DNA of 64,000 nt from Candidatus Thiodictyon syntrophicum. GTDB lineage: Bacteria > Pseudomonadota > Gammaproteobacteria > Chromatiales > Chromatiaceae. Positions 1 to 64,000 of this stretch are shown piece after piece (within the stretch, counting starts at the first letter, position 1; the number at the start of each line of letters is the position of its first letter). The translations under genes and the position numbers were made by a program. A model generated the notes under the pieces. The model saw only the letters and a list, made by a program, of their open reading frames with translations, ran no database searches and had not been told where the DNA came from. The stretch spans positions 1,145,501 to 1,209,500 of the forward strand of contig NZ_CP020370.1 in NCBI RefSeq assembly GCF_002813775.1, read 5' to 3'.

Positions 1-2
1 CG

Positions 3-122
3 GCAGTCGGCCGGCGCGATGACTTCGAGCGTTTTCTTGCGGCGGTTCCGGACCGAGCAGCGGACCCTGGTGATGAACTCGGAACGGCATTGCCCAAGAG
101 TGTTGGGGCCACGCCCGACTAG
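3..122 (+). CDS. C-terminal end of a gene entering from the left edge
   Basis: Frame 3 is open from the window edge to a TAG at 120-122 and gives 39 residues, with an acidic stretch RDDFERFLAAVPDRAADPGD. This composition (xFERFLAxVPDxxPxxxD) recalls the C-terminal tails of small AbrB- or RHH-type antitoxins, but the domain itself lies outside the window. The other two forward frames are less protein-like. Treat as a partial gene of unknown function; it may be only a chance open frame. Confidence 0.3.
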   Translation, partial: AVGRRDDFERFLAAVPDRAADPGDELGTALPKSVGATPD

Positions 123-153
123 GCCCTGATCATCGTTTCGGCCGCCCCGGGCC

Positions 154-209
154 GGAGTCCAAGGCTTCAGCCTTGGATGTATAGAACCAAGGCTGAAGCC
201 TTGGACTCC
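154..209. repeat. Perfect 23-bp inverted repeat hairpin
   Basis: The arm reading GGAGTCCAAGGCTTCAGCC is repeated inverted after an 11-base loop, ending GGCTGAAGCCTTGGACTCC. The arms are themselves palindromic (AAGGCTTCAGCCTT). It lies just after the stop of the left-edge frame, so it could terminate transcription, but there is no T-run and it looks more like a REP-type dispersed palindrome. Confidence 0.6.
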
Positions 210-312
210 AGAAGGTGGCCGCGCCGGAACGATGATCAAAGCCTCCGAGTAGCCGCTCCGCCGGTATGAAGGGCGGTTTCACGGTCTGCTCCCGGACGAT
301 GGGTCTTGCGTC

Positions 313-512
313 CCGACCCCAACGGGGTCACACATACCAGCCCAGGGCCGCGCCCTGGGTATAGGCGTAACGGCGGCTAGCCCTGAAAGGGCGTGACATC
401 AGGACATCCGCCGTTATGTCACGCCCTTTCAGGGCTAGGCCGATTAAAAAGCGCGGTCCCAGGGTGTTGCGCATTAAGCTGGTATGTCACGCCCCTTCGG
501 GGCTTGGGCGGG
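313..512. repeat. Mosaic of short GC palindromes (R6 family, copy 1)
   Basis: The segment strings together three palindromic words: CCCAGGGC...GCCCTGGG, AGCCCTGAAAGGGCGTGACA with its inverse, and GTCACGCCCCTTCGGGGCTT. The same words in other orders recur at 30470-30556 and 60615-60862, always with the tag CATACCAG or GTGACAT beside the hairpin. No reading frame is conserved between copies. Together with the hairpins at 154-209 and 584-723 it explains the gene-free stretch from 123 to 739. Such modules elsewhere are often mobilised by REP-associated Y1 transposases; none is present in the window. Confidence 0.65.
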
Positions 513-583
513 TCACACCAAGAAAGCTTGGCACCTTCGCGTGACAACTGCGCTTTCTAGGCTAATCGTGCAAGAAAAACTCA

Positions 584-723
584 TTTCACGCAAAGACGCA
601 AAGACGCAAAGATATCCAATGCTATATGTCTGACGAACGGCCTACCTGCCGGGTTGCGGGATCATCGCTTTCAACGTTCTTTCTTCTTTGCGTTCTTTGC
701 GTTCTTGGCGTCTTTGCGTGACC
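584..723. repeat. Inverted-repeat element with (ACGCAAAG)n arms
   Basis: The left arm at 586-612 is three near-tandem units of CACGCAAAGA/CGCAAAGA. The right arm at 685-722 is the inverse (TCTTTGCGT-type units ending CTTTGCGTGA). About 70 bases of non-repetitive sequence lie between them. The design matches the other short-period-arm elements at 37434-37575, 41774-41842, 47618-47756 and 59590-59716. It directly abuts the hsdS stop, so it may also fold as a transcript end. Confidence 0.6.
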
Positions 724-739
724 AATAGCCGGATTCAGG

Positions 740-2158
740 TCAATCCTGGCCGTCATCGTCCAGGGACTCGGCGGCCTCCAGCAGATCGGCGTCGTCGGCA
801 TCGTCCAGCCCCGCCTCCGGGTCCTCGGCATCCGCGTCCGGCAGGGGCGGGAGCGAGACGCCGCGCACGTCGAGTTGACCGGTGACCACGTCCGCGACCA
901 GGCGGGTGCGGTATTCGCGCAGGAGGGAGATTTCCCTGTCGGCACGGGCCTTTGCTTCGTCGAGTGGCGCAACTGCATCGGTAATGGCGGAAACGATCGC
1001 CAACTGTTCGTCACGCGGGGGAAGGGCAAGGACATAGTTCTTGATGGTCGAGACGTTCACATGAGGCGCCGTGGCACCGATCATGTCCGCTGCCGCTTGA
1101 GAATAGACCTCCGGACAGTTGAGTAGCCACATGACATAGCCGCTCGAATGCTCCGGTACGATGCGAAAGACCATCATTCGTTGCGATATACAAAGCTCCA
1201 CGTCTTCGGGAACCAGCGCGGCAATACCGTAGCGTTCACCTTCGCGACTATACAGGATATCGCCGGCTCTCGGCACCAGCCGGGCTGTCCAAAGTCGATA
1301 TTGGGCTTCCGAGATGCGCCGCGCTGATGCCATTCTTACGCGCCCCGGCTCGATATCCGCCGTGCGAATCGCGGCATAGGGCGCGCCGTCCACATACACA
1401 GGGGTTGCATGAAGGCAGTCAACGATATCCGAAGCCACGAACTTGAGCCGCGATAACTGCCAATGCCTTGGCACCTCCCCAAGCCAATGGAATCCCGATG
1501 GCTTGAGACGGACGCCTGGGTCGAGACCGCGGGTCACGGTGCGGTGGATGATGGCCTGTTTCTGCTCTTCCATCAGCCCAATAAGCCGCCGCTTGCTGCG
1601 AATAGCACGATTGATCCTGCGGTCGAAATCAGTTAGGAACGCGCCGATTTGCCGCTGCTCGGCGACCGGCGGGATAAGCGCCGGTATACGCTTCATTCCT
1701 GAAATGGAAAGATCCCATTGACCTATTCTAACGCCATCTGAAGCGCGCCCAAAGAAAGACACATAGGGCCTACTTCGCAGTAGCCGACTGGAAAAATCTC
1801 GCTCCTGTATGTCGAGTGTAAAAACAAAATACGCGGGACTAACGATACCGTGCCATTGGGAAATTCCCATCGACCCCTGCCACGCTTTCATCTTGTTTAT
1901 TACCAGATCACCGGGTTGGACAACTTTGTAACTGGAAAGGTCTTCGGGAATGAAGTTGTGGTTTTCATGCTCGCGCAATTGTGAGCGAAGCACGACGCCT
2001 TTTTCACGCAAGACAGACAGCAACGGTAACCCTGGCTGATTGCGTTCTGCCCGTACTCTCGTAATAGAGCCAAGGCTTCGGACATCCCAATGAGCAGGAA
2101 CCCGGCCAAGCCGGACTACACTAGCGTATCGGGGATAGCGCCCCAGCCGAGCCCTCAT
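740..2158 (-). CDS. hsdS: Type I restriction-modification specificity subunit HsdS
   Basis: This 472-residue protein selects the DNA target for the HsdM methylase. It has the classical two-repeat layout: a target-recognition domain after the HWDVRSLGSI start, a conserved helical spacer with PPVAEQRQIGAFLTDFDRRI near residues 163-182, a second target-recognition domain after FHWLGEVPRHWQLSRLKFV, and a second conserved PPRDEQLAIVSAITDA region followed by a helix. The tail after about residue 435 is very acidic (DADAEDPEAGLDDADDADLL) and is not part of the family core. Its ATG overlaps the hsdM stop (ATGA, 2155-2158), so the two are translationally coupled. No hsdR follows downstream, where it would be expected; only repeats do. 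Confidence 0.93.
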   Translation of the reverse strand: MRARLGRYPRYASVVRLGRVPAHWDVRSLGSITRVRAERNQPGLPLLSVLREKGVVLRSQLREHENHNFIPEDLSSYKVVQPGDLVINKMKAWQGSMGISQWHGIVSPAYFVFTLDIQERDFSSRLLRSRPYVSFFGRASDGVRIGQWDLSISGMKRIPALIPPVAEQRQIGAFLTDFDRRINRAIRSKRRLIGLMEEQKQAIIHRTVTRGLDPGVRLKPSGFHWLGEVPRHWQLSRLKFVASDIVDCLHATPVYVDGAPYAAIRTADIEPGRVRMASARRISEAQYRLWTARLVPRAGDILYSREGERYGIAALVPEDVELCISQRMMVFRIVPEHSSGYVMWLLNCPEVYSQAAADMIGATAPHVNVSTIKNYVLALPPRDEQLAIVSAITDAVAPLDEAKARADREISLLREYRTRLVADVVTGQLDVRGVSLPPLPDADAEDPEAGLDDADDADLLEAAESLDDDGQD

Positions 2159-4548
2159 TGCTGAGACTCCCAGTCATCCTCATCCACCAGGATTTCGTCG
2201 AGCAACCCCACCGTCCGCCGCTCCTCCGCCTCAATATCCGCCCGAATCTCAGCCAGCGTCCGCAACGCCTTCGGCCGATAAAAATACCGGGTAAAACTGA
2301 TCTCATAGCCGATCCGCGTCGCGGGCCCGTCCAGCCAGGCGTCCGGGCAGTGGGGCAGGACCTCGCGCTGGAAGAAGGTCTTGATGCTGCACTCGGCCCA
2401 GTCGCCCGGGGCAGTCTCTTCGAGAAAAGGCACCTGCTCGGTGTCGCGCAGGTCCGGGTCCGGCTCGTATTCGACGATCGCCGGCCGGGCGGCGCCGGGT
2501 GCGCCGGTCTCGACCACGTAGAGCCCGTGCAGCGGATCGGCGACCGCCCGACCCGGCTTGTAGATGGTCTTGATGACCGGCGGGGCCTCCTCGTCGCGCC
2601 AGCTCAGGGCGGCGATGAGGCGCTTCTTGTCGGCGGCGCCGAGCTTGATGCCCAGCCGGGCGATGGCAGTGTCCAAGCGGTCCCGAAAGAGGTTGTGGTC
2701 CGGGTACAGGTCGTCGCCCATGGCCTCGTGGAGCTTGCGCACGGTCCGCAGCAGTTCCCGGTCCCGCGCCCAGGTCTTGGGATCCAGAAGCCGCTTGCGG
2801 CGTGGCTCGGGGACGGCGGGCCGGCGGTTGGTGCCGGGCGACTCGGCGTCCTCGTCGGCGTCGGCGCCGTCCGCGGTCTCACCGATCAGCGCGGCTTCCA
2901 CCTGATCCCGAACCTTCGGCCAGTCGTCGTAGAGGTCGGCACCGAAGCGGGCGTAAAGGGTCCGGCGCCACTCCTCGTCGCCGCCGGCATAGCGCAGGGC
3001 CTCGACCGCGGCGCGGGTGAAACGGCTGCGCAGGCGTAGCGGGCGCTCGACCCGGACCTTCCAGTAGCCGAAGGCGCGGTTTGGGAAGACCTTGCTCTCG
3101 GCGGCGTTGGTGAAGGCTTGGTAGGTTTCGATGACGCGGGCGATGTCCTGCGGCCCCAGTTCGCACCCCTTCTTGCCCAGGTTCTTGCGCAGCGGGCGGT
3201 ACCAGCCGGTGGCGTCGATGAGTTGGACCCGGCCGCGGCGGTGCTCGGCCTTGCGGTTGGACAGGACCCAGATGTAGGTGGCGATGCCGGTGTTGTAGAA
3301 GAGGCTCAGCGGCAGGGCGACGATGGCCTCCAGCCAGTCGTTCTCGATCGCCCAGCGGCGGATGTTGCTCTCGCCGGAGCCGGCGTCGCCGGTGAAGAGG
3401 CTGGAGCCGTTGTGGACCTCGGCGATGCGGCTGCCGAGCGGGGTGTCGTCGACCATCTTGGCGAGCTTGTTGGCGAGGAACATCAACTGGCCGTCGCTGG
3501 AGCGGGTGACCAGGCTGTAGTCGGGCTCGCCCGCGTGTTCGATGATGAAGCGCGGGTCCTGCAACTCGGCCTTGCCGCCGAGCCGCTCCAGGTCGGTCTT
3601 CCAGCTCTTACCATAGGGCGGGTTGGCGAGCATGAAGTCGAAGCGCTTGCCGCGGAAGGCGTCGCTGGACAAGGTGGAGCCCAAGACGATCTGGTCGGCC
3701 TGCTCGCCCTCGCCCTTGAGCAGCAGGTCGGCGGTGGTGATGGCGTAGGTCTCGGGGTTGACCTCCTGGCCGTAGAGCCGGATCGAGACCTGCTTGCCCT
3801 GGGCGCGGGCGAGCCCCAGCAGCCGGTCTTCCGCGACGGTCAACATGCCGCCGGTGCCGCAGGCATCGTCCAGGACCAGGTAGGTGCTGGACTCGATCCG
3901 GTCGGCGATCGGCGCGAAGATCAACTCGGACATCAGGCCGACCACGTCGCGCGGGGTGAAGTGCTCGCCGGCCTCCTCGTTGTTCTCCTCGTTGAAGCGG
4001 CGCAGCAGTTCCTCGAACACCGTGCTCATGCCGTGGTTGTCGAGCGCGGGGAGGCGTTCACGCCCGTCGGCGTCCAGCACCGGGCTGGAACTCAGGTTGA
4101 TGTCCGGGTCCAGGAATTTATCGATCAGGGCGCCCAGGATGCCGGCCTCGACCAGGGTGGGGATCTGGTTGCGGAATTTGAAATATTTTAGTATTTGCTG
4201 GACGTTGGGCGAGAAACCGTCCAGATAGCGCTCGAAATCCGCCTTGAGTCGCTGCGGACTGTCGCGTCGCGGGATGTCGTCGAGGCGGAAGGGGGAGGCG
4301 TTATAGAAGGCCTGGCCCGCGACCTCCCTGAGTTTGGCCGACTGATTGGCGACGCCGGCCTCGTCCAGTTGCCGATGCATCGCGAGCACCGCCGCCTTGG
4401 TCGGGCCGAGCACGACGTCGAGCCGCCGGATGACGACCATCGGCAGGATGCAGTCGCGGTACTTGCCGCGCTGGTAGACATCGCGCAGGACGTCGTCGGC
4501 GATGCCCCAGATGAAGCTGACGAGTCGATTGTGTTGGGCGTGGTCCAT
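2155..4548 (-). CDS. hsdM: Type I restriction-modification N6-adenine methylase HsdM
   Basis: The 797-residue protein methylates adenine with S-adenosylmethionine as part of an M2S complex. An N-terminal helical HsdM_N region (residues 1 to about 150, GKYRDCILPMVVIRRLDVVL) precedes the Rossmann domain, with SAM motif I DDACGTGGML and catalytic motif IV NPPYGKSW. At 797 residues it is far longer than the roughly 500-residue enteric HsdM; the extra C-terminal 250 residues belong to the long-M subfamily. The start is the ATG at 4546-4548, beside the remnant RHH frame. The gene is coupled to hsdS by a 4-base overlap. Without an adjacent hsdR it may act as a methylation-only pair, or hsdR may lie outside the window. 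Confidence 0.93.
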   Translation of the reverse strand: MDHAQHNRLVSFIWGIADDVLRDVYQRGKYRDCILPMVVIRRLDVVLGPTKAAVLAMHRQLDEAGVANQSAKLREVAGQAFYNASPFRLDDIPRRDSPQRLKADFERYLDGFSPNVQQILKYFKFRNQIPTLVEAGILGALIDKFLDPDINLSSSPVLDADGRERLPALDNHGMSTVFEELLRRFNEENNEEAGEHFTPRDVVGLMSELIFAPIADRIESSTYLVLDDACGTGGMLTVAEDRLLGLARAQGKQVSIRLYGQEVNPETYAITTADLLLKGEGEQADQIVLGSTLSSDAFRGKRFDFMLANPPYGKSWKTDLERLGGKAELQDPRFIIEHAGEPDYSLVTRSSDGQLMFLANKLAKMVDDTPLGSRIAEVHNGSSLFTGDAGSGESNIRRWAIENDWLEAIVALPLSLFYNTGIATYIWVLSNRKAEHRRGRVQLIDATGWYRPLRKNLGKKGCELGPQDIARVIETYQAFTNAAESKVFPNRAFGYWKVRVERPLRLRSRFTRAAVEALRYAGGDEEWRRTLYARFGADLYDDWPKVRDQVEAALIGETADGADADEDAESPGTNRRPAVPEPRRKRLLDPKTWARDRELLRTVRKLHEAMGDDLYPDHNLFRDRLDTAIARLGIKLGAADKKRLIAALSWRDEEAPPVIKTIYKPGRAVADPLHGLYVVETGAPGAARPAIVEYEPDPDLRDTEQVPFLEETAPGDWAECSIKTFFQREVLPHCPDAWLDGPATRIGYEISFTRYFYRPKALRTLAEIRADIEAEERRTVGLLDEILVDEDDWESQQ

Positions 4549-4715
4549 GAACCGAGGTTTCCTGCGATGGCATAGGGAGTATTCGGCGTATCGGCGGCGG
4601 CGAGTCTCTCGCGGATGGCGTCGCGCACGAACTCGGACAGGGGCACGCCGCGGTTCAGGACTTGTCGGCGCAGGGCCGCCTCGGTTGCGGGGTCCAGGCG
4701 AACGGAGATGGTCAC
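4548..4715 (-). pseudogene. Truncated ribbon-helix-helix (CopG-type) antitoxin start
   Basis: From a GTG at 4713-4715 the frame gives MTISVRLDPATEAALRRQVL and then NRGVPLSEFVRDAIRERLA, a textbook RHH DNA-binding fold (beta strand, helix, turn, helix) of CopG/ParD type. Soon after TPYAIAG the frame runs into the start of hsdM (4548) and continues to 4188 as non-homologous, low-complexity residues. The natural C-terminus and any partner toxin are missing. It sits directly upstream of hsdM in the same direction, so it may still be translated and could bind the promoter. The most likely reading is a deletion that removed the 3' end of a toxin-antitoxin operon. Confidence 0.55.
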
Positions 4716-4748
4716 ACCAGGAGACTCGTGTTATAGGATCGTTCTACA

Positions 4749-4898
4749 GTTTACCGTGAATGTCCGGCCGGAACCCTGTGGGAGCGGCTTGCAGCCGCGA
4801 TGCGGGGCCGCGGTAAGCCGCGACGCCCCGGCAGTCTGCGACGCCCCGTCGCGGCTGAAGCCGCTCCCACAGCGTCGCTGCGCGACTTTCACGGTAAA
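4749..4898. repeat. Long hairpin of the GTGGGAGCGGCTT...AAGCCGCTCCCAC family (R3)
   Basis: The outer arms read TTTACCGTGAA and TTCACGGTAAA, and the inner arms GTGGGAGCGGCTTGCAGCCG and its near inverse. Partial copies recur at 11770-11828, which keeps the TTCACGGTAA flank, and at 31524-31603. A second GC hairpin of the form GGCGTCCCGCCCC...GGGGCGGGACGCC at 4936-4984 follows and may terminate sbp. Confidence 0.65.
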
Positions 4899-4993
4899 GC
4901 CTCGACCTCCAGTCGCCGGAACGGCGATCAAGGTCGGCGGGGGCGTCCCGCCCCCGCCGGCGAAGGTTTCGGGGCGGGACGCCCCGACTCCCG

Positions 4994-6001
4994 TCACTTG
5001 GGATTATAGATCTGGTCAAACAGCCCGCCATCGGCAAAGTGCTTCTTCTGCGCCGCGGCCCAGCCGCCCAGGTCGCCGATGTTCACGAGCTTGATCTGGG
5101 GGAAGCGGTCCTTGAACTGGGCGGCGACGGCCGGATCGGTCGGGCGGTAGAAGTTCTCGGCGGCGACTAGCTGGCCCTCGGGGGTGTAGAGAAACTCCAG
5201 ATAGGCGGTCGCGGCCTTGCGGGTGCCCTTGCGGTCGACGTTCTTGTCGACCACGGCGACCGGGGGCTCGGCGAGGATGGAGAGGGAGGGCGCAACGATC
5301 TCGAACTTGTCGGCGTCGAACTCTTTCAGGGCCAGGAAGGCCTCGTTCTCCCAGGACAGCAGCACGTCACCCAGACCGCGCTGGACGAAGGTGGTGGTGG
5401 AGCCGCGGGCGCCGGAGTCGAGGACCGGCACGTTCTGGTAGAGGCTCACGATGTAGTCCTTGACCTTGGCCTCGTCACCACCGAAGTGCTTTTCCGCCCA
5501 GGCCCAGGCCGCCAGGTAGTTCCAGCGCGCCCCGCCGGAGGTCTTGGGGTTGGGGGTGATGACGCTCACCCCGGCCTTGGTCAGGTCGCCCCAGTCCTTG
5601 ATTCCTTTGGGATTGCCCTTGCGCACCAGGAAGACGATGGTGGAGGTGTAGGGTGAGCTGTTGTGGGGCAGGCGCCGCTGCCAGTCCTTGTCCAGCAGGC
5701 CCTTCCCGGCGATGGCGTCGATGTCGTAGGCCAGGGCCAGGGTCACGACGTCCGCGTCCAGCCCGTCGATGACTGCCCGCGCCTGCTTGCCGGAGCCGCC
5801 ATGGGATTGCCGGATGGTCAGTGCCTCGCCCGCCTTGGCCTGCCACGCCTCGATGAAGGCCGGGTTGACGGCCTGGTAGAGTTCCCGGGTCGGGTCGTAG
5901 GAGACGTTCAGCAGCGTGGCCCCGGCCGCCGCGCCGCACAGGGGGGCGAGCCCCAGGACGGTGCCGAGGATCAGGGACCGCAGTTGGATGGGGCCGATCA
6001 T
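4994..6001 (-). CDS. sbp: Sulfate-binding periplasmic protein of the CysTWA transporter
   Basis: This protein captures sulfate (or thiosulfate) in the periplasm and delivers it to the CysT-CysW permease. The chosen start is the ATG at 5999-6001, with a GGAG about 10 bases upstream, rather than the longer frame from 6034. It gives 335 residues with a Sec signal ([20 protein letters not shown] then CGAAAGA). Mature Sbp/CysP signatures follow: [68 protein letters not shown], and [11 protein letters not shown] near the end. The length matches the family. It diverges from cysT across a 203-base promoter region, unlike the co-linear enteric order. Confidence 0.95.
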
Positions 6002-6119
6002 GTGGATAGTGCTCCGGGGTTGATGGACCTGCATTGGAAGGCGCCGCGACGCGGAGCTGAACCAACAAATGATGCGAACTTTAGCGGATTTCTGCGGTTC
6101 CAGTTGGTTTCGCGCTTCG

Positions 6120-6134
6120 CTAAGCTAGGCTTAG
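6120..6134. promoter_or_regulatory. Palindrome in the sbp-cysT divergent promoter region
   Basis: CTAAGCTAGGCTTAG is a perfect 6-bp-arm palindrome around TAG, lying about 85 bases before cysT and 120 bases before sbp. It is the clearest dyad in the divergent intergenic space, and such placement suits an operator. CysB sites are usually degenerate and not palindromic, so the cognate regulator is unknown; binding is inference only. Confidence 0.3.
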
Positions 6135-6169
6135 ACTGACCGCCCCTCATCCAGCCCGAGGCCCTCTGC

Positions 6170-6208
6170 ATGATTCCCTCAAGACCCCTGTCGGTGCTGC
6201 ACCGATGA
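6170..6208 (+). CDS. Possible 12-codon leader peptide before cysT
   Basis: An ATG at 6170, with GAGG nine bases upstream, opens a 12-codon frame ([12 protein letters not shown]). Its TGA at 6206-6208 overlaps the cysT ATG at 6205. The cysT ATG has no convincing ribosome-binding site of its own, so termination-reinitiation from this leader would explain its translation. The peptide has no Cys or Met run that would suggest classical attenuation. Confidence 0.3.
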
Positions 6209-7062
6209 GCGCCGCCGTCAGCTTTTTCAACCCGACCGGCCAGACCCGGGTCCTGCCGGGCTTCGGCCTGTCGCTGGGTTACACCCTGATCTATCTGTCC
6301 CTGATGGTCCTGCTGCCGCTGGCGGCGGTCTTCATCCAGACCGCCTCGCTCACCTGGGCCGAGTTCTGGGCCATCGTCACGGCCCCGCGGGTGGTGGCCA
6401 CTTACAAACTCTCGTTCGGCGCGGCGCTGCTGGCCGCGGGGATCAATGTCGTCTTCGGGCTGATGCTGGCCTGGTCGCTCGTGCGCTACAGCTTCCCCGG
6501 CAAGAAACTGGTGGATGCCCTGATCGATTTGCCCTTTGCGCTGCCCACCGCCGTGGCGGGGATCTCGCTCAGCGCGCTCTGGGCCGGCAACGGCTGGCTC
6601 GGCGGGCTCGTCGCACCCTTCGGGATCAAGGTCGCCTTCACGCCGCTCGGGGTGCTGGTGGCCCTGATCTTCATCGGGGTGCCCTTCGTGGTGCGCACGG
6701 TGCAGCCCGTGCTGGAGGACCTGGAGACCGAACTGGAGGAGGCGGCGGCGAGCCTGGGGGCACAGCGGCGCCAGACCTTTACCCGGGTGCTGCTGCCGGT
6801 GTTGACACCGGCGCTGCTGACCGGCTTCGCGCTCGCCTTCGCCCGCGGCGTGGGCGAGTACGGGTCGGTGATCTTCATCGCCGGCAACATCCCGATGGTC
6901 TCGGAGATCACGCCGCTGATCATCATCACCAAGCTGGAGCAGTACGACACCTCGGGGGCCACCGCGGTCGCCGTGGTGATGCTGCTGTTTTCCTTCATGA
7001 TGCTGCTGGCCATCAATCTGTTGCAGGCCTGGAGCGGCAAGCGCACCGGGAGGAACCGCTGA
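6205..7062 (+). CDS. cysT: Sulfate ABC transporter permease CysT (CysU)
   Basis: This inner-membrane permease forms half of the sulfate channel. The 285 residues carry six predicted transmembrane helices, the first at about 20-45 ([20 protein letters not shown]). The cytoplasmic EAA loop is clear: [20 protein letters not shown] followed by [14 protein letters not shown] near residues 173-205. [20 protein letters not shown] marks the last membrane region and is diagnostic of CysT. The length fits the family. It overlaps cysW by one base (TGATG), so the two should be co-translated. Its translation start may depend on the small upstream leader frame. Confidence 0.95.
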
Positions 7063-7979
7063 TGGCCGTCGCCGCGACCCTGCACGGCGCCAGTGCGGTC
7101 GGGATCGGCGCCCACCGCTACGAGGACAATGCCGCCACCCGGGAGCAACCCTGGGTGCGGCGGCTGATCCTGGGCGTCTCTTTAACCTTTTTCATCCTGT
7201 TCGTCTTCATGCCGCTGGTGGTGGTCTTCCATCAGGCCTTAAGCAAGGGCTGGGGGACCGCGCTGCGTGCCGTGACCGACCCCGATGCCCTGGCCGCGGT
7301 GCGCCTAACCCTGCTGGCGGCGGGCATCGCGGTGCCGCTCAATCTGGTCTTCGGGGTGGCTGCGGCCTGGGCGATTGCCCGCTTCGAGTTCCGCGGCAAG
7401 GAGCTCCTGGGCACCCTGATCGACCTGCCGTTCTCGGTCTCGCCGGTGATTGCGGGGCTGATCTGGGTGCTGATCTTCGGCGCCCAGGGGTGGTTCGGCC
7501 ACTGGTTCATTGAACACGACATCAAGATCGTCTTTGCGGTGCCGGGCATCGTGCTGGCGACGGTCTTCGTCACCTTCCCCTTCGTCGCCCGGGAGTTGAT
7601 CCCGCTGATGCAGGCGCAGGGCCGCGACGACGAGGAGGCGGCCACGGTGCTGGGCGCAAGCGGACTGCAGACCTTCTGGCGGGTGACCCTGCCCAACATC
7701 AAGTGGGGCCTGCTCTACGGGACCATCCTGTGCAATGCCCGGGCCATGGGCGAGTTCGGGGCGGTGAGCGTGGTCTCGGGGCACATCCGCGGTCAGACCA
7801 ATACCATGCCGCTGCATGTGGAGATCCTCTACAACGAATACAACTTCGCTGCCGCCTTCGCCGTCGCCTCGCTGCTGGCCATGCTGGCCCTGGTGACGCT
7901 GGCGCTCAAGTCCTGGGTGGAATGGCAGGCCAATCGCCCGGCCCCGGCACCACTTGGTAACGTGTCAAGAAGAAGTTAA
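7062..7979 (+). CDS. cysW: Sulfate ABC transporter permease CysW
   Basis: This is the second permease subunit of the sulfate/thiosulfate importer. The 305-residue protein has an N-terminal cytoplasmic stretch, then six helices beginning with [20 protein letters not shown]. The EAA loop reads [20 protein letters not shown] with [14 protein letters not shown] after it, and the CysW hallmark [20 protein letters not shown] follows, then [20 protein letters not shown]. It overlaps cysT by one base. A 220-base gap with a GTTGTC-type repeat separates it from cysA, an unusual interruption of this operon. Confidence 0.95.
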
Positions 7980-7985
7980 ACACAA

Positions 7986-8114
7986 TCGTTGTCGTTGTCG
8001 TTGTCGTTGTCGAAATCGGATAAGCGATAAAATCCGGCGTGCGAGAGCATCCGGGGCGCTACGATAACCTCGATTTCGATTTCGATTTCGATTACGACAA
8101 CGACAACGACAACG
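7986..8114. repeat. GTTGTC-arm inverted element (R1), copy A
   Basis: The left arm is about four tandem GTTGTC hexamers and the right arm is tandem GACAAC hexamers. Between them is a core containing GGCGTGCGAGAG and CCGGGGCGCTACGATA (8051-8066), followed by CGATTTCGATTTCGATT. Copies B-E are at 11863-11975, 12697-12823, 25363-25439 and 46795-46902. It interrupts the cysW-cysA gap and could form a long hairpin in the transcript. Confidence 0.8.
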
Positions 8115-8202
8115 TCTCCGCGCGAAATCGTTCAACAGTTGGGTGAGGATCGACCCTCGTCCACTCCCGCGCCGCGGCGTGAGTCATTTCAGGAATATCC
8201 TA

Positions 8203-9282
8203 ATGAGCATCCAGGTCGAAGAGATCACCAAGACCTTCGCCGGCGTCACCGTGCTGGACCGGGTGTCGCTCGACTTTCCCACCGGTCAACTGGTGGCCCT
8301 GCTGGGCCCCTCCGGCTGCGGCAAGACCACCCTGTTGCGGGTCATCGCGGGGCTGGAGACGGCCGACGCGGGCCGCGTCATCCTGGAAGGGGAGGACGCC
8401 TCCGGCACCCATGTGCGTCAGCGCCAGGTGGGCTTCGTTTTCCAGCACTATGCGCTGTTCCGCCACATGACGGTCTTTGAAAACGTCGCCTTCGGCCTGC
8501 GGGTGCAGCCGCGCCGCAGCCGCCCCAAGGAGCCGGAGATTCGCCGCCGCGTCCTGCGCCTGCTCGATCTGGTGCAGATGGAATGGCTCGCCGACCGCTT
8601 CCCGTCGCAACTCTCCGGCGGTCAGCGCCAGCGCATCGCGCTCGCCCGGGCGCTCGCGGTCGAGCCCCGGGTGCTGCTGCTCGACGAGCCCTTCGGCGCC
8701 CTGGATGCCCAGGTGCGCAAGGAACTGCGGCGCTGGCTGCGCGACCTGCACGACGACCTGCACGTCACCTCCATCTTCGTCACCCATGACCAGGAGGAGG
8801 CCCTGGAGGTCGCCGACCGGGTGGTGCTGATGAACCGCGGGCGGGTCGAGCAGGTCGGCAGCCCCGACCAGGTCTACGAGCACCCGGCCAGCCCCTTTGT
8901 TTACGGCTTCTTGGGCACGGCCAACGTCTTCCACGGCCGGGTGGACGGTGCCCACGTCCGGGTCGGCGAATCGAGCCTGACCCACGATGGGAGCAACGCC
9001 GTCCAGGGGACGGACGTGGTCGGTTTCGCCCGCCCCCACGAACTGGACATCGTCACCGATCTCGACACCCCCAATGGGCTGGATGCCCTGGTGCGGCGGG
9101 TCCTGGCTTTCGGCGGCAGTGCCCGGGTGGAACTGGACGGGGTCGAGGAGGCCGCGGCGGGGACCGAGCCGCGACACTATGAAGTCCTCCTGCCGCGCGA
9201 ACGGGCGAGCGGCCTGACCCAGGGTCAGCGGGTGCGCCTGGTGCCCGCACCGCTGCGGGTGTTCCGTCACGAGTCGGCCTGA
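8203..9282 (+). CDS. cysA: Sulfate ABC transporter ATP-binding subunit CysA
   Basis: This ATPase powers CysT/CysW sulfate import. The start at 8203 ([12 protein letters not shown]) is preferred over an upstream GTG because of AGGA eight bases before it. The 359 residues show Walker [13 protein letters not shown] (about 35-46), Q-loop [17 protein letters not shown] signature [15 protein letters not shown] (about 131-145), Walker [14 protein letters not shown] and H-loop [20 protein letters not shown]-terminal TOBE-like domain ([12 protein letters not shown] to the end) completes a normal CysA length. It is followed at once by a cysB fragment. Confidence 0.95.
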
Positions 9283-9534
9283 GATGAACTTCCAAATGTG
9301 GAACTCGGCCTGGGGGTCGGCATCATCGCCGCCATGGCCTTCCATCCGGCGCGCGATGCCGGCCTGCGGCTGCTCCCCGCCGGCGGGCTCTTTGCCGCCA
9401 ATACCACCCGCATTGCCCTGCGCCGCGGCCACTATCTGCGTGACTATGCCATCCGCTTCGTCACCTGCTGCGCCCCGTCACTGACCGCGGAACAGGTCCG
9501 GGAGGCGGTGTTTCCCAAGACCGTCGGCGAATAA
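9283..9534 (+). pseudogene. cysB: Remnant of the LysR-type sulfur regulator CysB (C-terminal quarter)
   Basis: The frame DELPNVELGLGVGIIAAMAF continues with HPARDAGLRLLPAGGLFAAN, TTRIALRRGHYLRDYAIRF and ends LTAEQVREAVFPKTVGE. This matches the last roughly 80 residues of CysB (about 324 residues in Escherichia coli), including LGLGVGIxAxMA and TTxIxxRRxxxLRxY in the sulfate-binding domain. The winged helix-turn-helix and most of the effector domain are absent. It begins one base after the cysA stop with no plausible start site, so it reads as the 3' stub left by a deletion. Another full cysB may exist elsewhere. Confidence 0.75.
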
Positions 9535-9605
9535 ACACGATGCCATTGTCCGGTCGGCGCGATCAGGTCGTGGCGCCGTGGGCGGCATATTTCGGCAACC
9601 GCCGC

Positions 9606-9660
9606 CGTCGCGGCCTGGGGGCCGCTCCTACGGCGTAGGAGCGGCCCCCAGGCCGCGACG
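9606..9660. repeat. 27-bp perfect hairpin with CCTACG/CGTAGG tip (R5)
   Basis: The arm CGTCGCGGCCTGGGGGCCGC plus TCCTACG is repeated inverted after one base. A near-identical hairpin lies at 45149-45201, within the 3' end of a zinc-ribbon gene. Both are followed by GGTTG. Here it occupies the 223-base gap before the enoyl-CoA hydratase. Confidence 0.7.
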
Positions 9661-9757
9661 GGTTGTCGCAAGGGCGCGTGGCCGGAGTTATGATCAAGGC
9701 CACCCGGGCCCGGCGAGTATGCCGCGCCGCCACTCAACCATCCGGAGAAACGAGAGT

Positions 9758-10546
9758 ATGACTGACGAGAACTCGCTGGTGCTGCGCCAAGACGACGCCG
9801 GTGTCACGACCCTGACGCTGAACCGGCCTCAGGCGCGCAACGCCCTGTCGCGCGCCATGCTGAAGGCCCTGCACCGAGCCTTCGACGACATCGCCACCGA
9901 TCAGGCCGTGCGCGTCGTGATCCTGGCCGGAGCCGGCCCGGGCTTCTGCGCCGGTCATGACCTGAAGGAGGTCCGTGCCAACCAGGAGGATCAGACCTAT
10001 GCCGAAGCGCTGTTCGCGGAGTGCGCCGAGCTGATGTTGGCCATCGTGCGGTTGCCCAAACCGGTGATCGCCCGGGTGCATGGCATTGCCACCGCGGCCG
10101 GTTGCCAGTTGGTGGCGACCTGCGACCTGGCGATCACCGCGGACGACGCCCGTTTTGCCACGCCGGGGGTGAATATCGGGCTTTTCTGTTCGACACCCAT
10201 GGTCGCCCTGTCGCGCAACGTCACCCCCAAGCAGGCGATGCAGATGCTGCTGACGGGCGACCCGATCGACGCCGCGACGGCGTTGCGCTTCGGCCTGGTC
10301 AACGAGATCGTGCCGGCGGCCGGGCTCGAGGCCCGGACCGCAGCCCTGGCCAGCCAGTTGGCGGGCAAGTCACCACTGACGCTCGCGATCGGCAAGGCGG
10401 CCTTCTATCACCAGCTTGAATTACCCCTGGCCGAGGCCTACGACTACAGTCGCCAAGCCATGGTACGCAATCTGCAAACGCTGGATGCGCAGGAGGGCAT
10501 TGCCGCGTTTATCGATAAGCGCCCGCCGCGGTGGTGTGGACACTAG
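9758..10546 (+). CDS. Enoyl-CoA hydratase/isomerase family protein
   Basis: This crotonase-fold enzyme probably hydrates an unsaturated acyl-CoA or performs a related thioester reaction. The ATG at 9758, with GGAG ten bases upstream, gives 262 residues; the frame before it is translated hairpin repeat and was excluded. Visible signatures are TLNRPQARNALSRAM (about 17-31), the oxyanion-hole segments FCAGHDLKEV and HGIATAAGCQLVATCDLAIT, and TPKQAMQMLLTGDPIDAATA. The second catalytic glutamate region is replaced by FATPGVNIGLFCSTPMVALS, as in ECHDC3-like members, so hydratase chemistry is uncertain. It stands alone between repeats, with no beta-oxidation neighbours. Confidence 0.85.
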   Translation: MTDENSLVLRQDDAGVTTLTLNRPQARNALSRAMLKALHRAFDDIATDQAVRVVILAGAGPGFCAGHDLKEVRANQEDQTYAEALFAECAELMLAIVRLPKPVIARVHGIATAAGCQLVATCDLAITADDARFATPGVNIGLFCSTPMVALSRNVTPKQAMQMLLTGDPIDAATALRFGLVNEIVPAAGLEARTAALASQLAGKSPLTLAIGKAAFYHQLELPLAEAYDYSRQAMVRNLQTLDAQEGIAAFIDKRPPRWCGH

Positions 10547-10763
10547 CCCTTGGTCGCTGATGTCTTGAACACCAGCCGCGGCGCTCGCCGCCGGGCCACT
10601 GGTCCAGCCGGCAAGCCCCACCCGAAGCAGAAGATTTGCGTATCTGCCGCGGGCGTTGAGGTCGGCCGGATCGCTGGGTAGACTGTCGATGTGCGGCCCC
10701 CGCCGCCCGCCCCCCGTGCCAGGCTTTCACCCAGGCAATTCCCCCCAAGCAAGGCCCATCGCT

Positions 10764-11735
10764 ATGTGCCCAACCGCCGCGACCCTTCGCACACCGGCGC
10801 ACCAGCCCCCGCCCCCCGCCATCGCCCGCCCGCCCGGGTTCTCGCCCGAGGTCGCCGGCGAGCCCCGCTGCGCGGACGGCCTGCTGGTCTCGGAGGAGAC
10901 CTACTGGACGGAGTATTACCTGGAATCGGACATCCATTACGAGTGGAACAACGGTCGTCTGGAGGAAAAGCCGGTGTCCGACTACGGGACCTTTCTGGTT
11001 TACGCCTGGTTCATCAGGCTTTTGCAATACTTTCTCGACACCCGCCCGATCGCCCGGATGGTGGCCCTGGAGATGGGCTTCCGCCTGAAGCTGCCGACCG
11101 GGACCGTGATCCGCAAGCCCGATTTCGGGGTCGTGTGCAACACCAACCCCCAGCCGCTGCTGCCCTTGGATGCCTCTTACCACGGTGTCTTCGACCTGTG
11201 CATCGAGGCCCTGTCGGACCTGGAGCGCCGCGGCAGCGAGCGCGATACGGTCACCAAGAAGGCCGAATATGCCGCCGGGGGGGTGCCCGAGTACTACATC
11301 CTGCACCGGGAGCCCGAGCGTCAGGCATTCTTCACCCGCACGGCCGCGGGTCTCTATATCCCCATCGCACCGGACGACGGCATCATCCGCTCGCGCGTCC
11401 TGCCGGGGCTGCAATTCCGGTTGACCGACCTGCTCACAAAGCCCGAGCCCAAGGCGATGGTCCACGACCCGGTCTATGCCGATTTCGTGCTCCCCGAGTG
11501 GCGGGAGGCCGAGCAGCACGCCGCGGCGCAAACGCGGGCCAGACAGGAAGCCGAGGCGCGCGCCGAGACGCAGGCACAGCGCGCCGAGACGCAGGCACAG
11601 CGCGCCGAGGCCGAAGCGGGCGCCAGACGCGAGGCCGAGCGACGCGCCGAAACCGAGGCGCAGGCGCGCCGACAGGCCGAACAGGAATTGGCGCAACTGC
11701 GGGCGCAGTTGGCGGAGCGACGGCCGCCGCCCTGA
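10764..11735 (+). CDS. Uma2-family PD-(D/E)XK nuclease-like protein with coiled-coil tail
   Basis: Uma2 (DUF820) proteins share the restriction-endonuclease fold; their cellular role is unsettled. The ATG at 10764 with an upstream AAGG gives 323 residues. The core shows the fold's acidic positions: IHYEWNNGRLEEKP, IRKPDFGVVC, LCIEALSDLERRG and KKAEYAAGGVPEYYILHREP. From about residue 235 to the end is an Arg/Glu/Ala/Gln-rich coiled coil with internal repeats of AETQAQRAE, coded by tandem DNA repeats prone to length change. The start is uncertain because the preceding 36 codons are also open. It is one of three unrelated-looking Uma2 proteins in 22 kb. Confidence 0.8.
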   Translation: MCPTAATLRTPAHQPPPPAIARPPGFSPEVAGEPRCADGLLVSEETYWTEYYLESDIHYEWNNGRLEEKPVSDYGTFLVYAWFIRLLQYFLDTRPIARMVALEMGFRLKLPTGTVIRKPDFGVVCNTNPQPLLPLDASYHGVFDLCIEALSDLERRGSERDTVTKKAEYAAGGVPEYYILHREPERQAFFTRTAAGLYIPIAPDDGIIRSRVLPGLQFRLTDLLTKPEPKAMVHDPVYADFVLPEWREAEQHAAAQTRARQEAEARAETQAQRAETQAQRAEAEAGARREAERRAETEAQARRQAEQELAQLRAQLAERRPPP

Positions 11736-11769
11736 CGCGGATCCCTCGCGCAGGCGCCGGGCTGCTTGC

Positions 11770-11828
11770 GCGGTCGCGTCGCGGCTGAAGCCGCTCCCAC
11801 CGGGTCCCGGCCTGACTTTCACGGTAAG
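11770..11828. repeat. Half copy of the R3 hairpin
   Basis: GTCGCGGCTGAAGCCGCTCC is followed by CGGCCTGACTTTCACGGTAA, reproducing the right half and outer flank of the element at 4749-4898 without its left half. It may act as a 3' stem for the Uma2 transcript through its internal dyad CGGCTGAAGCCG. Confidence 0.5.
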
Positions 11829-11862
11829 TAACGAGTCTGGAATAAGTTAAACACAAACACGT

Positions 11863-11975
11863 TCGTTGTCGTTGTCGTTGTCGTAATCGTAATCGAAGAA
11901 GCGACGCAATTTGGCGTGCGAGAGAATCCGGGGCGCTACGATAGCCTCGATTACGACAACGACAACGACAACGAC
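11863..11975. repeat. GTTGTC-arm inverted element (R1), copy B
   Basis: Arms of GTTGTC and GACAAC hexamers flank the core AAGCGACGCAATTTGGCGTG, which continues CCGGGGCGCTACGATA at 11928-11943. It has the same orientation as copy A. It fills the 312-base gap between the two Uma2 genes together with the R3 half copy. Confidence 0.8.
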
Positions 11976-12047
11976 GCGGCAAGCATTCCCTAATGAACTT
12001 GTTTAACTTATCAGTGAACCGTTCCTACGGGCGCCGTGGTCTGAGGT

Positions 12048-12629
12048 TCAGACGGGCTCCAGGTCCACCTTGTCATAGATCTCCGCCAGGGTCAGGGTGC
12101 AGCCGACGCTGGCCAGGGTCACGGTTGCATCGAGGGCAGTGAACTCACTGAGGGTCCAGCGGTCGTCCGCCCCCCGGCTGAACAGTTCCACCGCGACCCG
12201 GTACTGGGAGACCAGCAGATATTCCGTGAGGCTCGGAATCCGGCGATAGATCGCAAACTTGCCCCCTCGGTCATAGGCCTCGGTGGAGTTGGACAGGACT
12301 TCGACGATCAGGGACGGGTTGAGCAGCAGGTCACGCCGCTCGTCGAGGAACTCGTGCTCGCCACACAGGGCGACCAGGTCCGGATAGGTGCCGGCATTGG
12401 CGGTGCGGATGCGGACCTTCATGTCATTGGCATAGATACGGCAGGGACGGCCCTTCATCTGCGGGTGCAACTCGCCGATCAGATTGGTCACGATCAGGTT
12501 GTGCTGTTCCCGTGCCCCGGTCATGGCGAAGACCTCGCCGTCGATGTACTCGCTGCGCTCCTCGATCGCCGCGCGCTCGGTCGCCAGCCAATCGTCGAAG
12601 GTCAGGATGGGTTTTGGTTGCGGTAACAT
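12048..12629 (-). CDS. Uma2-family PD-(D/E)XK nuclease-like protein
   Basis: The start at 12629 (MLPQPKPILTFDDWLATERA) has GGAG seven bases upstream, so the longer frame from 12680 is rejected. The 193-residue protein has the complete compact Uma2 core: RSEYIDGEVFAMTGA, HNLIVTNLIGELHPQMKGRP, YANDMKVRIRTANAGTYPDL (acidic metal ligand), NPSLIVEVLSNSTEAYDRGG (Glu) and KFAIYRRIPSLTEYLLV (Lys). All expected PD-(D/E)XK residues appear intact, so it may be catalytically competent. It is transcribed toward the first Uma2 gene. R1 elements B and C flank the gene in opposite orientations. Confidence 0.85.
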   Translation of the reverse strand: MLPQPKPILTFDDWLATERAAIEERSEYIDGEVFAMTGAREQHNLIVTNLIGELHPQMKGRPCRIYANDMKVRIRTANAGTYPDLVALCGEHEFLDERRDLLLNPSLIVEVLSNSTEAYDRGGKFAIYRRIPSLTEYLLVSQYRVAVELFSRGADDRWTLSEFTALDATVTLASVGCTLTLAEIYDKVDLEPV

Positions 12630-12696
12630 GGGGCTACTCCAGGGTAAGGAATGGTTAACTGATAAGTTAGCCAAGCGCATTAGCGTATACTCTTGG

Positions 12697-12823
<127 letters not shown>

Positions 12824-12898
12824 TGTATTTGACTTGTTCGTGACTCGTCACTCAGGCGGTCAAGCTGGAAAAAGCAGTCCTCACGCCATCCCGCGACA

Positions 12899-13708
12899 TC
12901 AGTCGCGATAGCGCTCCAGCCAATGTGCATAGGGTGCCGGGAGCACCCAGGCCGGGCGATCGATCCCGAGTGTGCGGGCGGCATAATAGGGCCAATGCGG
13001 ATCGGCCAGGTGCGCCCGGCCCACCATTACCAGATCGAGCTGGCCATCCCGCACCACACCCTCGGCCAGTTCCGGCGTATCGATCCCCCAGGCCGACGCC
13101 ACCGGCAGTCCCGCCTCGCGGCGCACGCGCTGCGCAATCGGCGCCAGGAAGGCGGGCGCCCAGGGGATGTTCGCGGTCGGCGTCGAGAAGCCCACGCTGA
13201 CGCTCAGCAGGTCCAGCCCTTCAGCCTTGAACCCTCTTGCCAGCTCGATGGCCTCGGCCAGCGTCTCCTCATCGCGCCCGTCATACTCGATGACGCCGAA
13301 GGCGATCGCCGAGGGGGCGATGGTCGGCCAGCCGCGCGGGTCCCCCGCGGCGAGATGGTCGTCACCCTCCCAGGGCCGGTTCGCGCTCGCCTTGCGCCCG
13401 GCATGGGCGATCTGGATGCCCGGCACCGCGCCCGCCGCCTTGATCGACGCGACCACGGGTGCGAAGGCCTGCGCCAGCGTATCGTTCCAGATCCCGGCGC
13501 ACCCCGGGGTGATCCGGCCCTTCGGGGACACCGCCGTCGCCTCCGTGATGACCAGCCCGGCACCGCCGCGCGCCAGCCCCGCCAGATGGACCCGGTGCCA
13601 TTCGTTGATCAGTCCGTCGACCGCCATGTACTGGCACATCGGCGGCACGGCGATACGGTTGCGCAGGGTCACGCCCTTGAGCGTGAAGGGTTCGAATAAT
13701 GCGGACAT
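12899..13708 (-). pseudogene. Old-yellow-enzyme (XenA/YqjM type) gene with an internal in-frame deletion
   Basis: From the ATG at 13708 (GGAG seven bases upstream) the frame follows XenA-type NADH:flavin oxidoreductases closely: MSALFEPFTLKGVTLRNRIA, PPMCQYMAVDGLINEWH, IQIAHAGRKASANRPWEG, APSAIAFG. It then jumps straight to VIEYDGRDEETLAEAIELA and finishes normally with VGRAHLADPHWPYYAARTLG and PYAHWLERYRD. Family members are about 363 residues; this one is 269. From memory of XenA, about 90 residues are gone between SAIAFG and the later FGVxEYDGRDE, including the HxxHGY active-site segment of the barrel. The junction near 13296-13302 shares a TTCGGCG-like word that could have mediated deletion. 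The product should lack activity. Confidence 0.8.
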
Positions 13709-13796
13709 CGGAAGGCTCCGTTGCAAAGGCCGGTGCGCCGGATTCTATACCATCGGGTCCGCAATCCGCCGCGCGCCCTGGTCATGCTTTCGACCA

Positions 13797-13845
13797 CGCG
13801 GCAGCGTCGGGTGGACAAGCGCAGCGCAGCCCACCAGCGGCAGCG
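13797..13845. repeat. Dispersed palindromic word (GTGGACAAGCGCAGCGCAGCC type)
   Basis: CGGGTGGACAAGCGCAGCGC followed by AGCCCACCAG is an imperfect dyad. Relatives occur at 41588-41618 (GGGTGGATAAGCGCAGCGCA) and, degenerate, at 30228-30248. It lies in the 247-base gap between the truncated oxidoreductase and the metallophosphoesterase; nothing else is recognised there. Confidence 0.45.
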
Positions 13846-13955
13846 CGTGCTGCGGTGGACTGCGCCGCAGCCCGCCCGCATTGCGTTGCCCGCCGCCGCC
13901 CGGTAGCCTTGCGCGCGCGACCTCGGTATCTGAGCAACGACGACGGATCATCAGC

Positions 13956-15200
13956 ATGTGCGAGCCGGTGCGACTCCTCCACCTCTCCGATCTGCACTTT
14001 CGCGGCCGGACCCACTGGGACTCGGACCCGGTCCTGCGGGCACTGACCGGTTACATCGCCGCGGAGGTGCGCGGCGGACTGGCACCGGACCTGGTGGTCA
14101 TCACCGGGGACCTGGCCTTCGCCGGCGGCAAGGATGAGTACGCGGCGGCGCGCATCTGGCTGGAACGGGAGCTATGGCCCGCCCTCACCCGGGACCCGGC
14201 CGCGCCGCTGGACCGCGACCGGCTGCTGCTGGTCCCCGGCAATCACGACGCGGATCGGGGCCTGGTCGGCAAGGGCGTGCGCTTCATGCAGGACGGCTTG
14301 CTCGAGGAGCGATCACAGGAGGCAGTCGCCGACCTGCTGCGCGACGACCACGGGCGTGCGGGTCTACTGCGGCGCCACGACGCCTATCTCGTCTTCTACT
14401 CGGAGTGGCTGGGCGCCGATCAGCCCCTGCCCTGGTGGCAAAGTACCTTCCAGATCCGCGGCCAGCGCCTACACGCGGCCGGGCTCGGCTCCGCCTGGAT
14501 GGCCTGCGGCGATACCGACCGCGGACGCCTGCTCCTTGGCCGCTACCAGATCAACCAGACCGTTTTGCACCCGGACGGCGAAGGGGCGCACTGGCGCCTG
14601 GCCCTGCTGCACCACCCCTGGGACTACCTGGCCGAGTTCGACACCCACGAGGCGCGCCAGTTGATCCACCTGCATCGGGATCTCGTGCTGCGCGGGCACC
14701 TGCACGAGGGCGAGGCGGCCCTGGTCCGCCCCGCGGACCCGGCCCGCGCCTATCTGGAACTGGCCGCCGGCTGCGTCTACGACGGCAGCCGGTACCCCAA
14801 TGCCTTCCAGTGGATCGAACTCTCGCCGCAACCCCGGCGGGTGCGGGTGAAGTTCCGCACCTGGAACAAGGGCGCCTGGCAGGTCGACCGCAACCAGCCC
14901 GGTTGCCCCGACGGCCAGGCCGATTTCCCCCCGGACCCCACACCGCCCCCAAGCCTGGCCACCCCCGCCGACGCTCTCATCCTTCATCCCTCATCCCTCA
15001 TCCCTCATCCTTCCCCCTTCACCCCCCGCCGCCTATCTCCACTGGTTGCGCCGCCAGTACGAAGCAGTCGAACTCCTGGGTCTGGAGGCCCAGACGCAAC
15101 ACCCCACCCAGCTCAGCCAGGTCTATGTCCCCGCCATCACGCCCGCCCGGCACGCCGCGGCGGCGCCGAACCCGAGCGCGCCGGACGGGCGGCCGGATGA
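13956..15200 (+). CDS. Calcineurin-like metallophosphoesterase, out of frame with a downstream NACHT protein
   Basis: From the ATG at 13956, metal-binding motifs appear in order: HLSDLHF (residues 9-15), VITGDLAF (GD at 51-52), LVPGNHDAD (GNHD at 95-98), LLHHPWDYLAEFDTHEA and LRGHLHEGEA. This is a complete metallophosphoesterase of about 310 residues, followed by a proline-rich linker. The frame then runs through a heptamer repeat (14979-15013) into about 60 residues of non-homologous sequence ending at 15200. The downstream NACHT-FGE frame begins right after the repeat with the typical linker-to-NACHT sequence, so the two were probably one MPE-NACHT-FGE protein, now 1 base out of register. 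Single-protein fusions of this kind are plausible defence or signalling STAND proteins. Confidence 0.8.
   Translation: MCEPVRLLHLSDLHFRGRTHWDSDPVLRALTGYIAAEVRGGLAPDLVVITGDLAFAGGKDEYAAARIWLERELWPALTRDPAAPLDRDRLLLVPGNHDADRGLVGKGVRFMQDGLLEERSQEAVADLLRDDHGRAGLLRRHDAYLVFYSEWLGADQPLPWWQSTFQIRGQRLHAAGLGSAWMACGDTDRGRLLLGRYQINQTVLHPDGEGAHWRLALLHHPWDYLAEFDTHEARQLIHLHRDLVLRGHLHEGEAALVRPADPARAYLELAAGCVYDGSRYPNAFQWIELSPQPRRVRVKFRTWNKGAWQVDRNQPGCPDGQADFPPDPTPPPSLATPADALILHPSSLIPHPSPFTPRRLSPLVAPPVRSSRTPGSGGPDATPHPAQPGLCPRHHARPARRGGAEPERAGRAAG
14979..15013. repeat. Five-unit heptamer tandem repeat (ATCCYTC)5
   Basis: Units are ATCCTTC, ATCCCTC, ATCCCTC, ATCCCTC and ATCCTTC, exactly contiguous over 35 bases. 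Seven is not a multiple of three, so each unit gained or lost changes the reading frame. The upstream phosphoesterase frame and the downstream NACHT frame would be joined by loss of one unit or gain of two. Both frames are open through the repeat. Confidence 0.85.
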
Positions 15201-17406
15201 CCGGCCGCAACACGAACTGCTGCTGCACCGCCTGGGCGAGGAGTCGCTCTATTGCCCCGGTGACCCCGGCGCCGGCAAGTCCACCTTCTGCCGCTGGCTC
15301 GCCCTGGTCACGGCCGGCGGCGCCTTGCCCGCCCACCCCATCGCCGAGCCGGACGCCTACCGCGAGACCTTCCCCGCCCCACTGCGCGAGCGCCTGCCGG
15401 TCCTGGTCCCGCTGCGGGACTTCTGGCCCGCGCTGCCCCTCACGCCCGGCGGCCACCACCTGAGCCCGGCCGCCTTGAGCGCCGCGCTGGGTCAGTGGCT
15501 TGCCGAATGGTCCGGCGGGCGCCTGGACGCGGCGACCTTCACCACGCTGCTCGGCGCCGGCCGCTGCCTGCTCATCCTGGACGGGATCGACGAGGTCCCG
15601 ATCGTCCACGGCGAGGGCGAGCGGCGGACCTGCCCGCGCGCCTGTCTGCTCGCCGCGCTCGCGCACGGGCTGGACGATTGGATGCGGGCCGGCAACCGTC
15701 TGCTGCTCACCAGCCGCCCCTACGGCCTGACGCCGGCGGACCTGCACCGTCTGCACCTGCCCGAGGCACCGCTGGCCGCGCTGGACCAAGACCTCCAGGC
15801 GCTCTTCATCCGCCGCTGGTACGCCGCCGCCGACCCGCCGCAGGGCGAGGCCAAGGCCCGCGGCCTGATCGACCACCTGGCCGACCGCCCGGACCTGCAA
15901 GACTTGAAGCGCAACCCCATGCTCCTGACCGCCCTGTGCGTGCGCTACGGCGAGGGCCGCCGACTGCCCCAGGACCGTCACGACCTCTACGACAAGCTGG
16001 TCAACAACGTACTCTTCAACCGCTACCGGGACGCGGACAACGAGCGTGCCGCCGTGCGCGGGCGCCTGGGCGCCATCGCGCTCGGGATGCACACCGGGGC
16101 CGCGATCCAGTTGCAGCGCGTGACGCCGGAGGCGGCCGTGAGCCTGGAGGAGGTGGAGCGCATCCTGACCGACTATGCCGGCGTCAACCCGGCCACCGAG
16201 GCGGGCACCACCGCCGCCTTTGAGCGCCGCGACGAACTGCTCGCCCGCTCCGGCCTGTTGCTCGATCGCGGGACCGGCAAGGCCGGCTTCTATCACCTGA
16301 GCTTCCAGGAGTTCCTGGCCGCCGAGCACCTGGCGCGCACCCGCCGTGAGCCCGACTGGTTCACGGCCGTCGTCGCCGCGCGCGCCCCGGTCCCCGAGTG
16401 GCGGCCCACGCTGAGCTTCCTGTTCGGCCGGATGCTGGAGCGCAACGGCGAGCAATGGGCACTGGAGGCCGCCGCCGCACTGCTGGCCACCCAGGAGCGC
16501 GCCGCGGTCCGCGCCAACCCCGCCCCTGCGGTGGTCTGCGCCGACTGGATCGAGATGCTGAAGCGCAAGGGCCTCAACCTGCTGGGTCTCCAAGACCGCT
16601 ATGCGGACCTGGCACTCGGGGTCATCGCCGATGAGATTGCAGTCAAGGACCGGTTCCGGCTGGGGATGGTCCTGGGACTGGTCGGCGACCCGCGTCTTGG
16701 CGACCCGCGCGACCCGGCCTGGCAGGGGCAGGGTTTCGTCCTGGTCCCGGCCGGCCGCTATGCCTGGCAGGAAGGTCAGCGGGAGATCAAAGAGCCCTTC
16801 CGGATCGGCCGTTACCCGGTGACCAACGGCCAGTATGGGATCTTCATCGCGGACGGCGGCTACCGGGAGGCGCGCTGGTGGTCCACGGACGGATGGGCCT
16901 GGCGTGAGGCCGGGTCCGTGGACCTGCCCCCGTATTGGCAGGACAGTCGCTTCAACACCGCCAACCAGCCGGTGGTGGGTGTCTCCTTCTGGGAGGCCGA
17001 CGCCTTCTGCCGCTGGGCCGGCGGGCGGCTGCCCCGCGAGCGGGAATGGGAGGCCGCTGCCCGTGGACCGCAGGGTTATGAATACCCCTGGGGCGGCAAG
17101 TGGGAGGACGGGATCTGCAACAGCGACGCGGCGGGTCTTGGGGTGACCTCCCCGGTCGGGCTCTTCCCTCGGTCGGCGCAGGTACCGCTTGGTCTGGAGG
17201 ACCTGGCCGGCAACTGCTGGGAGTGGTGCGACGATTTCTATGCTGAGGGCAAACGGGAAGTCGGGTCGTCGCGCGTGCTGCGCGGCGGTGCTTTCGTCTT
17301 CAGGGCCAGGTTCCTGCGCTCCTCGGACCGGAACTGGGTCGTGCCCAGGGTCCGGGTCCGGACCATCGGGTTCCGCTGCGTCCTGGCCGCGCCCCGCCAG
17401 CCTTGA
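15046..17406 (+). CDS. NACHT NTPase with C-terminal FGE-sulfatase (SUMF1/C-type-lectin fold) domain
   Basis: This STAND-type NTPase couples nucleotide binding to a C-terminal sensor. In the 786-residue frame from TTG 15046, Walker A is CPGDPGAGKSTFCRW (about 70-84) and Walker B is LLILDGIDEVP (about 174-184); SRPYGLTPADL fits sensor 1 and FYHLSFQEFLAAEHLAR is the NACHT winged-helix hallmark. From about residue 555 an FGE/SUMF1 domain follows: FVLVPAGRYAW, RYPVTNGQYGIF, PVVGVSFWEADAFCRWAGGR, EWEAAARGPQGYEYPWGG, LEDLAGNCWEW and a terminal RVLRGG...IGFR block. No convincing start codon or ribosome-binding site is visible; the open frame reaches upstream into the heptamer repeat. The last 40 residues look like the variable region of a diversity-generating retroelement target. 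Confidence 0.88.
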   Translation: MRRQYEAVELLGLEAQTQHPTQLSQVYVPAITPARHAAAAPNPSAPDGRPDDRPQHELLLHRLGEESLYCPGDPGAGKSTFCRWLALVTAGGALPAHPIAEPDAYRETFPAPLRERLPVLVPLRDFWPALPLTPGGHHLSPAALSAALGQWLAEWSGGRLDAATFTTLLGAGRCLLILDGIDEVPIVHGEGERRTCPRACLLAALAHGLDDWMRAGNRLLLTSRPYGLTPADLHRLHLPEAPLAALDQDLQALFIRRWYAAADPPQGEAKARGLIDHLADRPDLQDLKRNPMLLTALCVRYGEGRRLPQDRHDLYDKLVNNVLFNRYRDADNERAAVRGRLGAIALGMHTGAAIQLQRVTPEAAVSLEEVERILTDYAGVNPATEAGTTAAFERRDELLARSGLLLDRGTGKAGFYHLSFQEFLAAEHLARTRREPDWFTAVVAARAPVPEWRPTLSFLFGRMLERNGEQWALEAAAALLATQERAAVRANPAPAVVCADWIEMLKRKGLNLLGLQDRYADLALGVIADEIAVKDRFRLGMVLGLVGDPRLGDPRDPAWQGQGFVLVPAGRYAWQEGQREIKEPFRIGRYPVTNGQYGIFIADGGYREARWWSTDGWAWREAGSVDLPPYWQDSRFNTANQPVVGVSFWEADAFCRWAGGRLPREREWEAAARGPQGYEYPWGGKWEDGICNSDAAGLGVTSPVGLFPRSAQVPLGLEDLAGNCWEWCDDFYAEGKREVGSSRVLRGGAFVFRARFLRSSDRNWVVPRVRVRTIGFRCVLAAPRQP
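17266..17387 (+). other. Candidate DGR variable region at the 3' end of the NACHT-FGE gene
   Basis: Fixed positions RVLRGG, LRS, RN, P and GFR are separated by codons that differ completely from those of the second FGE gene (42219-43013), with no gaps over 39 residues. Many variable codons end in C (TTC, GTC, GCC, GAC), as expected when AAC template codons are adenine-mutagenised. No template repeat was found in the flanking 17407-18086. This is an inference from pattern. Confidence 0.45.
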
Positions 17407-17437
17407 CCCTTCGATCCTTCGACCCTTTCTTCTTCTT

Positions 17438-17470
17438 CCAACGGACCGCGGAGCGGTCCGTTTGCGTTTG
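17438..17470 (+). terminator. Probable rho-independent terminator of the NACHT-FGE gene
   Basis: GGACCGC GGA GCGGTCC forms a 7-bp GC stem with a 3-base loop and is followed by GTTTGCGTTT. A second dyad, GACACTGAC...GTCAGTGTC, at about 17470-17492 sits immediately after it. Confidence 0.6.
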
Positions 17471-17540
17471 ACACTGACTGACATTTTGTCAGTGTCAGTG
17501 TGAATGACACTGACAACGCCTCCCGCCGCTGTGCACCCGG

Positions 17541-17664
17541 CGTAGGGTCCGCTGTGCGGACCGGGGACCCGCGCGACCAACCGGAGCCGCGGAATCCGCC
17601 GTGGCGCCGTGGCGCCGTGGCGCTGGGGCGCTGCGGGCGGCGGGCCGCGCAGCGGACCCTACGG
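17541..17664. repeat. Inverted pair of R2 words (CGTAGGGTCCGCTGTGCGGACC)
   Basis: TAGGGTCCGCTGTGCGGACC at 17543-17562 and CGCGCAGCGGACCCTACG at 17647-17664 are inverted relative to each other. R2 words recur at 30306-30327, 38336-38389 (as a full hairpin) and 41935-41956. Confidence 0.6.
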
Positions 17665-17957
17665 TCAGCCGCCCAAGGCGCCCCACATGCCGCGAAACGC
17701 CAACAGGCTGCGCGCCAAGTGCGCGGGGTCCAGGCCGTCGGCCTGGCGTAACCGGCGCCGCAGTCGGCGTACGGCCTTGGGCCCAGGACCCATGCCGGCC
17801 CGGCTGATGCGAAAGCCCAGGAAGACCGCGGGCAGCCGGTTGTCCAGCGGCTCCGCCCCCGGGTCCTTGAGCCTCAGCCCCCGTTCGCACTCCAGCCAGT
17901 CGGCGATCAGGTCCCGCATCCGCACGAGTTCTTCGGCGCGGTCGCCGAACAGCCCGC
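17665..17957 (-). pseudogene. C-terminal fragment of a reverse transcriptase, probably DGR type
   Basis: Read on the minus strand, the fragment starts GLFGDRAEELVRMRDLIADW, continues LECERGLRLKDPGAE, then VFLGFRISRAGMGPGPKAV and RRLRRRLRQADGLDPAHLAR, ending at a TGA (17665-17667). In reverse transcriptases, FGDRAEEL-like sequence directly follows the catalytic YxDD motif, and FLGFRI with a basic RRLRRRLR thumb comes about 50 residues later. The spacing fits well. Everything up to and including YxDD is missing, and the break coincides with an inverted-repeat arm starting at 17958. A group II intron or other RT origin is possible, but the FGE neighbour with a variable-region-like end favours a diversity-generating retroelement. 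Confidence 0.6.
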
Positions 17958-18066
17958 GTAGGGCGGAACGCCGCAGGCGGTTCCGGCGTTTTGGCGGACG
18001 ACGTCAGGTCAAACCCGCGTAGGCCCAACCGCCAGTGGCGGAACCGCCTGCGGCGTTCCGCCCTAC
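17958..18066. repeat. 28-bp inverted repeat flanking the reverse-transcriptase break
   Basis: GTAGGGCGGAACGCCGCAGG continuing CGGTTCCG (17958-17985) is matched by its exact inverse at 18039-18066. The left arm begins where reverse-transcriptase similarity stops, which implicates this element in the truncation. Confidence 0.7.
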
Positions 18067-18086
18067 CGTCCTACGCTCCTGCGGCC

Positions 18087-18431
18087 CTAAGACGCGGCGC
18101 GTAACATGAAATCCACATGCACCGCATCGAAGGGAAACTCGATCGCCCCCGCGGCGGTCTTCTCCAGCAGCCCGGCGTTCAGCAATACCTGCACATCGGC
18201 ATGGACCGCCTTCACCTCACGGCCGACCCGGTGCGCGGCCTCGCGCACGCTGACCGGCCCGGCGCCGGCCAGCGCCGACAGGAGCGCCCAGCGTTTCGGC
18301 GTCAGGGTCCGCCACAGATCGGCGACGCTCGCGAAGGTACGCCAGGCGCCTTGCGGCTCGCCGGCCATGGCGCGCAGGAAGCGGGCGTTGGTCTCGTCAC
18401 GGCTGGACACGCCAATGGTGACCGCGTTCAT
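18087..18431 (-). CDS. Winged helix-turn-helix regulator, HVO_A0114/MarR-like
   Basis: The ATG at 18431 gives a 114-residue protein; the longer frame from 18506 lacks support. It begins MNAVTIGVSSRDETNARFLR, has a FASVADLWRTLTPKRWALL middle helix, then the wHTH helices SVREAAHRVGREVKAVHADV and a wing LEKTAAGAIEFPF. This arrangement is typical of HVO_A0114-type putative DNA-binding proteins, which usually act as antitoxins or autoregulators beside a small partner (often DUF6516). No such partner is visible on either side, so it may be an orphan. It lies downstream of the Schlafen-type gene in the same direction, with a 112-base gap. Confidence 0.65.
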   Translation of the reverse strand: MNAVTIGVSSRDETNARFLRAMAGEPQGAWRTFASVADLWRTLTPKRWALLSALAGAGPVSVREAAHRVGREVKAVHADVQVLLNAGLLEKTAAGAIEFPFDAVHVDFMLRAAS

Positions 18432-18543
18432 CTCAGTTCCCGCTCGTTCAGCAGTTCTTGCGCCTTCATGGGGGGTAAGGATCAACAGCGCCGCGGGCCT
18501 TGTCAAGGAATGCCGCCGGAACTCCGAGGATTGGACCTAAGGC

Positions 18544-19809
18544 TCAACCGGATTCCTCGTCGCCCGGCATCCGGTTTGCCGGCCCCGCCGCCGCATAGAT
18601 CGTCAACAGCAATTCCATATCCTCCAGGTTCTCGTACACCGGCCGCCGGCCGGATAGTGCCTCGCTGCGCTCCAGGATCATACGCACGCCGGAGCCGCGT
18701 CGGTCCATCAACTGGTGTTTGCCGAACAGAGGCTCCTCCACCGGGTAATAGCGGGCGAACAGGCTGGCAATCACCTCGTTCCTGGGTGCCGAGATGGCGC
18801 TCATGGAGGCGATGGTCATGGAGTTGGGGAGCGCGCCCGGGGTATAGATCTCCAGCCGGTCAGCGAACAGGAAGAGCCGGATGCGCTGCGCGTGGCGCGA
18901 GTAGTCGCGGTGGGCGACGGCGTTGACGATGGCCTCGAAGACCGCGGCCAGGTCGTACTGGGGGTAGTCGATGCGGCCCAGCGGCTTGCGGGCGGGGGTG
19001 CGCATGTTGCGGCGCACGAAGTGAATGGCGTCCCAGATTTGCCGATCGAGCGGCCCCTGGATCTCCTGGGCGTCCACCTGCTCATTGGGGTCGTTGACGA
19101 GGCCGGCATGGGCCACTGCGATAATCTCGGCATTGCGCAGCCGGCGCTGCGGGTCCAGGGTGCAGAGCAGCACGCCGGCGACGGTGGGGCGCGGCCCCTC
19201 GTCGGACTCCTTCACCAGGTGCAATCGCTGAAGCTGAAGCGCGGCGTCTCCTTGGCCGTCGATCATGAAGCGATTGACCAACAACGGATCGAGGTCCTTA
19301 AAGTCGATGGCCGGCACCTCCTGCTCCTCGAAACGGATCAGGCGCGCCTGGCTGCGTTGTTGGAACAATCGCGCCAATACATCCGGGGTGAGCTTGCGCT
19401 TGGCGTGGCCGACGCGCCGGAAATAGCCGTTGGCGCTCTCGTGTACCCAGAGGCTGCGCGGCACCTCGGCGACGATCACCGCCCGCGGCTGCCCGGCAGG
19501 GCCGGGCAGTTCCAGGTGATGGGTGACGACCTCCAGCGGCGGCCTGATGCGGTCGGTGCAGATGGCCGTCAGCCAGGCCTCGACCCCGTCCAGATGCTCC
19601 AGCGGGATGCCGCTGACCTCTTTGGTCTGGTCATCGACCCCGAGGACCAGGGTGCCGCCATGCGCATTGCCCAGGGCGGCCAGTTCATCGGAGAGGCCAT
19701 CGGCATGGGGCTCGATCGTCTTGCCGCCGGCCCGCAGCCTGACCTGTTTCAACTCCAGGGTGGAGTCCTCACCCAGACGAATACGCTGCAACAGACGCTC
19801 GATGTTCAT
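18544..19809 (-). CDS. Schlafen AlbA_2-domain protein with HATPase_c_4 region
   Basis: The 421 residues divide into an N-terminal AlbA_2 (Schlafen-like) domain, with EDSTLELKQVRL then ALGNAHGGTLVLGVDDQTKE, and a C-terminal HATPase_c_4 region, with FEAIVNAVAHRDYSRHAQRI, IYTPGALPNSMTIASM and LMDRRGSGVRMILERSEAL. The family is frequently annotated as an ATP-dependent helicase RecG-like regulator, though it has no helicase motifs. AlbA_2 proteins bind or cut nucleic acid or act as transcriptional regulators, and several sit in defence islands; the actual role here is unknown. The ATG at 19807-19809 is the only strong start. It lies just after pdxA on the same strand, separated by a short repeat. 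Confidence 0.85.
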   Translation of the reverse strand: MNIERLLQRIRLGEDSTLELKQVRLRAGGKTIEPHADGLSDELAALGNAHGGTLVLGVDDQTKEVSGIPLEHLDGVEAWLTAICTDRIRPPLEVVTHHLELPGPAGQPRAVIVAEVPRSLWVHESANGYFRRVGHAKRKLTPDVLARLFQQRSQARLIRFEEQEVPAIDFKDLDPLLVNRFMIDGQGDAALQLQRLHLVKESDEGPRPTVAGVLLCTLDPQRRLRNAEIIAVAHAGLVNDPNEQVDAQEIQGPLDRQIWDAIHFVRRNMRTPARKPLGRIDYPQYDLAAVFEAIVNAVAHRDYSRHAQRIRLFLFADRLEIYTPGALPNSMTIASMSAISAPRNEVIASLFARYYPVEEPLFGKHQLMDRRGSGVRMILERSEALSGRRPVYENLEDMELLLTIYAAAGPANRMPGDEESG

Positions 19810-19830
19810 GCGATGGCCTGCGTTGTGCGA

Positions 19831-19862
19831 GATGGGTTTCGCTGCGCTCTACCCATCCTACG
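19831..19862. repeat. Dispersed word GGGTTTCGCTGCGCTCTACCC
   Basis: This widespread proteobacterial intergenic word recurs inverted at 30188-30212 (GGGTAGAGCGCAGCGAAACC). It fills the short gap between pdxA and the Schlafen-type gene. Confidence 0.5.
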
Positions 19863-19865
19863 CGC

Positions 19866-20894
19866 CTACCCGCCGCGGACCATCTCTACCGCCATGGCAA
19901 TCGCCGCCCGCAGGCTCCCCAGGTCGGCCCGGTCGGTCCCGGCGAGGTCGAGCGCGGTGCCGTGGTCCACGGAGGTGCGGATGATCGGCAGCCCGAGGGT
20001 GACGTTGACGGCCTGGCCGAAGCCCAGGTGTTTGAGTACCGGCAGGCCCTGGTCGTGGTACATGGCGAGCACCGCGTCCGCGCCGGTCAGGCGCTCCGGG
20101 ACGAAGGCGGTGTCGGCGGGCAGCGGGCCTTGCAGGTCCCAGCCGCGCCCGCGCAGGGTCTCGAGCACTGGGGTGATGACCTCGATCTCTTCGTGCCCCA
20201 GGTGTCCGCCCTCGCCCGCGTGGGGGTTGAGTCCGCAGACCAGGATGCGCGGCGCGGGGATACCGAAACGCGCGACCAGGTCACGGTGGAGGATCTCGAT
20301 GACCTGGGTCAGCAGGGGGGCGGTGATCGCCGCGGCGACCTGACTCAGGGGCAGATGGGTGGTGACCAGGGCGACGCGCAGACCGGGCGTGGCGAGCAAC
20401 ATCACCGGTTGCGCCGCGCACTGCTGCGCCAGGAACTCGGTGTGGCCGGTGAAGGGGATGCCGGCGTCGTTGATGATGCCCTTGTGGACGGGCCCGGTGA
20501 CCAGGGCGTCCAGGGCGCCGGTGAGACAGAGGTCACAGGCGACCCGGAGCGTCGCGAGCACATAGGGGGCGTTGGCGGGATCGAGTCGGCCAGGTTTCAC
20601 GGCCGCGGCCAGCGGGACCGGGCGCACCCACAGGGTCCCCGGCGGGCTGGGTTCGCGGGGGCTGTCGGGCTCATACTCCAGACAGGTGAGCGGCAGCCCG
20701 AGCGCCCGGGCGCGCCCGGTGAGCAGCGCCGGGTCGGCGACCGCGACCAACTGGGCGGGCTGGGGCGTCTGGATCAGGCGGACCAGGAGATCCGGGCCGA
20801 TCCCGGCTGGCTCCCCCGGGGTCAGCGCGAGCCGCGGCAGGACCGGTGCCGTGCGCCCGGGCGGGCGCCGTTCAGGGCTTGACGCGGGCGCCAT
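19866..20894 (-). CDS. pdxA: 4-hydroxythreonine-4-phosphate dehydrogenase PdxA
   Basis: PdxA oxidises 4-phosphohydroxy-L-threonine with NAD(P)+ in the DXP-dependent pyridoxal-phosphate pathway. The start at 20894 is supported by GGAGGT eight bases upstream and overlaps the surA stop by 23 bases, giving 342 residues. Motifs include [18 protein letters not shown] at the N-terminus, [20 protein letters not shown], the metal-ligand histidines in [18 protein letters not shown] and [16 protein letters not shown], and the C-terminal [17 protein letters not shown]. All look intact. It follows surA in the classic lptD-surA-pdxA operon, but rsmA and apaH, which usually come next, are replaced by a Schlafen-type gene. 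Confidence 0.95.
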
Positions 20895-22242
20895 CTTGAC
20901 GCACCTCCACATAGGCCTCGTCGCGCAGCCGTTTCAGCCAGGCATCCGTCGCCTCATCCCCCTTGCGCCGCTGGATCGCCTCCCGCGCCTTGATCCGCAG
21001 CAACTCCTCGGTGGTGTCCTGGGTGCGGCGTTCCTGCACCTGCATCAGGTGCCAACCGAAGGGGCTCTTGAACGGCTCACTCACCTCACCGATGGCCAGG
21101 GCGCTCATGGCCTTCTCGAATTCCGGCACCGTGTCACCCGGGCTGACCCAGCCCAGCTCGCCGCCCTTGAGCGCGGAGCCCGTGTCATCGGAGTGGGCAC
21201 GGGCGAGGTTCGCGAAGTCGTCGCCGCCGACGATGCGGCTGCGCAACTGCCCGAGGCGGGTCTTGGCGTCCGCATCGGAGACCATCTCGCTGGTGCGCAC
21301 CAGGATGTGGCGCGCCTTGGACTGGGTGACGTTGCCCGGGAGCCCGCCCTTGATGTCCGCCATGCGGATGATGTTGAAGCCGGTGGGGGTGCGGATCGGG
21401 TCGGTGATGTCGCCCTTGGCCATGGTCTGGGCGCGATCGGCCACCAGGCTCGGGACGGCCGCCATCTCGAACCACCCGAGATCCCCGCCCTCCAGGGCGG
21501 TGCGTCCCTCGGAACTGGCCGCCGCCACCGCGGCGAAGTCGGCCCCGCCGCGCAGTTTGGCCACCAGTTGTTTGGCCTTGGTCTGGGCCGCTTCGACCTG
21601 GGCGGGGCTGGGCTGATCCGGCAGGGCGATCAGGATGTGCTGGAGCCGCACCTGCTCGCGCGGCATCAGTTTACCCTTCTCCTTTTCCAGGAAGCGCGCG
21701 ATCTCCTGGTCGGTGACCTGGATACTGCTCATGACCTCCTGGCTTTGCAGCCGGGCGGTGATGATCTGCATCCGTGTGTCCTCACGGAAGTCCTCGAAGC
21801 GGACCTGGCCGCTCTCCAGCGTCGCCTTGAGCTCCTCGATGGTGAGTCCGTTACGGCTCGCGATCCCCTGGATGGCCGTGGTCAGGGCGGCATCGTCCAC
21901 CTTGATGCCGAGTTGCCTGGCGCGCTGCTGCTGGAGCCGCTTGAGGATCAGTCGCTCCAGGACCTGCTTGCGCAATTGCTCCGGCGGCGGCACCGGGGTC
22001 CCCTGCTGCTGGAGTTGGGGCACCGTCACGCTGATCTCATGGGTCAGCTCGCTCTGCACCACCACGTCGTTGTTGACGACGGCGACGATCGAGTCCAGCG
22101 GCTCGCCCGCCGTCGCGCGCGACCCGGCAGCGCCCAAGCCCAGGCCGAGCAGTCCGGCGACCACCCACGTCAGCACCGTCGCGGCGCCGGGAAGCGGTCC
22201 CGGCCGGGCACTGTGTTCAGTCCGAGTCATAGCCATAGCCAT
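20872..22242 (-). CDS. surA: Periplasmic peptidyl-prolyl isomerase/chaperone SurA
   Basis: SurA escorts outer-membrane proteins, LptD among them, through the periplasm. The start is one of three in-frame ATGs at 22242, 22236 and 22230; the longer frame from 22299 lies inside lptD. The signal/anchor region [20 protein letters not shown] precedes the SurA_N chaperone domain ([19 protein letters not shown]). Two parvulin domains follow: [20 protein letters not shown] with [12 protein letters not shown], and [20 protein letters not shown] with [20 protein letters not shown]. The C-terminal helix returns to the chaperone core. It overlaps lptD by 26 bases and pdxA by 23, so translation is tightly coupled. 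Confidence 0.94.
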
Positions 22243-25168
22243 AGATTCTTTGTTCCAGGAGTTTATCGATCTTGTCGCCGAAGGAGCCCAAACCTGCAAG
22301 CTCCAGTTCCAACATGACGCTGGTATTGCCGACGCTGGTCGCGCTGGTCTTTAAGTGACGCCCGAGGAGCCGTACCCGCCAGCAACAACGACCGAACTCG
22401 ATGCCGGCGAAGGCCTCCACGGTATCGTCCTGCAGCAGCGAATAGAGCCAGCGCCCGACCACCCCGACCCGCGGGGTCAGCGGCAGGCGGAAGGAGAGGT
22501 CGGCATTCTCGTAGCGCTCGGGCTCGCTCGCGCCCAGGCTGTAGCGATAGGACAGGTTGACCACGCGATCATCGCCCGGGGCATAGCGCAACTGCAACAC
22601 GCGCTGCTCCCACTGGTTCTGCGCGAGGTGCGGGTCCCACTGAAAGCTGGCGCGGGCGAGCCAGCCCGCGGCCGGATTCACCGACAGTTCACCGGCCACC
22701 GAGGAACTGGAGTTCTCCTGCGCCGTCACCCCGGTGAGTTGCACCCGGCGCGGGGCAAAATAAAGGATCTGACCCAGGCTGGCCCGGAACCACTCGCGGC
22801 CGTCCTCCCCGCCCAGGGTCCGGGAGGTCAGGCCGATGGTGAGTCGGTTTTCATCGCCGATACGATCATACCCGGTGAAGCGATTGGGCCGGAACAGGCT
22901 GGCGTAACTGAAGGTCAGCAAGGTGGTGTCGAACAGCGGGGTGTCGGACTGATCGGCGTAGGGCGTCAGGACATAGTACAGGCGCGGCTCCAGTGTCTGC
23001 AGCACCGACTTGCCGAACCAGTTGGTGTCGCGCTCGAAGATCAGCCCGGTATCCAGGTTCAGGCTCGGGATCACGAAGGATTGCTGGGCCGGCGTCCCCG
23101 GCGCCTCGTTGTCCAAGGCGTAGCCGGTGGCGTAGAGACGCAACTGCGGGATCACGTAACCGAAGCTGCGGCGCAGGGGCAGGCGCAATGAGGACAGCAG
23201 CACATTGCGGCTTCCATAGACCTTGGCGGGGTTGTAAAAGTAGTCGTATTGGTCTTGAAAGGTAAACTCCGCAGGCCCCCAACGCAGCGGCGTCAAGTCC
23301 AACTGGACATGGGGGCGTTGCTCATAGGGGCGGTTGATGGGCAGGACCCCCGGGGCGACCGTCTGGAAGTTCTGGACCCAGCCGGATACGCTGTAACCCT
23401 TGGCGGCATAAGTGATAGAGCCGCGCTGCACCAGGTTGACCAGGCTCGTGATGTCCAGATTGTTGCCGAAGTCCGTGAGAAATTCGTCGTCGGACACCGC
23501 GCTGTAATCGATATTGGTCGACCAGCGACCGCCGAACACGGCGGACTCGGTCAGCCGCTGGCCCCAGCGCACGCCGGCCTGTGGGTTCTCGTCATCGTGG
23601 GGCAACACCTCGCCGGTGTACTCGGCGCTCCCGAACTTCGTCAGGCCCCGTATCTGGGCGCCGAGCATCAGGCCCCGGGTGCTCATGTACCGCGGGTAGA
23701 GGGTCGCGTCCAGATTGGGGGCGATGTTCCAGTAATAAGGCAGGATGATATCAGTGCCGGTGTTGTTGCCGGACCCGACTTGGGGGATCAGGAAGCCGCT
23801 GCGCCGCCGGTTATCGATCGGGAAGCGCAGGTAAGGGGTGTAGATCAATGGCAGGTCACCGAGCTGCAGCCGGGCGTGACGGGCGGTACCCATACCCTCC
23901 ACCTGATTGAGTTCCAGGTCGCGGGCACGGATAGACCAATCGGAATACCCTGGGGGACAGGTGGTGTAGACCACATCCCGATAGCGACTGATCTCCCCGG
24001 GCAGGAGGTTCGCCGTGGCGGCGGTGCCGCGCACGTTGATGGCACCCGAGAGGCGGTAATGGACGTCGTCGAGCTGACCCTGCTTGGTTTGCAGGTTGTA
24101 GTTGGCGGTGTCGGCCTGCAGGCGCGCCCCCGGGTAGTCGAGATAGACCTTGCCGGCCGCGTTCGCCACGCCGCTCTTGCGGTCATAGCTGGAGTGGTCC
24201 GCCTCCAGGCGTTGGTCGCCCTGGATGATCACGACCCCGCCCTGCAGTTGGACGACCTCGCGGTCGCGGTCATAGTCGGCCCGGTCGGCGACGACCTCGA
24301 CCGGGACCTGGGCGTCGGCCGCCGGTTTGGCGCCCTTGCCGACGCCCAGGCCCCACTTGCCGCCGGGGCGCTTGCCGGCGACGCGCAGCCCGCACTGATC
24401 CCAGGGCAGCCCGGCATAGAGCCGCTCGTAGTCGTCGCGCGGGGCCGCCACCGGCAAGGCACCGAGCGCCGCGTCCACCCGCGGCGTATCAGCCGCCGGC
24501 GGGCTGGCCCGGTCCAACGGCGGCAACACCCAGGGCGAGGGGCCGCTATAGTCCTGCCGCGCCGGGTCCACGACCACGGGGATGGGCAGGGTCAGGTGCG
24601 TGGACTCCGGCTCCTCGCCCGGGGGCCAGGCGGGCGGGCGGGGCGGCTCCACCGGCGGCGGGGGCGTCGGCGGCTGGGCGGGGATCGGGTCGGCCGCGAC
24701 CGCGGGGGTGCCGCCGGGGGGCGTCCCGCCGAGCGCACCGGCGGGTGGGGGCACCTCGGTATCCGGGCGCGGCAGGGGCTCGTCACCCGGGACTGTATCG
24801 GGCTCGGTATTGGGTTCAGTCTTGCTTTGCGGGGCGGCTGGTACCGGGCCGGGGACCGCGGCGGCGCCGTCCGGGTTCCCGTCCGCGCCGTCCGCGGGTC
24901 CCGCGCCGGGTAGCGCCGCTGACCCCGCGGCGGGCGGCCCGGCGGCGGCCACCCCCACGAGGGTCTCCGCGGCCCGGCAATCCCAGGTCTTGCCCCCGCC
25001 CGCGACGATCCCGGCCGCGCCGACGGGTCCGGCGCAGTCCCACGGGCTGTCCGGGGGACCCGCGGCACGGGACCCGCTGAACGCGGCAAGGAGGAGGGTG
25101 AGCGCGACGGCTAGGGGACGCACGATAATAGGGTTGTCGGCGCGGATCGGTTCCCGCGGGGCTACCAT
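22217..25168 (-). CDS. lptD: LPS-assembly outer-membrane protein LptD (OstA) with a long proline-rich insert
   Basis: LptD inserts lipopolysaccharide into the outer leaflet. The ATG at 25168 is followed by a signal sequence (PLAVALTLLLAAFSGSRAAG). About 200 residues of Pro/Gly/Ala-rich, probably disordered sequence then precede the OstA/LptA-like jellyroll (PVEVVADRADYDRDREVVQL, GDQRLEADHSSYDRKSGVAN) and the LptD barrel (YLRFPIDNRRRSGFLIPQVG, PYYWNIAPNLDATLYPRYMS). Cysteines are present at WDCAG, WDCRA and DQCGL, as needed for interdomain disulfides. At 983 residues it is longer than the roughly 780-residue enteric protein because of the insert. A TTG at 25201 is an alternative start. The gene diverges from amgK, as in Pseudomonas. 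Confidence 0.93.
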   Translation of the reverse strand: MVAPREPIRADNPIIVRPLAVALTLLLAAFSGSRAAGPPDSPWDCAGPVGAAGIVAGGGKTWDCRAAETLVGVAAAGPPAAGSAALPGAGPADGADGNPDGAAAVPGPVPAAPQSKTEPNTEPDTVPGDEPLPRPDTEVPPPAGALGGTPPGGTPAVAADPIPAQPPTPPPPVEPPRPPAWPPGEEPESTHLTLPIPVVVDPARQDYSGPSPWVLPPLDRASPPAADTPRVDAALGALPVAAPRDDYERLYAGLPWDQCGLRVAGKRPGGKWGLGVGKGAKPAADAQVPVEVVADRADYDRDREVVQLQGGVVIIQGDQRLEADHSSYDRKSGVANAAGKVYLDYPGARLQADTANYNLQTKQGQLDDVHYRLSGAINVRGTAATANLLPGEISRYRDVVYTTCPPGYSDWSIRARDLELNQVEGMGTARHARLQLGDLPLIYTPYLRFPIDNRRRSGFLIPQVGSGNNTGTDIILPYYWNIAPNLDATLYPRYMSTRGLMLGAQIRGLTKFGSAEYTGEVLPHDDENPQAGVRWGQRLTESAVFGGRWSTNIDYSAVSDDEFLTDFGNNLDITSLVNLVQRGSITYAAKGYSVSGWVQNFQTVAPGVLPINRPYEQRPHVQLDLTPLRWGPAEFTFQDQYDYFYNPAKVYGSRNVLLSSLRLPLRRSFGYVIPQLRLYATGYALDNEAPGTPAQQSFVIPSLNLDTGLIFERDTNWFGKSVLQTLEPRLYYVLTPYADQSDTPLFDTTLLTFSYASLFRPNRFTGYDRIGDENRLTIGLTSRTLGGEDGREWFRASLGQILYFAPRRVQLTGVTAQENSSSSVAGELSVNPAAGWLARASFQWDPHLAQNQWEQRVLQLRYAPGDDRVVNLSYRYSLGASEPERYENADLSFRLPLTPRVGVVGRWLYSLLQDDTVEAFAGIEFGRCCWRVRLLGRHLKTSATSVGNTSVMLELELAGLGSFGDKIDKLLEQRIYGYGYDSD

Positions 25169-25274
25169 GGTACCCGGTTCCGCGGCGCCGTCGTCACACA
25201 AAGCGCCGACCGGCTCCTTGGGGGTTGGGATTTAGCCGCAACCGTGTCACATTGCGCCGGGATCGGCAATCGGG

Positions 25275-25337
25275 GGGTCTGATCAGAACTGATGTGTTAA
25301 CTTACATATCGTAGGGTACGCATCGCGTACCCTACAA
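25275..25337. repeat. R13 element: AGAACTGATGTGTTAAC + GTAGGGTACGC hairpin
   Basis: ATCAGAACTGATGTGTTAAC is followed by the hairpin GTAGGGTACGC ATC GCGTACCCTAC. The same pair of words occurs inverted at 46930-46983, and in both places an R1 element follows 26-28 bases away, implying a composite repeat. Confidence 0.65.
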
Positions 25338-25362
25338 CTACCGGACGTTCTCACGGACCGGG

Positions 25363-25439
<77 letters not shown>

Positions 25440-25479
25440 GCGTACCCGGGCTCTCGCCCACCACCACCAGGAGTTCAGT

Positions 25480-26460
25480 TTGAGCGAACGGCACGACTTG
25501 TTGAGACAATGGCTGGTCGCGGTCCTGGGCCGGGACGACTTCACGCTGGAAGCGGCCAGCGCCGATGCGAGCTTTCGCCGCTACTGGCGGGCGCGTTACC
25601 CGGGCCACACCCTGGTCCTGATGGACGCCCCGCCGGCCCAGGAGGATTGCGGCCGTTTCGTGGACCTGGCGCGGCGCCTGCGTGCCATCGGTCTGCACAC
25701 CCCCGAGATCTTTGCCGAGGACCGGGCCCGCGGCTTCCTTGCCCTCTCGGACCTGGGCGACCGACTCTACCTGGCGGAACTCGACGCCCAGAACGCCGAC
25801 CGGCTCTACGCCGACGCGCTCGCCGCCCTGGCGGTCATCCAGGCGCGCGGCCCCCAAGAGGGCCTGCCGGTCTATGACGCGCCCTTCCTGCTGCGCGAGC
25901 TTGAGATCTGCCGCGAATGGTTTCTCGGCCGCCACCTGGGGCTCGCACTCTCACCGGGAGACCAGGCCGACTGGGACGGGGCCTGTGAATCCCTGGTCGC
26001 CGCCGCCCTGGAACAGCCCCGGGTCTGCGTCCATCGCGACTATCACTCCCGCAACCTGATGATCACGCAGGCGCCGGGCCCGGGCATCCTCGACTTCCAG
26101 GACGCCGTGGTCGGACCCGTCACCTATGACTTGGTGTCCCTGCTCAAGGACTGCTACATCCAGTGGCCCGCCGCCCGGGTCACCGGCTGGGCCCTGGGCT
26201 ATCTGGACGGCGCCGTCGCCTCCGGCCTGCTCCCGGCGCTGGACCCCGACCGGTTCATGCGCTGGTTCGACCTCATGGGCGCCCAACGGCACCTGAAGGC
26301 CTGCGGTATCTTCGCGCGCCTGCATCACCGCGACGGCAAACCCGGCTACCTGAACGATATCCCGCGCACCCTGGGCTATGTCCGGGAGGTCGCCGCCCGC
26401 TACCCGGAGCTGGCCGACCTCGACCGGCTGCTGACCGGGCGGGTGGTTCCGGTGCTGTAG
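25480..26460 (+). CDS. amgK: Anomeric N-acetylmuramate/N-acetylglucosamine kinase AmgK
   Basis: AmgK phosphorylates the anomeric hydroxyl of MurNAc or GlcNAc in the cell-wall recycling bypass of Pseudomonas-type bacteria. The 326-residue protein has the aminoglycoside-phosphotransferase fold: N-lobe ASADASFRRYWRARYPGHTL then VLMDAPPAQEDCGRFVDLA, catalytic loop VHRDYHSRNLM (about 184-194) and metal motif ILDFQDAVVGPVTYDLVSLL. The Q-W-P-rich C-terminal half (GAQRHLKACGIFARLHHRDG, YLNDIPRTLGYV) is specific to this family. The start is a TTG at 25480 with AGGAG six bases upstream. It diverges from lptD. The usual downstream partner murU is absent and replaced by a VIT-family gene 11 bases on. Confidence 0.9.
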   Translation: MSERHDLLRQWLVAVLGRDDFTLEAASADASFRRYWRARYPGHTLVLMDAPPAQEDCGRFVDLARRLRAIGLHTPEIFAEDRARGFLALSDLGDRLYLAELDAQNADRLYADALAALAVIQARGPQEGLPVYDAPFLLRELEICREWFLGRHLGLALSPGDQADWDGACESLVAAALEQPRVCVHRDYHSRNLMITQAPGPGILDFQDAVVGPVTYDLVSLLKDCYIQWPAARVTGWALGYLDGAVASGLLPALDPDRFMRWFDLMGAQRHLKACGIFARLHHRDGKPGYLNDIPRTLGYVREVAARYPELADLDRLLTGRVVPVL

Positions 26461-26471
26461 CGGTTTGAATC

Positions 26472-27170
26472 ATGCGGCCGAAGCATCGGGAGCACCACCG
26501 CACCGCACGTATCGCCTGGCTGCGCGCCGCGGTCCTGGGTGCCAACGACGGGATCGTCTCCACCGGCAGCCTGTTGCTGGGGGTGGCCGCCGCCCATGCG
26601 GCCCCGGAAACCCTGCTCGCCACCGGGATCGCGGGCCTGGTGGCCGGGGCCATGTCCATGGCGGCCGGGGAGTACGTCTCGGTGCACTCGCAGGCCGACA
26701 GCGAGGCGGCCGAACTGGAACAGGAGCGCCGGGAACTCGCCGCCGACCGCGGCGGCGAGGACCGCGAACTCGCGGCTATCTATGTCGGGCGCGGGCTTGA
26801 GCCGGCCCTGGCAAAACAGGTGGCGGAACAGCTCATGGCGCATGACGCACTGGGGGCCCACGCCCGGGACGAACTCGGCATCACCGACACCTTCAGCGCC
26901 CGCCCGATCCAGGCCGCCCTGGCGTCCGCCGCGAGCTTTGCGGTCGGCGCGGCCCAGCCGCTCCTGGTCACCGTGCTTGCGCCCGGCGCCTACCTGATCC
27001 CCGCGCTGGCCGGTACCTCGCTCGTCTTCCTCGCGGTGCTGGGCGCCTTGGCCGCCCGCGCCGGCGGGGCCGGGATGGCGGTCGGCGCCCTGCGCGTCAC
27101 CTTTTGGGGGGCCCTGGCGATGGCGGTCACGGCCGGGGTCGGCGCGCTCTGGGGGACGACGGTGGCCTGA
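26472..27170 (+). CDS. VIT1/CCC1-family Fe2+/Mn2+ transporter
   Basis: VIT-family proteins export iron or manganese from the cytoplasm. The 232 residues carry the N-terminal signature WLRAAVLGANDGIVSTGSLL and the helix-2 motif GLVAGAMSMAAGEYVSVHSQ. An amphipathic cytoplasmic metal-binding region follows (AELEQERRELAADRGGEDRE, then LAKQVAEQLMAHDALGAHAR), and three C-terminal membrane segments end MAVTAGVGALWGT. The length and order match bacterial VIT proteins, which bind metal through the Glu-rich loop seen here. It starts 11 bases after amgK and is probably co-transcribed, though no functional link is obvious. It converges on kefC. Confidence 0.9.
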   Translation: MRPKHREHHRTARIAWLRAAVLGANDGIVSTGSLLLGVAAAHAAPETLLATGIAGLVAGAMSMAAGEYVSVHSQADSEAAELEQERRELAADRGGEDRELAAIYVGRGLEPALAKQVAEQLMAHDALGAHARDELGITDTFSARPIQAALASAASFAVGAAQPLLVTVLAPGAYLIPALAGTSLVFLAVLGALAARAGGAGMAVGALRVTFWGALAMAVTAGVGALWGTTVA

Positions 27171-27208
27171 ACGGGCCGGCACCCGAATGCCCCGTCCCGC
27201 CCCGGGGC

Positions 27209-29140
27209 TCAGGCCTCGTCGTCCAACTCCTGGGCGAAGCCCTTGGGCGGCGGGGTCCAGCCCCGCTCGGTGCGGTCGTGCAGGTCCCGGCGGTCGGCGT
27301 TCAGGGCGTCCTGCAGCGAGCCGACATAGGCGCGGATGTGTGCCTGCAGGGCCAGATTGCGGGCGATGTCCGGGTCCTGGTCCCACAGGTCGTACATGCC
27401 GTCCAGGCCCTCGGACTGATGGCGGCGGAAGGCCCGGGTCATCCGCTCCACCTTGTAGGGGTGGAACCCCAGCCGCCGCAGGGCCGCGGCGCCCAGGCTG
27501 AGAGAACCATGGTAGACCTCCCGCAGCGCCACGTCGGCCCCCGCCTTCTTGAGCAGATACATGTGCCCGACGTCATAGGCACGGGCCAGGATGCGGACCT
27601 GCGGATAGGTCCGCCGGACATACTCGACCATCTCCACCGCCCGGTCCTGGTCGTCGATGGCGACGATGAAGAGCCGCGCCTGCGCGATCCCGGCCGCGTG
27701 CAGCAGGTCCGGGCGGGAGGCGTCCCCGTAATAGCTCTTGATGTCGAGCTTGCGCAGCAGGTCGATCTGCTCGGCCCGGTGGTCCAGTACCACGGTGCGC
27801 ACCCCGGCCGCCACCAGCAGGCTGTTGACGACCTGGCCGAAGCGGCCGATCCCGGCGATGACCACCGCCCCCTGCTCATCGATGGTGTCCGGCGCCGGCT
27901 CGTCTGCGTCGGTGCGCAGCCGCGGGGCGATCAGGCGCTCGTAGAGGATGAAGAGCGCCGGGGTCAGGAGCATGGACAGCGCCACCACCAGCGACAGGGT
28001 CCGCGCGAGCGCCGTCGGGATCACGGCGTTCTGCACGCAGAAGGCCAGGAGCACGAAGCCGAACTCACCGGCCTGGGCCAGGCTCAGGGCCACCAGCCAG
28101 CCGTCCCCCGCCGGCAGCCGGAACAGCCGCGCCAGTCCCAGCAGCACCGCCGCCTTGAGCCCCATGACCCCGAACGTCAGGCCGAGCACGGTGGCATAGT
28201 CGGCGAACAGGATGCCGAAATCGATCCCGGCCCCGACGGTGATGAAGAAGATCCCCATCAGCAGGCCCTTGAAGGGCTCGATGGCGGATTGCAGTTCGTG
28301 GCGGAACTCGCTGTTGGCCAGCACCACCCCGGCCAGGAAGGCGCCGAGCGCCGGTGAGAGGCCCACCAGCGTCATCAGGAGCGCGGTACCGATGACCAGC
28401 AGCAGGGCGCTGGCGGTGAAGACCTCGCGCAGCCGCGAGTCGGCGATGAAACGGAACAGGGGCCGCGACAGGTAGTGACCGCCGAGCACCACGGCCGCGA
28501 TCGCCCCCAGCACCACCAGGGCATAGCCCCAGTCCGGCAGGCCGGCCACCAGCGTGGCGGTACCGTGGGCGGCCGGCGCCGCCCCCGCGGCCGCGTGGCC
28601 GGCGGCGTCCCGCCAGCCGCCCGGCCGGGCCAGCAGCGGGATCAGGGCCAGTACGGCGATGACCGCGATATCCTGGAACAGCAGGACGGCAAAGCACGCG
28701 CGCCCGCCTTCGGTCTTGGTCAGGCCCTTTTCGCTCAAGGTCTGGAGGACGATGGCGGTGGACGACATGGCGAAGACCAGCCCAATGGCCAGCGCCAGGC
28801 CCCAGTAGCGCCCCAGCGCCACGGCGCCCGCGGCGATCAGGAGCGCGGTCAGGCCGACCTGGAGACCGCCGAGCCCCAGCAAGCGCAGCCGCATCTCCCA
28901 CAGGCGCTGGGGCTCCAGTTCCAGGCCCACCAGAAACAGCATCATCACCACCCCGAACTCGGCGACCTGCTGCACGTCCTGGGTCTCCCGACCCACCAGA
29001 CCCAGGCCCAGCCCGGGACCGATCAGGATGCCGGCGATCAGATAGCCCAGCACCGAGCCCAGCCCCAGCCGGTTGGCCACCGGGACCGCCAGCACCGCGG
29101 CGGCGAGATAGACGAAGGCGATGAACCAGATACCGTCCAT
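27209..29140 (-). CDS. kefC: KefC/KefB-type glutathione-gated K+/H+ antiporter
   Basis: This CPA2-family system effluxes K+ in exchange for H+ when electrophile-glutathione adducts bind. The 643 residues hold 12-13 membrane helices, starting LGSVLGYLIAGILIGPGLGL, then AEFGVVMMLFLVGLELEPQR and SPALGAFLAGVVLANSEFRH. A cytoplasmic RCK (TrkA-N) domain has the NAD-binding GAVVIAGIGRFGQVVNSLLV and DHRAEQIDLLRKLDIKSYYG. The C-terminal charged tail resembles KefB/C. It is 2 bases from the upstream flavodoxin-like ancillary gene in the same operon, the normal kefFC arrangement. KefB and KefC cannot be separated with certainty from sequence alone. Confidence 0.9.
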   Translation of the reverse strand: MDGIWFIAFVYLAAAVLAVPVANRLGLGSVLGYLIAGILIGPGLGLGLVGRETQDVQQVAEFGVVMMLFLVGLELEPQRLWEMRLRLLGLGGLQVGLTALLIAAGAVALGRYWGLALAIGLVFAMSSTAIVLQTLSEKGLTKTEGGRACFAVLLFQDIAVIAVLALIPLLARPGGWRDAAGHAAAGAAPAAHGTATLVAGLPDWGYALVVLGAIAAVVLGGHYLSRPLFRFIADSRLREVFTASALLLVIGTALLMTLVGLSPALGAFLAGVVLANSEFRHELQSAIEPFKGLLMGIFFITVGAGIDFGILFADYATVLGLTFGVMGLKAAVLLGLARLFRLPAGDGWLVALSLAQAGEFGFVLLAFCVQNAVIPTALARTLSLVVALSMLLTPALFILYERLIAPRLRTDADEPAPDTIDEQGAVVIAGIGRFGQVVNSLLVAAGVRTVVLDHRAEQIDLLRKLDIKSYYGDASRPDLLHAAGIAQARLFIVAIDDQDRAVEMVEYVRRTYPQVRILARAYDVGHMYLLKKAGADVALREVYHGSLSLGAAALRRLGFHPYKVERMTRAFRRHQSEGLDGMYDLWDQDPDIARNLALQAHIRAYVGSLQDALNADRRDLHDRTERGWTPPPKGFAQELDDEA

Positions 29141-29142
29141 GC

Positions 29143-29799
29143 TCAGGCACCCCGCAGCAGCGTCGCCAGGTCCGCGTTGAGCGTGGTCCGGGAGACCGCC
29201 GCCGCCAGGTCGAGCCGATCCTCACGCAGGGCGGTGAGCACCCGCACCCAGTCGGCCACATGGCCCGGCATCCGCCCCTCATCGACCGCGGTGCGGGCAC
29301 CGAAGAGTGCAAAGGGCGGCAGGTAGACCATGCCGCACAGGCGCGCCATCTGCTCCAGGGGGTGGAGCAGTTCGCGGATGGTGAAGTGGTTGTAGCCGGC
29401 GGCGCAGTAGGCGGCCTCCGGACCGCCGGCGGTCAGGGCATTGAAAAACAGCTTGCCATTCAGGGCGCCGGCCCCGATACCGTAGGCAAAGCCGTGTTCC
29501 AGGACCAGGTCCTGCCACTCCTTCAGGATGGCCGGGGTCGAGTACCAGTAGAGCGGGTGCATGAAGCAGATGACCTCATGGCTCAACAGACGCGCCTGTT
29601 CCCGATCCACGTTGATCTCGAAGGTCGGGTACTCGGCATAGAGGTCCACCAGGGTCACCCCCTCCAGCGAGGCGGTCGCCGCGGCCAGGGGCCGATTGGC
29701 CTCGGAGCGATCCAGCGACGGATGGGCGAACAGGATCAGGATGCGGCGCCCGGCGAGCGCCCCGTCCCCCCTGGATAAAACCGGCGCCTGCGACGGCAT
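29143..29799 (-). CDS. KefF/KefG-like NAD(P)H:quinone reductase, ancillary subunit of KefC
   Basis: The protein binds the KefC RCK domain and is needed for full antiporter activity; it also has FMN-dependent quinone reductase ability. The 218-residue flavodoxin fold shows RRILILFAHPSLDRSEANRP, ICFMHPLYWYSTPAILKEWQ (the HP-WYS flavin loop), then FFNALTAGGPEAAYCAAGYN and EQMARLCGMVYLPPFALFGA. These are shared by KefF, KefG and MdaB-type enzymes. Its stop is immediately followed by the kefC start, so it is the promoter-proximal gene of a two-gene operon. The first 16 residues precede the fold and the exact start is uncertain. Confidence 0.88.
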   Translation of the reverse strand: MPSQAPVLSRGDGALAGRRILILFAHPSLDRSEANRPLAAATASLEGVTLVDLYAEYPTFEINVDREQARLLSHEVICFMHPLYWYSTPAILKEWQDLVLEHGFAYGIGAGALNGKLFFNALTAGGPEAAYCAAGYNHFTIRELLHPLEQMARLCGMVYLPPFALFGARTAVDEGRMPGHVADWVRVLTALREDRLDLAAAVSRTTLNADLATLLRGA

Positions 29800-30046
29800 G
29801 GTGCCCCCCCGGACAAGTGACTGTGTGACTCAGGGTACAGGATACCCAAGGCGGGCGGTCGGGAAAAGCGCGTTGAGCCGCGTCCAGGTGCGGCCCAACG
29901 TCGTTGCGGGCAAGCAAGGCGCGCGGCCTCTGCCAGGCTCAGGAGTATCCCCGCGGCACTGCGGCGGGGTGCAAGCCCGGCGAAACCTATCATGCGCCCG
30001 CGGACAGGGTCACCGCCATTGAGTTACGCCTCACGTCCGGTCCGGT

Positions 30047-30144
30047 CTGGGAGCGCCGCACCCCAGTGCGGCGCGATCTCGCAGCCAACCCCGGCGGTAC
30101 GGCTTGAGCGGAGACCACGCCGCACTGGGGTGCGGCGCTCCCAG
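30047..30144. repeat. Long hairpin, CTGGGAGCGCCGCACCCCAG arms (R4), copy 1
   Basis: CTGGGAGCGCCGCACCCCAG continuing TGCGGCGC (30047-30074) is inverted at 30117-30144. The only other copy is at 45567-45667. The surrounding 29800-30600 holds no gene: it contains R4, a GGGTAGAGCGCAGCGAAACC word (30188-30212), an R2 word (30306-30327) and the R6 mosaic at 30470-30556. Confidence 0.7.
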
Positions 30145-30469
30145 TAGCCGTTGCGGATTGACCAAATGGCAGTGAGGCTGCAGGATTGGGTAGAGCGCAG
30201 CGAAACCCGTCATGCGCCCAACGGGCAGGGTGGATAAGACGCGCGGCACCGAGCCGGAAGGGTCCGGGCCCGGTGCGCGCCGCATCCACTCGCCGAGAGG
30301 TCGGCGGTCCGCACAGCGGACCCTACGGGCAGCATGGCACGGCGATCCCCATGCCGCCGGGCGGGGGCGAGCGTCGCACTACGGTTTTGTATTACAACAC
30401 GATTGTAGCGCCGCTGGCGGGAATGACGATCCAGGCCGTACGACGCATGCTCGCCCCACCGCCGTCTTG

Positions 30470-30556
30470 AGCCCCGAAGGGGCGCCACATACCAGCCCAG
30501 GGCAAAGCCCTGGGTCAGATGGATGGGGGATTCAGCCCTGAAAGGGCGTGACAGAG
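30470..30556. repeat. R6 palindrome mosaic, copy 2
   Basis: AGCCCCGAAGGGGCG, CATACCAGCCCAGGGC with GCCCTGGGT, and AGCCCTGAAAGGGCGTGACA appear in that order. Its end at about 30556 lies about 50 bases before the point where the STAND ATPase similarity begins, suggesting it took part in that truncation. Confidence 0.65.
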
Positions 30557-30601
30557 GACCGCAGGCGATGTTTGTCCGATCGCGAATCGGCGCCATGAGA
30601 C

Positions 30602-31648
30602 CCAAGGCGTTCCACTATCGCACCGGCCGCTCTGGAGCTGATCGCCGCCACCCGCGAAGTCCGCGGCCATGCGCTCACCCTGACGCTGCTCGGCGGCTAC
30701 CTCGCCCACGCGCACTGGGGCGACTGCCGCCAACGCGACCTCGTGGATCTGGCCGACGCCGACGAGACCCAGGGCGGCCACGCCTTCCGGGTCATGGCTG
30801 CCTACGAGACCTGCTTCGGACGCGCGGGCGGGCAAGGCGCCCGGGAACTGGCCGCCCTGCGCCTGCTCGGGTTCTTCGACCGCCCGGCCGCGGCCGGCTG
30901 CCTGGCCGCACTGCGGCAGGCGCCGCCCATGGCCGGGTTGACCGAGCCACTGTTCGTTGGCTCCAAGCGCTTTCTCGGTCTGGGGACCAAATACACCCCG
31001 ATGACCGAGACCGACTGGAATCTGACCCTGAGTCGACTCAGCGACGGCGGACTGATCGAGCCGCCCCCCGCGGACCGGACGGGGCGCGAGGCCCCCGCCA
31101 TCGACGCCCACCCGCTGGTGCGCGAGTACCTGGGCAAGCGCCTGCACGAGGCGCACCCGGACGCCTGGCGTGAGGGGCACCGGCGGCTCTATGAATATCT
31201 GAAGGCGGGTGTCCCCGAGCGCCCGGACGGGATGGCCGGGCTCCAGCCGCTCTACCAGGCGGTCGCGCACGGGTGCCTGGCGGGGTTGCAGCAGCAGGCG
31301 TGCGAGGAGGTCTATCATGAGCGCATCGGCCAGCGCACGAACTTGGCCAATGCACTGCAGCAGCAGGGCGAACGGGGGCCGGCACTCGGGTGCTTCCGCG
31401 AGGCCGAGACCATGCAGACGGAGCATCAGCCCCAGTACCCGCAGATCTACTCGCTCCCGGGCTACCGGTATTGCGACCTGTTGCTGGCCGGACCCGAGCG
31501 CACCACCTGGCGAGCCTTGCGCGCCTTGTGGGAGCGGCTTCAGCCGCGACGCGAGGTCGCGGCAACCGGTGAGGCCCAGTCGCGGCCGCAGCCCGCTCCC
31601 ACAGGGCCTCGGCATCAGGTTGCCGGTCAAGGGGCGGCGTCGCGATGA
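30602..31648 (+). pseudogene. Headless STAND ATPase: ARC2/winged-helix and TPR part only
   Basis: The open frame without a credible start reads LELIAATREVRGHALTLTLL, GGYLAHAHWGD and DETQGGHAFRVMAAYETCF, then LRLLGFFDRPAAAGCLAALR, LSRLSDGGLIEPPPAD and IDAHPLVREYLGKRLHEAHP. Next come TPR-like helices (RTNLANALQQQGERGPALGC and YPQIYSLPGYRYCDLLL). This is the C-terminal half of NB-ARC/STAND ATPases; the P-loop and Walker B half is absent. The left break is near repeat R6 copy 2, and the right end dissolves into an R3 hairpin at 31524-31603. The product cannot bind nucleotide, so it is treated as a remnant. Confidence 0.65.
31524..31603. repeat. R3 hairpin, copy 3, inside the STAND remnant
   Basis: TGTGGGAGCGGCTTCAGCCG and a degenerate inverse ending CCCGCTCCCACAGG flank about 30 bases. 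The reading frame passes through it as LWERLQPRREV, a translation typical of repeat insertions. Sequence from 31649 to 31926 has an open frame (VDIETPMQGGVFIEINLWER) that I cannot assign. Confidence 0.55.
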
Positions 31649-31926
31649 TCGGGTCTCGCTGCAGGCTGCGGGCCAGGACCTCACTGAGGTCGATATTGAA
31701 ACGCCAATGCAGGGCGGGGTATTCATCGAGATCAACCTGTGGGAGCGCAAGGCGCTGCCGGAGACCAAGACGGTCGAGTCGGACCGGAACGGCTGGCTCG
31801 CCCGAGTCGGCGGCGGCGGTCGCCGTCTGTCTGCGCTATTTCGACGCGCGCTAAGCGCCGCCCGGGGGTTGACTGGCGTGCGTTCAGGTGTTATCGAGGG
31901 AAAGATCCCAGCCGGAGCCACCGCGA

Positions 31927-32781
31927 ATGAGCAACCGACAATCGAACCCTGAACAGGGTCCCTTCCGCGCCGATCAACTGCGCGACGGCGACCGTTACGA
32001 GCTGACCAATGGCCACCCGATCTACTGCGCCCCGTCCGGGCGCGACCACGCGGGCCCGAACGCGACCGGTGCCGCGCTGCTCGACAGCGACCCGGACGTG
32101 CAGTGGACCGGGGTCGATGCCGGCTATTCCCCGGACCCCGGGACCCTGCGCGCACCCGATGTGTCGGTCGCGGGCCTCACGGGGGTACCGGGCGGGGACG
32201 GCGGCTGGATCCCCGAGGCCCCGCCGCTCGCCCTGGAATACGCCGCCCGCGGACAGGATGAGGCGGACCTGCGGACCAAGATCGTCGACCTGCTCGCCCA
32301 CGGCACCCGCCTGGTGTGGGTGGTGCGCCTGATCGGCCCGCGCCGGGTCGAGGTCCATGCCCCGGGGCAGCCGATGCAGACCCGCGGGGTGGGGGAGCAG
32401 CTCTTGGCCCCGGGTATCCTGCGCAATCCGGTCCCGGTCGCCGCCCTGTTCGATCGTGCCGCCGCCCAGGACCTTATCCTGCGCAACCTCTTGCAGCGCC
32501 GAGGCTATGCGGACCTGGACGCTATCCATAAGGCAGGGCGGGAGGAAGGATGGGAGGAGGGAAGGAAGGAGGGACGGAAGGAGGGACTGGAAGAAGGACG
32601 GGAGGAAGGACGGGAGGAAGGTCTGGCCGACGCAATCCTGACCCTCCTCGCCGCCCGCGGCTTGGCGGTCGACGACACCACCCGCGAGCGCCTGCGCAGC
32701 ACCCGCGACCCCGAGCGCCTGCGCGCCTGGCTGCTCGCCGCAGCCCGGGCCGACACCCTGGCCGGGCTGTTCGACGCCTGA
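31927..32781 (+). CDS. Uma2-family nuclease-like protein with (REEG)n hinge and helical tail
   Basis: The start at 31927 (MSNRQSNPEQGPFRADQLRD), with GGAG nine bases upstream, gives 284 residues. The Uma2 core includes YELTNGHPIYCAPSGRDHAG, the acidic LRAPDVSVAGL and LALEYAARGQDEADLRTKIV, and VDLLAHGTRLVWVVRL, where the Glu and Lys of the PD-(D/E)XK site are expected. A charged hinge at residues 203-234, made of EEGR/KEGR/EEGL repeats, is followed by a helical tail (LLAARGLAVDDTTRERLRST, then ERLRAWLLAAARADTLAGLF) resembling tails on Rpn/PDDEXK transposase-like nucleases. The hinge DNA is a GGAAGGA-type purine repeat. Function is unknown; it is intact and not obviously in an operon. Confidence 0.8.
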   Translation: MSNRQSNPEQGPFRADQLRDGDRYELTNGHPIYCAPSGRDHAGPNATGAALLDSDPDVQWTGVDAGYSPDPGTLRAPDVSVAGLTGVPGGDGGWIPEAPPLALEYAARGQDEADLRTKIVDLLAHGTRLVWVVRLIGPRRVEVHAPGQPMQTRGVGEQLLAPGILRNPVPVAALFDRAAAQDLILRNLLQRRGYADLDAIHKAGREEGWEEGRKEGRKEGLEEGREEGREEGLADAILTLLAARGLAVDDTTRERLRSTRDPERLRAWLLAAARADTLAGLFDA

Positions 32782-32937
32782 GCGAGGTTATTGCCATGAC
32801 TGACGACGTGCTCCGTTCCGAGCCCAACACCGCCCTGTGGATGGCAGCGGTCATTGATCGATGTGGCCGGTTTCGCGCTCCTGCGCGATGGGCTCGCGTG
32901 AGGACCCAGTGTTCGGCCGGGAAGCCGAGCAAATATC

Positions 32938-33627
32938 TCACGCCACGCTGACGCCGAAATGACCGCAGAGGGCCCGCAACCCACCCGCGAAACCCTGTCC
33001 CACGGCCCTGAACTTCCATTCGCCGCCGCGCCTGTAGATCTCCCCGAGGATCATCGCCGTCTCGGTGCCCTGATCATCCGGAAGGTCAAAGCGCACAAGC
33101 TCCACCCCGGTCTTCATGTCCGTGAGACACACAGAGGCCCCGCGGACCTGGCCGAAATCCTGTCGACGCGCATCATCCTCATAAATGGTGACGCCGATCA
33201 CCAGGTGCTGGATCGCCGTCGGGACCAGGTCTAGACTGACCGAAAACGCCTCGCCCGGCCCTTGTTTGCCGTCAAATGAAACGGACCGGCACGCCGAGGC
33301 CACCTGATTGTAAAAGATCAAATCCTCGTCGCCCCGCACCTTAGCGTTGTCCGTCGTCATAAAGACGATGCCATCCAGTTCGATCGCGTCGCCCGCCGCC
33401 GTCCGCTCATTCCATCCCAGGCCGATCCGTAGGCGCTCGACACCGGGGTAGGTCCTGGACAGGGACAGATTCATTCCCTTGGTCAGTGCGACCACCAGTG
33501 GCGCCGCCTTCGCCGCAGGCGCCGGCCGCGGCCGTTCCACCACTACCGCCGGGTCGGGCTTCCCACAAAAGGGACAGAACCGGGTCGCCCAACCCAGCGA
33601 TTCGTTGCAGAATCTGCAGGCCAACAT
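32938..33627 (-). CDS. Zinc-ribbon TerD-domain protein
   Basis: This 229-residue protein joins an N-terminal zinc ribbon (MLACRFCNESLGWATRFCPF then CGKPD; two CxxC pairs) to a TerD domain from about residue 45 (LTKGMNLSLSRTYPGVERLR, LDGIVFMTTDNAKVRGDEDL). The usual Ca-binding GDNRSGxGxGDDE loop is replaced by FDGKQGPGEAFS, so metal binding may be weakened. FGQVRGASVCLTDMKTGVEL and IYRRGGEWKFRAVGQGFAGG complete the fold. It is the last gene of the tubulin-like operon, 3 bases after the tubulin-like gene. Its ribbon closely resembles that of the protein at 45057-45548, linking both halves of the Ter locus. Confidence 0.85.
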   Translation of the reverse strand: MLACRFCNESLGWATRFCPFCGKPDPAVVVERPRPAPAAKAAPLVVALTKGMNLSLSRTYPGVERLRIGLGWNERTAAGDAIELDGIVFMTTDNAKVRGDEDLIFYNQVASACRSVSFDGKQGPGEAFSVSLDLVPTAIQHLVIGVTIYEDDARRQDFGQVRGASVCLTDMKTGVELVRFDLPDDQGTETAMILGEIYRRGGEWKFRAVGQGFAGGLRALCGHFGVSVA

Positions 33628-33630
33628 CGA

Positions 33631-36600
33631 TCAGGTCCCCGGTGGTGCATCCAGCGGCGTCACCGGCCCCGGGACCGCCCCGGGAATCGGCGGTGGGGTG
33701 GCCGGAACCGGCGGCGGGGTGACCGTCGGCAGGGTGGCAAGCTCGGGAATCTGCCCGATCGGCAGCCATCCCGCGAGGCCTTCACGCCAGGCAAGCGTCG
33801 CAAACTCCAGTTGCCGGGCCGCGAGCAACTGCTGCAACTGGAGAAAGGGATAGGGACCCTGCTGCTGACCATTGAGCACGACGAAATACAGGTACTGCGG
33901 TACCACGGGGAGTACGCCAAGCGGCGGCGGCAACGAAGAAGCAAAGGCCGGCGGGGTCGGCGCGGTAGCTGGTCCAGGCGAGGCCGTTGCTCCAGTCACC
34001 ACGCTGGTCGCCGATTGTGCCGCAGGCCCCAACAGGCCGACCAATCCCCCGGCCTCGAAAAAGACCGGGAGCACGACGCGCTTCATCCGCGGTTGCTCAC
34101 TTTCCTGAACCTCCCAAGCATAGGCGTCCGCGTTGGAGTTCTCGACGGTAAGGCTCCACGCATCGATCTTGCCAAGCGCCTGCCGCTGGTACCCCGCGCT
34201 ATCCGCGTCGCTCACCCCCTTACGCCGTGCCTTCTCACGTAGATCCCGCCCCAACTCCTCCGCGATGGCGGCCGGAAAGCCCTTCACGGGCCTTTGACTG
34301 CCCATTTCATCCGCCACCAGGCAGGGCGTGTAGACTTCCTTTGCGTAATAGTCCGACAGGACGGCCAGACACGCTAACTGCACGCCATCGAGACCGCCGA
34401 GCCTGTCATTGACATCGCCGATGATCTGTTCACGATAGGTTTCCGGCAAACCATTCAAGCGGAATGCCCGTTCATTGCCGATACGCCGACTGTCACCCCG
34501 GCTGACGGAAAAGACATACTGCCCGGGCGGAACCGTCTCCGTCCTGGTGTCCCGGACCACGACCCCGAGCATGACCCCCAGCAAATACTGATAAAAGTCG
34601 TCGGCCAAGCGATTGAGCTCGGTCGTCGACGGGGCCAGGGGATGGGTGAACTGGGTGGAGTCGCGGTGGGTGTGGAGCGGGATCTTCTCCGACTCCTTGC
34701 GATAGCTGGTCCGCCACGCCTCCATACCGCGCAGGGTGGTCAAAGGTATCCCGGACAACTCACAATAGCAGACGGCGCGGCCGGGGACGCCGGTATCGAC
34801 AAAGGCCACCTGCTGCGGTGAAATCCCTACGCCGGCGGGCACCTGCGACACCAGTTCCTCCCGGAAGCGCTGCTCGTAGTCGGCCGCGTTGGCTACCCCG
34901 ATATAGCACTTAAACTGATCCGGTTTAGGCTCGAAGTCCTTTCCCCAGCTTGCATCGATCCAGGGCATCGCGCGGGTGATCAACTCCGCGAACCGCCGTT
35001 GCCGCTCGATCGGACGCATGGCCTCGAGCGCGAGCAGGAGCGGATCGCTCTCGTCGGGCAACTGATGTGACAGCGCGGCGATCTGCTGTTCCGCCTTGAC
35101 CCGCAACAGACCAATCAATCGTTCACGCTCTTTCGGCTCCGCGAGCATCGGAAACAGGGTCCGGGAGCCGCCGATATCGATGAAGACCTCATCGGCCCAT
35201 GAGCGCAATTCCCGCATCGGCGGCAAGGGCGCATTTTCTTCCGGCGTGTCGACGAGGATATAGGTCGCATGATCCTTGCGGGTATCCTCGAGCAAGAGCT
35301 CCACCTTGCCTTCGACCGAGTCGATCATGGCCAGCACGGAGGTTCGGCCAGCCTGGAACTCTCCGACCAGCCCGCTCCAGGAGGCATCACCGCGCTCATC
35401 GATACCCTGGCGCTCGCCCAACCACTGCGAAATCCTCTTCAACAGTGCCGAGGCGTGCGAGGCAGCCGTTGCGCGCAGATGAAATTTCAGGAAATTAGAG
35501 ATCTCCTGCTTGATTTGGTTCAGGATCAGGCGCGCCTGCTCCTCCTTGTTGCCGAAGCCGAACAGCCCGCTGCCCTTGGTCTGCTCCAGGTTGGTCAAGA
35601 GGCGATCGTATTCGCAACTGCGGACCACGTCGCGCAGCTCACCATAGCGCCGGGCATTGTCGGCCAAGGCCGCGATCAGGCCGGTGCCGGGATTCTCCAG
35701 GCGATCCTTGATCTGCTCGACCAACGACAGCACGTATTCCAGCCCGCCATAGTCTTTGTTGTCGAGATAGACATAGAGCTGGTCGCGAATCCTCTGCGTC
35801 GTTTCCTTGAACAACTGCGCCGCGTCATGGGTGACGCGATCCTCCGTGGTATCCGCGGTCGAGTCCTGGTCGCGAACCACGTCATGTTCCAGTTGCTTCA
35901 CCGCCTCCCTGATGCACGAGCCCCAGTCATCCTTCTTGTTGGCGGAGGCGATCCGCTCGATACTCGCGGCGACCTTCTGCAGCATCCCATCGATCAATGA
36001 TCCCTGCCGATCGGTCAGCAGGGTTTCGGTCATCTGATAATCGGTAAATTCCCCCCGGTTGAGCTTGGCCCGGGGGTCGCTGATCTCGGGAAAATCGGTG
36101 AATGCCCGCGGCACCAGTTGAATATACTGCGCCATGAAATCGTCGCGTTGCTTGTCGGTCGCCCGCCGCGCGCCCAGGTCCGCCATGGCGACGCCGAAAA
36201 ACGCCTTGAGCATCTCCGCCGTCCAGTGGTAGGCGCGCATGTCGCGCCGGACGCCGCGCTGGGTATCCAATACCGACTGCCCGAAGGCGGAATAACCCTG
36301 GAAATAAGACAGCCGCATGTCGCCATAACGGCCGCCGGGTACGGGCGGGGTAAAGGGAAGGATCTTGTGCTGGCGCTGATTGACCGCAACGGAGCGCTTC
36401 TTGTTGGCGAAATCGATCGAGGCGAAATCCTCGAACAGCGCGTCCGCCACCATGTCATAAATGTCCTTCTGGTTGCTGGTATGCAACTGCGCGAGATTGC
36501 CCGAGTCGATCAGATACACCTCGTCGTAGGGCTTGACGCTCAGCTCCGGGCGGTCATAGGCATCCCAGCGCGTGACGAAACGCGAACCGCCCCGCATACA

Positions 36601-37392
36601 GGTCTCCAGTTCCATGAACGAGGCATAGCCATTGGCCTCCGTACGCTCCTTGTTGGCGCTTTGATAGCCGGTCGGCAGGAACACCATCATTTCGACATCC
36701 GCCGCGCTCACGGTGTCTCTGGCAATCCATTTGGCCAGCCAGCCCATATCCAGAAAGGAGCCGGCGCCGGTGCCCCCGGCCACTGACCCGATGACGATGA
36801 TGCGGAACTTGCTCTGATCCAGATCGAGCCCCAGGGCCTTGAGTTGCGCGTCGTTGGACAGGCCGCTCTTCAGCCACACCAGCTTGGTGCGGATCTTGTC
36901 CTTTATCTTTGAATACTTATCGAAGAAATAGAGTCGCGCAATGGCGCGAATCTGACCGGCGCCCTTGGCGGGATCGATGCCCATCTCACGGATCTTCTTG
37001 GGCGTGAGCGGGGACCAATTCTCGATATAGGGATACTTCGCCAAGTCGTCATCGCTGCGACTGTAGCGCTCGATCTCGAACGCCTCCACCAGCCGGTCCT
37101 CGTCGGACAGCTTGACGGCGTCGGCGAGTGGATCGGTCCGCTGCGACTTGCCCGACTCGACCAAGGCGCCGTGGTCGAGATCGAAATGGATGAATTGGGC
37201 GACCGGAAATTCCGCCAGGGTCGAAATGCGCATCGGATGCTGTGGTGGTCCCCAGACCGCGGTGAGGATCCGGCGGCGCACCCGCAAGATGACCTCCATG
37301 CCCGTCCCGCCCACCCCGATATACAGCGTCGGGCGCAGTTTGACGATTTGCTCCGCCCGTCTGGCGCGCGCCACATTCTCTTGCTCTGCCAT
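33631..37392 (-). CDS. Giant FtsZ/tubulin-like GTPase (Tubulin_2 type) with C-terminal GYF domain
   Basis: The 1253-residue protein has an N-terminal glycine motif (TLYIGVGGTGMEVILRVRRR, about 22-41) and the tubulin-superfamily nucleotide signature IGSVAGGTGAGSFLDMGWLA (GGTGAGS at about 206-212). This places it in the tubulin-like family described by Makarova and Koonin (2010) as FtsZ-like proteins predicted to remodel membranes. Residues of about 480-800 are rich in coiled coil. Near 1115-1165 is a Pro/Ala-rich linker, then a GYF_2 domain (YLYFVVLNGQQQGPYPFLQL, LAWREGLAGWLPIGQIPEL), a fold that binds proline-rich peptides. A final proline-rich tail could itself be a GYF ligand. It lies between a TerD gene and a small membrane protein, suggesting a Ter-linked cytoskeletal module. 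GTPase activity is not proven. Confidence 0.85.
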   Translation of the reverse strand: MAEQENVARARRAEQIVKLRPTLYIGVGGTGMEVILRVRRRILTAVWGPPQHPMRISTLAEFPVAQFIHFDLDHGALVESGKSQRTDPLADAVKLSDEDRLVEAFEIERYSRSDDDLAKYPYIENWSPLTPKKIREMGIDPAKGAGQIRAIARLYFFDKYSKIKDKIRTKLVWLKSGLSNDAQLKALGLDLDQSKFRIIVIGSVAGGTGAGSFLDMGWLAKWIARDTVSAADVEMMVFLPTGYQSANKERTEANGYASFMELETCMRGGSRFVTRWDAYDRPELSVKPYDEVYLIDSGNLAQLHTSNQKDIYDMVADALFEDFASIDFANKKRSVAVNQRQHKILPFTPPVPGGRYGDMRLSYFQGYSAFGQSVLDTQRGVRRDMRAYHWTAEMLKAFFGVAMADLGARRATDKQRDDFMAQYIQLVPRAFTDFPEISDPRAKLNRGEFTDYQMTETLLTDRQGSLIDGMLQKVAASIERIASANKKDDWGSCIREAVKQLEHDVVRDQDSTADTTEDRVTHDAAQLFKETTQRIRDQLYVYLDNKDYGGLEYVLSLVEQIKDRLENPGTGLIAALADNARRYGELRDVVRSCEYDRLLTNLEQTKGSGLFGFGNKEEQARLILNQIKQEISNFLKFHLRATAASHASALLKRISQWLGERQGIDERGDASWSGLVGEFQAGRTSVLAMIDSVEGKVELLLEDTRKDHATYILVDTPEENAPLPPMRELRSWADEVFIDIGGSRTLFPMLAEPKERERLIGLLRVKAEQQIAALSHQLPDESDPLLLALEAMRPIERQRRFAELITRAMPWIDASWGKDFEPKPDQFKCYIGVANAADYEQRFREELVSQVPAGVGISPQQVAFVDTGVPGRAVCYCELSGIPLTTLRGMEAWRTSYRKESEKIPLHTHRDSTQFTHPLAPSTTELNRLADDFYQYLLGVMLGVVVRDTRTETVPPGQYVFSVSRGDSRRIGNERAFRLNGLPETYREQIIGDVNDRLGGLDGVQLACLAVLSDYYAKEVYTPCLVADEMGSQRPVKGFPAAIAEELGRDLREKARRKGVSDADSAGYQRQALGKIDAWSLTVENSNADAYAWEVQESEQPRMKRVVLPVFFEAGGLVGLLGPAAQSATSVVTGATASPGPATAPTPPAFASSLPPPLGVLPVVPQYLYFVVLNGQQQGPYPFLQLQQLLAARQLEFATLAWREGLAGWLPIGQIPELATLPTVTPPPVPATPPPIPGAVPGPVTPLDAPPGT

Positions 37393-37433
37393 GCTCGCCC
37401 TCCAATTCGTCGGGATGTTTCGCTCAACCTAAA

Positions 37434-37575
37434 ATCCACAGATGGACACAGATGAACACAGATTTTCTTCGAATTGTTATGCGCTTACCGCTATTGTCGC
37501 AATCACCGGCGAGGCGGTCCCCGGCCAAGCGTAAGTCAATGAATTATCTGTGATAATCTGTGTTTATCTGTGGAT
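37434..37575. repeat. Inverted element with (CACAGATGRA)n arms
   Basis: The left arm ATCCACAGATGGACACAGAT continues AACACAGATT. The right arm at 37542-37575 is its inverse with AATCTGTG/ATCTGTGGAT units. About 80 bases separate them. It sits in the 208-base gap upstream of the tubulin-like gene, where its promoter might otherwise be. Confidence 0.65.
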
Positions 37576-37600
37576 GAATGCTCTTGCTAGGCTCAAGTTC

Positions 37601-38137
37601 TTACCGGCGTCCGGTCATCAGCATCAAGATCAAGGCCAACAAGGCGACGCCCACAAAGCCCGCGATGTAGATCGGCGCCAGAAAGCGCTCCTGATCGACG
37701 ACCGCCAGGACGCCGCCGGTCGCGAGGCTTGTCAGCAGTATAAACAGCCACCAACCCGAGGCATTGGCCGAGCGCGGTGCGACCCGCTTGCCTACCAGCA
37801 TATTGGCATAACCGGTCTTGGCAAAGAAAAAGGCAATGACCAGCACCAGCCAAACACCGCCGCCGATCGCCAGATCGCGCGGCCCGGTATCGGCCTTGAC
37901 CCCACCGGATGGATTGATCGCGGGGACCGTGGTCAGGGTCGCGGCGGTGGGCGCCGCCTGGCTGGCCCCCGGCAGGGCCGTTGTCGTTGCAGCCGATAGG
38001 GCCGGCGGCTGGGTGTTGGGATCGGGCAGTTTGAAGCCCTTCGAGTCCGGTCTGGCCGCCGTGTTGGCCGTTGCCGGTTTCGCGGCCTGCCCTTGATGGC
38101 CGGCGCCGCCTTCAGGTGTCGTCGATTTTTCCGCCAT
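37601..38137 (-). CDS. Small membrane protein of the tubulin-like operon
   Basis: From the ATG at 38137 (GGGGA upstream) the 178-residue protein has a hydrophilic, Ala/Pro/Thr-rich N-terminal half (about 1-88) and then three strongly hydrophobic helices: LAIGGGVWLVLVIAFFFAKT, GWWLFILLTSLATGGVLAVV and FLAPIYIAGFVGVALLALIL. The C-terminus is a short basic tail (MTGRR). No known domain is recognised. It lies between the tubulin-like GTPase and the vWA-like gene on the same strand, so it is a candidate membrane anchor for the GTPase. The longer frame from 38344 reads through repeat DNA and is rejected. Confidence 0.75.
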   Translation of the reverse strand: MAEKSTTPEGGAGHQGQAAKPATANTAARPDSKGFKLPDPNTQPPALSAATTTALPGASQAAPTAATLTTVPAINPSGGVKADTGPRDLAIGGGVWLVLVIAFFFAKTGYANMLVGKRVAPRSANASGWWLFILLTSLATGGVLAVVDQERFLAPIYIAGFVGVALLALILMLMTGRR

Positions 38138-38335
38138 GGTCGTTCCCCTTATGGATAAAGAGACGGCAGCGAGAATTCCGGAAAGCCGGGAAGCCGCGCG
38201 ATCCGTCTTGCACGTCAGGGTGCCTAGTATAAGGCCATCGGTCGAGACTCCGGGAAGCTCCCGCTCGTCAGGTAGATGGGTGGGCCTTGGGGCCTCGATC
38301 ATTGTCCCGGCCAAGGTGCCAACCGCAAGGTCTCC

Positions 38336-38389
38336 GGTCCGCACAGCGGACCCTAGGGTCCCGCTCCCATAGGGTCCGCTGTGCGGACC
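38336..38389. repeat. R2 full hairpin
   Basis: GGTCCGCACAGCGGACCCTA and its exact inverse, separated by 14 bases. This is the most complete copy of the R2 word found at 17543, 30306 and 41935. It lies in the 290-base gap between the vWA-like and small membrane protein genes and might act as a terminator or attenuator between them. Confidence 0.7.
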
Positions 38390-38427
38390 GATCGCCCGCG
38401 AGCGTGCCTATGATCAAGGCGCGATCC

Positions 38428-39933
38428 TTATTGGGTCACCTCAACACGGTGCCCTTCCTTGGGGTCGAGAATCTCGACACCGGTGAGGCCGCGCCGGACC
38501 CCGGCAACGCGGTCCCCCGCGGCGCAATACAATTCCTGTCGTTGGAACGGCTTGAGCCGGCAGGTCTGCACCTGGCCGTCGACCCTGATGTGATAGTCTC
38601 GCGGCCTGGTGAAGAAGCCCAGCGCGAACAGGATCAACCCCAGGCCCAGGAGCAAGGCGGCCCCGATGATGATCAGGGGGTAAAGCGGATAGTTGATGCG
38701 AATCAGCAAGGGAATGCTGACCCGCGATGCGAGGGTGTCTTGAGGCGGCACGAATACCTCGGAGATCGGATCGCCGGGAAAGAGTGCGTTCAGGTCTTGC
38801 CGAAACGTATCAGATAACGCGAGGCGTTGATTGTTGAGCGTGATCTCGACCGTACCCTCCATCTGGATGCGCTTTCCCAAGGAACTCATGGCTTTGGCTG
38901 ACCAGATAGAGGGTATCTGGGCCAGCGGAATGGGCAGCGAGACCCTGACCACCTCTTGAGCCCCGGGTTGCAGCCGGCTGACGGCGGGCGGGTCGACGGA
39001 CAACGGGCCCTGCCAGGACCCGACCGTAAATCGCGCCGCGATGTCAGCGGCTTCGATAATATACGGATAAAACAGGTTCTCCAGCGAGGCGACGATCTCG
39101 ACGCGGGGCTGTTCCCGGGAGGCAACCACGTCCAAGAGCACCGTTGCCTGATCGGCGGCCATCCCGACAGTGATTGCGGATTCGTTCCTGATTTCCCGCG
39201 GCAGCAGGCGGACCGAGTCCCGGTCCAACGGCTTGAGCCGCGCCGGTTGCTCGGTAAAGACCTTGGCCGTCCGGCCGCTCTGAATCAAGTGGCGCAGGGC
39301 CGCGTCGGCCTCCTGCCCATAGGCCAGCGCATAGACCATGAGCCCGCCGGCCTGATAGACCCGCCCCTTGACTGCCATCCCCAATGGGAACACGACGGTC
39401 CTGGCGATCGTCGGCTCAATATGCACCAATTCGTAAAACTCGCGATTGCGCGCGAGCGTTTCAGGGTCATTGTGCGGGCTGTTCCTGTTGTTGGTGAAGA
39501 TCCAGATAATTCCTGGTCGCCCCAGGAATTGCTCAACGATGGTCTTGGTCACTGCCTCCTGAAAATCGGTATCGGTCAAGGCACCGGATTTCGGCTTCTT
39601 TGCGACTGTGACGGCGGCGATGACATCCTCCAGGGGCGGTCCGGCAGCGCCGCTGGAAAAGATCAGCTCCGGTGACTGGTGGTCGCCGAACGATTGGTTG
39701 AATACCGACACAAAGACCTTCTCGTCCGGACTGGTCACGGCATGAAAGACGGCCAGCACCAGGGGCTTGAACTGGGACCTGGGATCGGTATAAAAAGGCT
39801 CCATCCATCCCGAATTCTGGATAAGAAATGCCTGCTGCATCGGCGCTGCGGCCGGGGCCTGCGAGCCGAGCATGGCCAACAGGAGCAGCAGGCCCAGGGG
39901 CAGGGTCTTGGCCTTTTGCTTTGGCGTCAGCAA
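38428..39933 (-). CDS. Membrane-anchored protein with degenerate vWA-like domain
   Basis: I place the start at a TTG (39931-39933) that overlaps the previous gene's stop by 7 bases, with GGAG eight bases upstream. It gives 501 residues and a clean Sec signal (LPLGLLLLLAMLGSQAPAAA). The exported part begins AFLIQNSGWMEPFYTDPRSQ, which aligns with strand 1 of a vWA domain but has NSG-W where DxSxS should be; IIWIFTNNRNSPHNDPETLA replaces the later MIDAS strand. An Ig-like middle region follows, then one membrane helix (LYPLIIIGAALLLGLGLILF) and a cytoplasmic tail. The topology suggests a periplasmic sensor arm anchored beside the tubulin-like GTPase. The assignment to vWA is structural inference from pattern, and metal binding is unlikely. 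Confidence 0.7.
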   Translation of the reverse strand: MLTPKQKAKTLPLGLLLLLAMLGSQAPAAAPMQQAFLIQNSGWMEPFYTDPRSQFKPLVLAVFHAVTSPDEKVFVSVFNQSFGDHQSPELIFSSGAAGPPLEDVIAAVTVAKKPKSGALTDTDFQEAVTKTIVEQFLGRPGIIWIFTNNRNSPHNDPETLARNREFYELVHIEPTIARTVVFPLGMAVKGRVYQAGGLMVYALAYGQEADAALRHLIQSGRTAKVFTEQPARLKPLDRDSVRLLPREIRNESAITVGMAADQATVLLDVVASREQPRVEIVASLENLFYPYIIEAADIAARFTVGSWQGPLSVDPPAVSRLQPGAQEVVRVSLPIPLAQIPSIWSAKAMSSLGKRIQMEGTVEITLNNQRLALSDTFRQDLNALFPGDPISEVFVPPQDTLASRVSIPLLIRINYPLYPLIIIGAALLLGLGLILFALGFFTRPRDYHIRVDGQVQTCRLKPFQRQELYCAAGDRVAGVRRGLTGVEILDPKEGHRVEVTQ

Positions 39934-41402
39934 GACAGGAGCTCCCAGCCGGGAATCGATTGATCGAAATCCGGGTGATAAAGGTAAAGATGCCGGTGAT
40001 AAACGAAGGCGCGCATCCGCCAGGGGTGCGTCAGCTTTCTCATGAAAAAGCTCACGTCTGCATCCTGCATAATGAGCGCAAACTCGGCGGCATGTTTCGC
40101 GTTGCTGTTGAAAAGGCTCTCGGCCCCCTGATTCCAAGGGATGCGGACGCAGAATGCCGACTTGTTGGGGGACTCCAGGAGCGGCGCCACAATATGACGG
40201 GACCCGGGGTCTGCGACATTCTCAGGATCGAGCCATGGATGGCTGCGCAGTTGCGTTTCGAGCGCAAAGTTGATCGTGCCCGAACCGAAGCGGGGGCTGG
40301 CGGTCTCCTGGCGCTCGGGTTGAGCGCTCGCCAGGGTCATGTAGAGATAACGCCCCTGTTGCTGATCAAAACCGAGCTGCCACAAGACCCCGTCGCGGGC
40401 GCGATAGGGGCTGCCGAACTGAAAACAGGGCTGGAATCCCGCGGGCCAAGGCAGAAAAGACATGGTCGGCTTGCCGGTGATATCGGCGAATTTGAGGATC
40501 AGTTGACCAAGACGGCTGAGCCAGATCACCTGGCGGCGATCAACCAGCGCGGTAGTGAATGGCTCAGCGAGCGATTCGCGCGGCAGGTCCAGTTGCTCGA
40601 CACGGGAGGGGTTTGCGGTATCGATGCGCAGCAGCCCACCCTTGTCCTCGCCTAGTGTGATGGGGACAAATACGTTCTTGCCTTGGAAACACACCGGGGG
40701 GCCGACGCAGCGTCCCGGGTACAGGCGCAGGTCATAGGTGAAGTCGAGGATGTCGAGGTCGAGCGCCGCCAGTCCATAATCGGTGGGGAGAAAAAACGCC
40801 TGCTTGCCGGGGTCCGGGCAGGCCAGACCCCAGTGGCCGGTCTTCAGGGAGGACTCGGGCAGCAATTGATGCTTGGCTCGCAGTTCCACCCACTGCTGCT
40901 GCGGGTCGCGGAAGATATACAAGAGTCCTCGCCGCGGCTCGATGGCCAACAATGAAGGACGACAGGAGGACAGGTTGCCGACGAGAAAATGGTAGTCGCC
41001 CGGGGGCGGCAAAGGGAGCGAAACACTCGGGTCCTGCTGGGACCTCAGGGTCTTGGGCAAGGCCAGATCGACGTGGGTTTGGCGCAGCCCGGGCATCCCC
41101 ATGAAGTCCGGCGTCTGTCCGCCGCCGAACGGGGGCAACCAGCTTTCCTGGTGCGCCCGCGTGGGTTCGGGCAGGGGCGCGCCCGTGAGCGGGGAGTAAC
41201 GGAACATCCCGGGGTAGAGGACCGTTGCGTTTGCCTCCCGGCACAGACGCGCGCCGACGAGTTCGGCCGTCTCGGGCGTGCTGTACTGGTCCTGTGTCGG
41301 CCCTAAGCCATTGTACTGGGCCAGCCTGAATGCGCCGGTGCCCGGGTCTTTGGTCCAGGTTTCGCTGTGGCCATCAGGGTAGTCAAGGTCCCATGTTTCC
41401 AT
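39927..41402 (-). CDS. Unrecognised 491-residue protein of the tubulin-like operon
   Basis: The sequence starts METWDLDYPDGHSETWTKDP. It is rich in aromatic/Gly/Asp-containing strands of roughly 40-50-residue spacing (LLAIEPRRGLLYIFRDPQQQ, FLPTDYGLAALDLDILDFTY, NVFVPITLGEDKGGLLRID, LVDRRQVIWLSRLGQLILKF), which suggests a beta-propeller. CRPSLLAIEPRRG and SC at the end are the few cysteine sites. No signal peptide, membrane helix or catalytic motif is visible, so it is probably cytoplasmic. It is translationally coupled to the downstream vWA-like gene by a 7-base overlap. Upstream, the preceding gene is only a 3' stub. Function is unknown, and the propeller call is weak. Confidence 0.7.
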   Translation of the reverse strand: METWDLDYPDGHSETWTKDPGTGAFRLAQYNGLGPTQDQYSTPETAELVGARLCREANATVLYPGMFRYSPLTGAPLPEPTRAHQESWLPPFGGGQTPDFMGMPGLRQTHVDLALPKTLRSQQDPSVSLPLPPPGDYHFLVGNLSSCRPSLLAIEPRRGLLYIFRDPQQQWVELRAKHQLLPESSLKTGHWGLACPDPGKQAFFLPTDYGLAALDLDILDFTYDLRLYPGRCVGPPVCFQGKNVFVPITLGEDKGGLLRIDTANPSRVEQLDLPRESLAEPFTTALVDRRQVIWLSRLGQLILKFADITGKPTMSFLPWPAGFQPCFQFGSPYRARDGVLWQLGFDQQQGRYLYMTLASAQPERQETASPRFGSGTINFALETQLRSHPWLDPENVADPGSRHIVAPLLESPNKSAFCVRIPWNQGAESLFNSNAKHAAEFALIMQDADVSFFMRKLTHPWRMRAFVYHRHLYLYHPDFDQSIPGWELLSC

Positions 41403-41405
41403 TTC

Positions 41406-41578
41406 TCAACATTCACTCTGATGGTGTAGCCGAATCGCCCAGACCCAGGTCCTCAGCACCGGCGCCGGTTCCGCGGGGGCCTGGAAGGGAAAAGGCACTA
41501 TGCCGAGATAGTTAAAGTATTCGGTGGACTGGATTTCGTCAAGCGGGCTTAGGGGCTCGGGTGCGATCCAAACTGATG
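41406..41578 (-). pseudogene. 3' stub of another gene of the tubulin-like operon
   Basis: The frame ending at 41406 reads SVWIAPEPLSPLDEIQSTEY, FNYLGIVPFPFQAPAEPAP and VLRTWVWAIRLHHQSEC. It stops 3 bases before the ATG of the 491-residue gene, the spacing typical of an intact operon. Upstream of about 41578 the frame turns into the dispersed word GGGTGGATAAGCGCAGCGCA and Arg-rich nonsense. So at least one upstream operon member has been cut down to its last ~55 residues. The family is unrecognised. Confidence 0.45.
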
Positions 41579-41773
41579 TGGTCGCGCAGACGACGGGTGG
41601 ATAAGCGCAGCGCATCCACCAGCGCCGCCGAAGCCTTGGCCGGTGGATGTTGCCCGCCCAAGCGCGGTGCCCGGCCCGCGGGGCCTTGATCGTCGTTGCG
41701 GCCGGCAGCGGCAGGAAGGAGGTCTTACGGGGGCGGCCCCGAACCGCACAATGAGCGCGAAACCAAGACATTT

Positions 41774-41842
41774 TGACAAGATTAACAAGATTTACAAGAT
41801 GTTATTTGTCTTCAATCTTGTAAATCTTGTTAGTCTTGTCAA
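41774..41842. repeat. Near-perfect hairpin with (ACAAGATTA)n arms
   Basis: TTGACAAGATTAACAAGATT continuing TACAAGAT (41774-41800) is inverted at 41814-41842 with one mismatch. A different, perfect palindrome of the GGTGACACCGCT type follows at 42090-42115, and an R2 word lies at 41935-41956. Nothing gene-like was found between 41579 and 42218. Confidence 0.7.
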
Positions 41843-42218
41843 GAAATTCCGCAATCGCTCAGGGTCGCGGCCAGCACCATGATCAAGGCCGCCCGCGGCA
41901 CGGCCTTGATCATCATTGTCGACCAGCGGCGTTCGGTCCGCACAGCGGACCCTACGGGCTCACATGCAGCACCGGACCAAGAGACGGGCGGGCGCGCCTG
42001 CCGCGGCAAGCGGGGAGGGGGACGCGGGGCGCGACGCCAACCGCCGCGGGCCCTCCCGAGCGCTCGCGGCGCAGAGCGCCCGACACAGGGGTGACACCGC
42101 TGGAGCGGTGTCACCAGAAGCGGGGGGTTGCACATCCCCGGCCCCCCGCGGTGCCTGACCGCCCGCGCCTCCCGCTCGCTACCGCTCGCTCCTTGCGCGG
42201 GCAGTCCGGCCCCGCTAC

Positions 42219-43013
42219 CTACCGGCTTGCCTTCTCCCGGCCGGGGTGGGGACCTAGGGCAAGCCGGAAACCGAAGTAGCGGGAGCGGCGGCCGGGGTCG
42301 TGGCGGTTGCGGTACGCAGAGCGCAGGAGCAGCGCCTCGCCGGCCCAACAGCCGCCGCGCAGCACACGCCTCACGCCTGTGGTATCTACCCAGGGGCGAC
42401 CGTCCATGGGGGCGCCTTGATAGTCCTTGTGCAAATTGTCCTGCACCCACTCGTAGACGTTTCCGTGCATATCGTATAGGCCCCAGGGGTTGGCCCGCTT
42501 TTCGCCGACCGGGTGGGTCTTATCTCCAGCGTTTCCACCAAACCAGGCGTAGTCGCCCGTGGCCTTCTCATCATCGCCGAATGACCAAGGGGTTTGGGTA
42601 CCGGCGCGGGCGGCATATTTCCATTCGGCCTCGCTGGGCAGCCGATAGGGCTTGGCGGTCTTGCGGCTGAGCCAGGTCACATAGTGCTGGGCGTCGTCCC
42701 AGGAGACATTGATGACCGGGCGTCGGCCCCGGCCCCAGCCCTCGTCGCCGGGTTTCTGGGTGCAACCGCCGTCGGCGGCACAGGCGTCCCATTCGTCAAA
42801 GGTCACTTCGTATTTGCCCAATTCAAACGCGGCGACCTGAACCCAATGGGCCGGTTTCTCGTTGGCCTCGCAGCCCTGCTCGCCCTCCTGGCAGCCCATC
42901 GAGAAGCGGCCGGCGGGGATCGGGACCATGGTCGGGGTGGGCGTCGGTTGCGCGCTGATGGTGTCCGGCATGTAGTGGTAGGTGACGAGGACCAGTAGGA
43001 TCAGGCCAGTCAC
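42219..43013 (-). CDS. Membrane-anchored FGE-sulfatase (SUMF1)-domain protein, N-terminally short
   Basis: The frame from GTG 43013 (264 residues) starts inside a hydrophobic segment (ALVTGLILLVLVTYHYMP, open back to a stop at 43050-43052). It then carries a full FGE-sulfatase domain: MVPIPAGRFSMGCQEGEQGC, GKYEVTFDEWDACAADGGC, RRPVINVSWDDAQHYVTWLS, RLPSEAEWKYAARAG, NPWGLYDMHGNVYEWVQDNL and RVLRGG...FGFRLALG. The formylglycine-generating cysteine pair is not evident, so it is probably a binding or scaffold fold. The helix at the very start suggests loss of an N-terminal domain such as a kinase or peptidase. The terminal 39 residues align without gaps to the variable-region-like end of the NACHT-FGE protein. 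Confidence 0.75.
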   Translation of the reverse strand: MTGLILLVLVTYHYMPDTISAQPTPTPTMVPIPAGRFSMGCQEGEQGCEANEKPAHWVQVAAFELGKYEVTFDEWDACAADGGCTQKPGDEGWGRGRRPVINVSWDDAQHYVTWLSRKTAKPYRLPSEAEWKYAARAGTQTPWSFGDDEKATGDYAWFGGNAGDKTHPVGEKRANPWGLYDMHGNVYEWVQDNLHKDYQGAPMDGRPWVDTTGVRRVLRGGCWAGEALLLRSAYRNRHDPGRRSRYFGFRLALGPHPGREKASR

Positions 43014-43127
43014 GAGCGCCGTCGGCCAGAACCCAGGGCTCCGTCGAGTTCACCCGTAGCCCCTTGAGCTTGTGACCGATGTTCGCAGAACTGGATTTTC
43101 GGCCCGAAATGTCTTACAACAGTCGGC

Positions 43128-44889
43128 ATGGCCGAAATTCCTTGCCAGTCCTGCCGCCCCGCGTCGGAGTTACTCCGGCGTCTGGAGGTCCGCCTGATCC
43201 TGCCCGGGGAGCGGGACGCGTGGGATGCGCTGGTCGAGGCGCATCATTACCTGGGCCTACGCTCGTTATTCGGCAAGACCTTACGCTACGTTGCCACGCT
43301 TGATGGGTGCTGGCTGGCGCTGCTCGGCTGGCAGGCGGCGGCGCTCAAGTGCGCGGCCCGCGATGCCTGGATCGGTTGGCCGCGGGTGCTGCACTATCAA
43401 CGCCTGCATCTGCTGGCCAACAACGCCCGGTTCTTGATCCTCCCCGCCACCGGGCGCGTCCCTAATCTGGCCTCGCGCATCCTGGCGCTGAACCTGCGGC
43501 GCCTGTCCGACGATTGGCTGCGCGTCCATGGTCACCGCCTGTTGCTGGCCGAGACCTTCGTCGATCCAACGCGTTTTACCGGTGCCTGTTACCGCGCCGC
43601 CAACTGGCAGGTGGTCGGCACCACGCGCGGCTTTGCGCGCTGCAACGGCCGCTATACCCCCCATGGCGAACCCAAGCAGGCACTCGTCTATCCGTTGCAC
43701 CCACGCGCCCGGGCGCTGTTGTGCGCCCCCGTGCTACCCGCCCCTTGGAGCACGCCAATGCAATCCGTCACCCTGACCACGGCCCAGATGCAGGACCTGC
43801 AGCAGCGTCTGCGCGCGCTGCCCGATCGGCGCCGTCCGCGCGGTAAACGCCATCCCCAGGCCACGGTGTTGAGCATCGGCCTCGCCGCCGTACTCGCCGG
43901 CAACCGCGGCTATACCGCGCTCGCCGAGTGGGCAGCGCGCCTGACCCAGGCCCAACTCAAGCGTCTACACGCCCGCTACAATCCCCGCACCGAGCGCTTC
44001 GAGCCACCCTCCGAGCCGACCTTGCGCCGCGTCCTGCAAGCCAGCGACGTTGCCGCCATTGATGCCACCTTGAGTGACTGGCTGCTCGGCCTCGTCGCTG
44101 CCGACGATGCCGTGGCCGTCGATGGTAAGGCCCTGCGCGGGGCGGTGCGCCCCGACGGCACCCAGGTGCATCTGCTCAGCGCGTTCCTCCAAGATCAGGG
44201 CGTGACCGTGGCGCAGCGCGAGATCCCGGCCAAGACCAACGAGATCCCGGAGCTCAAACCGCTGCTCGCACCCTTGGACCTCACGGGACGGGTGGTCACC
44301 GCCGATGCGCTGCATACCCAACGCGAGACCGCGCGCTTCCTGGTCGAGGAGAAACAGGCCCACTATTTTTTCACGGTCAAAGAAAATCAGCCCACCCTCT
44401 ATGCCGACCTCAGCGCCCTGACCGAGGCGCATTTCCCCCCTCTGCACCACGACCCTCGATAAGGGCCATGGGCGCCTGGAGCAGCGCCGCTTGATGGCCT
44501 CCACGGCCCTCAACGACTACGTCAACTTCCCCCACGTCGCCCAGGTCTGTCGCATCGAACGCGCCGTCACCGAACTCACGTCGGGCAAGCAACGCGACGA
44601 GACGGTGTTCGCCGTGACCAGCCTGCCACCGCAGTTGGCCGACCCGCCGCGACTCCTGCAACTCAACCGCGGCCACTGGGGCATCGAGAACCGCTCCCAT
44701 TATGTCCGCGACGTCACCTTCGACGAGGATCGCTCGCGCGTGCGCGTCGGCCACGGACCGGCCATCATGGCCAGCCTGCGCAACTTCGCCATCGCCTTGG
44801 CTCGTCTGCACGGCTTTACCAATATCGCCAGCGCCCTGCGCGCCTTCGCTCACCAACCGCGCCGGGCCCTGGCCGCCATCGGCGTCTGA
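43128..44889 (+). mobile_element. ISAs1-family transposase fused to a DUF4338 (DruA-like) domain, frameshifted
   Basis: The first frame (43128-44462) starts with a DUF4338-like domain (EVRLILPGERDAWDALVEAH, HYLGLRSLFGKTLRYVATLD, LAETFVDPTRFTGACYRAAN) and passes into an ISAs1 DDE transposase (LRALPDRRRPRGKRHPQATV, DAVAVDGKALRGAVRPDGTQ, VVTADALHTQRETARFLVEE, YFFTVKENQPTLYADL). The catalytic core then continues in the next frame: TLDKGHGRLEQRR, LLQLNRGHWGIENRSHYVRD and VTFDEDRSRVRVGHGPAIMA, ending at 44889. The switch lies at a C6 run (44435-44440), so it is either a single-base mutation or a slippery site. No terminal inverted repeats or target duplications were recognised. The element separates the tubulin-like and TerC/TerD halves of the locus. 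Confidence 0.8.
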
Positions 44890-45056
44890 CACCCGACGCC
44901 GCTGACGCTGACGCACGGCCGCTCCGGCGGAGGCTGGCGCTCGCCTGCGCCCGCGCACTTCCCCTTCGCGCGCCTCGCCCAACCCCGCGATCGTCTTCGC
45001 CAGATCTACCGCCCGACCGTCACCCGCGCGCTTCGCATCGCCCGAGGCCCCCGCCG

Positions 45057-45548
45057 CTACGTCAAGCCCCCGGACTTTGACGGGACCCTGGGCCAGAACC
45101 AGTGCCGCTGGACTTTTTCATCAGTCCGGCCAGATCCCGCCTCGTATTCGTCGCGGCCGGGGGCCGCTCCTACGGCGTAGGAGCGGCCCCCAGCCGCGAC
45201 GGGTTGCCGCATCGCAGCGACGCCGGCCAATGCGGTTCGGGCGCCGTCGGGTACGGGTCGGGGTGTGGCGACCGGCTTTGGCCTTGGCACGGGGTTGCGC
45301 GGGCGCGGGAGCTGGGGCTCAGGGATGACCGGCGCGACACTTGGGTCGATCATCCGCCCTGCCAGTATTTCTTCCAGCCGGCTTGCGATCCGATCAACCG
45401 GCTTGGGCGCGGCCCGGATCGGTACCGTCTCCGGCGCAGGCATCGACGCCCGCGCTGCCATGGCAGCAAGCGATTGCGCCTTGCCGCAGAACGGACAGTA
45501 CTCGGTCGCCCAACCCAGGGGCTGGCTGCAATATCGGCATACCAACAT
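45057..45548 (-). pseudogene. Zinc-ribbon protein truncated by an R5 hairpin
   Basis: The N-terminus MLVCRYCSQPLGWATEYCPF then CGKAQ has two CxxC pairs and is nearly the same as the zinc ribbon of the TerD protein at 32938. A proline/arginine-rich linker follows, with SRLEEILAGRMIDPSVAP and PRPRNPVPRPKPVATPRPVP. From about residue 117 the frame is the translated R5 hairpin (AAGGRSYAVGAAPGRDE), so the original C-terminal domain is lost. By analogy that domain was probably TerD-like. It would be co-directional with the TerC gene 124 bases upstream. Confidence 0.6.
45149..45201. repeat. R5 hairpin, copy 2
   Basis: CGTCGCGGCCGGGGGCCGCT continuing CCTACG is inverted with a one-base bulge. It lies inside the 3' end of the zinc-ribbon gene. 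See the perfect copy at 9606-9660. Confidence 0.7.
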
Positions 45549-45566
45549 CAGTTCAATCCCTGCCGT

Positions 45567-45667
45567 ACTGGGAGCGCCGCACCCCAGTGCGGCGCGCGCT
45601 CACAGGCGACCGCGGCGTTGCGCGTTGCCGATAGACCGGGCCGCACTGGGGTGCGGCGCTCCCAGTG
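45567..45667. repeat. R4 hairpin, copy 2
   Basis: ACTGGGAGCGCCGCACCCCA and its inverse flank about 45 bases. It overlaps the end of the DUF475 gene at 45673 to within a few bases and may form its 3' stem. Confidence 0.7.
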
Positions 45668-45672
45668 GAGGG

Positions 45673-46713
45673 TCAGCCCCCGGCGGCGTTCGCCTTCGCC
45701 CGATAGCGAATGGACGAGACCAGGGCGAGCAGGATGAAGCCGACGCCGATCAACCCGGTGATCACCTCGGAGACGTGGTAGACGATCCCGGCCAGCATGA
45801 TGGCCGCGAGCGCGCCGATGGCGTAGTGGGCACCGTGCTCGAGGAAGACGTATTCATCCAGGGTGCCTTTGCGCACCAGGTGTACGGTGAGTGAGCGCAC
45901 GAACATGGCGCCGATGGCCAAGCCGAGCATGATGACGACGACATCGCGGGTGATGGCGAAGGCACCGATGACCCCATCGAAGGAGAAGGATGCGTCGAGC
46001 ACTTCGAGGTAAAGGAAGCCGGCTACACCGTTGCGCTTGGCGACCGCCACCGCGGCGTCACCGGCCTCCTCGCTTTCGAAGAGGCCGTCGATGCTGCTGA
46101 CGGCGATAAAGAGGATGACGCCGCCGACGCCGGCCACTAGCATGGTCAGGCGGGCCATGGCATCGAGGGGGAGCAGGTATTGCAGGACGAAGAGCATCAG
46201 CAGTGCCGTCATCACCGCAATGGCGTCGAGCTTGCCGAGCCGGGACAGGCGCTCTTCCACCCAGCCGAGCCAGTGCAGTTCCCGGCTCTCGTCGAAGATG
46301 AAGGAGAGGAAGACCAGCATCAGGAACATGCCGCCGAAGGCGGCGATGCCGACATGGCTCTCCTGCAGGTGGCGGGCATATTCGTCGGGGCTCTTGAGGG
46401 CCATCGTGGCGACATCGATCACGCCGAGTCCGGTGGCGATGGTCACGATCAGGAGCGGAAACAGGAGCCGCATTCCGAAGACGGCAATGAGTATGCCGAC
46501 GGTAAGAAAGATCTGTTGCCACTTTTCTTCCATGTCCTTCAGCACGCCGGCATTCACCACCGCGTTATCGAAGGAGAGGCTGACTTCCATGACGCCGAGG
46601 ATGGCGGTGAGGAGGACGGCGGCGACCAGGCCTTGTCCGGACTCGAGGCCCCAGTAGCCGGCCAGCGCGAGGCATACAAGGGTGACGACGAAGGAGATAC
46701 GAAAATCTTTCAT
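45673..46713 (-). CDS. DUF475/TerC-family multi-spanning membrane protein
   Basis: TerC-type proteins form the membrane component of Ter complexes and have been linked to metal-ion export. The start at 46713 (MKDFRISFVVTLVCLALAGY) has AGGA eight bases upstream and gives 346 residues. About nine membrane helices are predicted. Two acidic intramembrane motifs stand in pseudo-symmetry, as expected for the family: MEVSLSFDNAVVNAGVLKDM and EVLDASFSFDGVIGAFAITR. It is separated from the TerD genes by 270 bases holding two repeats but lies on the same strand, as in other ter loci. Confidence 0.88.
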   Translation of the reverse strand: MKDFRISFVVTLVCLALAGYWGLESGQGLVAAVLLTAILGVMEVSLSFDNAVVNAGVLKDMEEKWQQIFLTVGILIAVFGMRLLFPLLIVTIATGLGVIDVATMALKSPDEYARHLQESHVGIAAFGGMFLMLVFLSFIFDESRELHWLGWVEERLSRLGKLDAIAVMTALLMLFVLQYLLPLDAMARLTMLVAGVGGVILFIAVSSIDGLFESEEAGDAAVAVAKRNGVAGFLYLEVLDASFSFDGVIGAFAITRDVVVIMLGLAIGAMFVRSLTVHLVRKGTLDEYVFLEHGAHYAIGALAAIMLAGIVYHVSEVITGLIGVGFILLALVSSIRYRAKANAAGG

Positions 46714-46794
46714 TAAACCATCCTGAGTGTTTTTTTGGGGGCGGTTCACAAATAAGTGGAACAATCCCATTAGGGACTGCCTATAGCGCTATCT

Positions 46795-46902
46795 TCGTTG
46801 TCGTTGTCGTTGTCGTTGTCGTAATCGAGGCTATCGTAGCGCCCCGGACTCTCTCGCACCCCAAAGTGCATCGCTTCTCCGATTACGACAACGACAACGA
46901 CG
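46795..46902. repeat. GTTGTC-arm inverted element (R1), copy E, inverted core
   Basis: GTTGTC and GACAAC arms enclose CTATCGTAGCGCCCCGG and GCATCGCTTCTCCGATTACG, matching copy C. It lies between the TerD and TerC genes and could attenuate read-through. Confidence 0.8.
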
Positions 46903-46929
46903 CCCAGCCCCAGAAGTTGCCGCGGCTCG

Positions 46930-46983
46930 GCGGGTACGCGATGCGTACCCTACGGGATCGGCGTCAACACATCAGTTCTGATG
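46930..46983. repeat. R13 element, inverted copy
   Basis: GGGTACGCGATGCGTACCC followed by AACACATCAGTTCTGATGC is the reverse complement of the pair at 25275-25337. The spacing to the R1 element is 28 bases here and 26 there. Confidence 0.65.
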
Positions 46984-47553
46984 CTAGACCCCGTAATCGC
47001 GAGCGAGACCGGCCAGACCGTCCGCGTAGCCGGCCCCTACGGCCTTGAACTTCCATTCGGCCTCACGGCGGTAGAGTTCGCCGAAGACCAGCGCGGTCTC
47101 GGTGGAGAAGTCCTCGCTCAGATCGAAGCGCATCAGCTCGGCACCGCTCGCCTCGTCCACCGCGCGGATGTAGGCGTTGGCGACCTGGCCGAAGTTCTGC
47201 TTGCGGGTATCGGCATCGTAGATGGTGGCGGCAAAGACGATCTTGGCCGCCTCGGCCGGCAGTTTGACGAGATCGACCTCGATCACCTCGTCGTCCCCCT
47301 CGCCGGCACCGCTGCGGTTGTCGCCGCGGTGGATCACGGCCTTCTCCGGTGTCTCCAGGTTGTTGAAGAAGACAAAGTACGGCTGGGAGAGGACCTTGCC
47401 GCTCTCGCCGACGACCGCCGCGACCGCGTCCAGATCGAAGGCGGCGCCGTCGGTGCTGCGGGCGTCCCAGCCCAGGCCGAAGCGGATCTTGCTGATCCCC
47501 GGGGCCTCTTTGGTCAGTGAAACGTTGCCGCCCTTGGTCAGATTGACTGGCAT
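46984..47553 (-). CDS. TerD-family Ca2+-binding protein (TerD/TerE type)
   Basis: TerD-domain proteins bind Ca2+ and are the adaptors of Ter complexes. The start at 47553 ([24 protein letters not shown] nine bases upstream) gives 189 residues; the longer frame reads through repeat DNA. The family core is complete: [20 protein letters not shown], the Ca-binding loop [20 protein letters not shown] (about 82-101), then [20 protein letters not shown] and [20 protein letters not shown], ending [20 protein letters not shown]. The MITE-like repeat at 47618-47756 lies between this gene and the next TerD gene, so the pair may be under partly separate control. Confidence 0.92.
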
Positions 47554-47617
47554 GTGTGCGATCTCCATTGGTTCGACCGCGGTGCGGTCGTGGTTGATTG
47601 AACTCAGAAAAAGGAGT

Positions 47618-47756
47618 TTTAGCCGCAAATGAACGCAAATTGACGCAAATAATCAGAGACTTGGCGTTTGCTGCATGTTCGCCGTCCGGGTGACGCCCGC
47701 GACAATGCCAATCAGCAGGTCTATTTGCGCTTATTTGCGTTCATTTGCGGCCAAAT
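47618..47756. repeat. 140-bp MITE-like element, TTTAGCCGCAAATG termini (R7), copy 1
   Basis: The termini TTTAGCCGCAAATGAACGCA and the inverse (TTTGGCCGCAAATGAACGCA read on the other strand) enclose a conserved interior with GCTGCATGTTC and CCGTCCGGGT. A second copy at 59590-59716 shares interior and ends, so this is a mobile non-coding family, not a chance hairpin. Confidence 0.75.
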
Positions 47757-47844
47757 ACTCTTCTTAGGTCAAATGGCCCGCCACGATCGGTCGGGCCGGA
47801 AAAAGGACGTCGGCAGCGTCTCCGCGGGTCCGCGGCCTGCACCG

Positions 47845-48420
47845 TCAGACCGTGACGCCGTACTGCCGTGCCATGGGTGCCAGACCGCCGGCATAGCCTT
47901 GGCCGATGGCATTGAACTTCCATTCGGCGCCGTTGCGATAGAGTTCGGCGAACACCATCGCGGTCTCGGTCGAGTATTCCTCCCCGAGATCGAAGCGCAC
48001 GACCTCGGCGCCGGTGTCCTTGTTGACGAGCCGGATATAGGCGTTGCCCACCTGACCGAAGTTCTGCTTGCGGGCGTCCGCCTCATGGATGGTGACGGTG
48101 AAGACGATCTTCGCGACGTCCGCGGGCACCCGGTCGAGGTAGACATAGACCACCTCGTCATCACCGTCGCCGGCCCCGGAGCGGTTGTCGCCGGTATGCT
48201 CGACCGAGCCGCAGGTGGACTTCAACTGGTTATAGAAGATGAAATCGGTGTCACCGCGGACCTTCCCCGACGCGGCGACCAGGAAGGCCGAGGCGTCCAG
48301 GTCGAACTCGGCACCGTCGGTCGCACGCGGGTCCCAGCCCAGCCCCACATGGACACTCTTGAGTCCGGGCGCGGCCTTGTCCAGCGAGACCCGCCCACCC
48401 TTTTGCAGTGAAACGGCCAT
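47845..48420 (-). CDS. terD: TerD-family Ca2+-binding protein
   Basis: This 191-residue protein is the closest in the window to canonical Ter[41 protein letters not shown], the Ca loop [20 protein letters not shown] (about 79-98), then [20 protein letters not shown] and [20 protein letters not shown]. The two clusters of Asp/Asn needed for calcium are intact. It lies between the TerA-like gene (80 bases upstream) and the other TerD gene, and probably belongs to one long terB-to-terC transcript. Confidence 0.93.
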
Positions 48421-48500
48421 GATCGGTTGCTCCTCTAACGCGAATGAAGAATGTTCGACGCCGGCGCGCCGGTTTGGTTCAGCCTGTTTGCCCTACCGGC

Positions 48501-49688
48501 CTATTTGCTGCCGGCCTTCCACTGGAAGCCGAAACGGTAGGCCTCGTCGACCTGCTGGTGTCCGGCGAAATACTCCACCAGTTTGGTCACGCGAATCCGT
48601 CCGCCATCGTTCTCGAGCAGCGCAATCGCGCACATGCCCTTGCCGGTCGCGTGCTCATCGAGCGCAACCACCAGCTCGGGCGATCCGGGTGCCTTGAGCG
48701 TCACGACCGCGTTGGCGGCGGCCCAGTTCGGGGCGCCCTCGTAGATGTAGGCGTAGATGAGGACGCGTTTGAGATCGCTCCACCGCTCGCCGTTGATCAA
48801 CAGGGTCTCGCCGGAGTCGGATTCGCCGGTGCGATCGTCCCCGAGCAGCTTCGCAAAGGGTGCCGCGTCGAGGCGACCGAAGCGCTTGCCAAGGGCCTGA
48901 ATCACGTCCTTGTCGCCGTTGGCCTGCTCGACCATGCACCCCAGGTCCAGGTCGATACCGCCGCTGCTGCCCCCGAAGAACCCGCGCTTGACCTGACCGC
49001 GGGTCCAGTTGAGGTTGACATCGATCTGCCCGAACCCCTTGGCGGGCTTCTCCAGTGAGATCGGCTCACGCTTCTTCAGGTTGATGCGCGAGGGCGCGGC
49101 AGCCGCGGCCGGGGGCGCCGCCGCGGGCGGACGCGCCGCCGGTGGTGGTGCGGGCGGTGGCGCCGCCTCGCTCACATCGACGCCATAGTTGCGGGCGAGC
49201 GGGGCCAGTCCGCCGGCGAACCCCTGACCCAAGGCACGCAGTTTCCAGGCACCGTTGCGCAGATACAGTTCCCCCATGATCAGCGCGCTCTCGGCCATGC
49301 CTCCGGTCGCGACCGGGAACTGCAGGTCGACCCCCTGACCCGTCAGGGTCAGGCGCAGCGCCCGAAACTGCGCGAAGGCGTGCAGCCCGGCCACGCCCTG
49401 ATCGATGCTCAATGCGACCACGACCCGCTCGATCCCGCCCGGCAGTCGGCCGGGCTCGATCTGGAAGCTGGCGGCGACCGGATCGAGCCGCACGGCACCG
49501 GCGGGATCGCTCGGGCTGCCGTAGAAGACGAAGCCGCCGTCCCCCGACACCCGGCCCGCGGCATCGAGCAGAAAGGCGCTGACATCCAGGCTCGCGGCCT
49601 GGTTGGGCGGGTCACAGGTCAGGGCCAGACGCAACGCGCCCGTGCCGACGGGCGCGTTCTGGCCGGATTGAAGCTCCATTGGGGTCAC
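48501..49688 (-). CDS. TerA-like protein: TerD domain plus TerA/Tellurium-resistance domain
   Basis: The 395-residue protein has an N-terminal TerD-like domain (about 18-170; LDVSAFLLDAAGRVSGDGGF, YLRNGAWKLRALGQGFAGGL) whose Ca loop is absent or degenerate. A Pro/Ala-rich linker follows (about 175-200), then a TerA-type second domain: RINLKKREPISLEKPAKGFG, VKRGFFGGSSGGIDLDLGCM, LLGDDRTGESDSGETLLING and LKRVLIYAYIYEGAPNWAAA. The second domain keeps an acidic GDDRTGES loop. An ATG at 49679 is an alternative start. It ends 80 bases before terD and begins 1-10 bases after the terZ stop, so it is in the same operon. Confidence 0.88.
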   Translation of the reverse strand: MTPMELQSGQNAPVGTGALRLALTCDPPNQAASLDVSAFLLDAAGRVSGDGGFVFYGSPSDPAGAVRLDPVAASFQIEPGRLPGGIERVVVALSIDQGVAGLHAFAQFRALRLTLTGQGVDLQFPVATGGMAESALIMGELYLRNGAWKLRALGQGFAGGLAPLARNYGVDVSEAAPPPAPPPAARPPAAAPPAAAAAPSRINLKKREPISLEKPAKGFGQIDVNLNWTRGQVKRGFFGGSSGGIDLDLGCMVEQANGDKDVIQALGKRFGRLDAAPFAKLLGDDRTGESDSGETLLINGERWSDLKRVLIYAYIYEGAPNWAAANAVVTLKAPGSPELVVALDEHATGKGMCAIALLENDGGRIRVTKLVEYFAGHQQVDEAYRFGFQWKAGSK

Positions 49689-49689
49689 C

Positions 49690-50265
49690 TCAGAGGTAGC
49701 GGCCGATCAACGGCATCAGATCATTGAAGGTGCGGCCCGCGCCCTTCTCGCCGATCGCCTGCAGGTTCCAGGCGCCGTTTTCGCGGTATAGTTTGGCCAT
49801 CACCATGCCGGTGTGATCGGCCCCGTCGAGCGACAGGTCGAAGCGGGCCAGTTCCTTGTTTCCGGCGGCGTCCAACAGGCGGCAGCGGGCGTTGGGAATG
49901 CCCTCGAAGCTGTCGTTGAGGAATGAATTCACGGTGAAGATCAACACATCGACGGCGGCCGGGAGCTTGCCCAAGTCGACGCTGATCCGTTCGTTGTCGT
50001 CGCTACCGCCGCCCGCGCGGTCATCGCCGGTGTGACGGACGGCCCCACACTGACTCTGCAATTGCCGGAACCATACGTTGTCGGTCAGCACTCTGGCCGC
50101 GAACAGCAGGCAGGAGGCGTCGAGATCGACCTCGACCTCCGATGATCCGAAGAATCCCTTCTTCTTGCGCTTGCCCCATCCCAGACCCAGCACGACGCGC
50201 GCCAAGCCGGGGCCGCCGGTCTTCTCCAACGAGATCCGCTCACCCTTTGAGAGATTCAGTGCCAC
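49690..50265 (-). CDS. TerZ-like TerD-domain protein
   Basis: The 191 residues begin MALNLSKGERISLEKTGGPG, then carry a basic insert of the TerZ/TerX type, LGWGKRKKKGFFGSSEVEVD. The Ca-binding loop RHTGDDRAGGGSDDNERISV and SFEGIPNARCRLLDAAGNKE complete the fold. KKKGFFGS-type loops are found in the TerZ branch rather than TerD/E. It ends just before the TerA-like gene and follows the kinase gene on the same strand with a 57-base gap. Confidence 0.9.
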   Translation of the reverse strand: MALNLSKGERISLEKTGGPGLARVVLGLGWGKRKKKGFFGSSEVEVDLDASCLLFAARVLTDNVWFRQLQSQCGAVRHTGDDRAGGGSDDNERISVDLGKLPAAVDVLIFTVNSFLNDSFEGIPNARCRLLDAAGNKELARFDLSLDGADHTGMVMAKLYRENGAWNLQAIGEKGAGRTFNDLMPLIGRYL

Positions 50266-50322
50266 GATGATACCCGCCTCTGTGTTGGTTGATGATGAAG
50301 GCCGCCGCGGTCGCGCCGACCG

Positions 50323-51576
50323 CTAGTCCGTCCCGGCCAGTTGCACGAGCGCCAGGCGCCCGCCCGACTCCCGTGACAGGAGCAACTGCAGTCCATCGCG
50401 CAGCGCCACGCGCTCGCCCACCGCGATCTCGCGCCCGGCGCTGAGATCGCGGCAATGGGGCAGTCGCTCGTTGACGAACCACCAGGCCCCGTGGTGGAAC
50501 ACGAAATAGCCGACCCGCGTCTTCTGTGCCTCGGTCAGCCGTTCGTTGGGGGCCACATGGCGATTGACATGCCACTCGAACAGCGACTGATTGGTATACA
50601 CCAGCAACCGCTGGTCATCCGGGCGGAAGCTGTCGCCCTGCCGGCTCGAATAGAAATTCAGGACCGGGAGCTGCCCGGGGTAGGGGGTGCCGCAGAACGG
50701 GCAACGCGGGGCCCGCCGATTGTCGAAGACGAACCACCCCTGGGGGCAATCGCGATTGGCGCACGGCTGGATCAAGTCGGCGGTGCGCACCAACGCGAAC
50801 TCCCAATCCTCGGCGCTGGGGCGACTGCCGGGGTCGTGCAGGCCGGCGGTGAAGGCGCGCTCGAAGAGCGGTGTCAGATAGGGGCCGGTCAGCGTGTATG
50901 GCATGCGCTCGGTATCGACCCACGGCAGTTCGGTCGGACGCGCGTCGGCGACCCGGATGCGATTGCTCAGATCCTTGGCGTGTTCGACGAACAGCGCCCG
51001 CTCGCCCATCGACAGGGTCTCGTCGCGGATCGGATCCGGGTCATGGACCTTGCCCCCGCGCAGCGGATGGCGGTAGAGCAGGTACATATAGATCAGGACC
51101 GCCAGGGCGTGGCGGTCCGTCGCGATGCAGGGCAGCCGGCGATCCGCGCTGTCACGGGGCAGGTGCGCCGTCATGACGACCTCCGGCGCGATGAAATCGG
51201 GGGTGCCGACGACCTCCGGCGGGTACTTCCCAGGGACCACCAGGCCGTCGAGATCGATGATACAGGCGTTGCCGGTGCAGGGGTCGACCAGCACATTCTT
51301 ATAGGAAAGGTCGCTATGGGCCAGGCCGGCGGCGTGCAGGCGCCGCACCGCCCGGGCGATGCGAATGCAGATGCGCAGGTAGTTGAGCCAATGCCCGCGC
51401 TCACGCGGGTCCAGGAAGCGCGCCTGATTGTTTGCGCTCGCGAACCACTTGCCTTCCTTCTCCCGGCCCTTGATGCCGAGCATATCGTTGTTGGCGGAGC
51501 CGTGCGTGAAGAAGAAGTGCGGCGCATAGGCGGGGACCACGACCCCGACGCGCCCCTCGCACTCGACGACACCGCA
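50323..51576 (-). pseudogene. TerY-associated Ser/Thr kinase missing its N-lobe
   Basis: Kinase similarity runs from about 51576 down to 50323: GVVECEGRVGVVVPAYAPHF, the catalytic loop LAHSDLSYKNVLVD (HSD...N), IIDLDGLV in place of DFG, and EVVGTPDFIAPEVVMTAH, then the C-lobe FERAFTAGLHDPGSRPSAED and a zinc ribbon (CANRDCP...CPFCGTPYPG). This is the Ter-linked kinase type with a C-terminal ribbon. The glycine loop, the beta-3 lysine and helix C, about 100 residues, are absent. Upstream in this frame is only the PP2C gene read out of frame, and no start codon fits. The junction at about 51570 directly joins the PP2C C-terminus to mid-kinase, so one deletion removed the intergenic part and N-lobe. 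Catalysis should be impossible unless the frame is restored elsewhere. Confidence 0.75.
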
Positions 51577-53039
51577 AGGGTGCGGTCGTCGTGGTTGCCG
51601 CGGCTCCAGAAATTGAGCCAGTCGAGTGTGCGCGCATCCGCGTCGGGTGCGGCGAGCAGCGGCGCCAGTTCCGCCCACAGGGCGGCCCAGGCCGCGGATT
51701 CCCGCAGGGTTGCATCCGACGGGAACCATGGGTCGCTCACCCCGTCGGTCATCAACAGCAGGGCGGTGAACTCCTTGACCAGCCGGACGTTCAGACGCCG
51801 CATGATCTGGTCCCCGTCAGCGAACACCGAGCGGTCCAGGAACCGGGTCTGACCGGCATAGTCCCCGCCTTCCGGCATCCCCAGCAGTTCGACCCCATGC
51901 CCGGTGCTGTAGAGTGCAATGGCGCCATCGCCGACCCAATAGGTTGCCACCAGGTCGCCCACCGGTGTGCGGGTGTGGGCGGCGAGCAACAGGGTGGTCG
52001 CATAGTCACGCGGTTCGCCCCCCTGGGCGCGCGCCTTGGCCTCGATGGCCTTGGTCGCCTCGAAGGCGGCGGCACCCAAGGTGTTGTAGGCGGCGATCCG
52101 GGCCTGCCCGGGGTCGGCGTTCTCTGTGGCCAGGTCCTGGAGCCGCGGCCCCGGCTGGTCATCGAGCAGCCGTTGGCGGGCGACCTCGACGGCCGTTGCG
52201 GCGGCGATGCGCGACCCGATGCGTGAATGCCTGGCGCTGCCTGCACCATCGGCGACCGCAATCAGGTTCCACCCATCGGCCGCGGTGACACACCAGGCAT
52301 AATCGTCGTCGCGCATGGTCCCGATATGGGCGTGCGAGCGTCCTCTGCGACTGGCGAGCAGGATCTGCCGATCATGGGCGCCGGGCAGCCGCACCGCGGC
52401 GGTATCCGGCTTCCATCCCGTTGCGTCCCGGTCCGACGCCAGGTCCTTCCAGAGGGCGCGCGGGTCGGCGTTCACGACCAGGAGCGCGACCGCCCGGCAG
52501 GTCGGCGCGGCGGGATCATCCGGGTCTTGACAGGTCACCGCCAGCCGATGCTCGCCGGGCTGATGGGCGATCCCGGTCAAGAGTCCCGCCGCATAGGTGA
52601 GCCCGAGGGCCTCCGGGACCTCGCACGCGACGACCTGCATGGGCCGCCCGTCGCTCGCCCGTACCTGCAGGCGCGCCTGGAAGGGCTCACCGGCGCGGGC
52701 GTTGGATTCGATCTCGGCGATGATCTGGGGTTGGACCGGCGCGCTCCTCGGCAGCAGGGTGTCGGGGATGTTCCCGGGGTGCTGATCGGGGTCGATCGGC
52801 GCCGACCTGCCGATCGGGTACGCCATGGCCGGCGCTGGAGCGACTGACGGCGCATCCTGGCCTACGGCCGCGTCGGTCGGGGAGGAGGATGGCGAGGCGA
52901 CCAGGTCGATCAGTCCCCCGGCCGCCGCCACCGCCTGATCGTAAACCGGGCCGCTCGGCCAGCGGTTATGATCCGCGACCTGCCCGCGGAGCCAGTCGAG
53001 CAGATTCAAGGACAGGGCGGTGCGGGTCTCCAGGTCCAT
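51570..53039 (-). CDS. PP2C-type Ser/Thr phosphatase of the Ter locus
   Basis: Translation from ATG 53039 gives about 490 homologous residues before the frame runs on, out of frame, across the kinase gene to 51171. Residues of about 105-190 resemble an Ig-like domain (ARAGEPFQARLQVRASDGRP, LGLTYAAGLLTGIAHQPGEH). The PP2C catalytic domain follows: WNLIAVADGAGSARHSRIGS, YATTLLLAAHTRTP, ATYWVGDGAIALYSTG, LLLMTDGVSDPWFPSD and a final NHDDRTLAV. The metal-binding aspartates are all present. In Ter loci a phosphatase, kinase and vWA protein form a phosphorylation switch. Its start lies 4 bases after the stop of the upstream TerY gene. The out-of-frame tail could destabilise the protein. Confidence 0.85.
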
Positions 53040-53042
53040 GGG

Positions 53043-54095
53043 CTAGCCCTGGCGGCGCTCGACGTCGAAGCCTTGGTCGGCACTGGGCGCGAACCGCAGA
53101 TCCTCGCGACACCAGGGACAGGTCGCCTCGCCCGGTCCGCGCAGGCACATCAGCTTGCCGCAGCCGCACAGTGCCACCGTGATCGGGTTGCCGCAATGGG
53201 GGCACGCGGCCCCGCCCATGAGATCGGCGGTATTGGCACTGCCCCCCGCACCGCCCGCTCCGCTCCAGCGGAAATAGTCCTCGGTCAGCGGATAACACCC
53301 GGCGATCCGGTAGCCGCTGAGTTCGATCGAAAAGGCGTCGGTCGCGATCGGCAGGGTCTCGCGGTCGTATTTGAGCAGATAGGGGCGGGCGGTGCCCTGG
53401 CAACGCCCCACGAGCACCACGCAATCCTGGTCGCTACCGGGCACCAAGGCACCCGCCGTGGTGAGGGGCTGCATCACGTTCGGGTCCGCCTTCGCCAGGG
53501 ACAGGCGCCCGCTGCCGGGCTCTCCGATCCTTTGGCTCTGCACCGACACCGATTCGGTGAGCCAGCGCACGAAGACCTCGAACCCCCCGGGGGCGGTATC
53601 GTCGAAGAGCAGGACGTGCTCGGTCAGGGAGCGCAGGGTCGCCTGATCGGCATAGCGTCCGATCGCGACGGCGACCAGGTCCGCGCGCGTCGCATAGTGG
53701 TCATGCCAGCGCGACCGTGCCGCGGCGACTTGGTCGGTCGGCTTGCCGTCGGTGAAGAGATAGACGATGGGGCGCCAGTCGCCCTTGCGGTCGCGGCCGG
53801 GCGTCGCCACCTGGCGATCGATCTCGTTCATGACGTGGTCGAGTGCCAGCCCCAGGCAGGTACCGCCGCCCATCGGCAGGGCCGGGGCGCGAAATGCGGC
53901 CAGGTCCTGGAGGTCGACCAGGGTCTCGGCGATCCCGGCAAACGCAATGACCGAGAGCCAGACGGTGTCCAGGGCCTGGGGGTTGGTGCGCAAGGTGGAG
54001 ACGATGGTGCCGATGCCCTCTTCCAGGCGGAACAGGTTGTCGCCGGCCATGGATTCGGACACATCGAGTACCAGGAAGACGGGGAGACGCCGCAT
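53043..54095 (-). CDS. TerY-type vWA protein with C-terminal zinc ribbon
   Basis: vWA proteins of the TerY class bind metal and act as the hub between TerD proteins and the kinase/phosphatase pair. The start at 54095 (MRRLPVFLVLDVSESMAGDN; AGGGA seven bases upstream) gives 350 residues; the longer frame from 54323 belongs to another frame of the next gene. The MIDAS residues are complete: DVSES near 11-15, GGGTCLGLAL and YLFTDGKPTD. The C-terminal TerY_C region has a zinc ribbon with CPHCGNP, CGCGKLMCLRGP and CPWC. It is 3 bases from the phosphatase gene and 10 bases from the other TerY gene. Confidence 0.9.
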   Translation of the reverse strand: MRRLPVFLVLDVSESMAGDNLFRLEEGIGTIVSTLRTNPQALDTVWLSVIAFAGIAETLVDLQDLAAFRAPALPMGGGTCLGLALDHVMNEIDRQVATPGRDRKGDWRPIVYLFTDGKPTDQVAAARSRWHDHYATRADLVAVAIGRYADQATLRSLTEHVLLFDDTAPGGFEVFVRWLTESVSVQSQRIGEPGSGRLSLAKADPNVMQPLTTAGALVPGSDQDCVVLVGRCQGTARPYLLKYDRETLPIATDAFSIELSGYRIAGCYPLTEDYFRWSGAGGAGGSANTADLMGGAACPHCGNPITVALCGCGKLMCLRGPGEATCPWCREDLRFAPSADQGFDVERRQG

Positions 54096-54105
54096 GATGT
54101 TGTCC

Positions 54106-54744
54106 CTAGATCGCGATGCGCAACTCGCTCGGCAGCGGCGGCAGGGTGTCGCCCGCGGTGCGTCCGCTGCGCCCGCCGGCCGCGATGCTGCCGGACACCC
54201 ATTGAAAGAACTGGGCGAACAGCGAGCCGTCCAGCGTGTCGAGCGATACCACCGTGTCGGTGAGTTCGCGCAGGACATCGACCCGCGCCTTGGGTCCGGC
54301 CGCGCAGGCCACGATGCGGGCAAAGTTGCGCTGCTTGACCGCCGCCGTGGCCTCCTTGTAGGCCTGGGTATCCGAGGGCGCGCCGTCGGTCATCACAAAA
54401 ACCATGGGGCGCCAGTCCCCGTGCTGGGTTTCACTGCCGCGGCGCAGGTCCCGGTCGACCCGCTGGACCAACAGATTCAGGGCGGCGCCGAGAAAGGTGG
54501 CGCCCGAACCCGGAACCTCGATCTCGGGGATGCGCACCGCATCGAGCGGGGTTAGAGGGAAGACCTCACGCGCCTGCAGATCGAAGGTGATAAGCGACAG
54601 ATAGACCGTGTCCAGCGCGAAGGGGTCCCGTCGCAGTGCCTGTTCCATGGCCTTGAGTCCGACATTGAGGGCGTGGATCGGCTCCCCGCGCATCGACCCC
54701 GAGGTATCGACCAGGATATAGACGGGTAGTCGGCGCTCGCTCAT
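54106..54744 (-). CDS. TerY-type vWA protein (compact)
   Basis: This 212-residue vWA protein reads MSERRLPVYILVDTSGSMRG at the start, with a perfect DxSGS MIDAS, then TVYLSLITFDLQAREVFPLT, PGSGATFLGAALNLLVQRVD (the MIDAS threonine) and RPMVFVMTDGAPSDTQAYKE (the aspartate). It has the usual TerY length and lacks a zinc ribbon. The ATG at 54744 is chosen because it begins the family core; an ATG at 54765 is also possible. It lies between terB (46 bases upstream) and the ribbon-bearing TerY gene, so the order terB-terY-terY matches known Ter phosphorylation modules. Confidence 0.9.
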   Translation of the reverse strand: MSERRLPVYILVDTSGSMRGEPIHALNVGLKAMEQALRRDPFALDTVYLSLITFDLQAREVFPLTPLDAVRIPEIEVPGSGATFLGAALNLLVQRVDRDLRRGSETQHGDWRPMVFVMTDGAPSDTQAYKEATAAVKQRNFARIVACAAGPKARVDVLRELTDTVVSLDTLDGSLFAQFFQWVSGSIAAGGRSGRTAGDTLPPLPSELRIAI

Positions 54745-54811
54745 CGGGTCAGACACCGGCGACATTGATCTGCGGGGGCGGCGGGGGCAGGTCCCCCAGG
54801 CCCCCGATGTC

Positions 54812-55279
54812 CTACTTGGTCGGGAGAAACTCGCTCGGCTCCAGCCCGAGTTCGTGGCAAATCCGCGTCACCGCACCACGTTCGTCCTCGTCGAAATTAC
54901 CGTCGGCCGCCGCGATCACGCAGCAGGCGCGTACCAGCAGGCGGGCCTCGGCGGGCTTCGACTTGATGCCGGAGACCACCCGCAGCGCCTCGGCCTCGCC
55001 GATCTGGGGATCGAACTCGTACTTGGCGCAGTGGGCCTCGAAGCCCTTGATTACCTCGCCGGAGTCGTAGAGCGACAGGACGTCGGAACTGTTCATGAAC
55101 GCCATCATCTTGCGCTTCTCGTCCGGGCTCACGACCCCATCGGCATTCGCGATGATCGCACAGCCGGCCGTGCAGGCGTTCATGAACGACTTGTTACGCA
55201 GGCGGGCCGCGTCATCCTTGAGGTTGGACCCCATTTCTTTCAGCTTATCCAACATACCTTGAAGCATGGGTGACACCAT
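54812..55279 (-). CDS. terB: TerB tellurite-resistance family protein
   Basis: TerB is a small all-helical, metal-binding cytoplasmic protein. The sequence has two pseudo-repeats, each with an acidic motif: CAIIANADGVVSPDEKRKMM (about 40-60) and CVIAAADGNFDEDERGAVTR (about 120-140), matching ADGxxxxxE. The N-terminus is amphipathic (MLDKLKEMGSNLKDDAARLR). Three in-frame ATGs (55279, 55267, 55258) are possible; the first is taken, but none has a good ribosome-binding site. It is the first gene of the minus-strand Ter operon and is divergent from the phosphoribosyltransferase gene. Confidence 0.88.
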   Translation of the reverse strand: MVSPMLQGMLDKLKEMGSNLKDDAARLRNKSFMNACTAGCAIIANADGVVSPDEKRKMMAFMNSSDVLSLYDSGEVIKGFEAHCAKYEFDPQIGEAEALRVVSGIKSKPAEARLLVRACCVIAAADGNFDEDERGAVTRICHELGLEPSEFLPTK

Positions 55280-55522
55280 AGTTAACAAATGATTAACCCG
55301 GATTAATCTAATCAGGGTTCGGCGCGACGGTCAAAGTAGTCCGTCCCCAGGGGCTCGTCAAGCCTGGGCATATGACAATTGTGTCACCTCCTCGCCGTTG
55401 CAACCGCGACATCTTCGTGTATCGTCGTGCCGGCGCCGAAGCCACTAGTGAGACCATCAGTCGCCCGATCCGATCCCAAGACGCCATCAACCATCTGACT
55501 GTCGGCCCGAGGGGCCCGCTCG
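55280..55522. promoter_or_regulatory. Divergent promoter region between terB and the biosynthetic operon
   Basis: This 243-base spacer is the only gap between the minus-strand Ter operon and the plus-strand biosynthetic operon, so both promoters should lie here. Near terB it is AT-rich, with an imperfect dyad GATTAACCCGGATTAATC at 55291-55308; near the middle is GCATATGACAATTGTGTCAC. No dispersed repeat invades it, unlike most gaps in the window. Specific -35/-10 boxes were not assigned. Confidence 0.45.
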
Positions 55523-56677
55523 ATGCAATACGCCTTCACGATCCCCGGCGGTACCCTGCGCATCGCGACCGAACGCGAGGAGTTGCCCCTGCGGCAGTTG
55601 CTCGGCTTCGCCGCCCGGGCCAACCCGCGCCGCCCCTTCCTCTTCGTATCCAAGGTGTTGGGGCGCCATATTCCGTGCCGGCCGGCAACGATGCGTGACA
55701 CCTATCGGCGCCTCGCCGCCCCGCTGCTGGATGTCCCAGGCCCGGTGTGGGTCATCGGTTTGGCGGAGACGGCGACCGGGCTTGGCGCCGGGATCGCCGA
55801 CAGCCTGGCCCGCGGGAGCGGGCGCCACGACATCGGCTTCCAGCACACCACGCGGCTGCCGCTCGCCGCGGCGCCCATGCTAACCTTTGAGGAGGCCCAC
55901 TCCCACGCCCCGACCCACCTGCTGCATCATCCCATGCCCGCGCTGGCGGACCACTTCGCCACCGCGCGCACCCTGGTGATCGTCGATGACGAGATCTCGA
56001 CCGGGCAGTCGGTCCGCCGACTTGCCGAACAGGTCCGACCTTGGATGCCCAGGCTGTCTCTGATCGTGCTGGTCAGCCTGGTCAACTGGCTGGATGCCCC
56101 GGCACGGGAGCGGATTGCAGGCGCCCTCGCCGCCCCGTCAGGGTCTCGCCGGGTCGTGTGGTGCAGTCTCCTGGACGGGCAATTCGTCTTCACGCCGACG
56201 CCGGGGACCAGGCCCGCCGCGCTGCCGGCCGACGTGGCGGCACGCCGGCCCGGGTGGGCGGCCCGCGCGGACCAGGGACGCCGCGGTTTGCTGATGCCGG
56301 CCGGCGGGTCGCGTCCCCCGACCCTGGCGCTCCCTCCGGCGGCCGCCTCGCGCGCCCTGGCCGTCATCGGGACCGGGGAGTGCGCCTTCGCGCCCTTTCT
56401 GGCTGCCGAGGGGCTGGAACTGGCCGGCCTGGACGTCACCTTTCAAACGACCTCCCGGTCACCGGTCTTGCCGGGCGGCGCGGTCGTTGATTCCGTCGCC
56501 TGCCCCGATCCCTATGGCGAAGGCGTCGGTTATTACCTCCACAATCCACCCGGGGCGCAGCGGCTCGCCATCGCACTCTACGAAGACCCGCTGGCCTGCG
56601 CGGACCCGCACCCGGGGCTGGACTGGCTGCGTTACCCGATCCCAGAGGTCCGCCATGGTCCGGCGGGGATCCCATGA
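55523..56677 (+). CDS. Ter-module phosphoribosyltransferase with TRSP domain
   Basis: The 384-residue protein combines an orotate-type phosphoribosyltransferase domain (PRTase_2) with a C-terminal TRSP domain. The PRPP-binding loop is TLVIVDDEISTG (about 150-161), and GLAETATGLGAGIADSL is the pyrophosphate loop region. The TRSP part begins near 270 (ALAVIGTGECAFAPFLAAEG), with FQTTSRSPVLPGGAVVDSVA and a YGEGVGYYLHNPP motif. The start has GAGGGG at good spacing. Family knowledge: in Ter loci this enzyme is predicted to attach a ribosyl phosphate to a base-like substrate. Its stop overlaps the HAD gene by 4 bases. Confidence 0.9.
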   Translation: MQYAFTIPGGTLRIATEREELPLRQLLGFAARANPRRPFLFVSKVLGRHIPCRPATMRDTYRRLAAPLLDVPGPVWVIGLAETATGLGAGIADSLARGSGRHDIGFQHTTRLPLAAAPMLTFEEAHSHAPTHLLHHPMPALADHFATARTLVIVDDEISTGQSVRRLAEQVRPWMPRLSLIVLVSLVNWLDAPARERIAGALAAPSGSRRVVWCSLLDGQFVFTPTPGTRPAALPADVAARRPGWAARADQGRRGLLMPAGGSRPPTLALPPAAASRALAVIGTGECAFAPFLAAEGLELAGLDVTFQTTSRSPVLPGGAVVDSVACPDPYGEGVGYYLHNPPGAQRLAIALYEDPLACADPHPGLDWLRYPIPEVRHGPAGIP

Positions 56678-57429
56678 CCCGGGCCATCACCGTCTTCACC
56701 GACCTGGACGACACCCTGTTTCAGACCGCGGCGAAGGCGCGCGCCCTGGCCGGGCGTCACGGCGGCGGCGCGGCGGCCCTGACGGCGGCTGCCCATGACC
56801 GGGCCGGTGCGCCGCTCTCCTTTCACACCCCGGCCCAGTTGGCCCTGCTGGACCTGCTGCTCGGTTGCGAGGTCATTCCGGTGACCGGGCGCAATCGCAG
56901 CGCCTTGGATCGCGTCACCAGCCCGGTCTTTCGCGACTGTCGCATCACCAGCCACGGCGCCGTCCTCTATGGTCCGGACGGTGAGGTCTTGCCGTCCTGG
57001 CGGGAACGGTTGGCGGCCGGCACCGCCGCCAGCGGGCCGGCGATGCAGGCCCTGGCCGCGACGGTGGCGGCCCTGATCGACGGCGCCGGGCTCGCGCTGC
57101 GGGTGCGCGTCATCGAGGACGCGGGGGTCCCCGTCTATGTCTCGATCAAAGGGGATGGACCGGCCCTGGATCGGGCGGAGACCCTGGTACGCGAGCGCGG
57201 CGGCGAGCGATGGCGGCTGCACCGCAACGGCCGCAACCTCGCCGCCTTGCCCCCCTTTGCCGACAAGCGGGCGGCGGTGGCGCACCTCATGGACATCAAG
57301 CGGACGCTCGATCCAACCCGGACCTTCCTGGGGATCGGCGACAGTGTCTCGGACCTGGGCTTCATGACCCTCTGCGACTTTGCCATGGTGCCGTGTCGCA
57401 CCCAAATCCATGACGCGTGCTGGCCATGA
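56674..57429 (+). CDS. HAD-family phosphatase of the Ter biosynthetic module
   Basis: This Cof-like HAD hydrolase would remove a phosphate from the pathway intermediate. The 251 residues have catalytic motif I FTDLDDTLF (D10, D12), motif II VIPVTGRNRSALDRV, a cap domain, the late lysine in FADKRAAVAHLMDI and motif IV GIGDSVSDLGFM. It overlaps the previous gene by 4 bases (ATGA) and the next by 4 (57426-57429), a sign of tight stoichiometric control. The final residues YRCxTQIH-like end just after PCRTQIHDACWP. The substrate is unknown. Confidence 0.9.
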   Translation: MTRAITVFTDLDDTLFQTAAKARALAGRHGGGAAALTAAAHDRAGAPLSFHTPAQLALLDLLLGCEVIPVTGRNRSALDRVTSPVFRDCRITSHGAVLYGPDGEVLPSWRERLAAGTAASGPAMQALAATVAALIDGAGLALRVRVIEDAGVPVYVSIKGDGPALDRAETLVRERGGERWRLHRNGRNLAALPPFADKRAAVAHLMDIKRTLDPTRTFLGIGDSVSDLGFMTLCDFAMVPCRTQIHDACWP

Positions 57430-58574
57430 CCCCGGACCGCGCCGAAGGCCTCGCGTGCGCCCCGTTCAGCGGCAGCTATGCGCCGGCGGACTGCGAGTTC
57501 CTGCTCAAGCCGATCCGGCTCGCGCCCACCCCGGTGGCCCTGAAGGAACGGATGATCCAAGGCGCCATCCGCCATTACTCGGAGATGTTGGCCCCCGAGT
57601 CACTGCCGCCGCCCGCCTATCTGGAACTGTTTCGCGCCCTCACCCAGACCCACGCCGAGCGCCTGGGCCGCGAAATCCTGTCGCTGGCCGCCTACATCGC
57701 CCGCACCCGCGTCGCCCCGCTCACGGTGGTCTCGCTCGCCCGGGCCGGGACCCCGATCGGCGCCCTGTTGACCCGGGCCCTGGGCGCGCGCCTGGGCATT
57801 GCGGCCCGCCATTACTCGATCTCGATCATCCGCGACCGCGGGATCGACACCAACGCCCTGCGTTATCTGCTGCGGGTCGCCGCCCGCCCGGCCGCCGGCC
57901 TGGTGTTCGTCGACGGCTGGACCGCCAAAGGGGTCATCACCCGGGAGCTCAAGGCCGCCGTGGCGCGGTGGAACCGCACCGAGCCCGAGCACCTGGACGA
58001 CCGGCTCTATGTCCTGAGTGACCTCAGCGGGACGGCCGACGTGGCGGCCGGCTACGACGACTATGCGATTCCATCCGGTATCCTGAACGCGACCGTCTCC
58101 GGACTGGTGTCGCGCTCGGTGCTGAACCACCAGCTCGGGGCGGGCGATTTCCATGGTTGTGTCTTCTACGACCAGTTCGCCGCGGCGGACCACTCGACCT
58201 GGTTCCTCGACCAGGTCGCCGCGACCTTCGATGCGGCTAAGATCCAGGACCTCACGCTCGAGGCGCGGGCGGCGCGGGGCCGCCAGACCCGGGAATGGCT
58301 GCGCGCCTGCATGGCGCGCACCGGCATCGCCGATCAGAACCTGATCAAGCCCGGGGTCGCCGAGGCGACCCGGGTGCTCTTGCGCCGGGTCCCGGAACGA
58401 CTGCTGCTGCGCGATCCCGGCGACGCCGAGGTGCGCCACCTGGTCGAGCTGGCAGAGGCGCGCGGGGTGCCCATCAGCCTGGAGCCGACGATGCCGTTGC
58501 GGGCCGCCGCCATCATCCATTCACACGGTGACGCCACTGGCCGCACCGCTTCCGCCAGGAGCAACGAACCATGA
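57426..58574 (+). CDS. StiP-type phosphoribosyltransferase with PELOTA RNA-binding domain
   Basis: The ATG at 57426 overlaps the HAD stop (ATGA), so the upstream start at 57417 is rejected. The 382 residues comprise a StiP/PRTase_1 core (FSGSYAPADCEFLLKPIRLA, MIQGAIRHYSEMLAPES, VVSLARAGTPIGALLTRALG, RHYSISIIRDRGIDTNALRY, GLVFVDGWTAKGVITRELK) and a C-terminal PELOTA-like domain (about 275-365; LIKPGVAEATRVLLRRVPER, VELAEARGVPISLEP). FVDGWTAKG is the PRPP loop. Older annotation calls this a cysteine protease, but the Aravind-group analysis of Ter systems identified a phosphoribosyltransferase. PELOTA domains bind RNA, which hints at a modified-nucleotide or RNA substrate. Confidence 0.9.
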   Translation: MTPDRAEGLACAPFSGSYAPADCEFLLKPIRLAPTPVALKERMIQGAIRHYSEMLAPESLPPPAYLELFRALTQTHAERLGREILSLAAYIARTRVAPLTVVSLARAGTPIGALLTRALGARLGIAARHYSISIIRDRGIDTNALRYLLRVAARPAAGLVFVDGWTAKGVITRELKAAVARWNRTEPEHLDDRLYVLSDLSGTADVAAGYDDYAIPSGILNATVSGLVSRSVLNHQLGAGDFHGCVFYDQFAAADHSTWFLDQVAATFDAAKIQDLTLEARAARGRQTREWLRACMARTGIADQNLIKPGVAEATRVLLRRVPERLLLRDPGDAEVRHLVELAEARGVPISLEPTMPLRAAAIIHSHGDATGRTASARSNEP

Positions 58575-59509
58575 ATCGCGCCTTAGACCCCAGGGCGGCG
58601 CCCGAGCGCCGCGACGCCCAACCGTCCTATCTCAGACTCGGGGCCTCGCTCTACATGCCGGCCACCCGGGCGGACCTGCCGGCACTGCTCAACGGACACA
58701 AACTGTTCGGCCTGCGCTCACTTGTGGTCTGTACCGAGGACGCCGTGCACGCCCGCGACCTGGGGCGCGCCCTGGCCAACCTGCGCGAGGCACTGCCCCG
58801 GTTGGAGTCACAGGGACCCTTGCGTTTTCTGCGCCCCCGTAACCCGGAGATCCTGGCCGAGATGGTCGCGATGCACGGGATCGAGCGGATGGATGGGGTG
58901 TGCCTCCCCAAGGTCGACGAGCACAACCTGGGTGACTATCTGGAGGCCCTAACCCCGGCCGGGCACCTCGCGATCATGCCGATCGTCGAAACGGAGGTCG
59001 CCTTCTGCCGTGACCGCCTGCGTCGACTGCGGGTGCGACTGGACGCCGTCCGCGAGCGCGTGGTCTGCGTACGCATCGGCGGCAACGACCTGCTCCACCT
59101 GCTCGGCATCCGGCGACCCAAGGACTTGACCGCTTACGACACGCCCCTGCGGCGGGTGATCGATGACCTGATCATCGAGTTTCGCGGGCATGGTTACGAC
59201 CTGTCGGCGCCGGTCTTCGAGCACCTGGATCGCCCCCAGGTGCTGGCCCGCGAGCTGGAATTGGACCTGGTCCACGGGTTGATCGCGAAAACGGCGATCC
59301 ACCCGACACAGGTCGGCCCGATCGAGGCCGCCTATGCGGTGCCGCCGGGAGAGACCGCGCTGGCGCGCGCCGTCCTCGCGCCGGAGGCGGTCGGCGTGTT
59401 TCGTCTGAACGGCCAGATGGCCGAGCCGACCACCCACAGCCGGTGGGCGGCCCGCACGCTCGCCCGGTTCGGTGCCTACGGGTTGCGGCCAAACCCGGGG
59501 GACGCTTGA
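58571..59509 (+). CDS. C-C bond lyase of the TIM-barrel fold (HpcH/HpaI-like), Ter module
   Basis: The 312-residue enzyme resembles citrate-lyase beta/HpcH aldolases: LRLGASLYMPATRADLPALL at the N-terminus, SLVVCTEDAVHARDLGRAL (metal-site Glu), LRFLRPRNPEIL, GVCLPKVDEHNLGDYLEALT (the KxD/E barrel strand), AIMPIVETEVAFCRDRL, VCVRIGGNDLLHLLGIRR and GLIAKTAIHPTQVGPIEAAY. It would make or break a carbon-carbon bond in a Ter-linked metabolite. It overlaps the StiP gene by 4 bases and is the last gene of the operon. The ATP-grasp ligase that usually completes this module was not found in the window. Confidence 0.9.
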   Translation: MNRALDPRAAPERRDAQPSYLRLGASLYMPATRADLPALLNGHKLFGLRSLVVCTEDAVHARDLGRALANLREALPRLESQGPLRFLRPRNPEILAEMVAMHGIERMDGVCLPKVDEHNLGDYLEALTPAGHLAIMPIVETEVAFCRDRLRRLRVRLDAVRERVVCVRIGGNDLLHLLGIRRPKDLTAYDTPLRRVIDDLIIEFRGHGYDLSAPVFEHLDRPQVLARELELDLVHGLIAKTAIHPTQVGPIEAAYAVPPGETALARAVLAPEAVGVFRLNGQMAEPTTHSRWAARTLARFGAYGLRPNPGDA

Positions 59510-59589
59510 GTCCCGGTCTGTCGGACACCGGGCGTGCAGTGGTTCGCCTGGTGGTGTCCCGGCGGTTTGCGTTACCCAAGAAAGAGTGG

Positions 59590-59716
59590 TTTAGCCGCAA
59601 ATGGACACAAATAATCAGAGACCTGGCTTTCGCTGCATGTTCACCGTCCGGGTAACGACCGCGACGATGCTAACCAGCAGAGTTATTCGCGCTGATTTGC
59701 GTTCATTTGCGGCCAA
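59590..59716. repeat. MITE-like element R7, copy 2
   Basis: TTTAGCCGCAAATGGACACA starts the element, CGCTGCATGTTCACCGTCCG lies in the interior, and GCGTTCATTTGCGGCCAAAT ends it. Copy 1 is at 47618-47756 in the same orientation. It fills most of the 309-base gap after the C-C lyase gene; the remaining 59717-59818 shows nothing recognisable. Confidence 0.75.
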
Positions 59717-59818
59717 ATATTCTTTTCCGGTGTACTGGTGCCGGGAAACGCCGCCCGCTCCGCAGGGCGCGGGAGGCCCTGATTTCCTGCTTCCCGCCGC
59801 GCCCCTGAGGAGGCCGGC

Positions 59819-60148
59819 TCAGCGGTCCTTCAACTCGGCGATCCGGTCTTCATAGGCGCCGACGATGCAGCCGCGCGCATCGCTGGACTTCCAGCAGTCA
59901 TCGCGTCCCTTGACCCAGCCCCGCTGCTCGGCCTTGAGCACCCGCTGCTCCCGCGCCGGGGTGTTCTTGAGGACCAGGGTATAAAGTTGGCTCAGGCTCC
60001 GGTCCAGGCTGGCCAGTTCGGCATCCTTGCAGATGAGTTTCTCGGCCTCGTGGGTGGCCTTGGCACAGTTGAAGCTTGGGCTCGCGGCGAGCGCGGACTG
60101 GCCGGTGAAGACGGCCGCGACGAGGATGGGAACGAGCGTCAGACGCAT
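59819..60148 (-). CDS. LprI-family (DUF1311) secreted protein
   Basis: The 109-residue protein has a Sec signal (MRLTLVPILVAAVFTGQSAL then A) and the DUF1311 pattern: SFNCAKATHEAEKLICKDAE, LASLDRSLSQLYTLVLKNTP and AEQRGWVKGRDDCWKSSDAR, ending CIVGAYEDRIAELK. Four conserved cysteines (SFNC, LIC, DDC, GC) would form two disulfides. LprI-type proteins inhibit lysozyme in mycobacteria; in Proteobacteria the role is mostly unknown. It is monocistronic. Confidence 0.88.
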   Translation of the reverse strand: MRLTLVPILVAAVFTGQSALAASPSFNCAKATHEAEKLICKDAELASLDRSLSQLYTLVLKNTPAREQRVLKAEQRGWVKGRDDCWKSSDARGCIVGAYEDRIAELKDR

Positions 60149-60317
60149 GGTGGCACTCCTGGTGGCTTACAGTGGTTGGGGTTGGAGAACATGCCGATCT
60201 TGAACTGCGGCGGGTACTTGATCAACTCCTCCAGATGCCGGCCCGCCGCGGCGCCGACCGGAACCGCCGGTTCCGGCCACCGCAGTGCCCTCTGTATCGG
60301 GTGATCTGTCTGAACGG

Positions 60318-60566
60318 CCGGGGAAGGAGCGCGGCATCGAGGTCAAGGGCCGGGTCGGCACCGACGCGATCGAGTTGACCCCCAACGCACGGGCGCGCGC
60401 CTGCAACCTGCGCGGGCGCTACTGGCTCTCTGCCGTCCTCGACTGCGGCAGCGCCCGCCCGCGGCTCTTTCGCGTCCAGGACCCCTTCGGCCAACTCCTC
60501 GCCCGCGCCCAGGGCGGCGTCCTGATCAACTACGGCGACATCGTTCGCTGTGCCGACAGTGGGTGA
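60318..60566 (+). pseudogene. DUF3883 (NO VEIN-type) C-terminal fragment
   Basis: The frame reads RPGKERGIEVKGRVGTDAIE, LTPNARARACNLRGRYWLSA, VLDCGSARPRLFRVQDPFGQ and GGVLINYGDIVRCAD before the stop. IEVKGR followed by an LT/NE..A helix and a YWL-VL strand is the DUF3883 core, a restriction-endonuclease-like fold appended to helicases and other defence proteins. No start or helicase part is present; 60149-60317 shows nothing coding. It is read as the 3' stub of a lost defence gene. Confidence 0.5.
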
Positions 60567-60614
60567 GAGGAGTCGGGGCGTCCCGTCCCGACGCCATCGT
60601 CTCCGGGGTGTGGC

Positions 60615-60862
60615 GCCCGCCCATGTCACGCCCCTTCAGGGCTAAACAGGGTTCTACGGATGACCCAGGGCGTTGCCCTGGGCTGGTATGTCGCGCCCCT
60701 TCGGGGCTGAGGGCTCGTTTCCGCCATGGGCATCGGATCAGCCGGGATTCGATGCCAACCAGGGGCCATCTTGACCCCAACGGGGTCACACATACCAGCA
60801 CAGGGCAACGCCCTGGGGGTGCGGATTAGAGTCTCCAGCCCTGAAAGGGCGTGACATAGGGC
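60615..60862. repeat. R6 palindrome mosaic, copy 3
   Basis: CATGTCACGCCCCTTCAGGG, CCCAGGGC-GCCCTGGG, GTCGCGCCCCTTCGGGGCT, GACCCCAACGGGGTCACACA and AGCCCTGAAAGGGCGTGACA appear in sequence, an expanded version of copies 1 and 2. It explains the gene-free interval 60567-61024. Confidence 0.65.
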
Positions 60863-61024
60863 CGCGCCCGAAACGCCCGGGTCCTGAGTCTCCGGACACG
60901 AAACGACAGACGATTTTGTTGATGTCGACGAAATGGTCGATGCGAACACAGCGCTGCGGCTCCTTGCCGGCCGCCGGACAGGGTGCTAACGTGCCGAAGA
61001 TAATAGTGAAGACCTGAGACAGCC

Positions 61025-61300
61025 ATGGTTCCAACATCACACTCATCAGCCGTCAAAGTGGTCGGTGCCAAGGGCCAGATCTCGCTCGGCAGGCAGTACG
61101 CGGGCCGCCAGGTGCTGGTCGAGGAGCAGGAGCCCGGCGTCTGGCTGGTACGCACCGTCACGGTCATACCGGACAATGAACGCTGGCTGCATCAGTCCCA
61201 GGCCGCGGCAGACCTGGAGCGGGCCTTGGCCTGGGCTGCCGTCAATCCGCCGGACGATGCCAATACCGAGCAGTTGTTGAAAGAGTTCCAAGAGCGCTAG
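61025..61300 (+). CDS. Small AbrB-like antitoxin-type protein
   Basis: The 91 residues read AVKVVGAKGQISLGRQYAGR then QVLVEEQEPGVWLVRTVTVI, a swapped-hairpin AbrB/SpoVT-like strand pair (KGQISLGR...V.VEE..PG.W), followed by PDNERWLHQSQAAADLERAL and AWAAVNPPDDANTEQLLKEF. This acidic C-terminal helix is where such antitoxins bind their toxin. No toxin gene follows; the next gene starts 53 bases on and is a DUF262 protein. It may be an orphan antitoxin. Confidence 0.6.
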   Translation: MVPTSHSSAVKVVGAKGQISLGRQYAGRQVLVEEQEPGVWLVRTVTVIPDNERWLHQSQAAADLERALAWAAVNPPDDANTEQLLKEFQER

Positions 61301-61353
61301 GTCAAGCTAGCCCTGGAAGTGGTAAGTCCCGAAATACTCATAAGGGAGATGAC

Positions 61354-63097
61354 ATGAATACCGTAACAAGATCTCAGAACGAAGGTACCGTAAAGAGGGG
61401 TCAGATCGAAAGTGCTAAGGTCCTTGTTCGTGATGTTTTTTCGCGATTCTGGTTCTTGATTCCATACTATCAACGAGCCTACGTCTGGGGTAGGGACGAG
61501 ATCTCTGAACTGATCGACGACGTGAGCTATGCGGCTGAACATAGCCCGGAGGGACAATATTTTCTCGGCTCGATGGTGCTAGTGAAGAAATCGCGAATGC
61601 AGGACGGCGTAAGCTTCGAGGAGTATGAGCTTCTAGATGGTCAGCAGCGTTTAACAACGCTGATGCTAATATTTGCCTGTGTGCGTTGACCGTGTGGACG
61701 ACGATGACCTTAAGAAAACCTGCCGGGAAATGTTATATCAAAGGGAAAACAGGTGGCAGAACATTCCGGGTCGCACTCGTTTGGTTTACAAAATCCGCGA
61801 CAACGTCAGCAATTTTCTCGAGCAGTACGTAAAACCCGACGGCGGTTCGCAAGATCAAAATCTGGCGAGTATAGCTGTTGGCAATAATCTTTCTCTGGCT
61901 AATATGGCTGCTGGGATGCGTATTATTCACGCATGCTTTGACGATGTGAAACGATTTCCCAATGCCGATAGTTTCGATCGTTTTGCAGTCTACTTGCTCA
62001 ATAATGCACTTTTTATCTACGTCGCCACCGAAGATCTGGACGATGCCTTCCGGCTGTTTACCATCCTCAACGACAGGGGGATTCCGCTTTCCAACAGCGA
62101 CATTCTCAAGGCAAAGAACCTCGGCGAGATCAGCAGCGACAAGGAGTGCAGCAAATGGGCTACCTACTGGGAGGAAGTGGAAGGTGAGCTTGGGCGCGAC
62201 GAATTTGATCGCTTCCTCTCGCTCGTCCGTACGATCTACGTTAAAGATAAAGCTCGCGAAGGGCTACTCAAGGAGTTCGATGAACGTATCTACGGTGCCA
62301 AGCCTCGGCCATTGCTTGCGCTTGGAACTGCGACTTTTGAGGCAGTGAAGGCGTACAAGGATGCCTTTGATACGTCGATCTTGTTCGATAATTTGCCCGT
62401 TAGTGTTGGCAATGCCTATCGTAATCGCATCAATGTGATGCGCCGTGGGTTACCTTCGACGGACTGGGTGCCGCCGGTGCTGGCCTGGTATCGCAAGTTC
62501 GGCGTGACGAAGCTGCTGGAGTTCGTGGAGCGTGTCGACAATAAATTTTCCGCCGACTGGATCATGCAGCTCACGCCTACTCAGCGCATTAGCAACATGA
62601 ATGAGGTGCTCAAGAGCATCGACTTGGCGCAGCAGCCGGATCAGTTGTTTACGAGCCAGGTGTTCGACTTCGACGCGACGCAGCTCATGACGTTGCTCAA
62701 CGGCGACATTTATGGACGACGCTTTGCCAAGTATGTGTTACTTCGACTTGAGTATCTGCTTTCCGCCCATACAGCACAACTCAATCTGCCGGATGACATT
62801 AGCGTGGAGCACATTTTGCCGCAAACGCCCGCTGACACGAGTCAATGGGTTCGGAAGTTCACCCAATCGGAGCGTGAAATCTGGCGACACCGGTTGGGCA
62901 ACCTCATGCTCCTGTCGCGCCGCAAGAACGCATCCTTGGGTAACCTTGATTTTGCGGCAAAGAAAACCCGTTACTTTGAAGATCGGGTAGAGAGCCTTCC
63001 GAACTCGCAAAGAGTATTGATACTTAACCGCTTTGCATCGGCGGAATTGCAGGCGCGTCATCAAGACTTAATCGGGCGCCTTCAGTTATCCTACTAA
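61354..63097 (+). pseudogene. DUF262/DUF1524 (GmrSD-type IV restriction) nuclease, broken by one base
   Basis: The first frame (61354-61689) gives the DUF262 NTPase start: VFSRFWFLIPYYQRAYVWGR, GQYFLGSMVLVKK and YELLDGQQRLTTLMLIFACV. It meets a TGA at 61687-61689. The next frame (to 63097) continues without loss: VDDDDLKKTCREMLYQRENR, FRLFTILNDRGIPLSNSDIL and, at the end, the DUF1524 HNH motif VEHILPQTPADTSQW with RHRLGNLMLLSRRKNASLGN. Removing one T in CGTTGACC (about 61685-61686) restores a single 580-residue protein. GmrSD-type proteins cut modified phage DNA. The gene is visibly AT-richer than its neighbours, consistent with recent acquisition. A sequencing error cannot be excluded. Confidence 0.75.
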
Positions 63098-63101
63098 TTG
63101 C

Positions 63102-63305
63102 CTCGGCGTAGGCCCTTGCCTCTGGCTGGTCTGCCGCAAGCGCGAGCCCGGCATCAAACCCGGCTGGGACAACCAGGTCTTGAAGGGCATGCAGATCAGC
63201 ATCACGCTGCGCCTGCGCGCCCTCTGGGGCGCGGGCATCCGCGGGCCGGACTTCGTGTGGGCGGCCACCGGGCCAGCCCTGGAGTCCTACTCGGGTTGCT
63301 GGAGC
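63102..63305 (+). pseudogene. DUF1156 adenine-methylase C-terminal fragment
   Basis: The frame reads LGVGPCLWLVCRKREPGIKP, GWDNQVLKGMQISITLRLRA and LWGAGIRGPDFVWAATGPAL before homology stops at about 63305. Phrases such as WDAGIRGPDFVWAATGPALE-Y are characteristic of the C-terminal part of DUF1156-containing Zn-ribbon adenine methylases, which occur with DUF499 ATPases in a defence-like cassette. Only about 65 of roughly 900 residues remain. It starts directly after the DUF262 gene. Confidence 0.55.
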
Positions 63306-63625
63306 GTACCCTGGCCTCCGCCCCCTGGCCCTGCGATCTGGGCGGCGCGCCGGGGGTGCGGCTGCGGGTGGCCCCGCAGTCTGTCACGCGGCCTCCGCAG
63401 ATCGCCAATCCAGGCGGCCTCAGGCGGGCGGTGGCCGCGCTGGAGACCCATGAGGTCGTGGACCTGGCCGAGGCGATGGATGAGCTGATCAAGGCCGCCG
63501 TGGGCCACACCCTGCGCCTGTCCATGACGGTAGACCTGGACCGGGAGGGCGGGGTCTCGGAAGAGGCGTTGGCCGGGGTCAACGCGGTCTTGGGGAAGGT
63601 CAAGGCGGGGTGGGTGTTGCGCTAG
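63303..63625 (+). pseudogene. Unassigned C-terminal fragment, possibly a DUF499-type ATPase end
   Basis: In a different frame from the methylase fragment, the sequence TLASAPWPCDLGGAPGVRLR, ANPGGLRRAVAALETHEVVD, LAEAMDELIKAAVGHTLRLS and MTVDLDREGGVSEEALAGVN runs to a stop at 63625. It looks like the true C-terminus of a larger protein (regular helices, GC-biased third positions). The DUF499 partner of DUF1156 methylases is a guess from context only; I could not recognise motifs. Confidence 0.3.
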
Positions 63626-63693
63626 CCTGGCTCGCGCCCTGCGAAGCGCGCGCCGCCGGCCGCATTGGTGAACACGACCCTGGGCGAGTTCAT

Positions 63694-64000
63694 CTATGAT
63701 GCCGCAACCTTCAAATAGGGGCGTAGCGCTAACGGAAACAACGGATCCTTGGTAATATCCAGAGTCGCCGGCTTGCCTCTGATCTTACCGTAATGTGAAT
63801 TCAGGCCGGCGATACATAACATCCTGCCGGAAACGGTCCCGGAGATCCCCCCGGTGCCGGCGGCCACCGGACTGACCACGCCATCTTGTACCAAGGGGAT
63901 GGCGGGGTTTTTTTGCGAGGCGATTTTCTGGTATTGCTTGATGTACTTGATTGTTTGCGGACCGCACATCCCGTCCATTGCCAGCGGTTGTTCACCCGGC
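63694..64000 (-). CDS. Peptidoglycan-binding-like protein, N-terminus beyond the window
   Basis: The frame is open to the right edge (PGEQPLAMDGMCGPQTIKYI, KQYQKIASQKNPAIPLVQDG). xxxDGxxGPQTxxxIxxYQ is the classic PG_binding_1 motif that anchors lytic enzymes to peptidoglycan. The remaining part (IAGLNSHYGKIRGKPATLDI, LFPLALRPYLKVAAS) is unrecognised. The real start lies outside the window. An in-frame ATG at 63976-63978 is only an internal methionine. Confidence 0.6.
   Translation of the reverse strand, partial: PGEQPLAMDGMCGPQTIKYIKQYQKIASQKNPAIPLVQDGVVSPVAAGTGGISGTVSGRMLCIAGLNSHYGKIRGKPATLDITKDPLFPLALRPYLKVAAS

Follow-up and report, generated by a model that had tools for sequence, protein, structure and literature searches.

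The 64,000-nt stretch of DNA that we analysed (the window), from the purple sulfur bacterium Candidatus Thiodictyon syntrophicum, carries genes for a tubulin-like protein of the FtsZl1 (Tubulin_2) family and its neighbours beside genes known from Ter systems (Table 1). The genes named in the original prediction are all present, with correct coordinates and strands, as established from open reading frames, a Pfam scan and a search of the genome with the TerD profile PF02342. This profile search gave five matches, every one inside the window, and it was by this route, not by the per-protein Pfam scan, that both TerD paralogues and the TerZ-like protein were identified. The Ter-system gene set is represented by TerD-family genes together with TerB, TerC and TerY/kinase/PP2C, and the linked PRTase/StiP/lyase operon is present as four divergent genes. 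A tandem-repeat search of the locus returned nothing useful, and promoter and terminator scans returned matches at chance level only.

Table 1. Features of the locus, with positions in the window.
Feature	Position	Strand	Evidence
ZnR-TerD: N-terminal zinc ribbon, Pro-rich linker, TerD domain without acidic loop	32938..33627	-	Pfam TerD 4.2e-58
FtsZl1/Tubulin_2 GTPase-like protein, C-terminal GYF domain and Pro-rich tail	33631..37392	-	Pfam Tubulin_2 1e-53, GYF_2 6e-16
Three-helix membrane protein	37601..38344	-	Three hydrophobic segments; position conserved
vWA-like protein: signal-peptide-like start, alpha/beta domain, beta domains, one TM helix, C-terminal beta domain	38428..39921	-	AlphaFold2; start set by homology
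Predicted cytosolic beta-propeller protein, gene 1 of core operon	39927..41402	-	AlphaFold2 and Foldseek
ZnR-FGE gene, C-terminal part (FGE-sulfatase-like domain), cut by IS	42219..43032	-	Pfam FGE-sulfatase 5e-56
IS element, DruA-domain/ISAs1-like transposase	about 43033..45090 (2058 bp)	+	Nine identical genome copies; 9-bp target duplication
ZnR-FGE gene, N-terminal part (zinc ribbon, Pro-rich)	45091..45548	-	ORF extends to 45057, inside IS
TerC-family DUF475 membrane protein	45673..46770	-	Pfam 1.8e-111
TerD paralogue 1, acidic loop present	46984..47628	-	PF02342 genome search; loop alignment
TerD paralogue 2, acidic loop present	47845..48420	-	PF02342 search; 4e-84 versus solved TerD 2kxt
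TerA-like, two TerD stretches	48501..49688	-	Pfam TerD 2e-32
TerZ-like TerD-family protein	49690..50265	-	PF02342 search and TerD tree
Protein kinase	50323..51729	-	Pfam Pkinase 8.9e-9; ORF overlaps PP2C ORF; homology from about residue 51
PP2C phosphatase	51171..53039	-	Pfam PP2C_2 1.2e-39
TerY with TerY_C metal-binding domain	53043..54323	-	Pfam
TerY (vWA)	54106..54765	-	Pfam
TerB	54812..55288	-	Pfam 4.7e-22
PRTase_2/TRSP	55523..56677	+	Pfam
HAD-like	56674..57429	+	No Pfam match; DxDxT motif visible
StiP/PELOTA_1	57417..58574	+	Pfam
C-C bond lyase (C-C_Bond_Lyase), TIM barrel	58571..59509	+	Pfam

The IS element sits within a ZnR-FGE gene, with ends that are ambiguous by one base, and homologues of this gene occur as a single ORF at three other loci (L026, L027 and L040). 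What had been described as a second zinc-ribbon protein (45057-45548) is the N-terminal fragment of ZnR-FGE, the remainder of which ends at 42219. We rejected the possibility that the IS merely joined two systems, because it interrupts this gene and has nine copies in the genome.

The tubulin-like protein and its core operon

The Tubulin_2 domain is N-terminal (residues 23-393; PF13809, E = 1.3e-53). A GTP-binding loop of the GGTG type is present, which reads AGGTGAG in the window protein and in which A205-G209 and G211 are invariant across four sequences. The GYF domain matches the AgmX/GltJ GYF structure 7z3c (E = 6.6e-5 with the single sequence and 4.9e-9 with a profile), the sole solved structure matched by the protein at E ≤ 0.01. 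GYF domains bind proline-rich sequence.

The conserved order of the core operon is beta-propeller, vWA-like protein, three-helix protein and tubulin-GYF, and all four genes are present in 31 of 34 scan loci. The first of these, listed as an unknown in the original prediction (39927-41402), encodes a predicted beta-propeller with no TM segment found. Its AlphaFold2 model (pLDDT 85.9) gave mainly propellers among the 50 Foldseek matches listed, as judged from reading the entries, with E values of 2.5e-5 and weaker and TM-scores to the query of 0.17-0.37. The 'vWA-like' label of the second protein has no Pfam match behind it and draws instead on a family alignment (A3, of 29), on the topology of the model (pLDDT 84.8) and on a profile alignment of low confidence whose register is correct: in hhalign, a TerY set aligned weakly, in the MIDAS register (E = 0.04, probability 1.3%). 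The metal-site motif is degenerate. Comparison with a single TerY gave no match, a sequence-profile search of the PDB gave nothing relevant, and Foldseek with the model returned mainly non-vWA folds, the top ones included, and integrin chains as weak matches whose matched part was not displayed. Homology backs the 247-aa three-helix ORF from about residue 66 (residues 66-247 only).

With the vWA-like profile as marker, the core was found in 4 of 38 relatives, including the window genome, and ZnR-TerD was found in the same four. In larger samples, where at most four first-look candidates were scored per genome, the marker appeared in 3 of 398 genomes of the phylum and in 1 of 369 of the class, counts that both include the window genome. 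The tubulin protein as query in the class sample matched, besides the window itself, the GYF segment only, in 4 of 369 genomes. At a Pseudomonas core, a reading of two sequences found seemingly ordinary transport genes nearby; a distant Azospirillum tubulin has caspase-family neighbours.

Zinc-ribbon proteins encoded behind the tubulin gene

A zinc-ribbon (ZnR) gene follows the tubulin gene in 31 of 36 loci, some of which are near-copies, versus 4 of 672 control stretches. The part after the ribbon (X) differs between lineages, and TerD is found there only in the Ter-linked clade. Outside this clade X mostly starts with a TM helix, beyond which it is probably periplasmic, and one end is recognizably TonB_C and one PEGA. 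This 'periplasmic module' reading is uneven, since, of the 27 ZnR genes that do not belong to the Ter clade, 6 have no hydrophobic segment at the cut-off applied, and a Pfam scan left most ends without a domain above cut-off. Among 10 genomes searched, a ribbon of the window type (E < 1e-7) was found solely in the five that have the tubulin operon.

The ribbon of ZnR-TerD (CxxC...CPFC) was read directly from the sequence, and Pfam gives a below-cutoff UPF0547 match only. In a tree of 45 TerD domains the five ZnR-TerD proteins form a single clade (support 99/81), so that independent origins of the fusions are not supported; the closest relative of this clade among the other TerDs is the one that lies adjacent in the Methylococcaceae cluster. 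The TerD part of the Methylococcaceae ZnR-TerD scores equally well against TerDs from core-less genomes, an observation that had hinted at separate fusions. ZnR-TerD is matched by 2640 plasmid records, none spanning 80% of the protein, with matches that end at the TerD part.

Canonical TerD has an acidic loop (GDN..GDDE) that we take to be its Ca2+-binding site. The motif is gone in all five ZnR-TerD proteins and retained with small changes in all five other aligned TerDs; the loop is shortened in four ZnR-TerD proteins, and the Methylococcaceae one retains the length with an altered motif. Given this loss, ZnR-TerD is an unlikely route for the suggested control of a tubulin-like polymer by Ca2+/TerD signalling. 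The protein looks like an adaptor, and we infer its mechanism below.

Linkage of the core and Ter genes in other genomes

Three further contigs, from Thiodictyon (G001 and G004) and from a Methylococcaceae MAG (G389), show the linkage of Tubulin_2 to ter genes in an IS-free form. One contig of G001 carries everything from the lyase to ZnR-TerD; one of G004 spans the lyase to the tubulin gene start, the remainder with ZnR-TerD lying on a second contig. In a further genome (G006), the core and ter are on separate contigs. As the linkage recurs without the IS both in the genus and in the Methylococcaceae, the adjacency is not accidental, and the condition set as a refutation of the original prediction, that the two never occur together in other genomes, does not hold.

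The G389 linkage lies on a single contig with a GC content of 0.54-0.55 versus 0.66 for the window, and the gene order differs. Its tubulin is 76% identical to that of the window. For all 16 of its ter genes the better-scoring counterpart is in a core-less genome (G007 or G011) and not in the window, some by small margins, and in the tree five of its TerD-family genes (TerA, TerZ and three TerD) cluster with those of G011 or G007 (93/89 or better). The ter genes of the Methylococcaceae seem more closely related to ter clusters of core-less genomes than to the window cluster, so that the tubulin/ZnR-TerD unit appears to adjoin two different ter clusters.

In a tubulin tree of 37 rows the five Ter-linked sequences form one clade (support 100/100). 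As read from this tree, Ter linkage arose once, and independent repeats are therefore few. Ter linkage as a general Tubulin_2 trait is likewise not supported: among 26 Tubulin_2 matches in 38 relatives, most of them draft genomes and the matches including two halves of one split G004 gene, the window type alone shares a contig neighbourhood with TerD. Flanks of at most 10 kb, often ended by contig ends, held no Ter gene homologue (E ≤ 1e-4) in 29 of 33 scan genomes, and TerD was found somewhere in 7 of 20 genomes or records searched behind loci, G389 included. Ter clusters are present and the core absent in G007 and G011. The two zinc-ribbon proteins with a common N terminus had been read as a link between halves of one system; the shared ribbon is a real link, confined among the 10 genomes searched to the five that bear the core, and the obligate system is contradicted by a core found mostly without flanking Ter genes and by Ter clusters in core-less genomes.

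A candidate zinc-ribbon adaptor and its alternatives

We propose that the locus may combine two modules with a zinc-ribbon adaptor between them, in which ZnR-X binds the tubulin-like protein and ZnR-TerD recruits the Ter complex, and we give this explanation about an even chance of being right. The first module would be a five-gene FtsZl1 operon encoding the beta-propeller, an exported vWA-like protein bearing a single TM helix, the three-helix protein, the tubulin-like GYF protein and ZnR-X. In the last of these, a Pro-rich linker connects a zinc ribbon, taken as cytosolic, to an end that can be exchanged. Gene order, the position of ZnR and the lineage dependence of X are read from the sequence, and to these we add that ZnR-X would dock through a ribbon contact, through its Pro-rich linker in the GYF domain, or both, and that X would determine what the tubulin machine couples to. 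In Thiodictyon and one Methylococcaceae MAG, where the ZnR gene beside the tubulin bears a TerD domain lacking the acidic loop motif, ZnR-TerD would bring the Ter complex (canonical TerDs, TerY/kinase/phosphatase and TerC) to an inner-membrane assembly of the tubulin-like protein; the sensing of Ca2+ would be left to the canonical TerDs and would not involve ZnR-TerD. A partner rebuilt with a Ter domain and adjoining a full Ter set, a pairing that a few other bacteria share, suggests that the two systems are physically linked. More tentatively, the zinc ribbon could serve one bacterial tubulin machine as its standard plug, with swapped ends (TonB_C, PEGA, TPR-like, FGE, TerD) that rewire an envelope-spanning assembly to different signals, the whole Ter system being plugged in here. 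Ter proteins would then gain a physical output by controlling a membrane-located tubulin-like assembly.

The arrangement could alternatively reflect neighbourhood only: a stress or metal island would carry the FtsZl1 operon along with ter and with no physical coupling, and ZnR-TerD would have arisen when a ribbon was fused by chance to the TerD next to it. The core and ter are apart in most genomes examined, Ter linkage belongs to one tubulin clade, and a closest relative in the adjacent Methylococcaceae TerD is what local duplication-fusion would yield. We nevertheless consider this explanation rather unlikely, as the unit remains beside ter genes of two different lineages, ZnR-TerD fills the slot held by a ZnR protein at most loci (31 of 36), and the fusion of ribbon and TerD is retained between proteins 49-87% identical to those of the window.

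A single system in which Ca2+ binding by TerD proteins, ZnR-TerD included, directly switches a membrane-remodelling tubulin-like polymer seems improbable: the loss of the acidic loop motif from all five ZnR-TerD proteins weighs against the common locus, the retained loops of canonical TerD1 and TerD2 and the membrane-remodelling role proposed for FtsZl1 by Makarova and Koonin (PMC2875224). We attach the lowest probability to an anti-phage or conflict system with Ter as sensor and the tubulin machine as effector. Such a role would suit the ter operon, said to be implicated in phage inhibition (PMC8123226), a defence-like gene at 61673-63097 (PADLOC Orf5/HEC-06 models) and the caspase-family genes near the Azospirillum tubulin. 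However, PADLOC scans (E ≤ 0.01 and E ≤ 0.001) of 19 core, Ter and FGE proteins, a set outside which TerZ and the ribbon fragment fall, matched the kinase alone, weakly and in its kinase domain, and the transport genes near the Pseudomonas core appear ordinary in the two sequences read.

No paper in the collection searched brought these topics together. Anantharaman, Iyer and Aravind reportedly described, in 2012, Ter stress-response systems with TerB, TerC-family proteins, TerD/TerA/TerZ, TerY, kinase, PP2C and a PRTase/HAD/StiP/lyase operon. The locus is like those systems in every one of these components and unlike them in being joined to an FtsZl1 operon and in its ZnR-TerD fusion. In the Myxococcus gliding protein GltJ/AgmX, a single chain combines zinc ribbon, GYF domain, TM helix and TonB_C. 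The GYF domain of the window's tubulin-like protein is similar, and a ZnR-TM-TonB_C protein at another locus (L079) resembles GltJ; unlike in GltJ, the tubulin-like protein here carries the GYF domain and another protein the ribbon. No Glt motor genes were noticed.

We know of no established mechanism for either FtsZl1 tubulins or Ter proteins. By fusing the putative adaptor of the former to the hallmark domain of the latter, ZnR-TerD offers a direct, testable bridge, and the ZnR-X series is a ready set of natural swaps for probing the function of the tubulin machine. According to Makarova and Koonin (2010; PMC2875224), most FtsZl1 operons (Tubulin_2, PF13809) include a vWA protein; the main text of that paper makes no mention of GYF, tellur, TerD, TerY, TerB, zinc, ribbon or propeller. 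The present locus is like the operons described there in its N-terminal Tubulin_2 domain, long C-terminal region and membrane neighbours, and perhaps in a vWA neighbour (here the vWA-like protein). It is unlike them in that it has a GYF domain, a beta-propeller, a ZnR-X adaptor and FGE cassettes and is linked to Ter genes.

Linkage of the tubulin-like operon to ter genes

Pfam scans and a domain search of the genome found every component named in the original prediction in its place. The genome (7.74 Mb on three contigs) holds five matches to Tubulin_2 and five to TerD, and TerD lies near only one Tubulin_2 gene. This gene ends a core operon that encodes a beta-propeller protein, a vWA-like protein, a three-helix protein and a tubulin-like protein with a GYF domain. 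Adjoining the ter operon, window 61673-63097 matches the PADLOC Orf5/HEC-06 and SspE models (best 3e-58), and its product is possibly a defence protein.

The linkage of core and ter genes is real and is conserved in one clade. It occurs elsewhere without the insertion sequence (IS) found here: on one contig of the Thiodictyon relative G001, up to the start of the tubulin gene in a second relative, G004, and in a Methylococcaceae metagenome-assembled genome, G389. Specifically, the G001 contig carries lyase-StiP-HAD-PRTase / TerB-TerY-TerY-TerY2-PP2C-PK-TerZ-TerA-TerD-TerD, then two genes that fuse a zinc ribbon (ZnR) to an FGE-sulfatase-like domain (ZnR-FGE), the propeller, vWA-like, three-helix and tubulin genes, and a ribbon fused to TerD (ZnR-TerD); no TerC was seen on it. 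G004 has a similar order that includes TerC and an additional TerB-like gene and is one TerY short; its linked contig stops after tubulin residue 117, and the remainder and ZnR-TerD lie on a second contig. In a third relative, G006, the core shares a contig with a single ZnR-FGE gene and ZnR-TerD; the ter genes lie on another, the two have compatible ends, and TerC was seen on neither. Of 38 relatives, four matched the core marker, a profile of the vWA-like protein: G001, G004, G006 and the window genome itself. TerD is absent from the genus members G002, G003 and G005, and in another, G007, there is a TerC-TerD-TerY cluster and no core. Two further genes were observed at these loci: a TerD fused to an AIM24 domain adjoins ZnR-TerD in G001 (L027, 15072-16577), and a second, diverged TerB (8e-9) lies between two ZnR-FGE genes in G004 (L040, 5403-5843).

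On the G389 contig (48.9 kb, GC 0.54-0.55), the gene order after the core and ZnR-TerD is TerD-TerY-TerD-TerY-TerY2-PP2C-PK-TerD-TerZ-PRTase-TerD-TerA-TerB-HAD-StiP-lyase. Its tubulin is 76% identical to that of the window, and the five Ter-linked rows form one clade (100/100) in a midpoint-rooted tubulin tree of 37 rows. All 16 of its ter genes gave their top bit score to core-less G007 or G011 when compared with these two, the window, G001 and G035, with small margins for TerY1, one TerD and the kinase. In a TerD tree of 45 domains, also midpoint-rooted, TerA, TerZ and three TerDs of G389 group with G011 or G007 (93/89 to 100/99). There the five ZnR-TerD domains form one clade (99/81), whose nearest neighbour is the adjacent TerD of G389, followed by a G007 TerD. 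We read these relationships as a single origin of ZnR-TerD in a cluster of the G389/G007 type; it would later have been kept beside a different Thiodictyon ter cluster, a direction that we infer.

An interrupted gene and the acidic loop of TerD

The IS interrupts a single gene, ZnR-FGE. Nine identical copies (1851 bp tested) occur across all three contigs of the genome. Its transposase ORF fuses an N-terminal Druantia DruA domain to an ISAs1-type transposase; this 444-aa ORF covers the DDE domain only partly, and transposase-like sequence resumes in another frame.

The IS element and the gene that it splits (window coordinates)
Feature	Coordinates	Remark
IS element	about 43033-45090 (or one base on)	2058 bp; 9-bp target duplication
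ZnR part of split gene	45091-45548	one side of IS
FGE part of split gene	42219-43032	other side of IS

Ribbon and FGE domain form single ORFs of 422, 366, 375, 383 and 359 aa in G001, G004 and G006 (two of the five were Pfam-scanned). By eye, some have a hydrophobic stretch between the two domains, none above the hydropathy cut-off. Because the two parts flank the IS in the window and are unsplit in these relatives, the second zinc-ribbon protein, which the original prediction had used to unite the two halves of the locus, is a fragment.

The canonical TerDs of the window retain an acidic GDN..GDDE-type loop, which we take to be part of the TerD Ca2+ site (2kxt/2kxv). In ZnR-TerD this loop is 6 residues shorter in four Thiodictyon proteins, and the Methylococcaceae protein keeps its length with the motif lost. 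Absence of the acidic motif from all five ZnR-TerD proteins is the main result against the proposed control of a tubulin-like polymer by Ca2+ and TerD.

Distribution of the core operon and its ribbon proteins

A contig pattern scan, partial by design, gave 34 core loci in 33 genomes (two contigs came from one genome), with hosts that include Pseudomonas, Massilia, Duganella, Azoarcus, Rhodoferax, Rhodanobacter, Stenotrophomonas, Endozoicomonas and a desulfovibrio. All four genes occur in one order in 31 loci; two of the others are cut by contig ends (L057, L062), and the third is a distant locus from Azospirillum (L088). The core is rare, with 3 of 398 genomes in an even sample of the phylum and 1 of 369 in one of the class, the window genome being counted in each. 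In the 29 genomes other than G389 and three from Thiodictyon, the available flanks contain no Ter gene homologues (E<=1e-4). A plasmid of Azospirillum sp. TSA2s (L052) encodes a protein distantly related to the window tubulin (29%); caspase-family, OmpA and DUF4384 genes lie nearby, and the 43 kb listed contain no Ter genes. On a Meiothermus taiwanensis plasmid (L054, 2310-18386), Tubulin_2 and vWA genes are flanked by DUF1156, Swt1-HEPN and brxL, a BREX-like neighbourhood; the word 'tubulin' is absent from the main text of a 2026 BREX survey (PMC12839542).

A 1.5-kb stretch that spans and follows the tubulin 3′ end was examined in 36 loci. In 31 of them it has the ribbon motif, defined after examples had been seen, in an open frame; the loci are not independent because several are near-copies (for example, three Massilia-type rows). 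Random stretches of the same loci gave 4 of 672. The misses are L060 and L062 (contigs end 37 and 240 bp on), two Azospirillum loci and L086, whose downstream ORF groups with ribbon proteins by BLAST and shows no ribbon in Pfam. At the cut-off used, a hydrophobic segment follows the ribbon in 21 of 27 proteins outside the Ter-linked clade, compared with none of four ZnR-TerDs. Among eight post-tubulin proteins from non-Ter loci scanned with Pfam, TonB_C (L079) and PEGA (L072) scored above the cut-off, TPR matches (L079, L061, L076) all fell below it, and the other four had no module above it.

Thiodictyon carries further ribbon-FGE stretches at unlinked sites, one of which is not contained in a single ORF, as well as a ribbon followed by a long Pro-rich tail. 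The window-type ribbon was detected (E<1e-7) in the five core-bearing genomes among 10 searched, with a best value of 0.038 in the remaining five. Several homologues of the beta-propeller protein have their own CPxC motif, resembling a zinc ribbon, close to the N-terminus, at alignment positions that correspond to residues about 64-80 of the product of window 39930-41402.

Core protein structures and comparison with known systems

The first core protein has a predicted beta-propeller fold (pLDDT 85.9); we read its Foldseek matches as mainly propellers, the best at E 2.5e-5, with TM scores to the query of 0.17-0.37 among the 50 listed. The N-terminus of the vWA-like protein resembles a signal peptide, and its model (pLDDT 84.8) shows an alpha/beta domain together with beta domains and a single TM helix. 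Its family has nearly invariant QNSGWM and TNN(K/R)NS motifs, which align with DTSGSM and with the TDG region of TerY in a low-confidence profile alignment (E 0.04, probability 1.3%). If the domain is a vWA domain, it has a degenerate metal site.

We infer, with our judgement about evenly divided, a mechanism coupling the ter genes to the tubulin-like operon. Tubulin or Tubulin_2 joined with TerD, TerY or tellurite resistance did not appear in the literature searched, which took in few subscription papers, where prior mention is possible. The GYF domain of the window tubulin matches that of Myxococcus AgmX/GltJ; a review lists GltJ among MglA effectors (PMC12288465), and AgmX has been described as a potential integral membrane protein (PMC3169522). 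In composition the locus is a new form of two known kinds of system, joined by what looks like an exchangeable ribbon adaptor.
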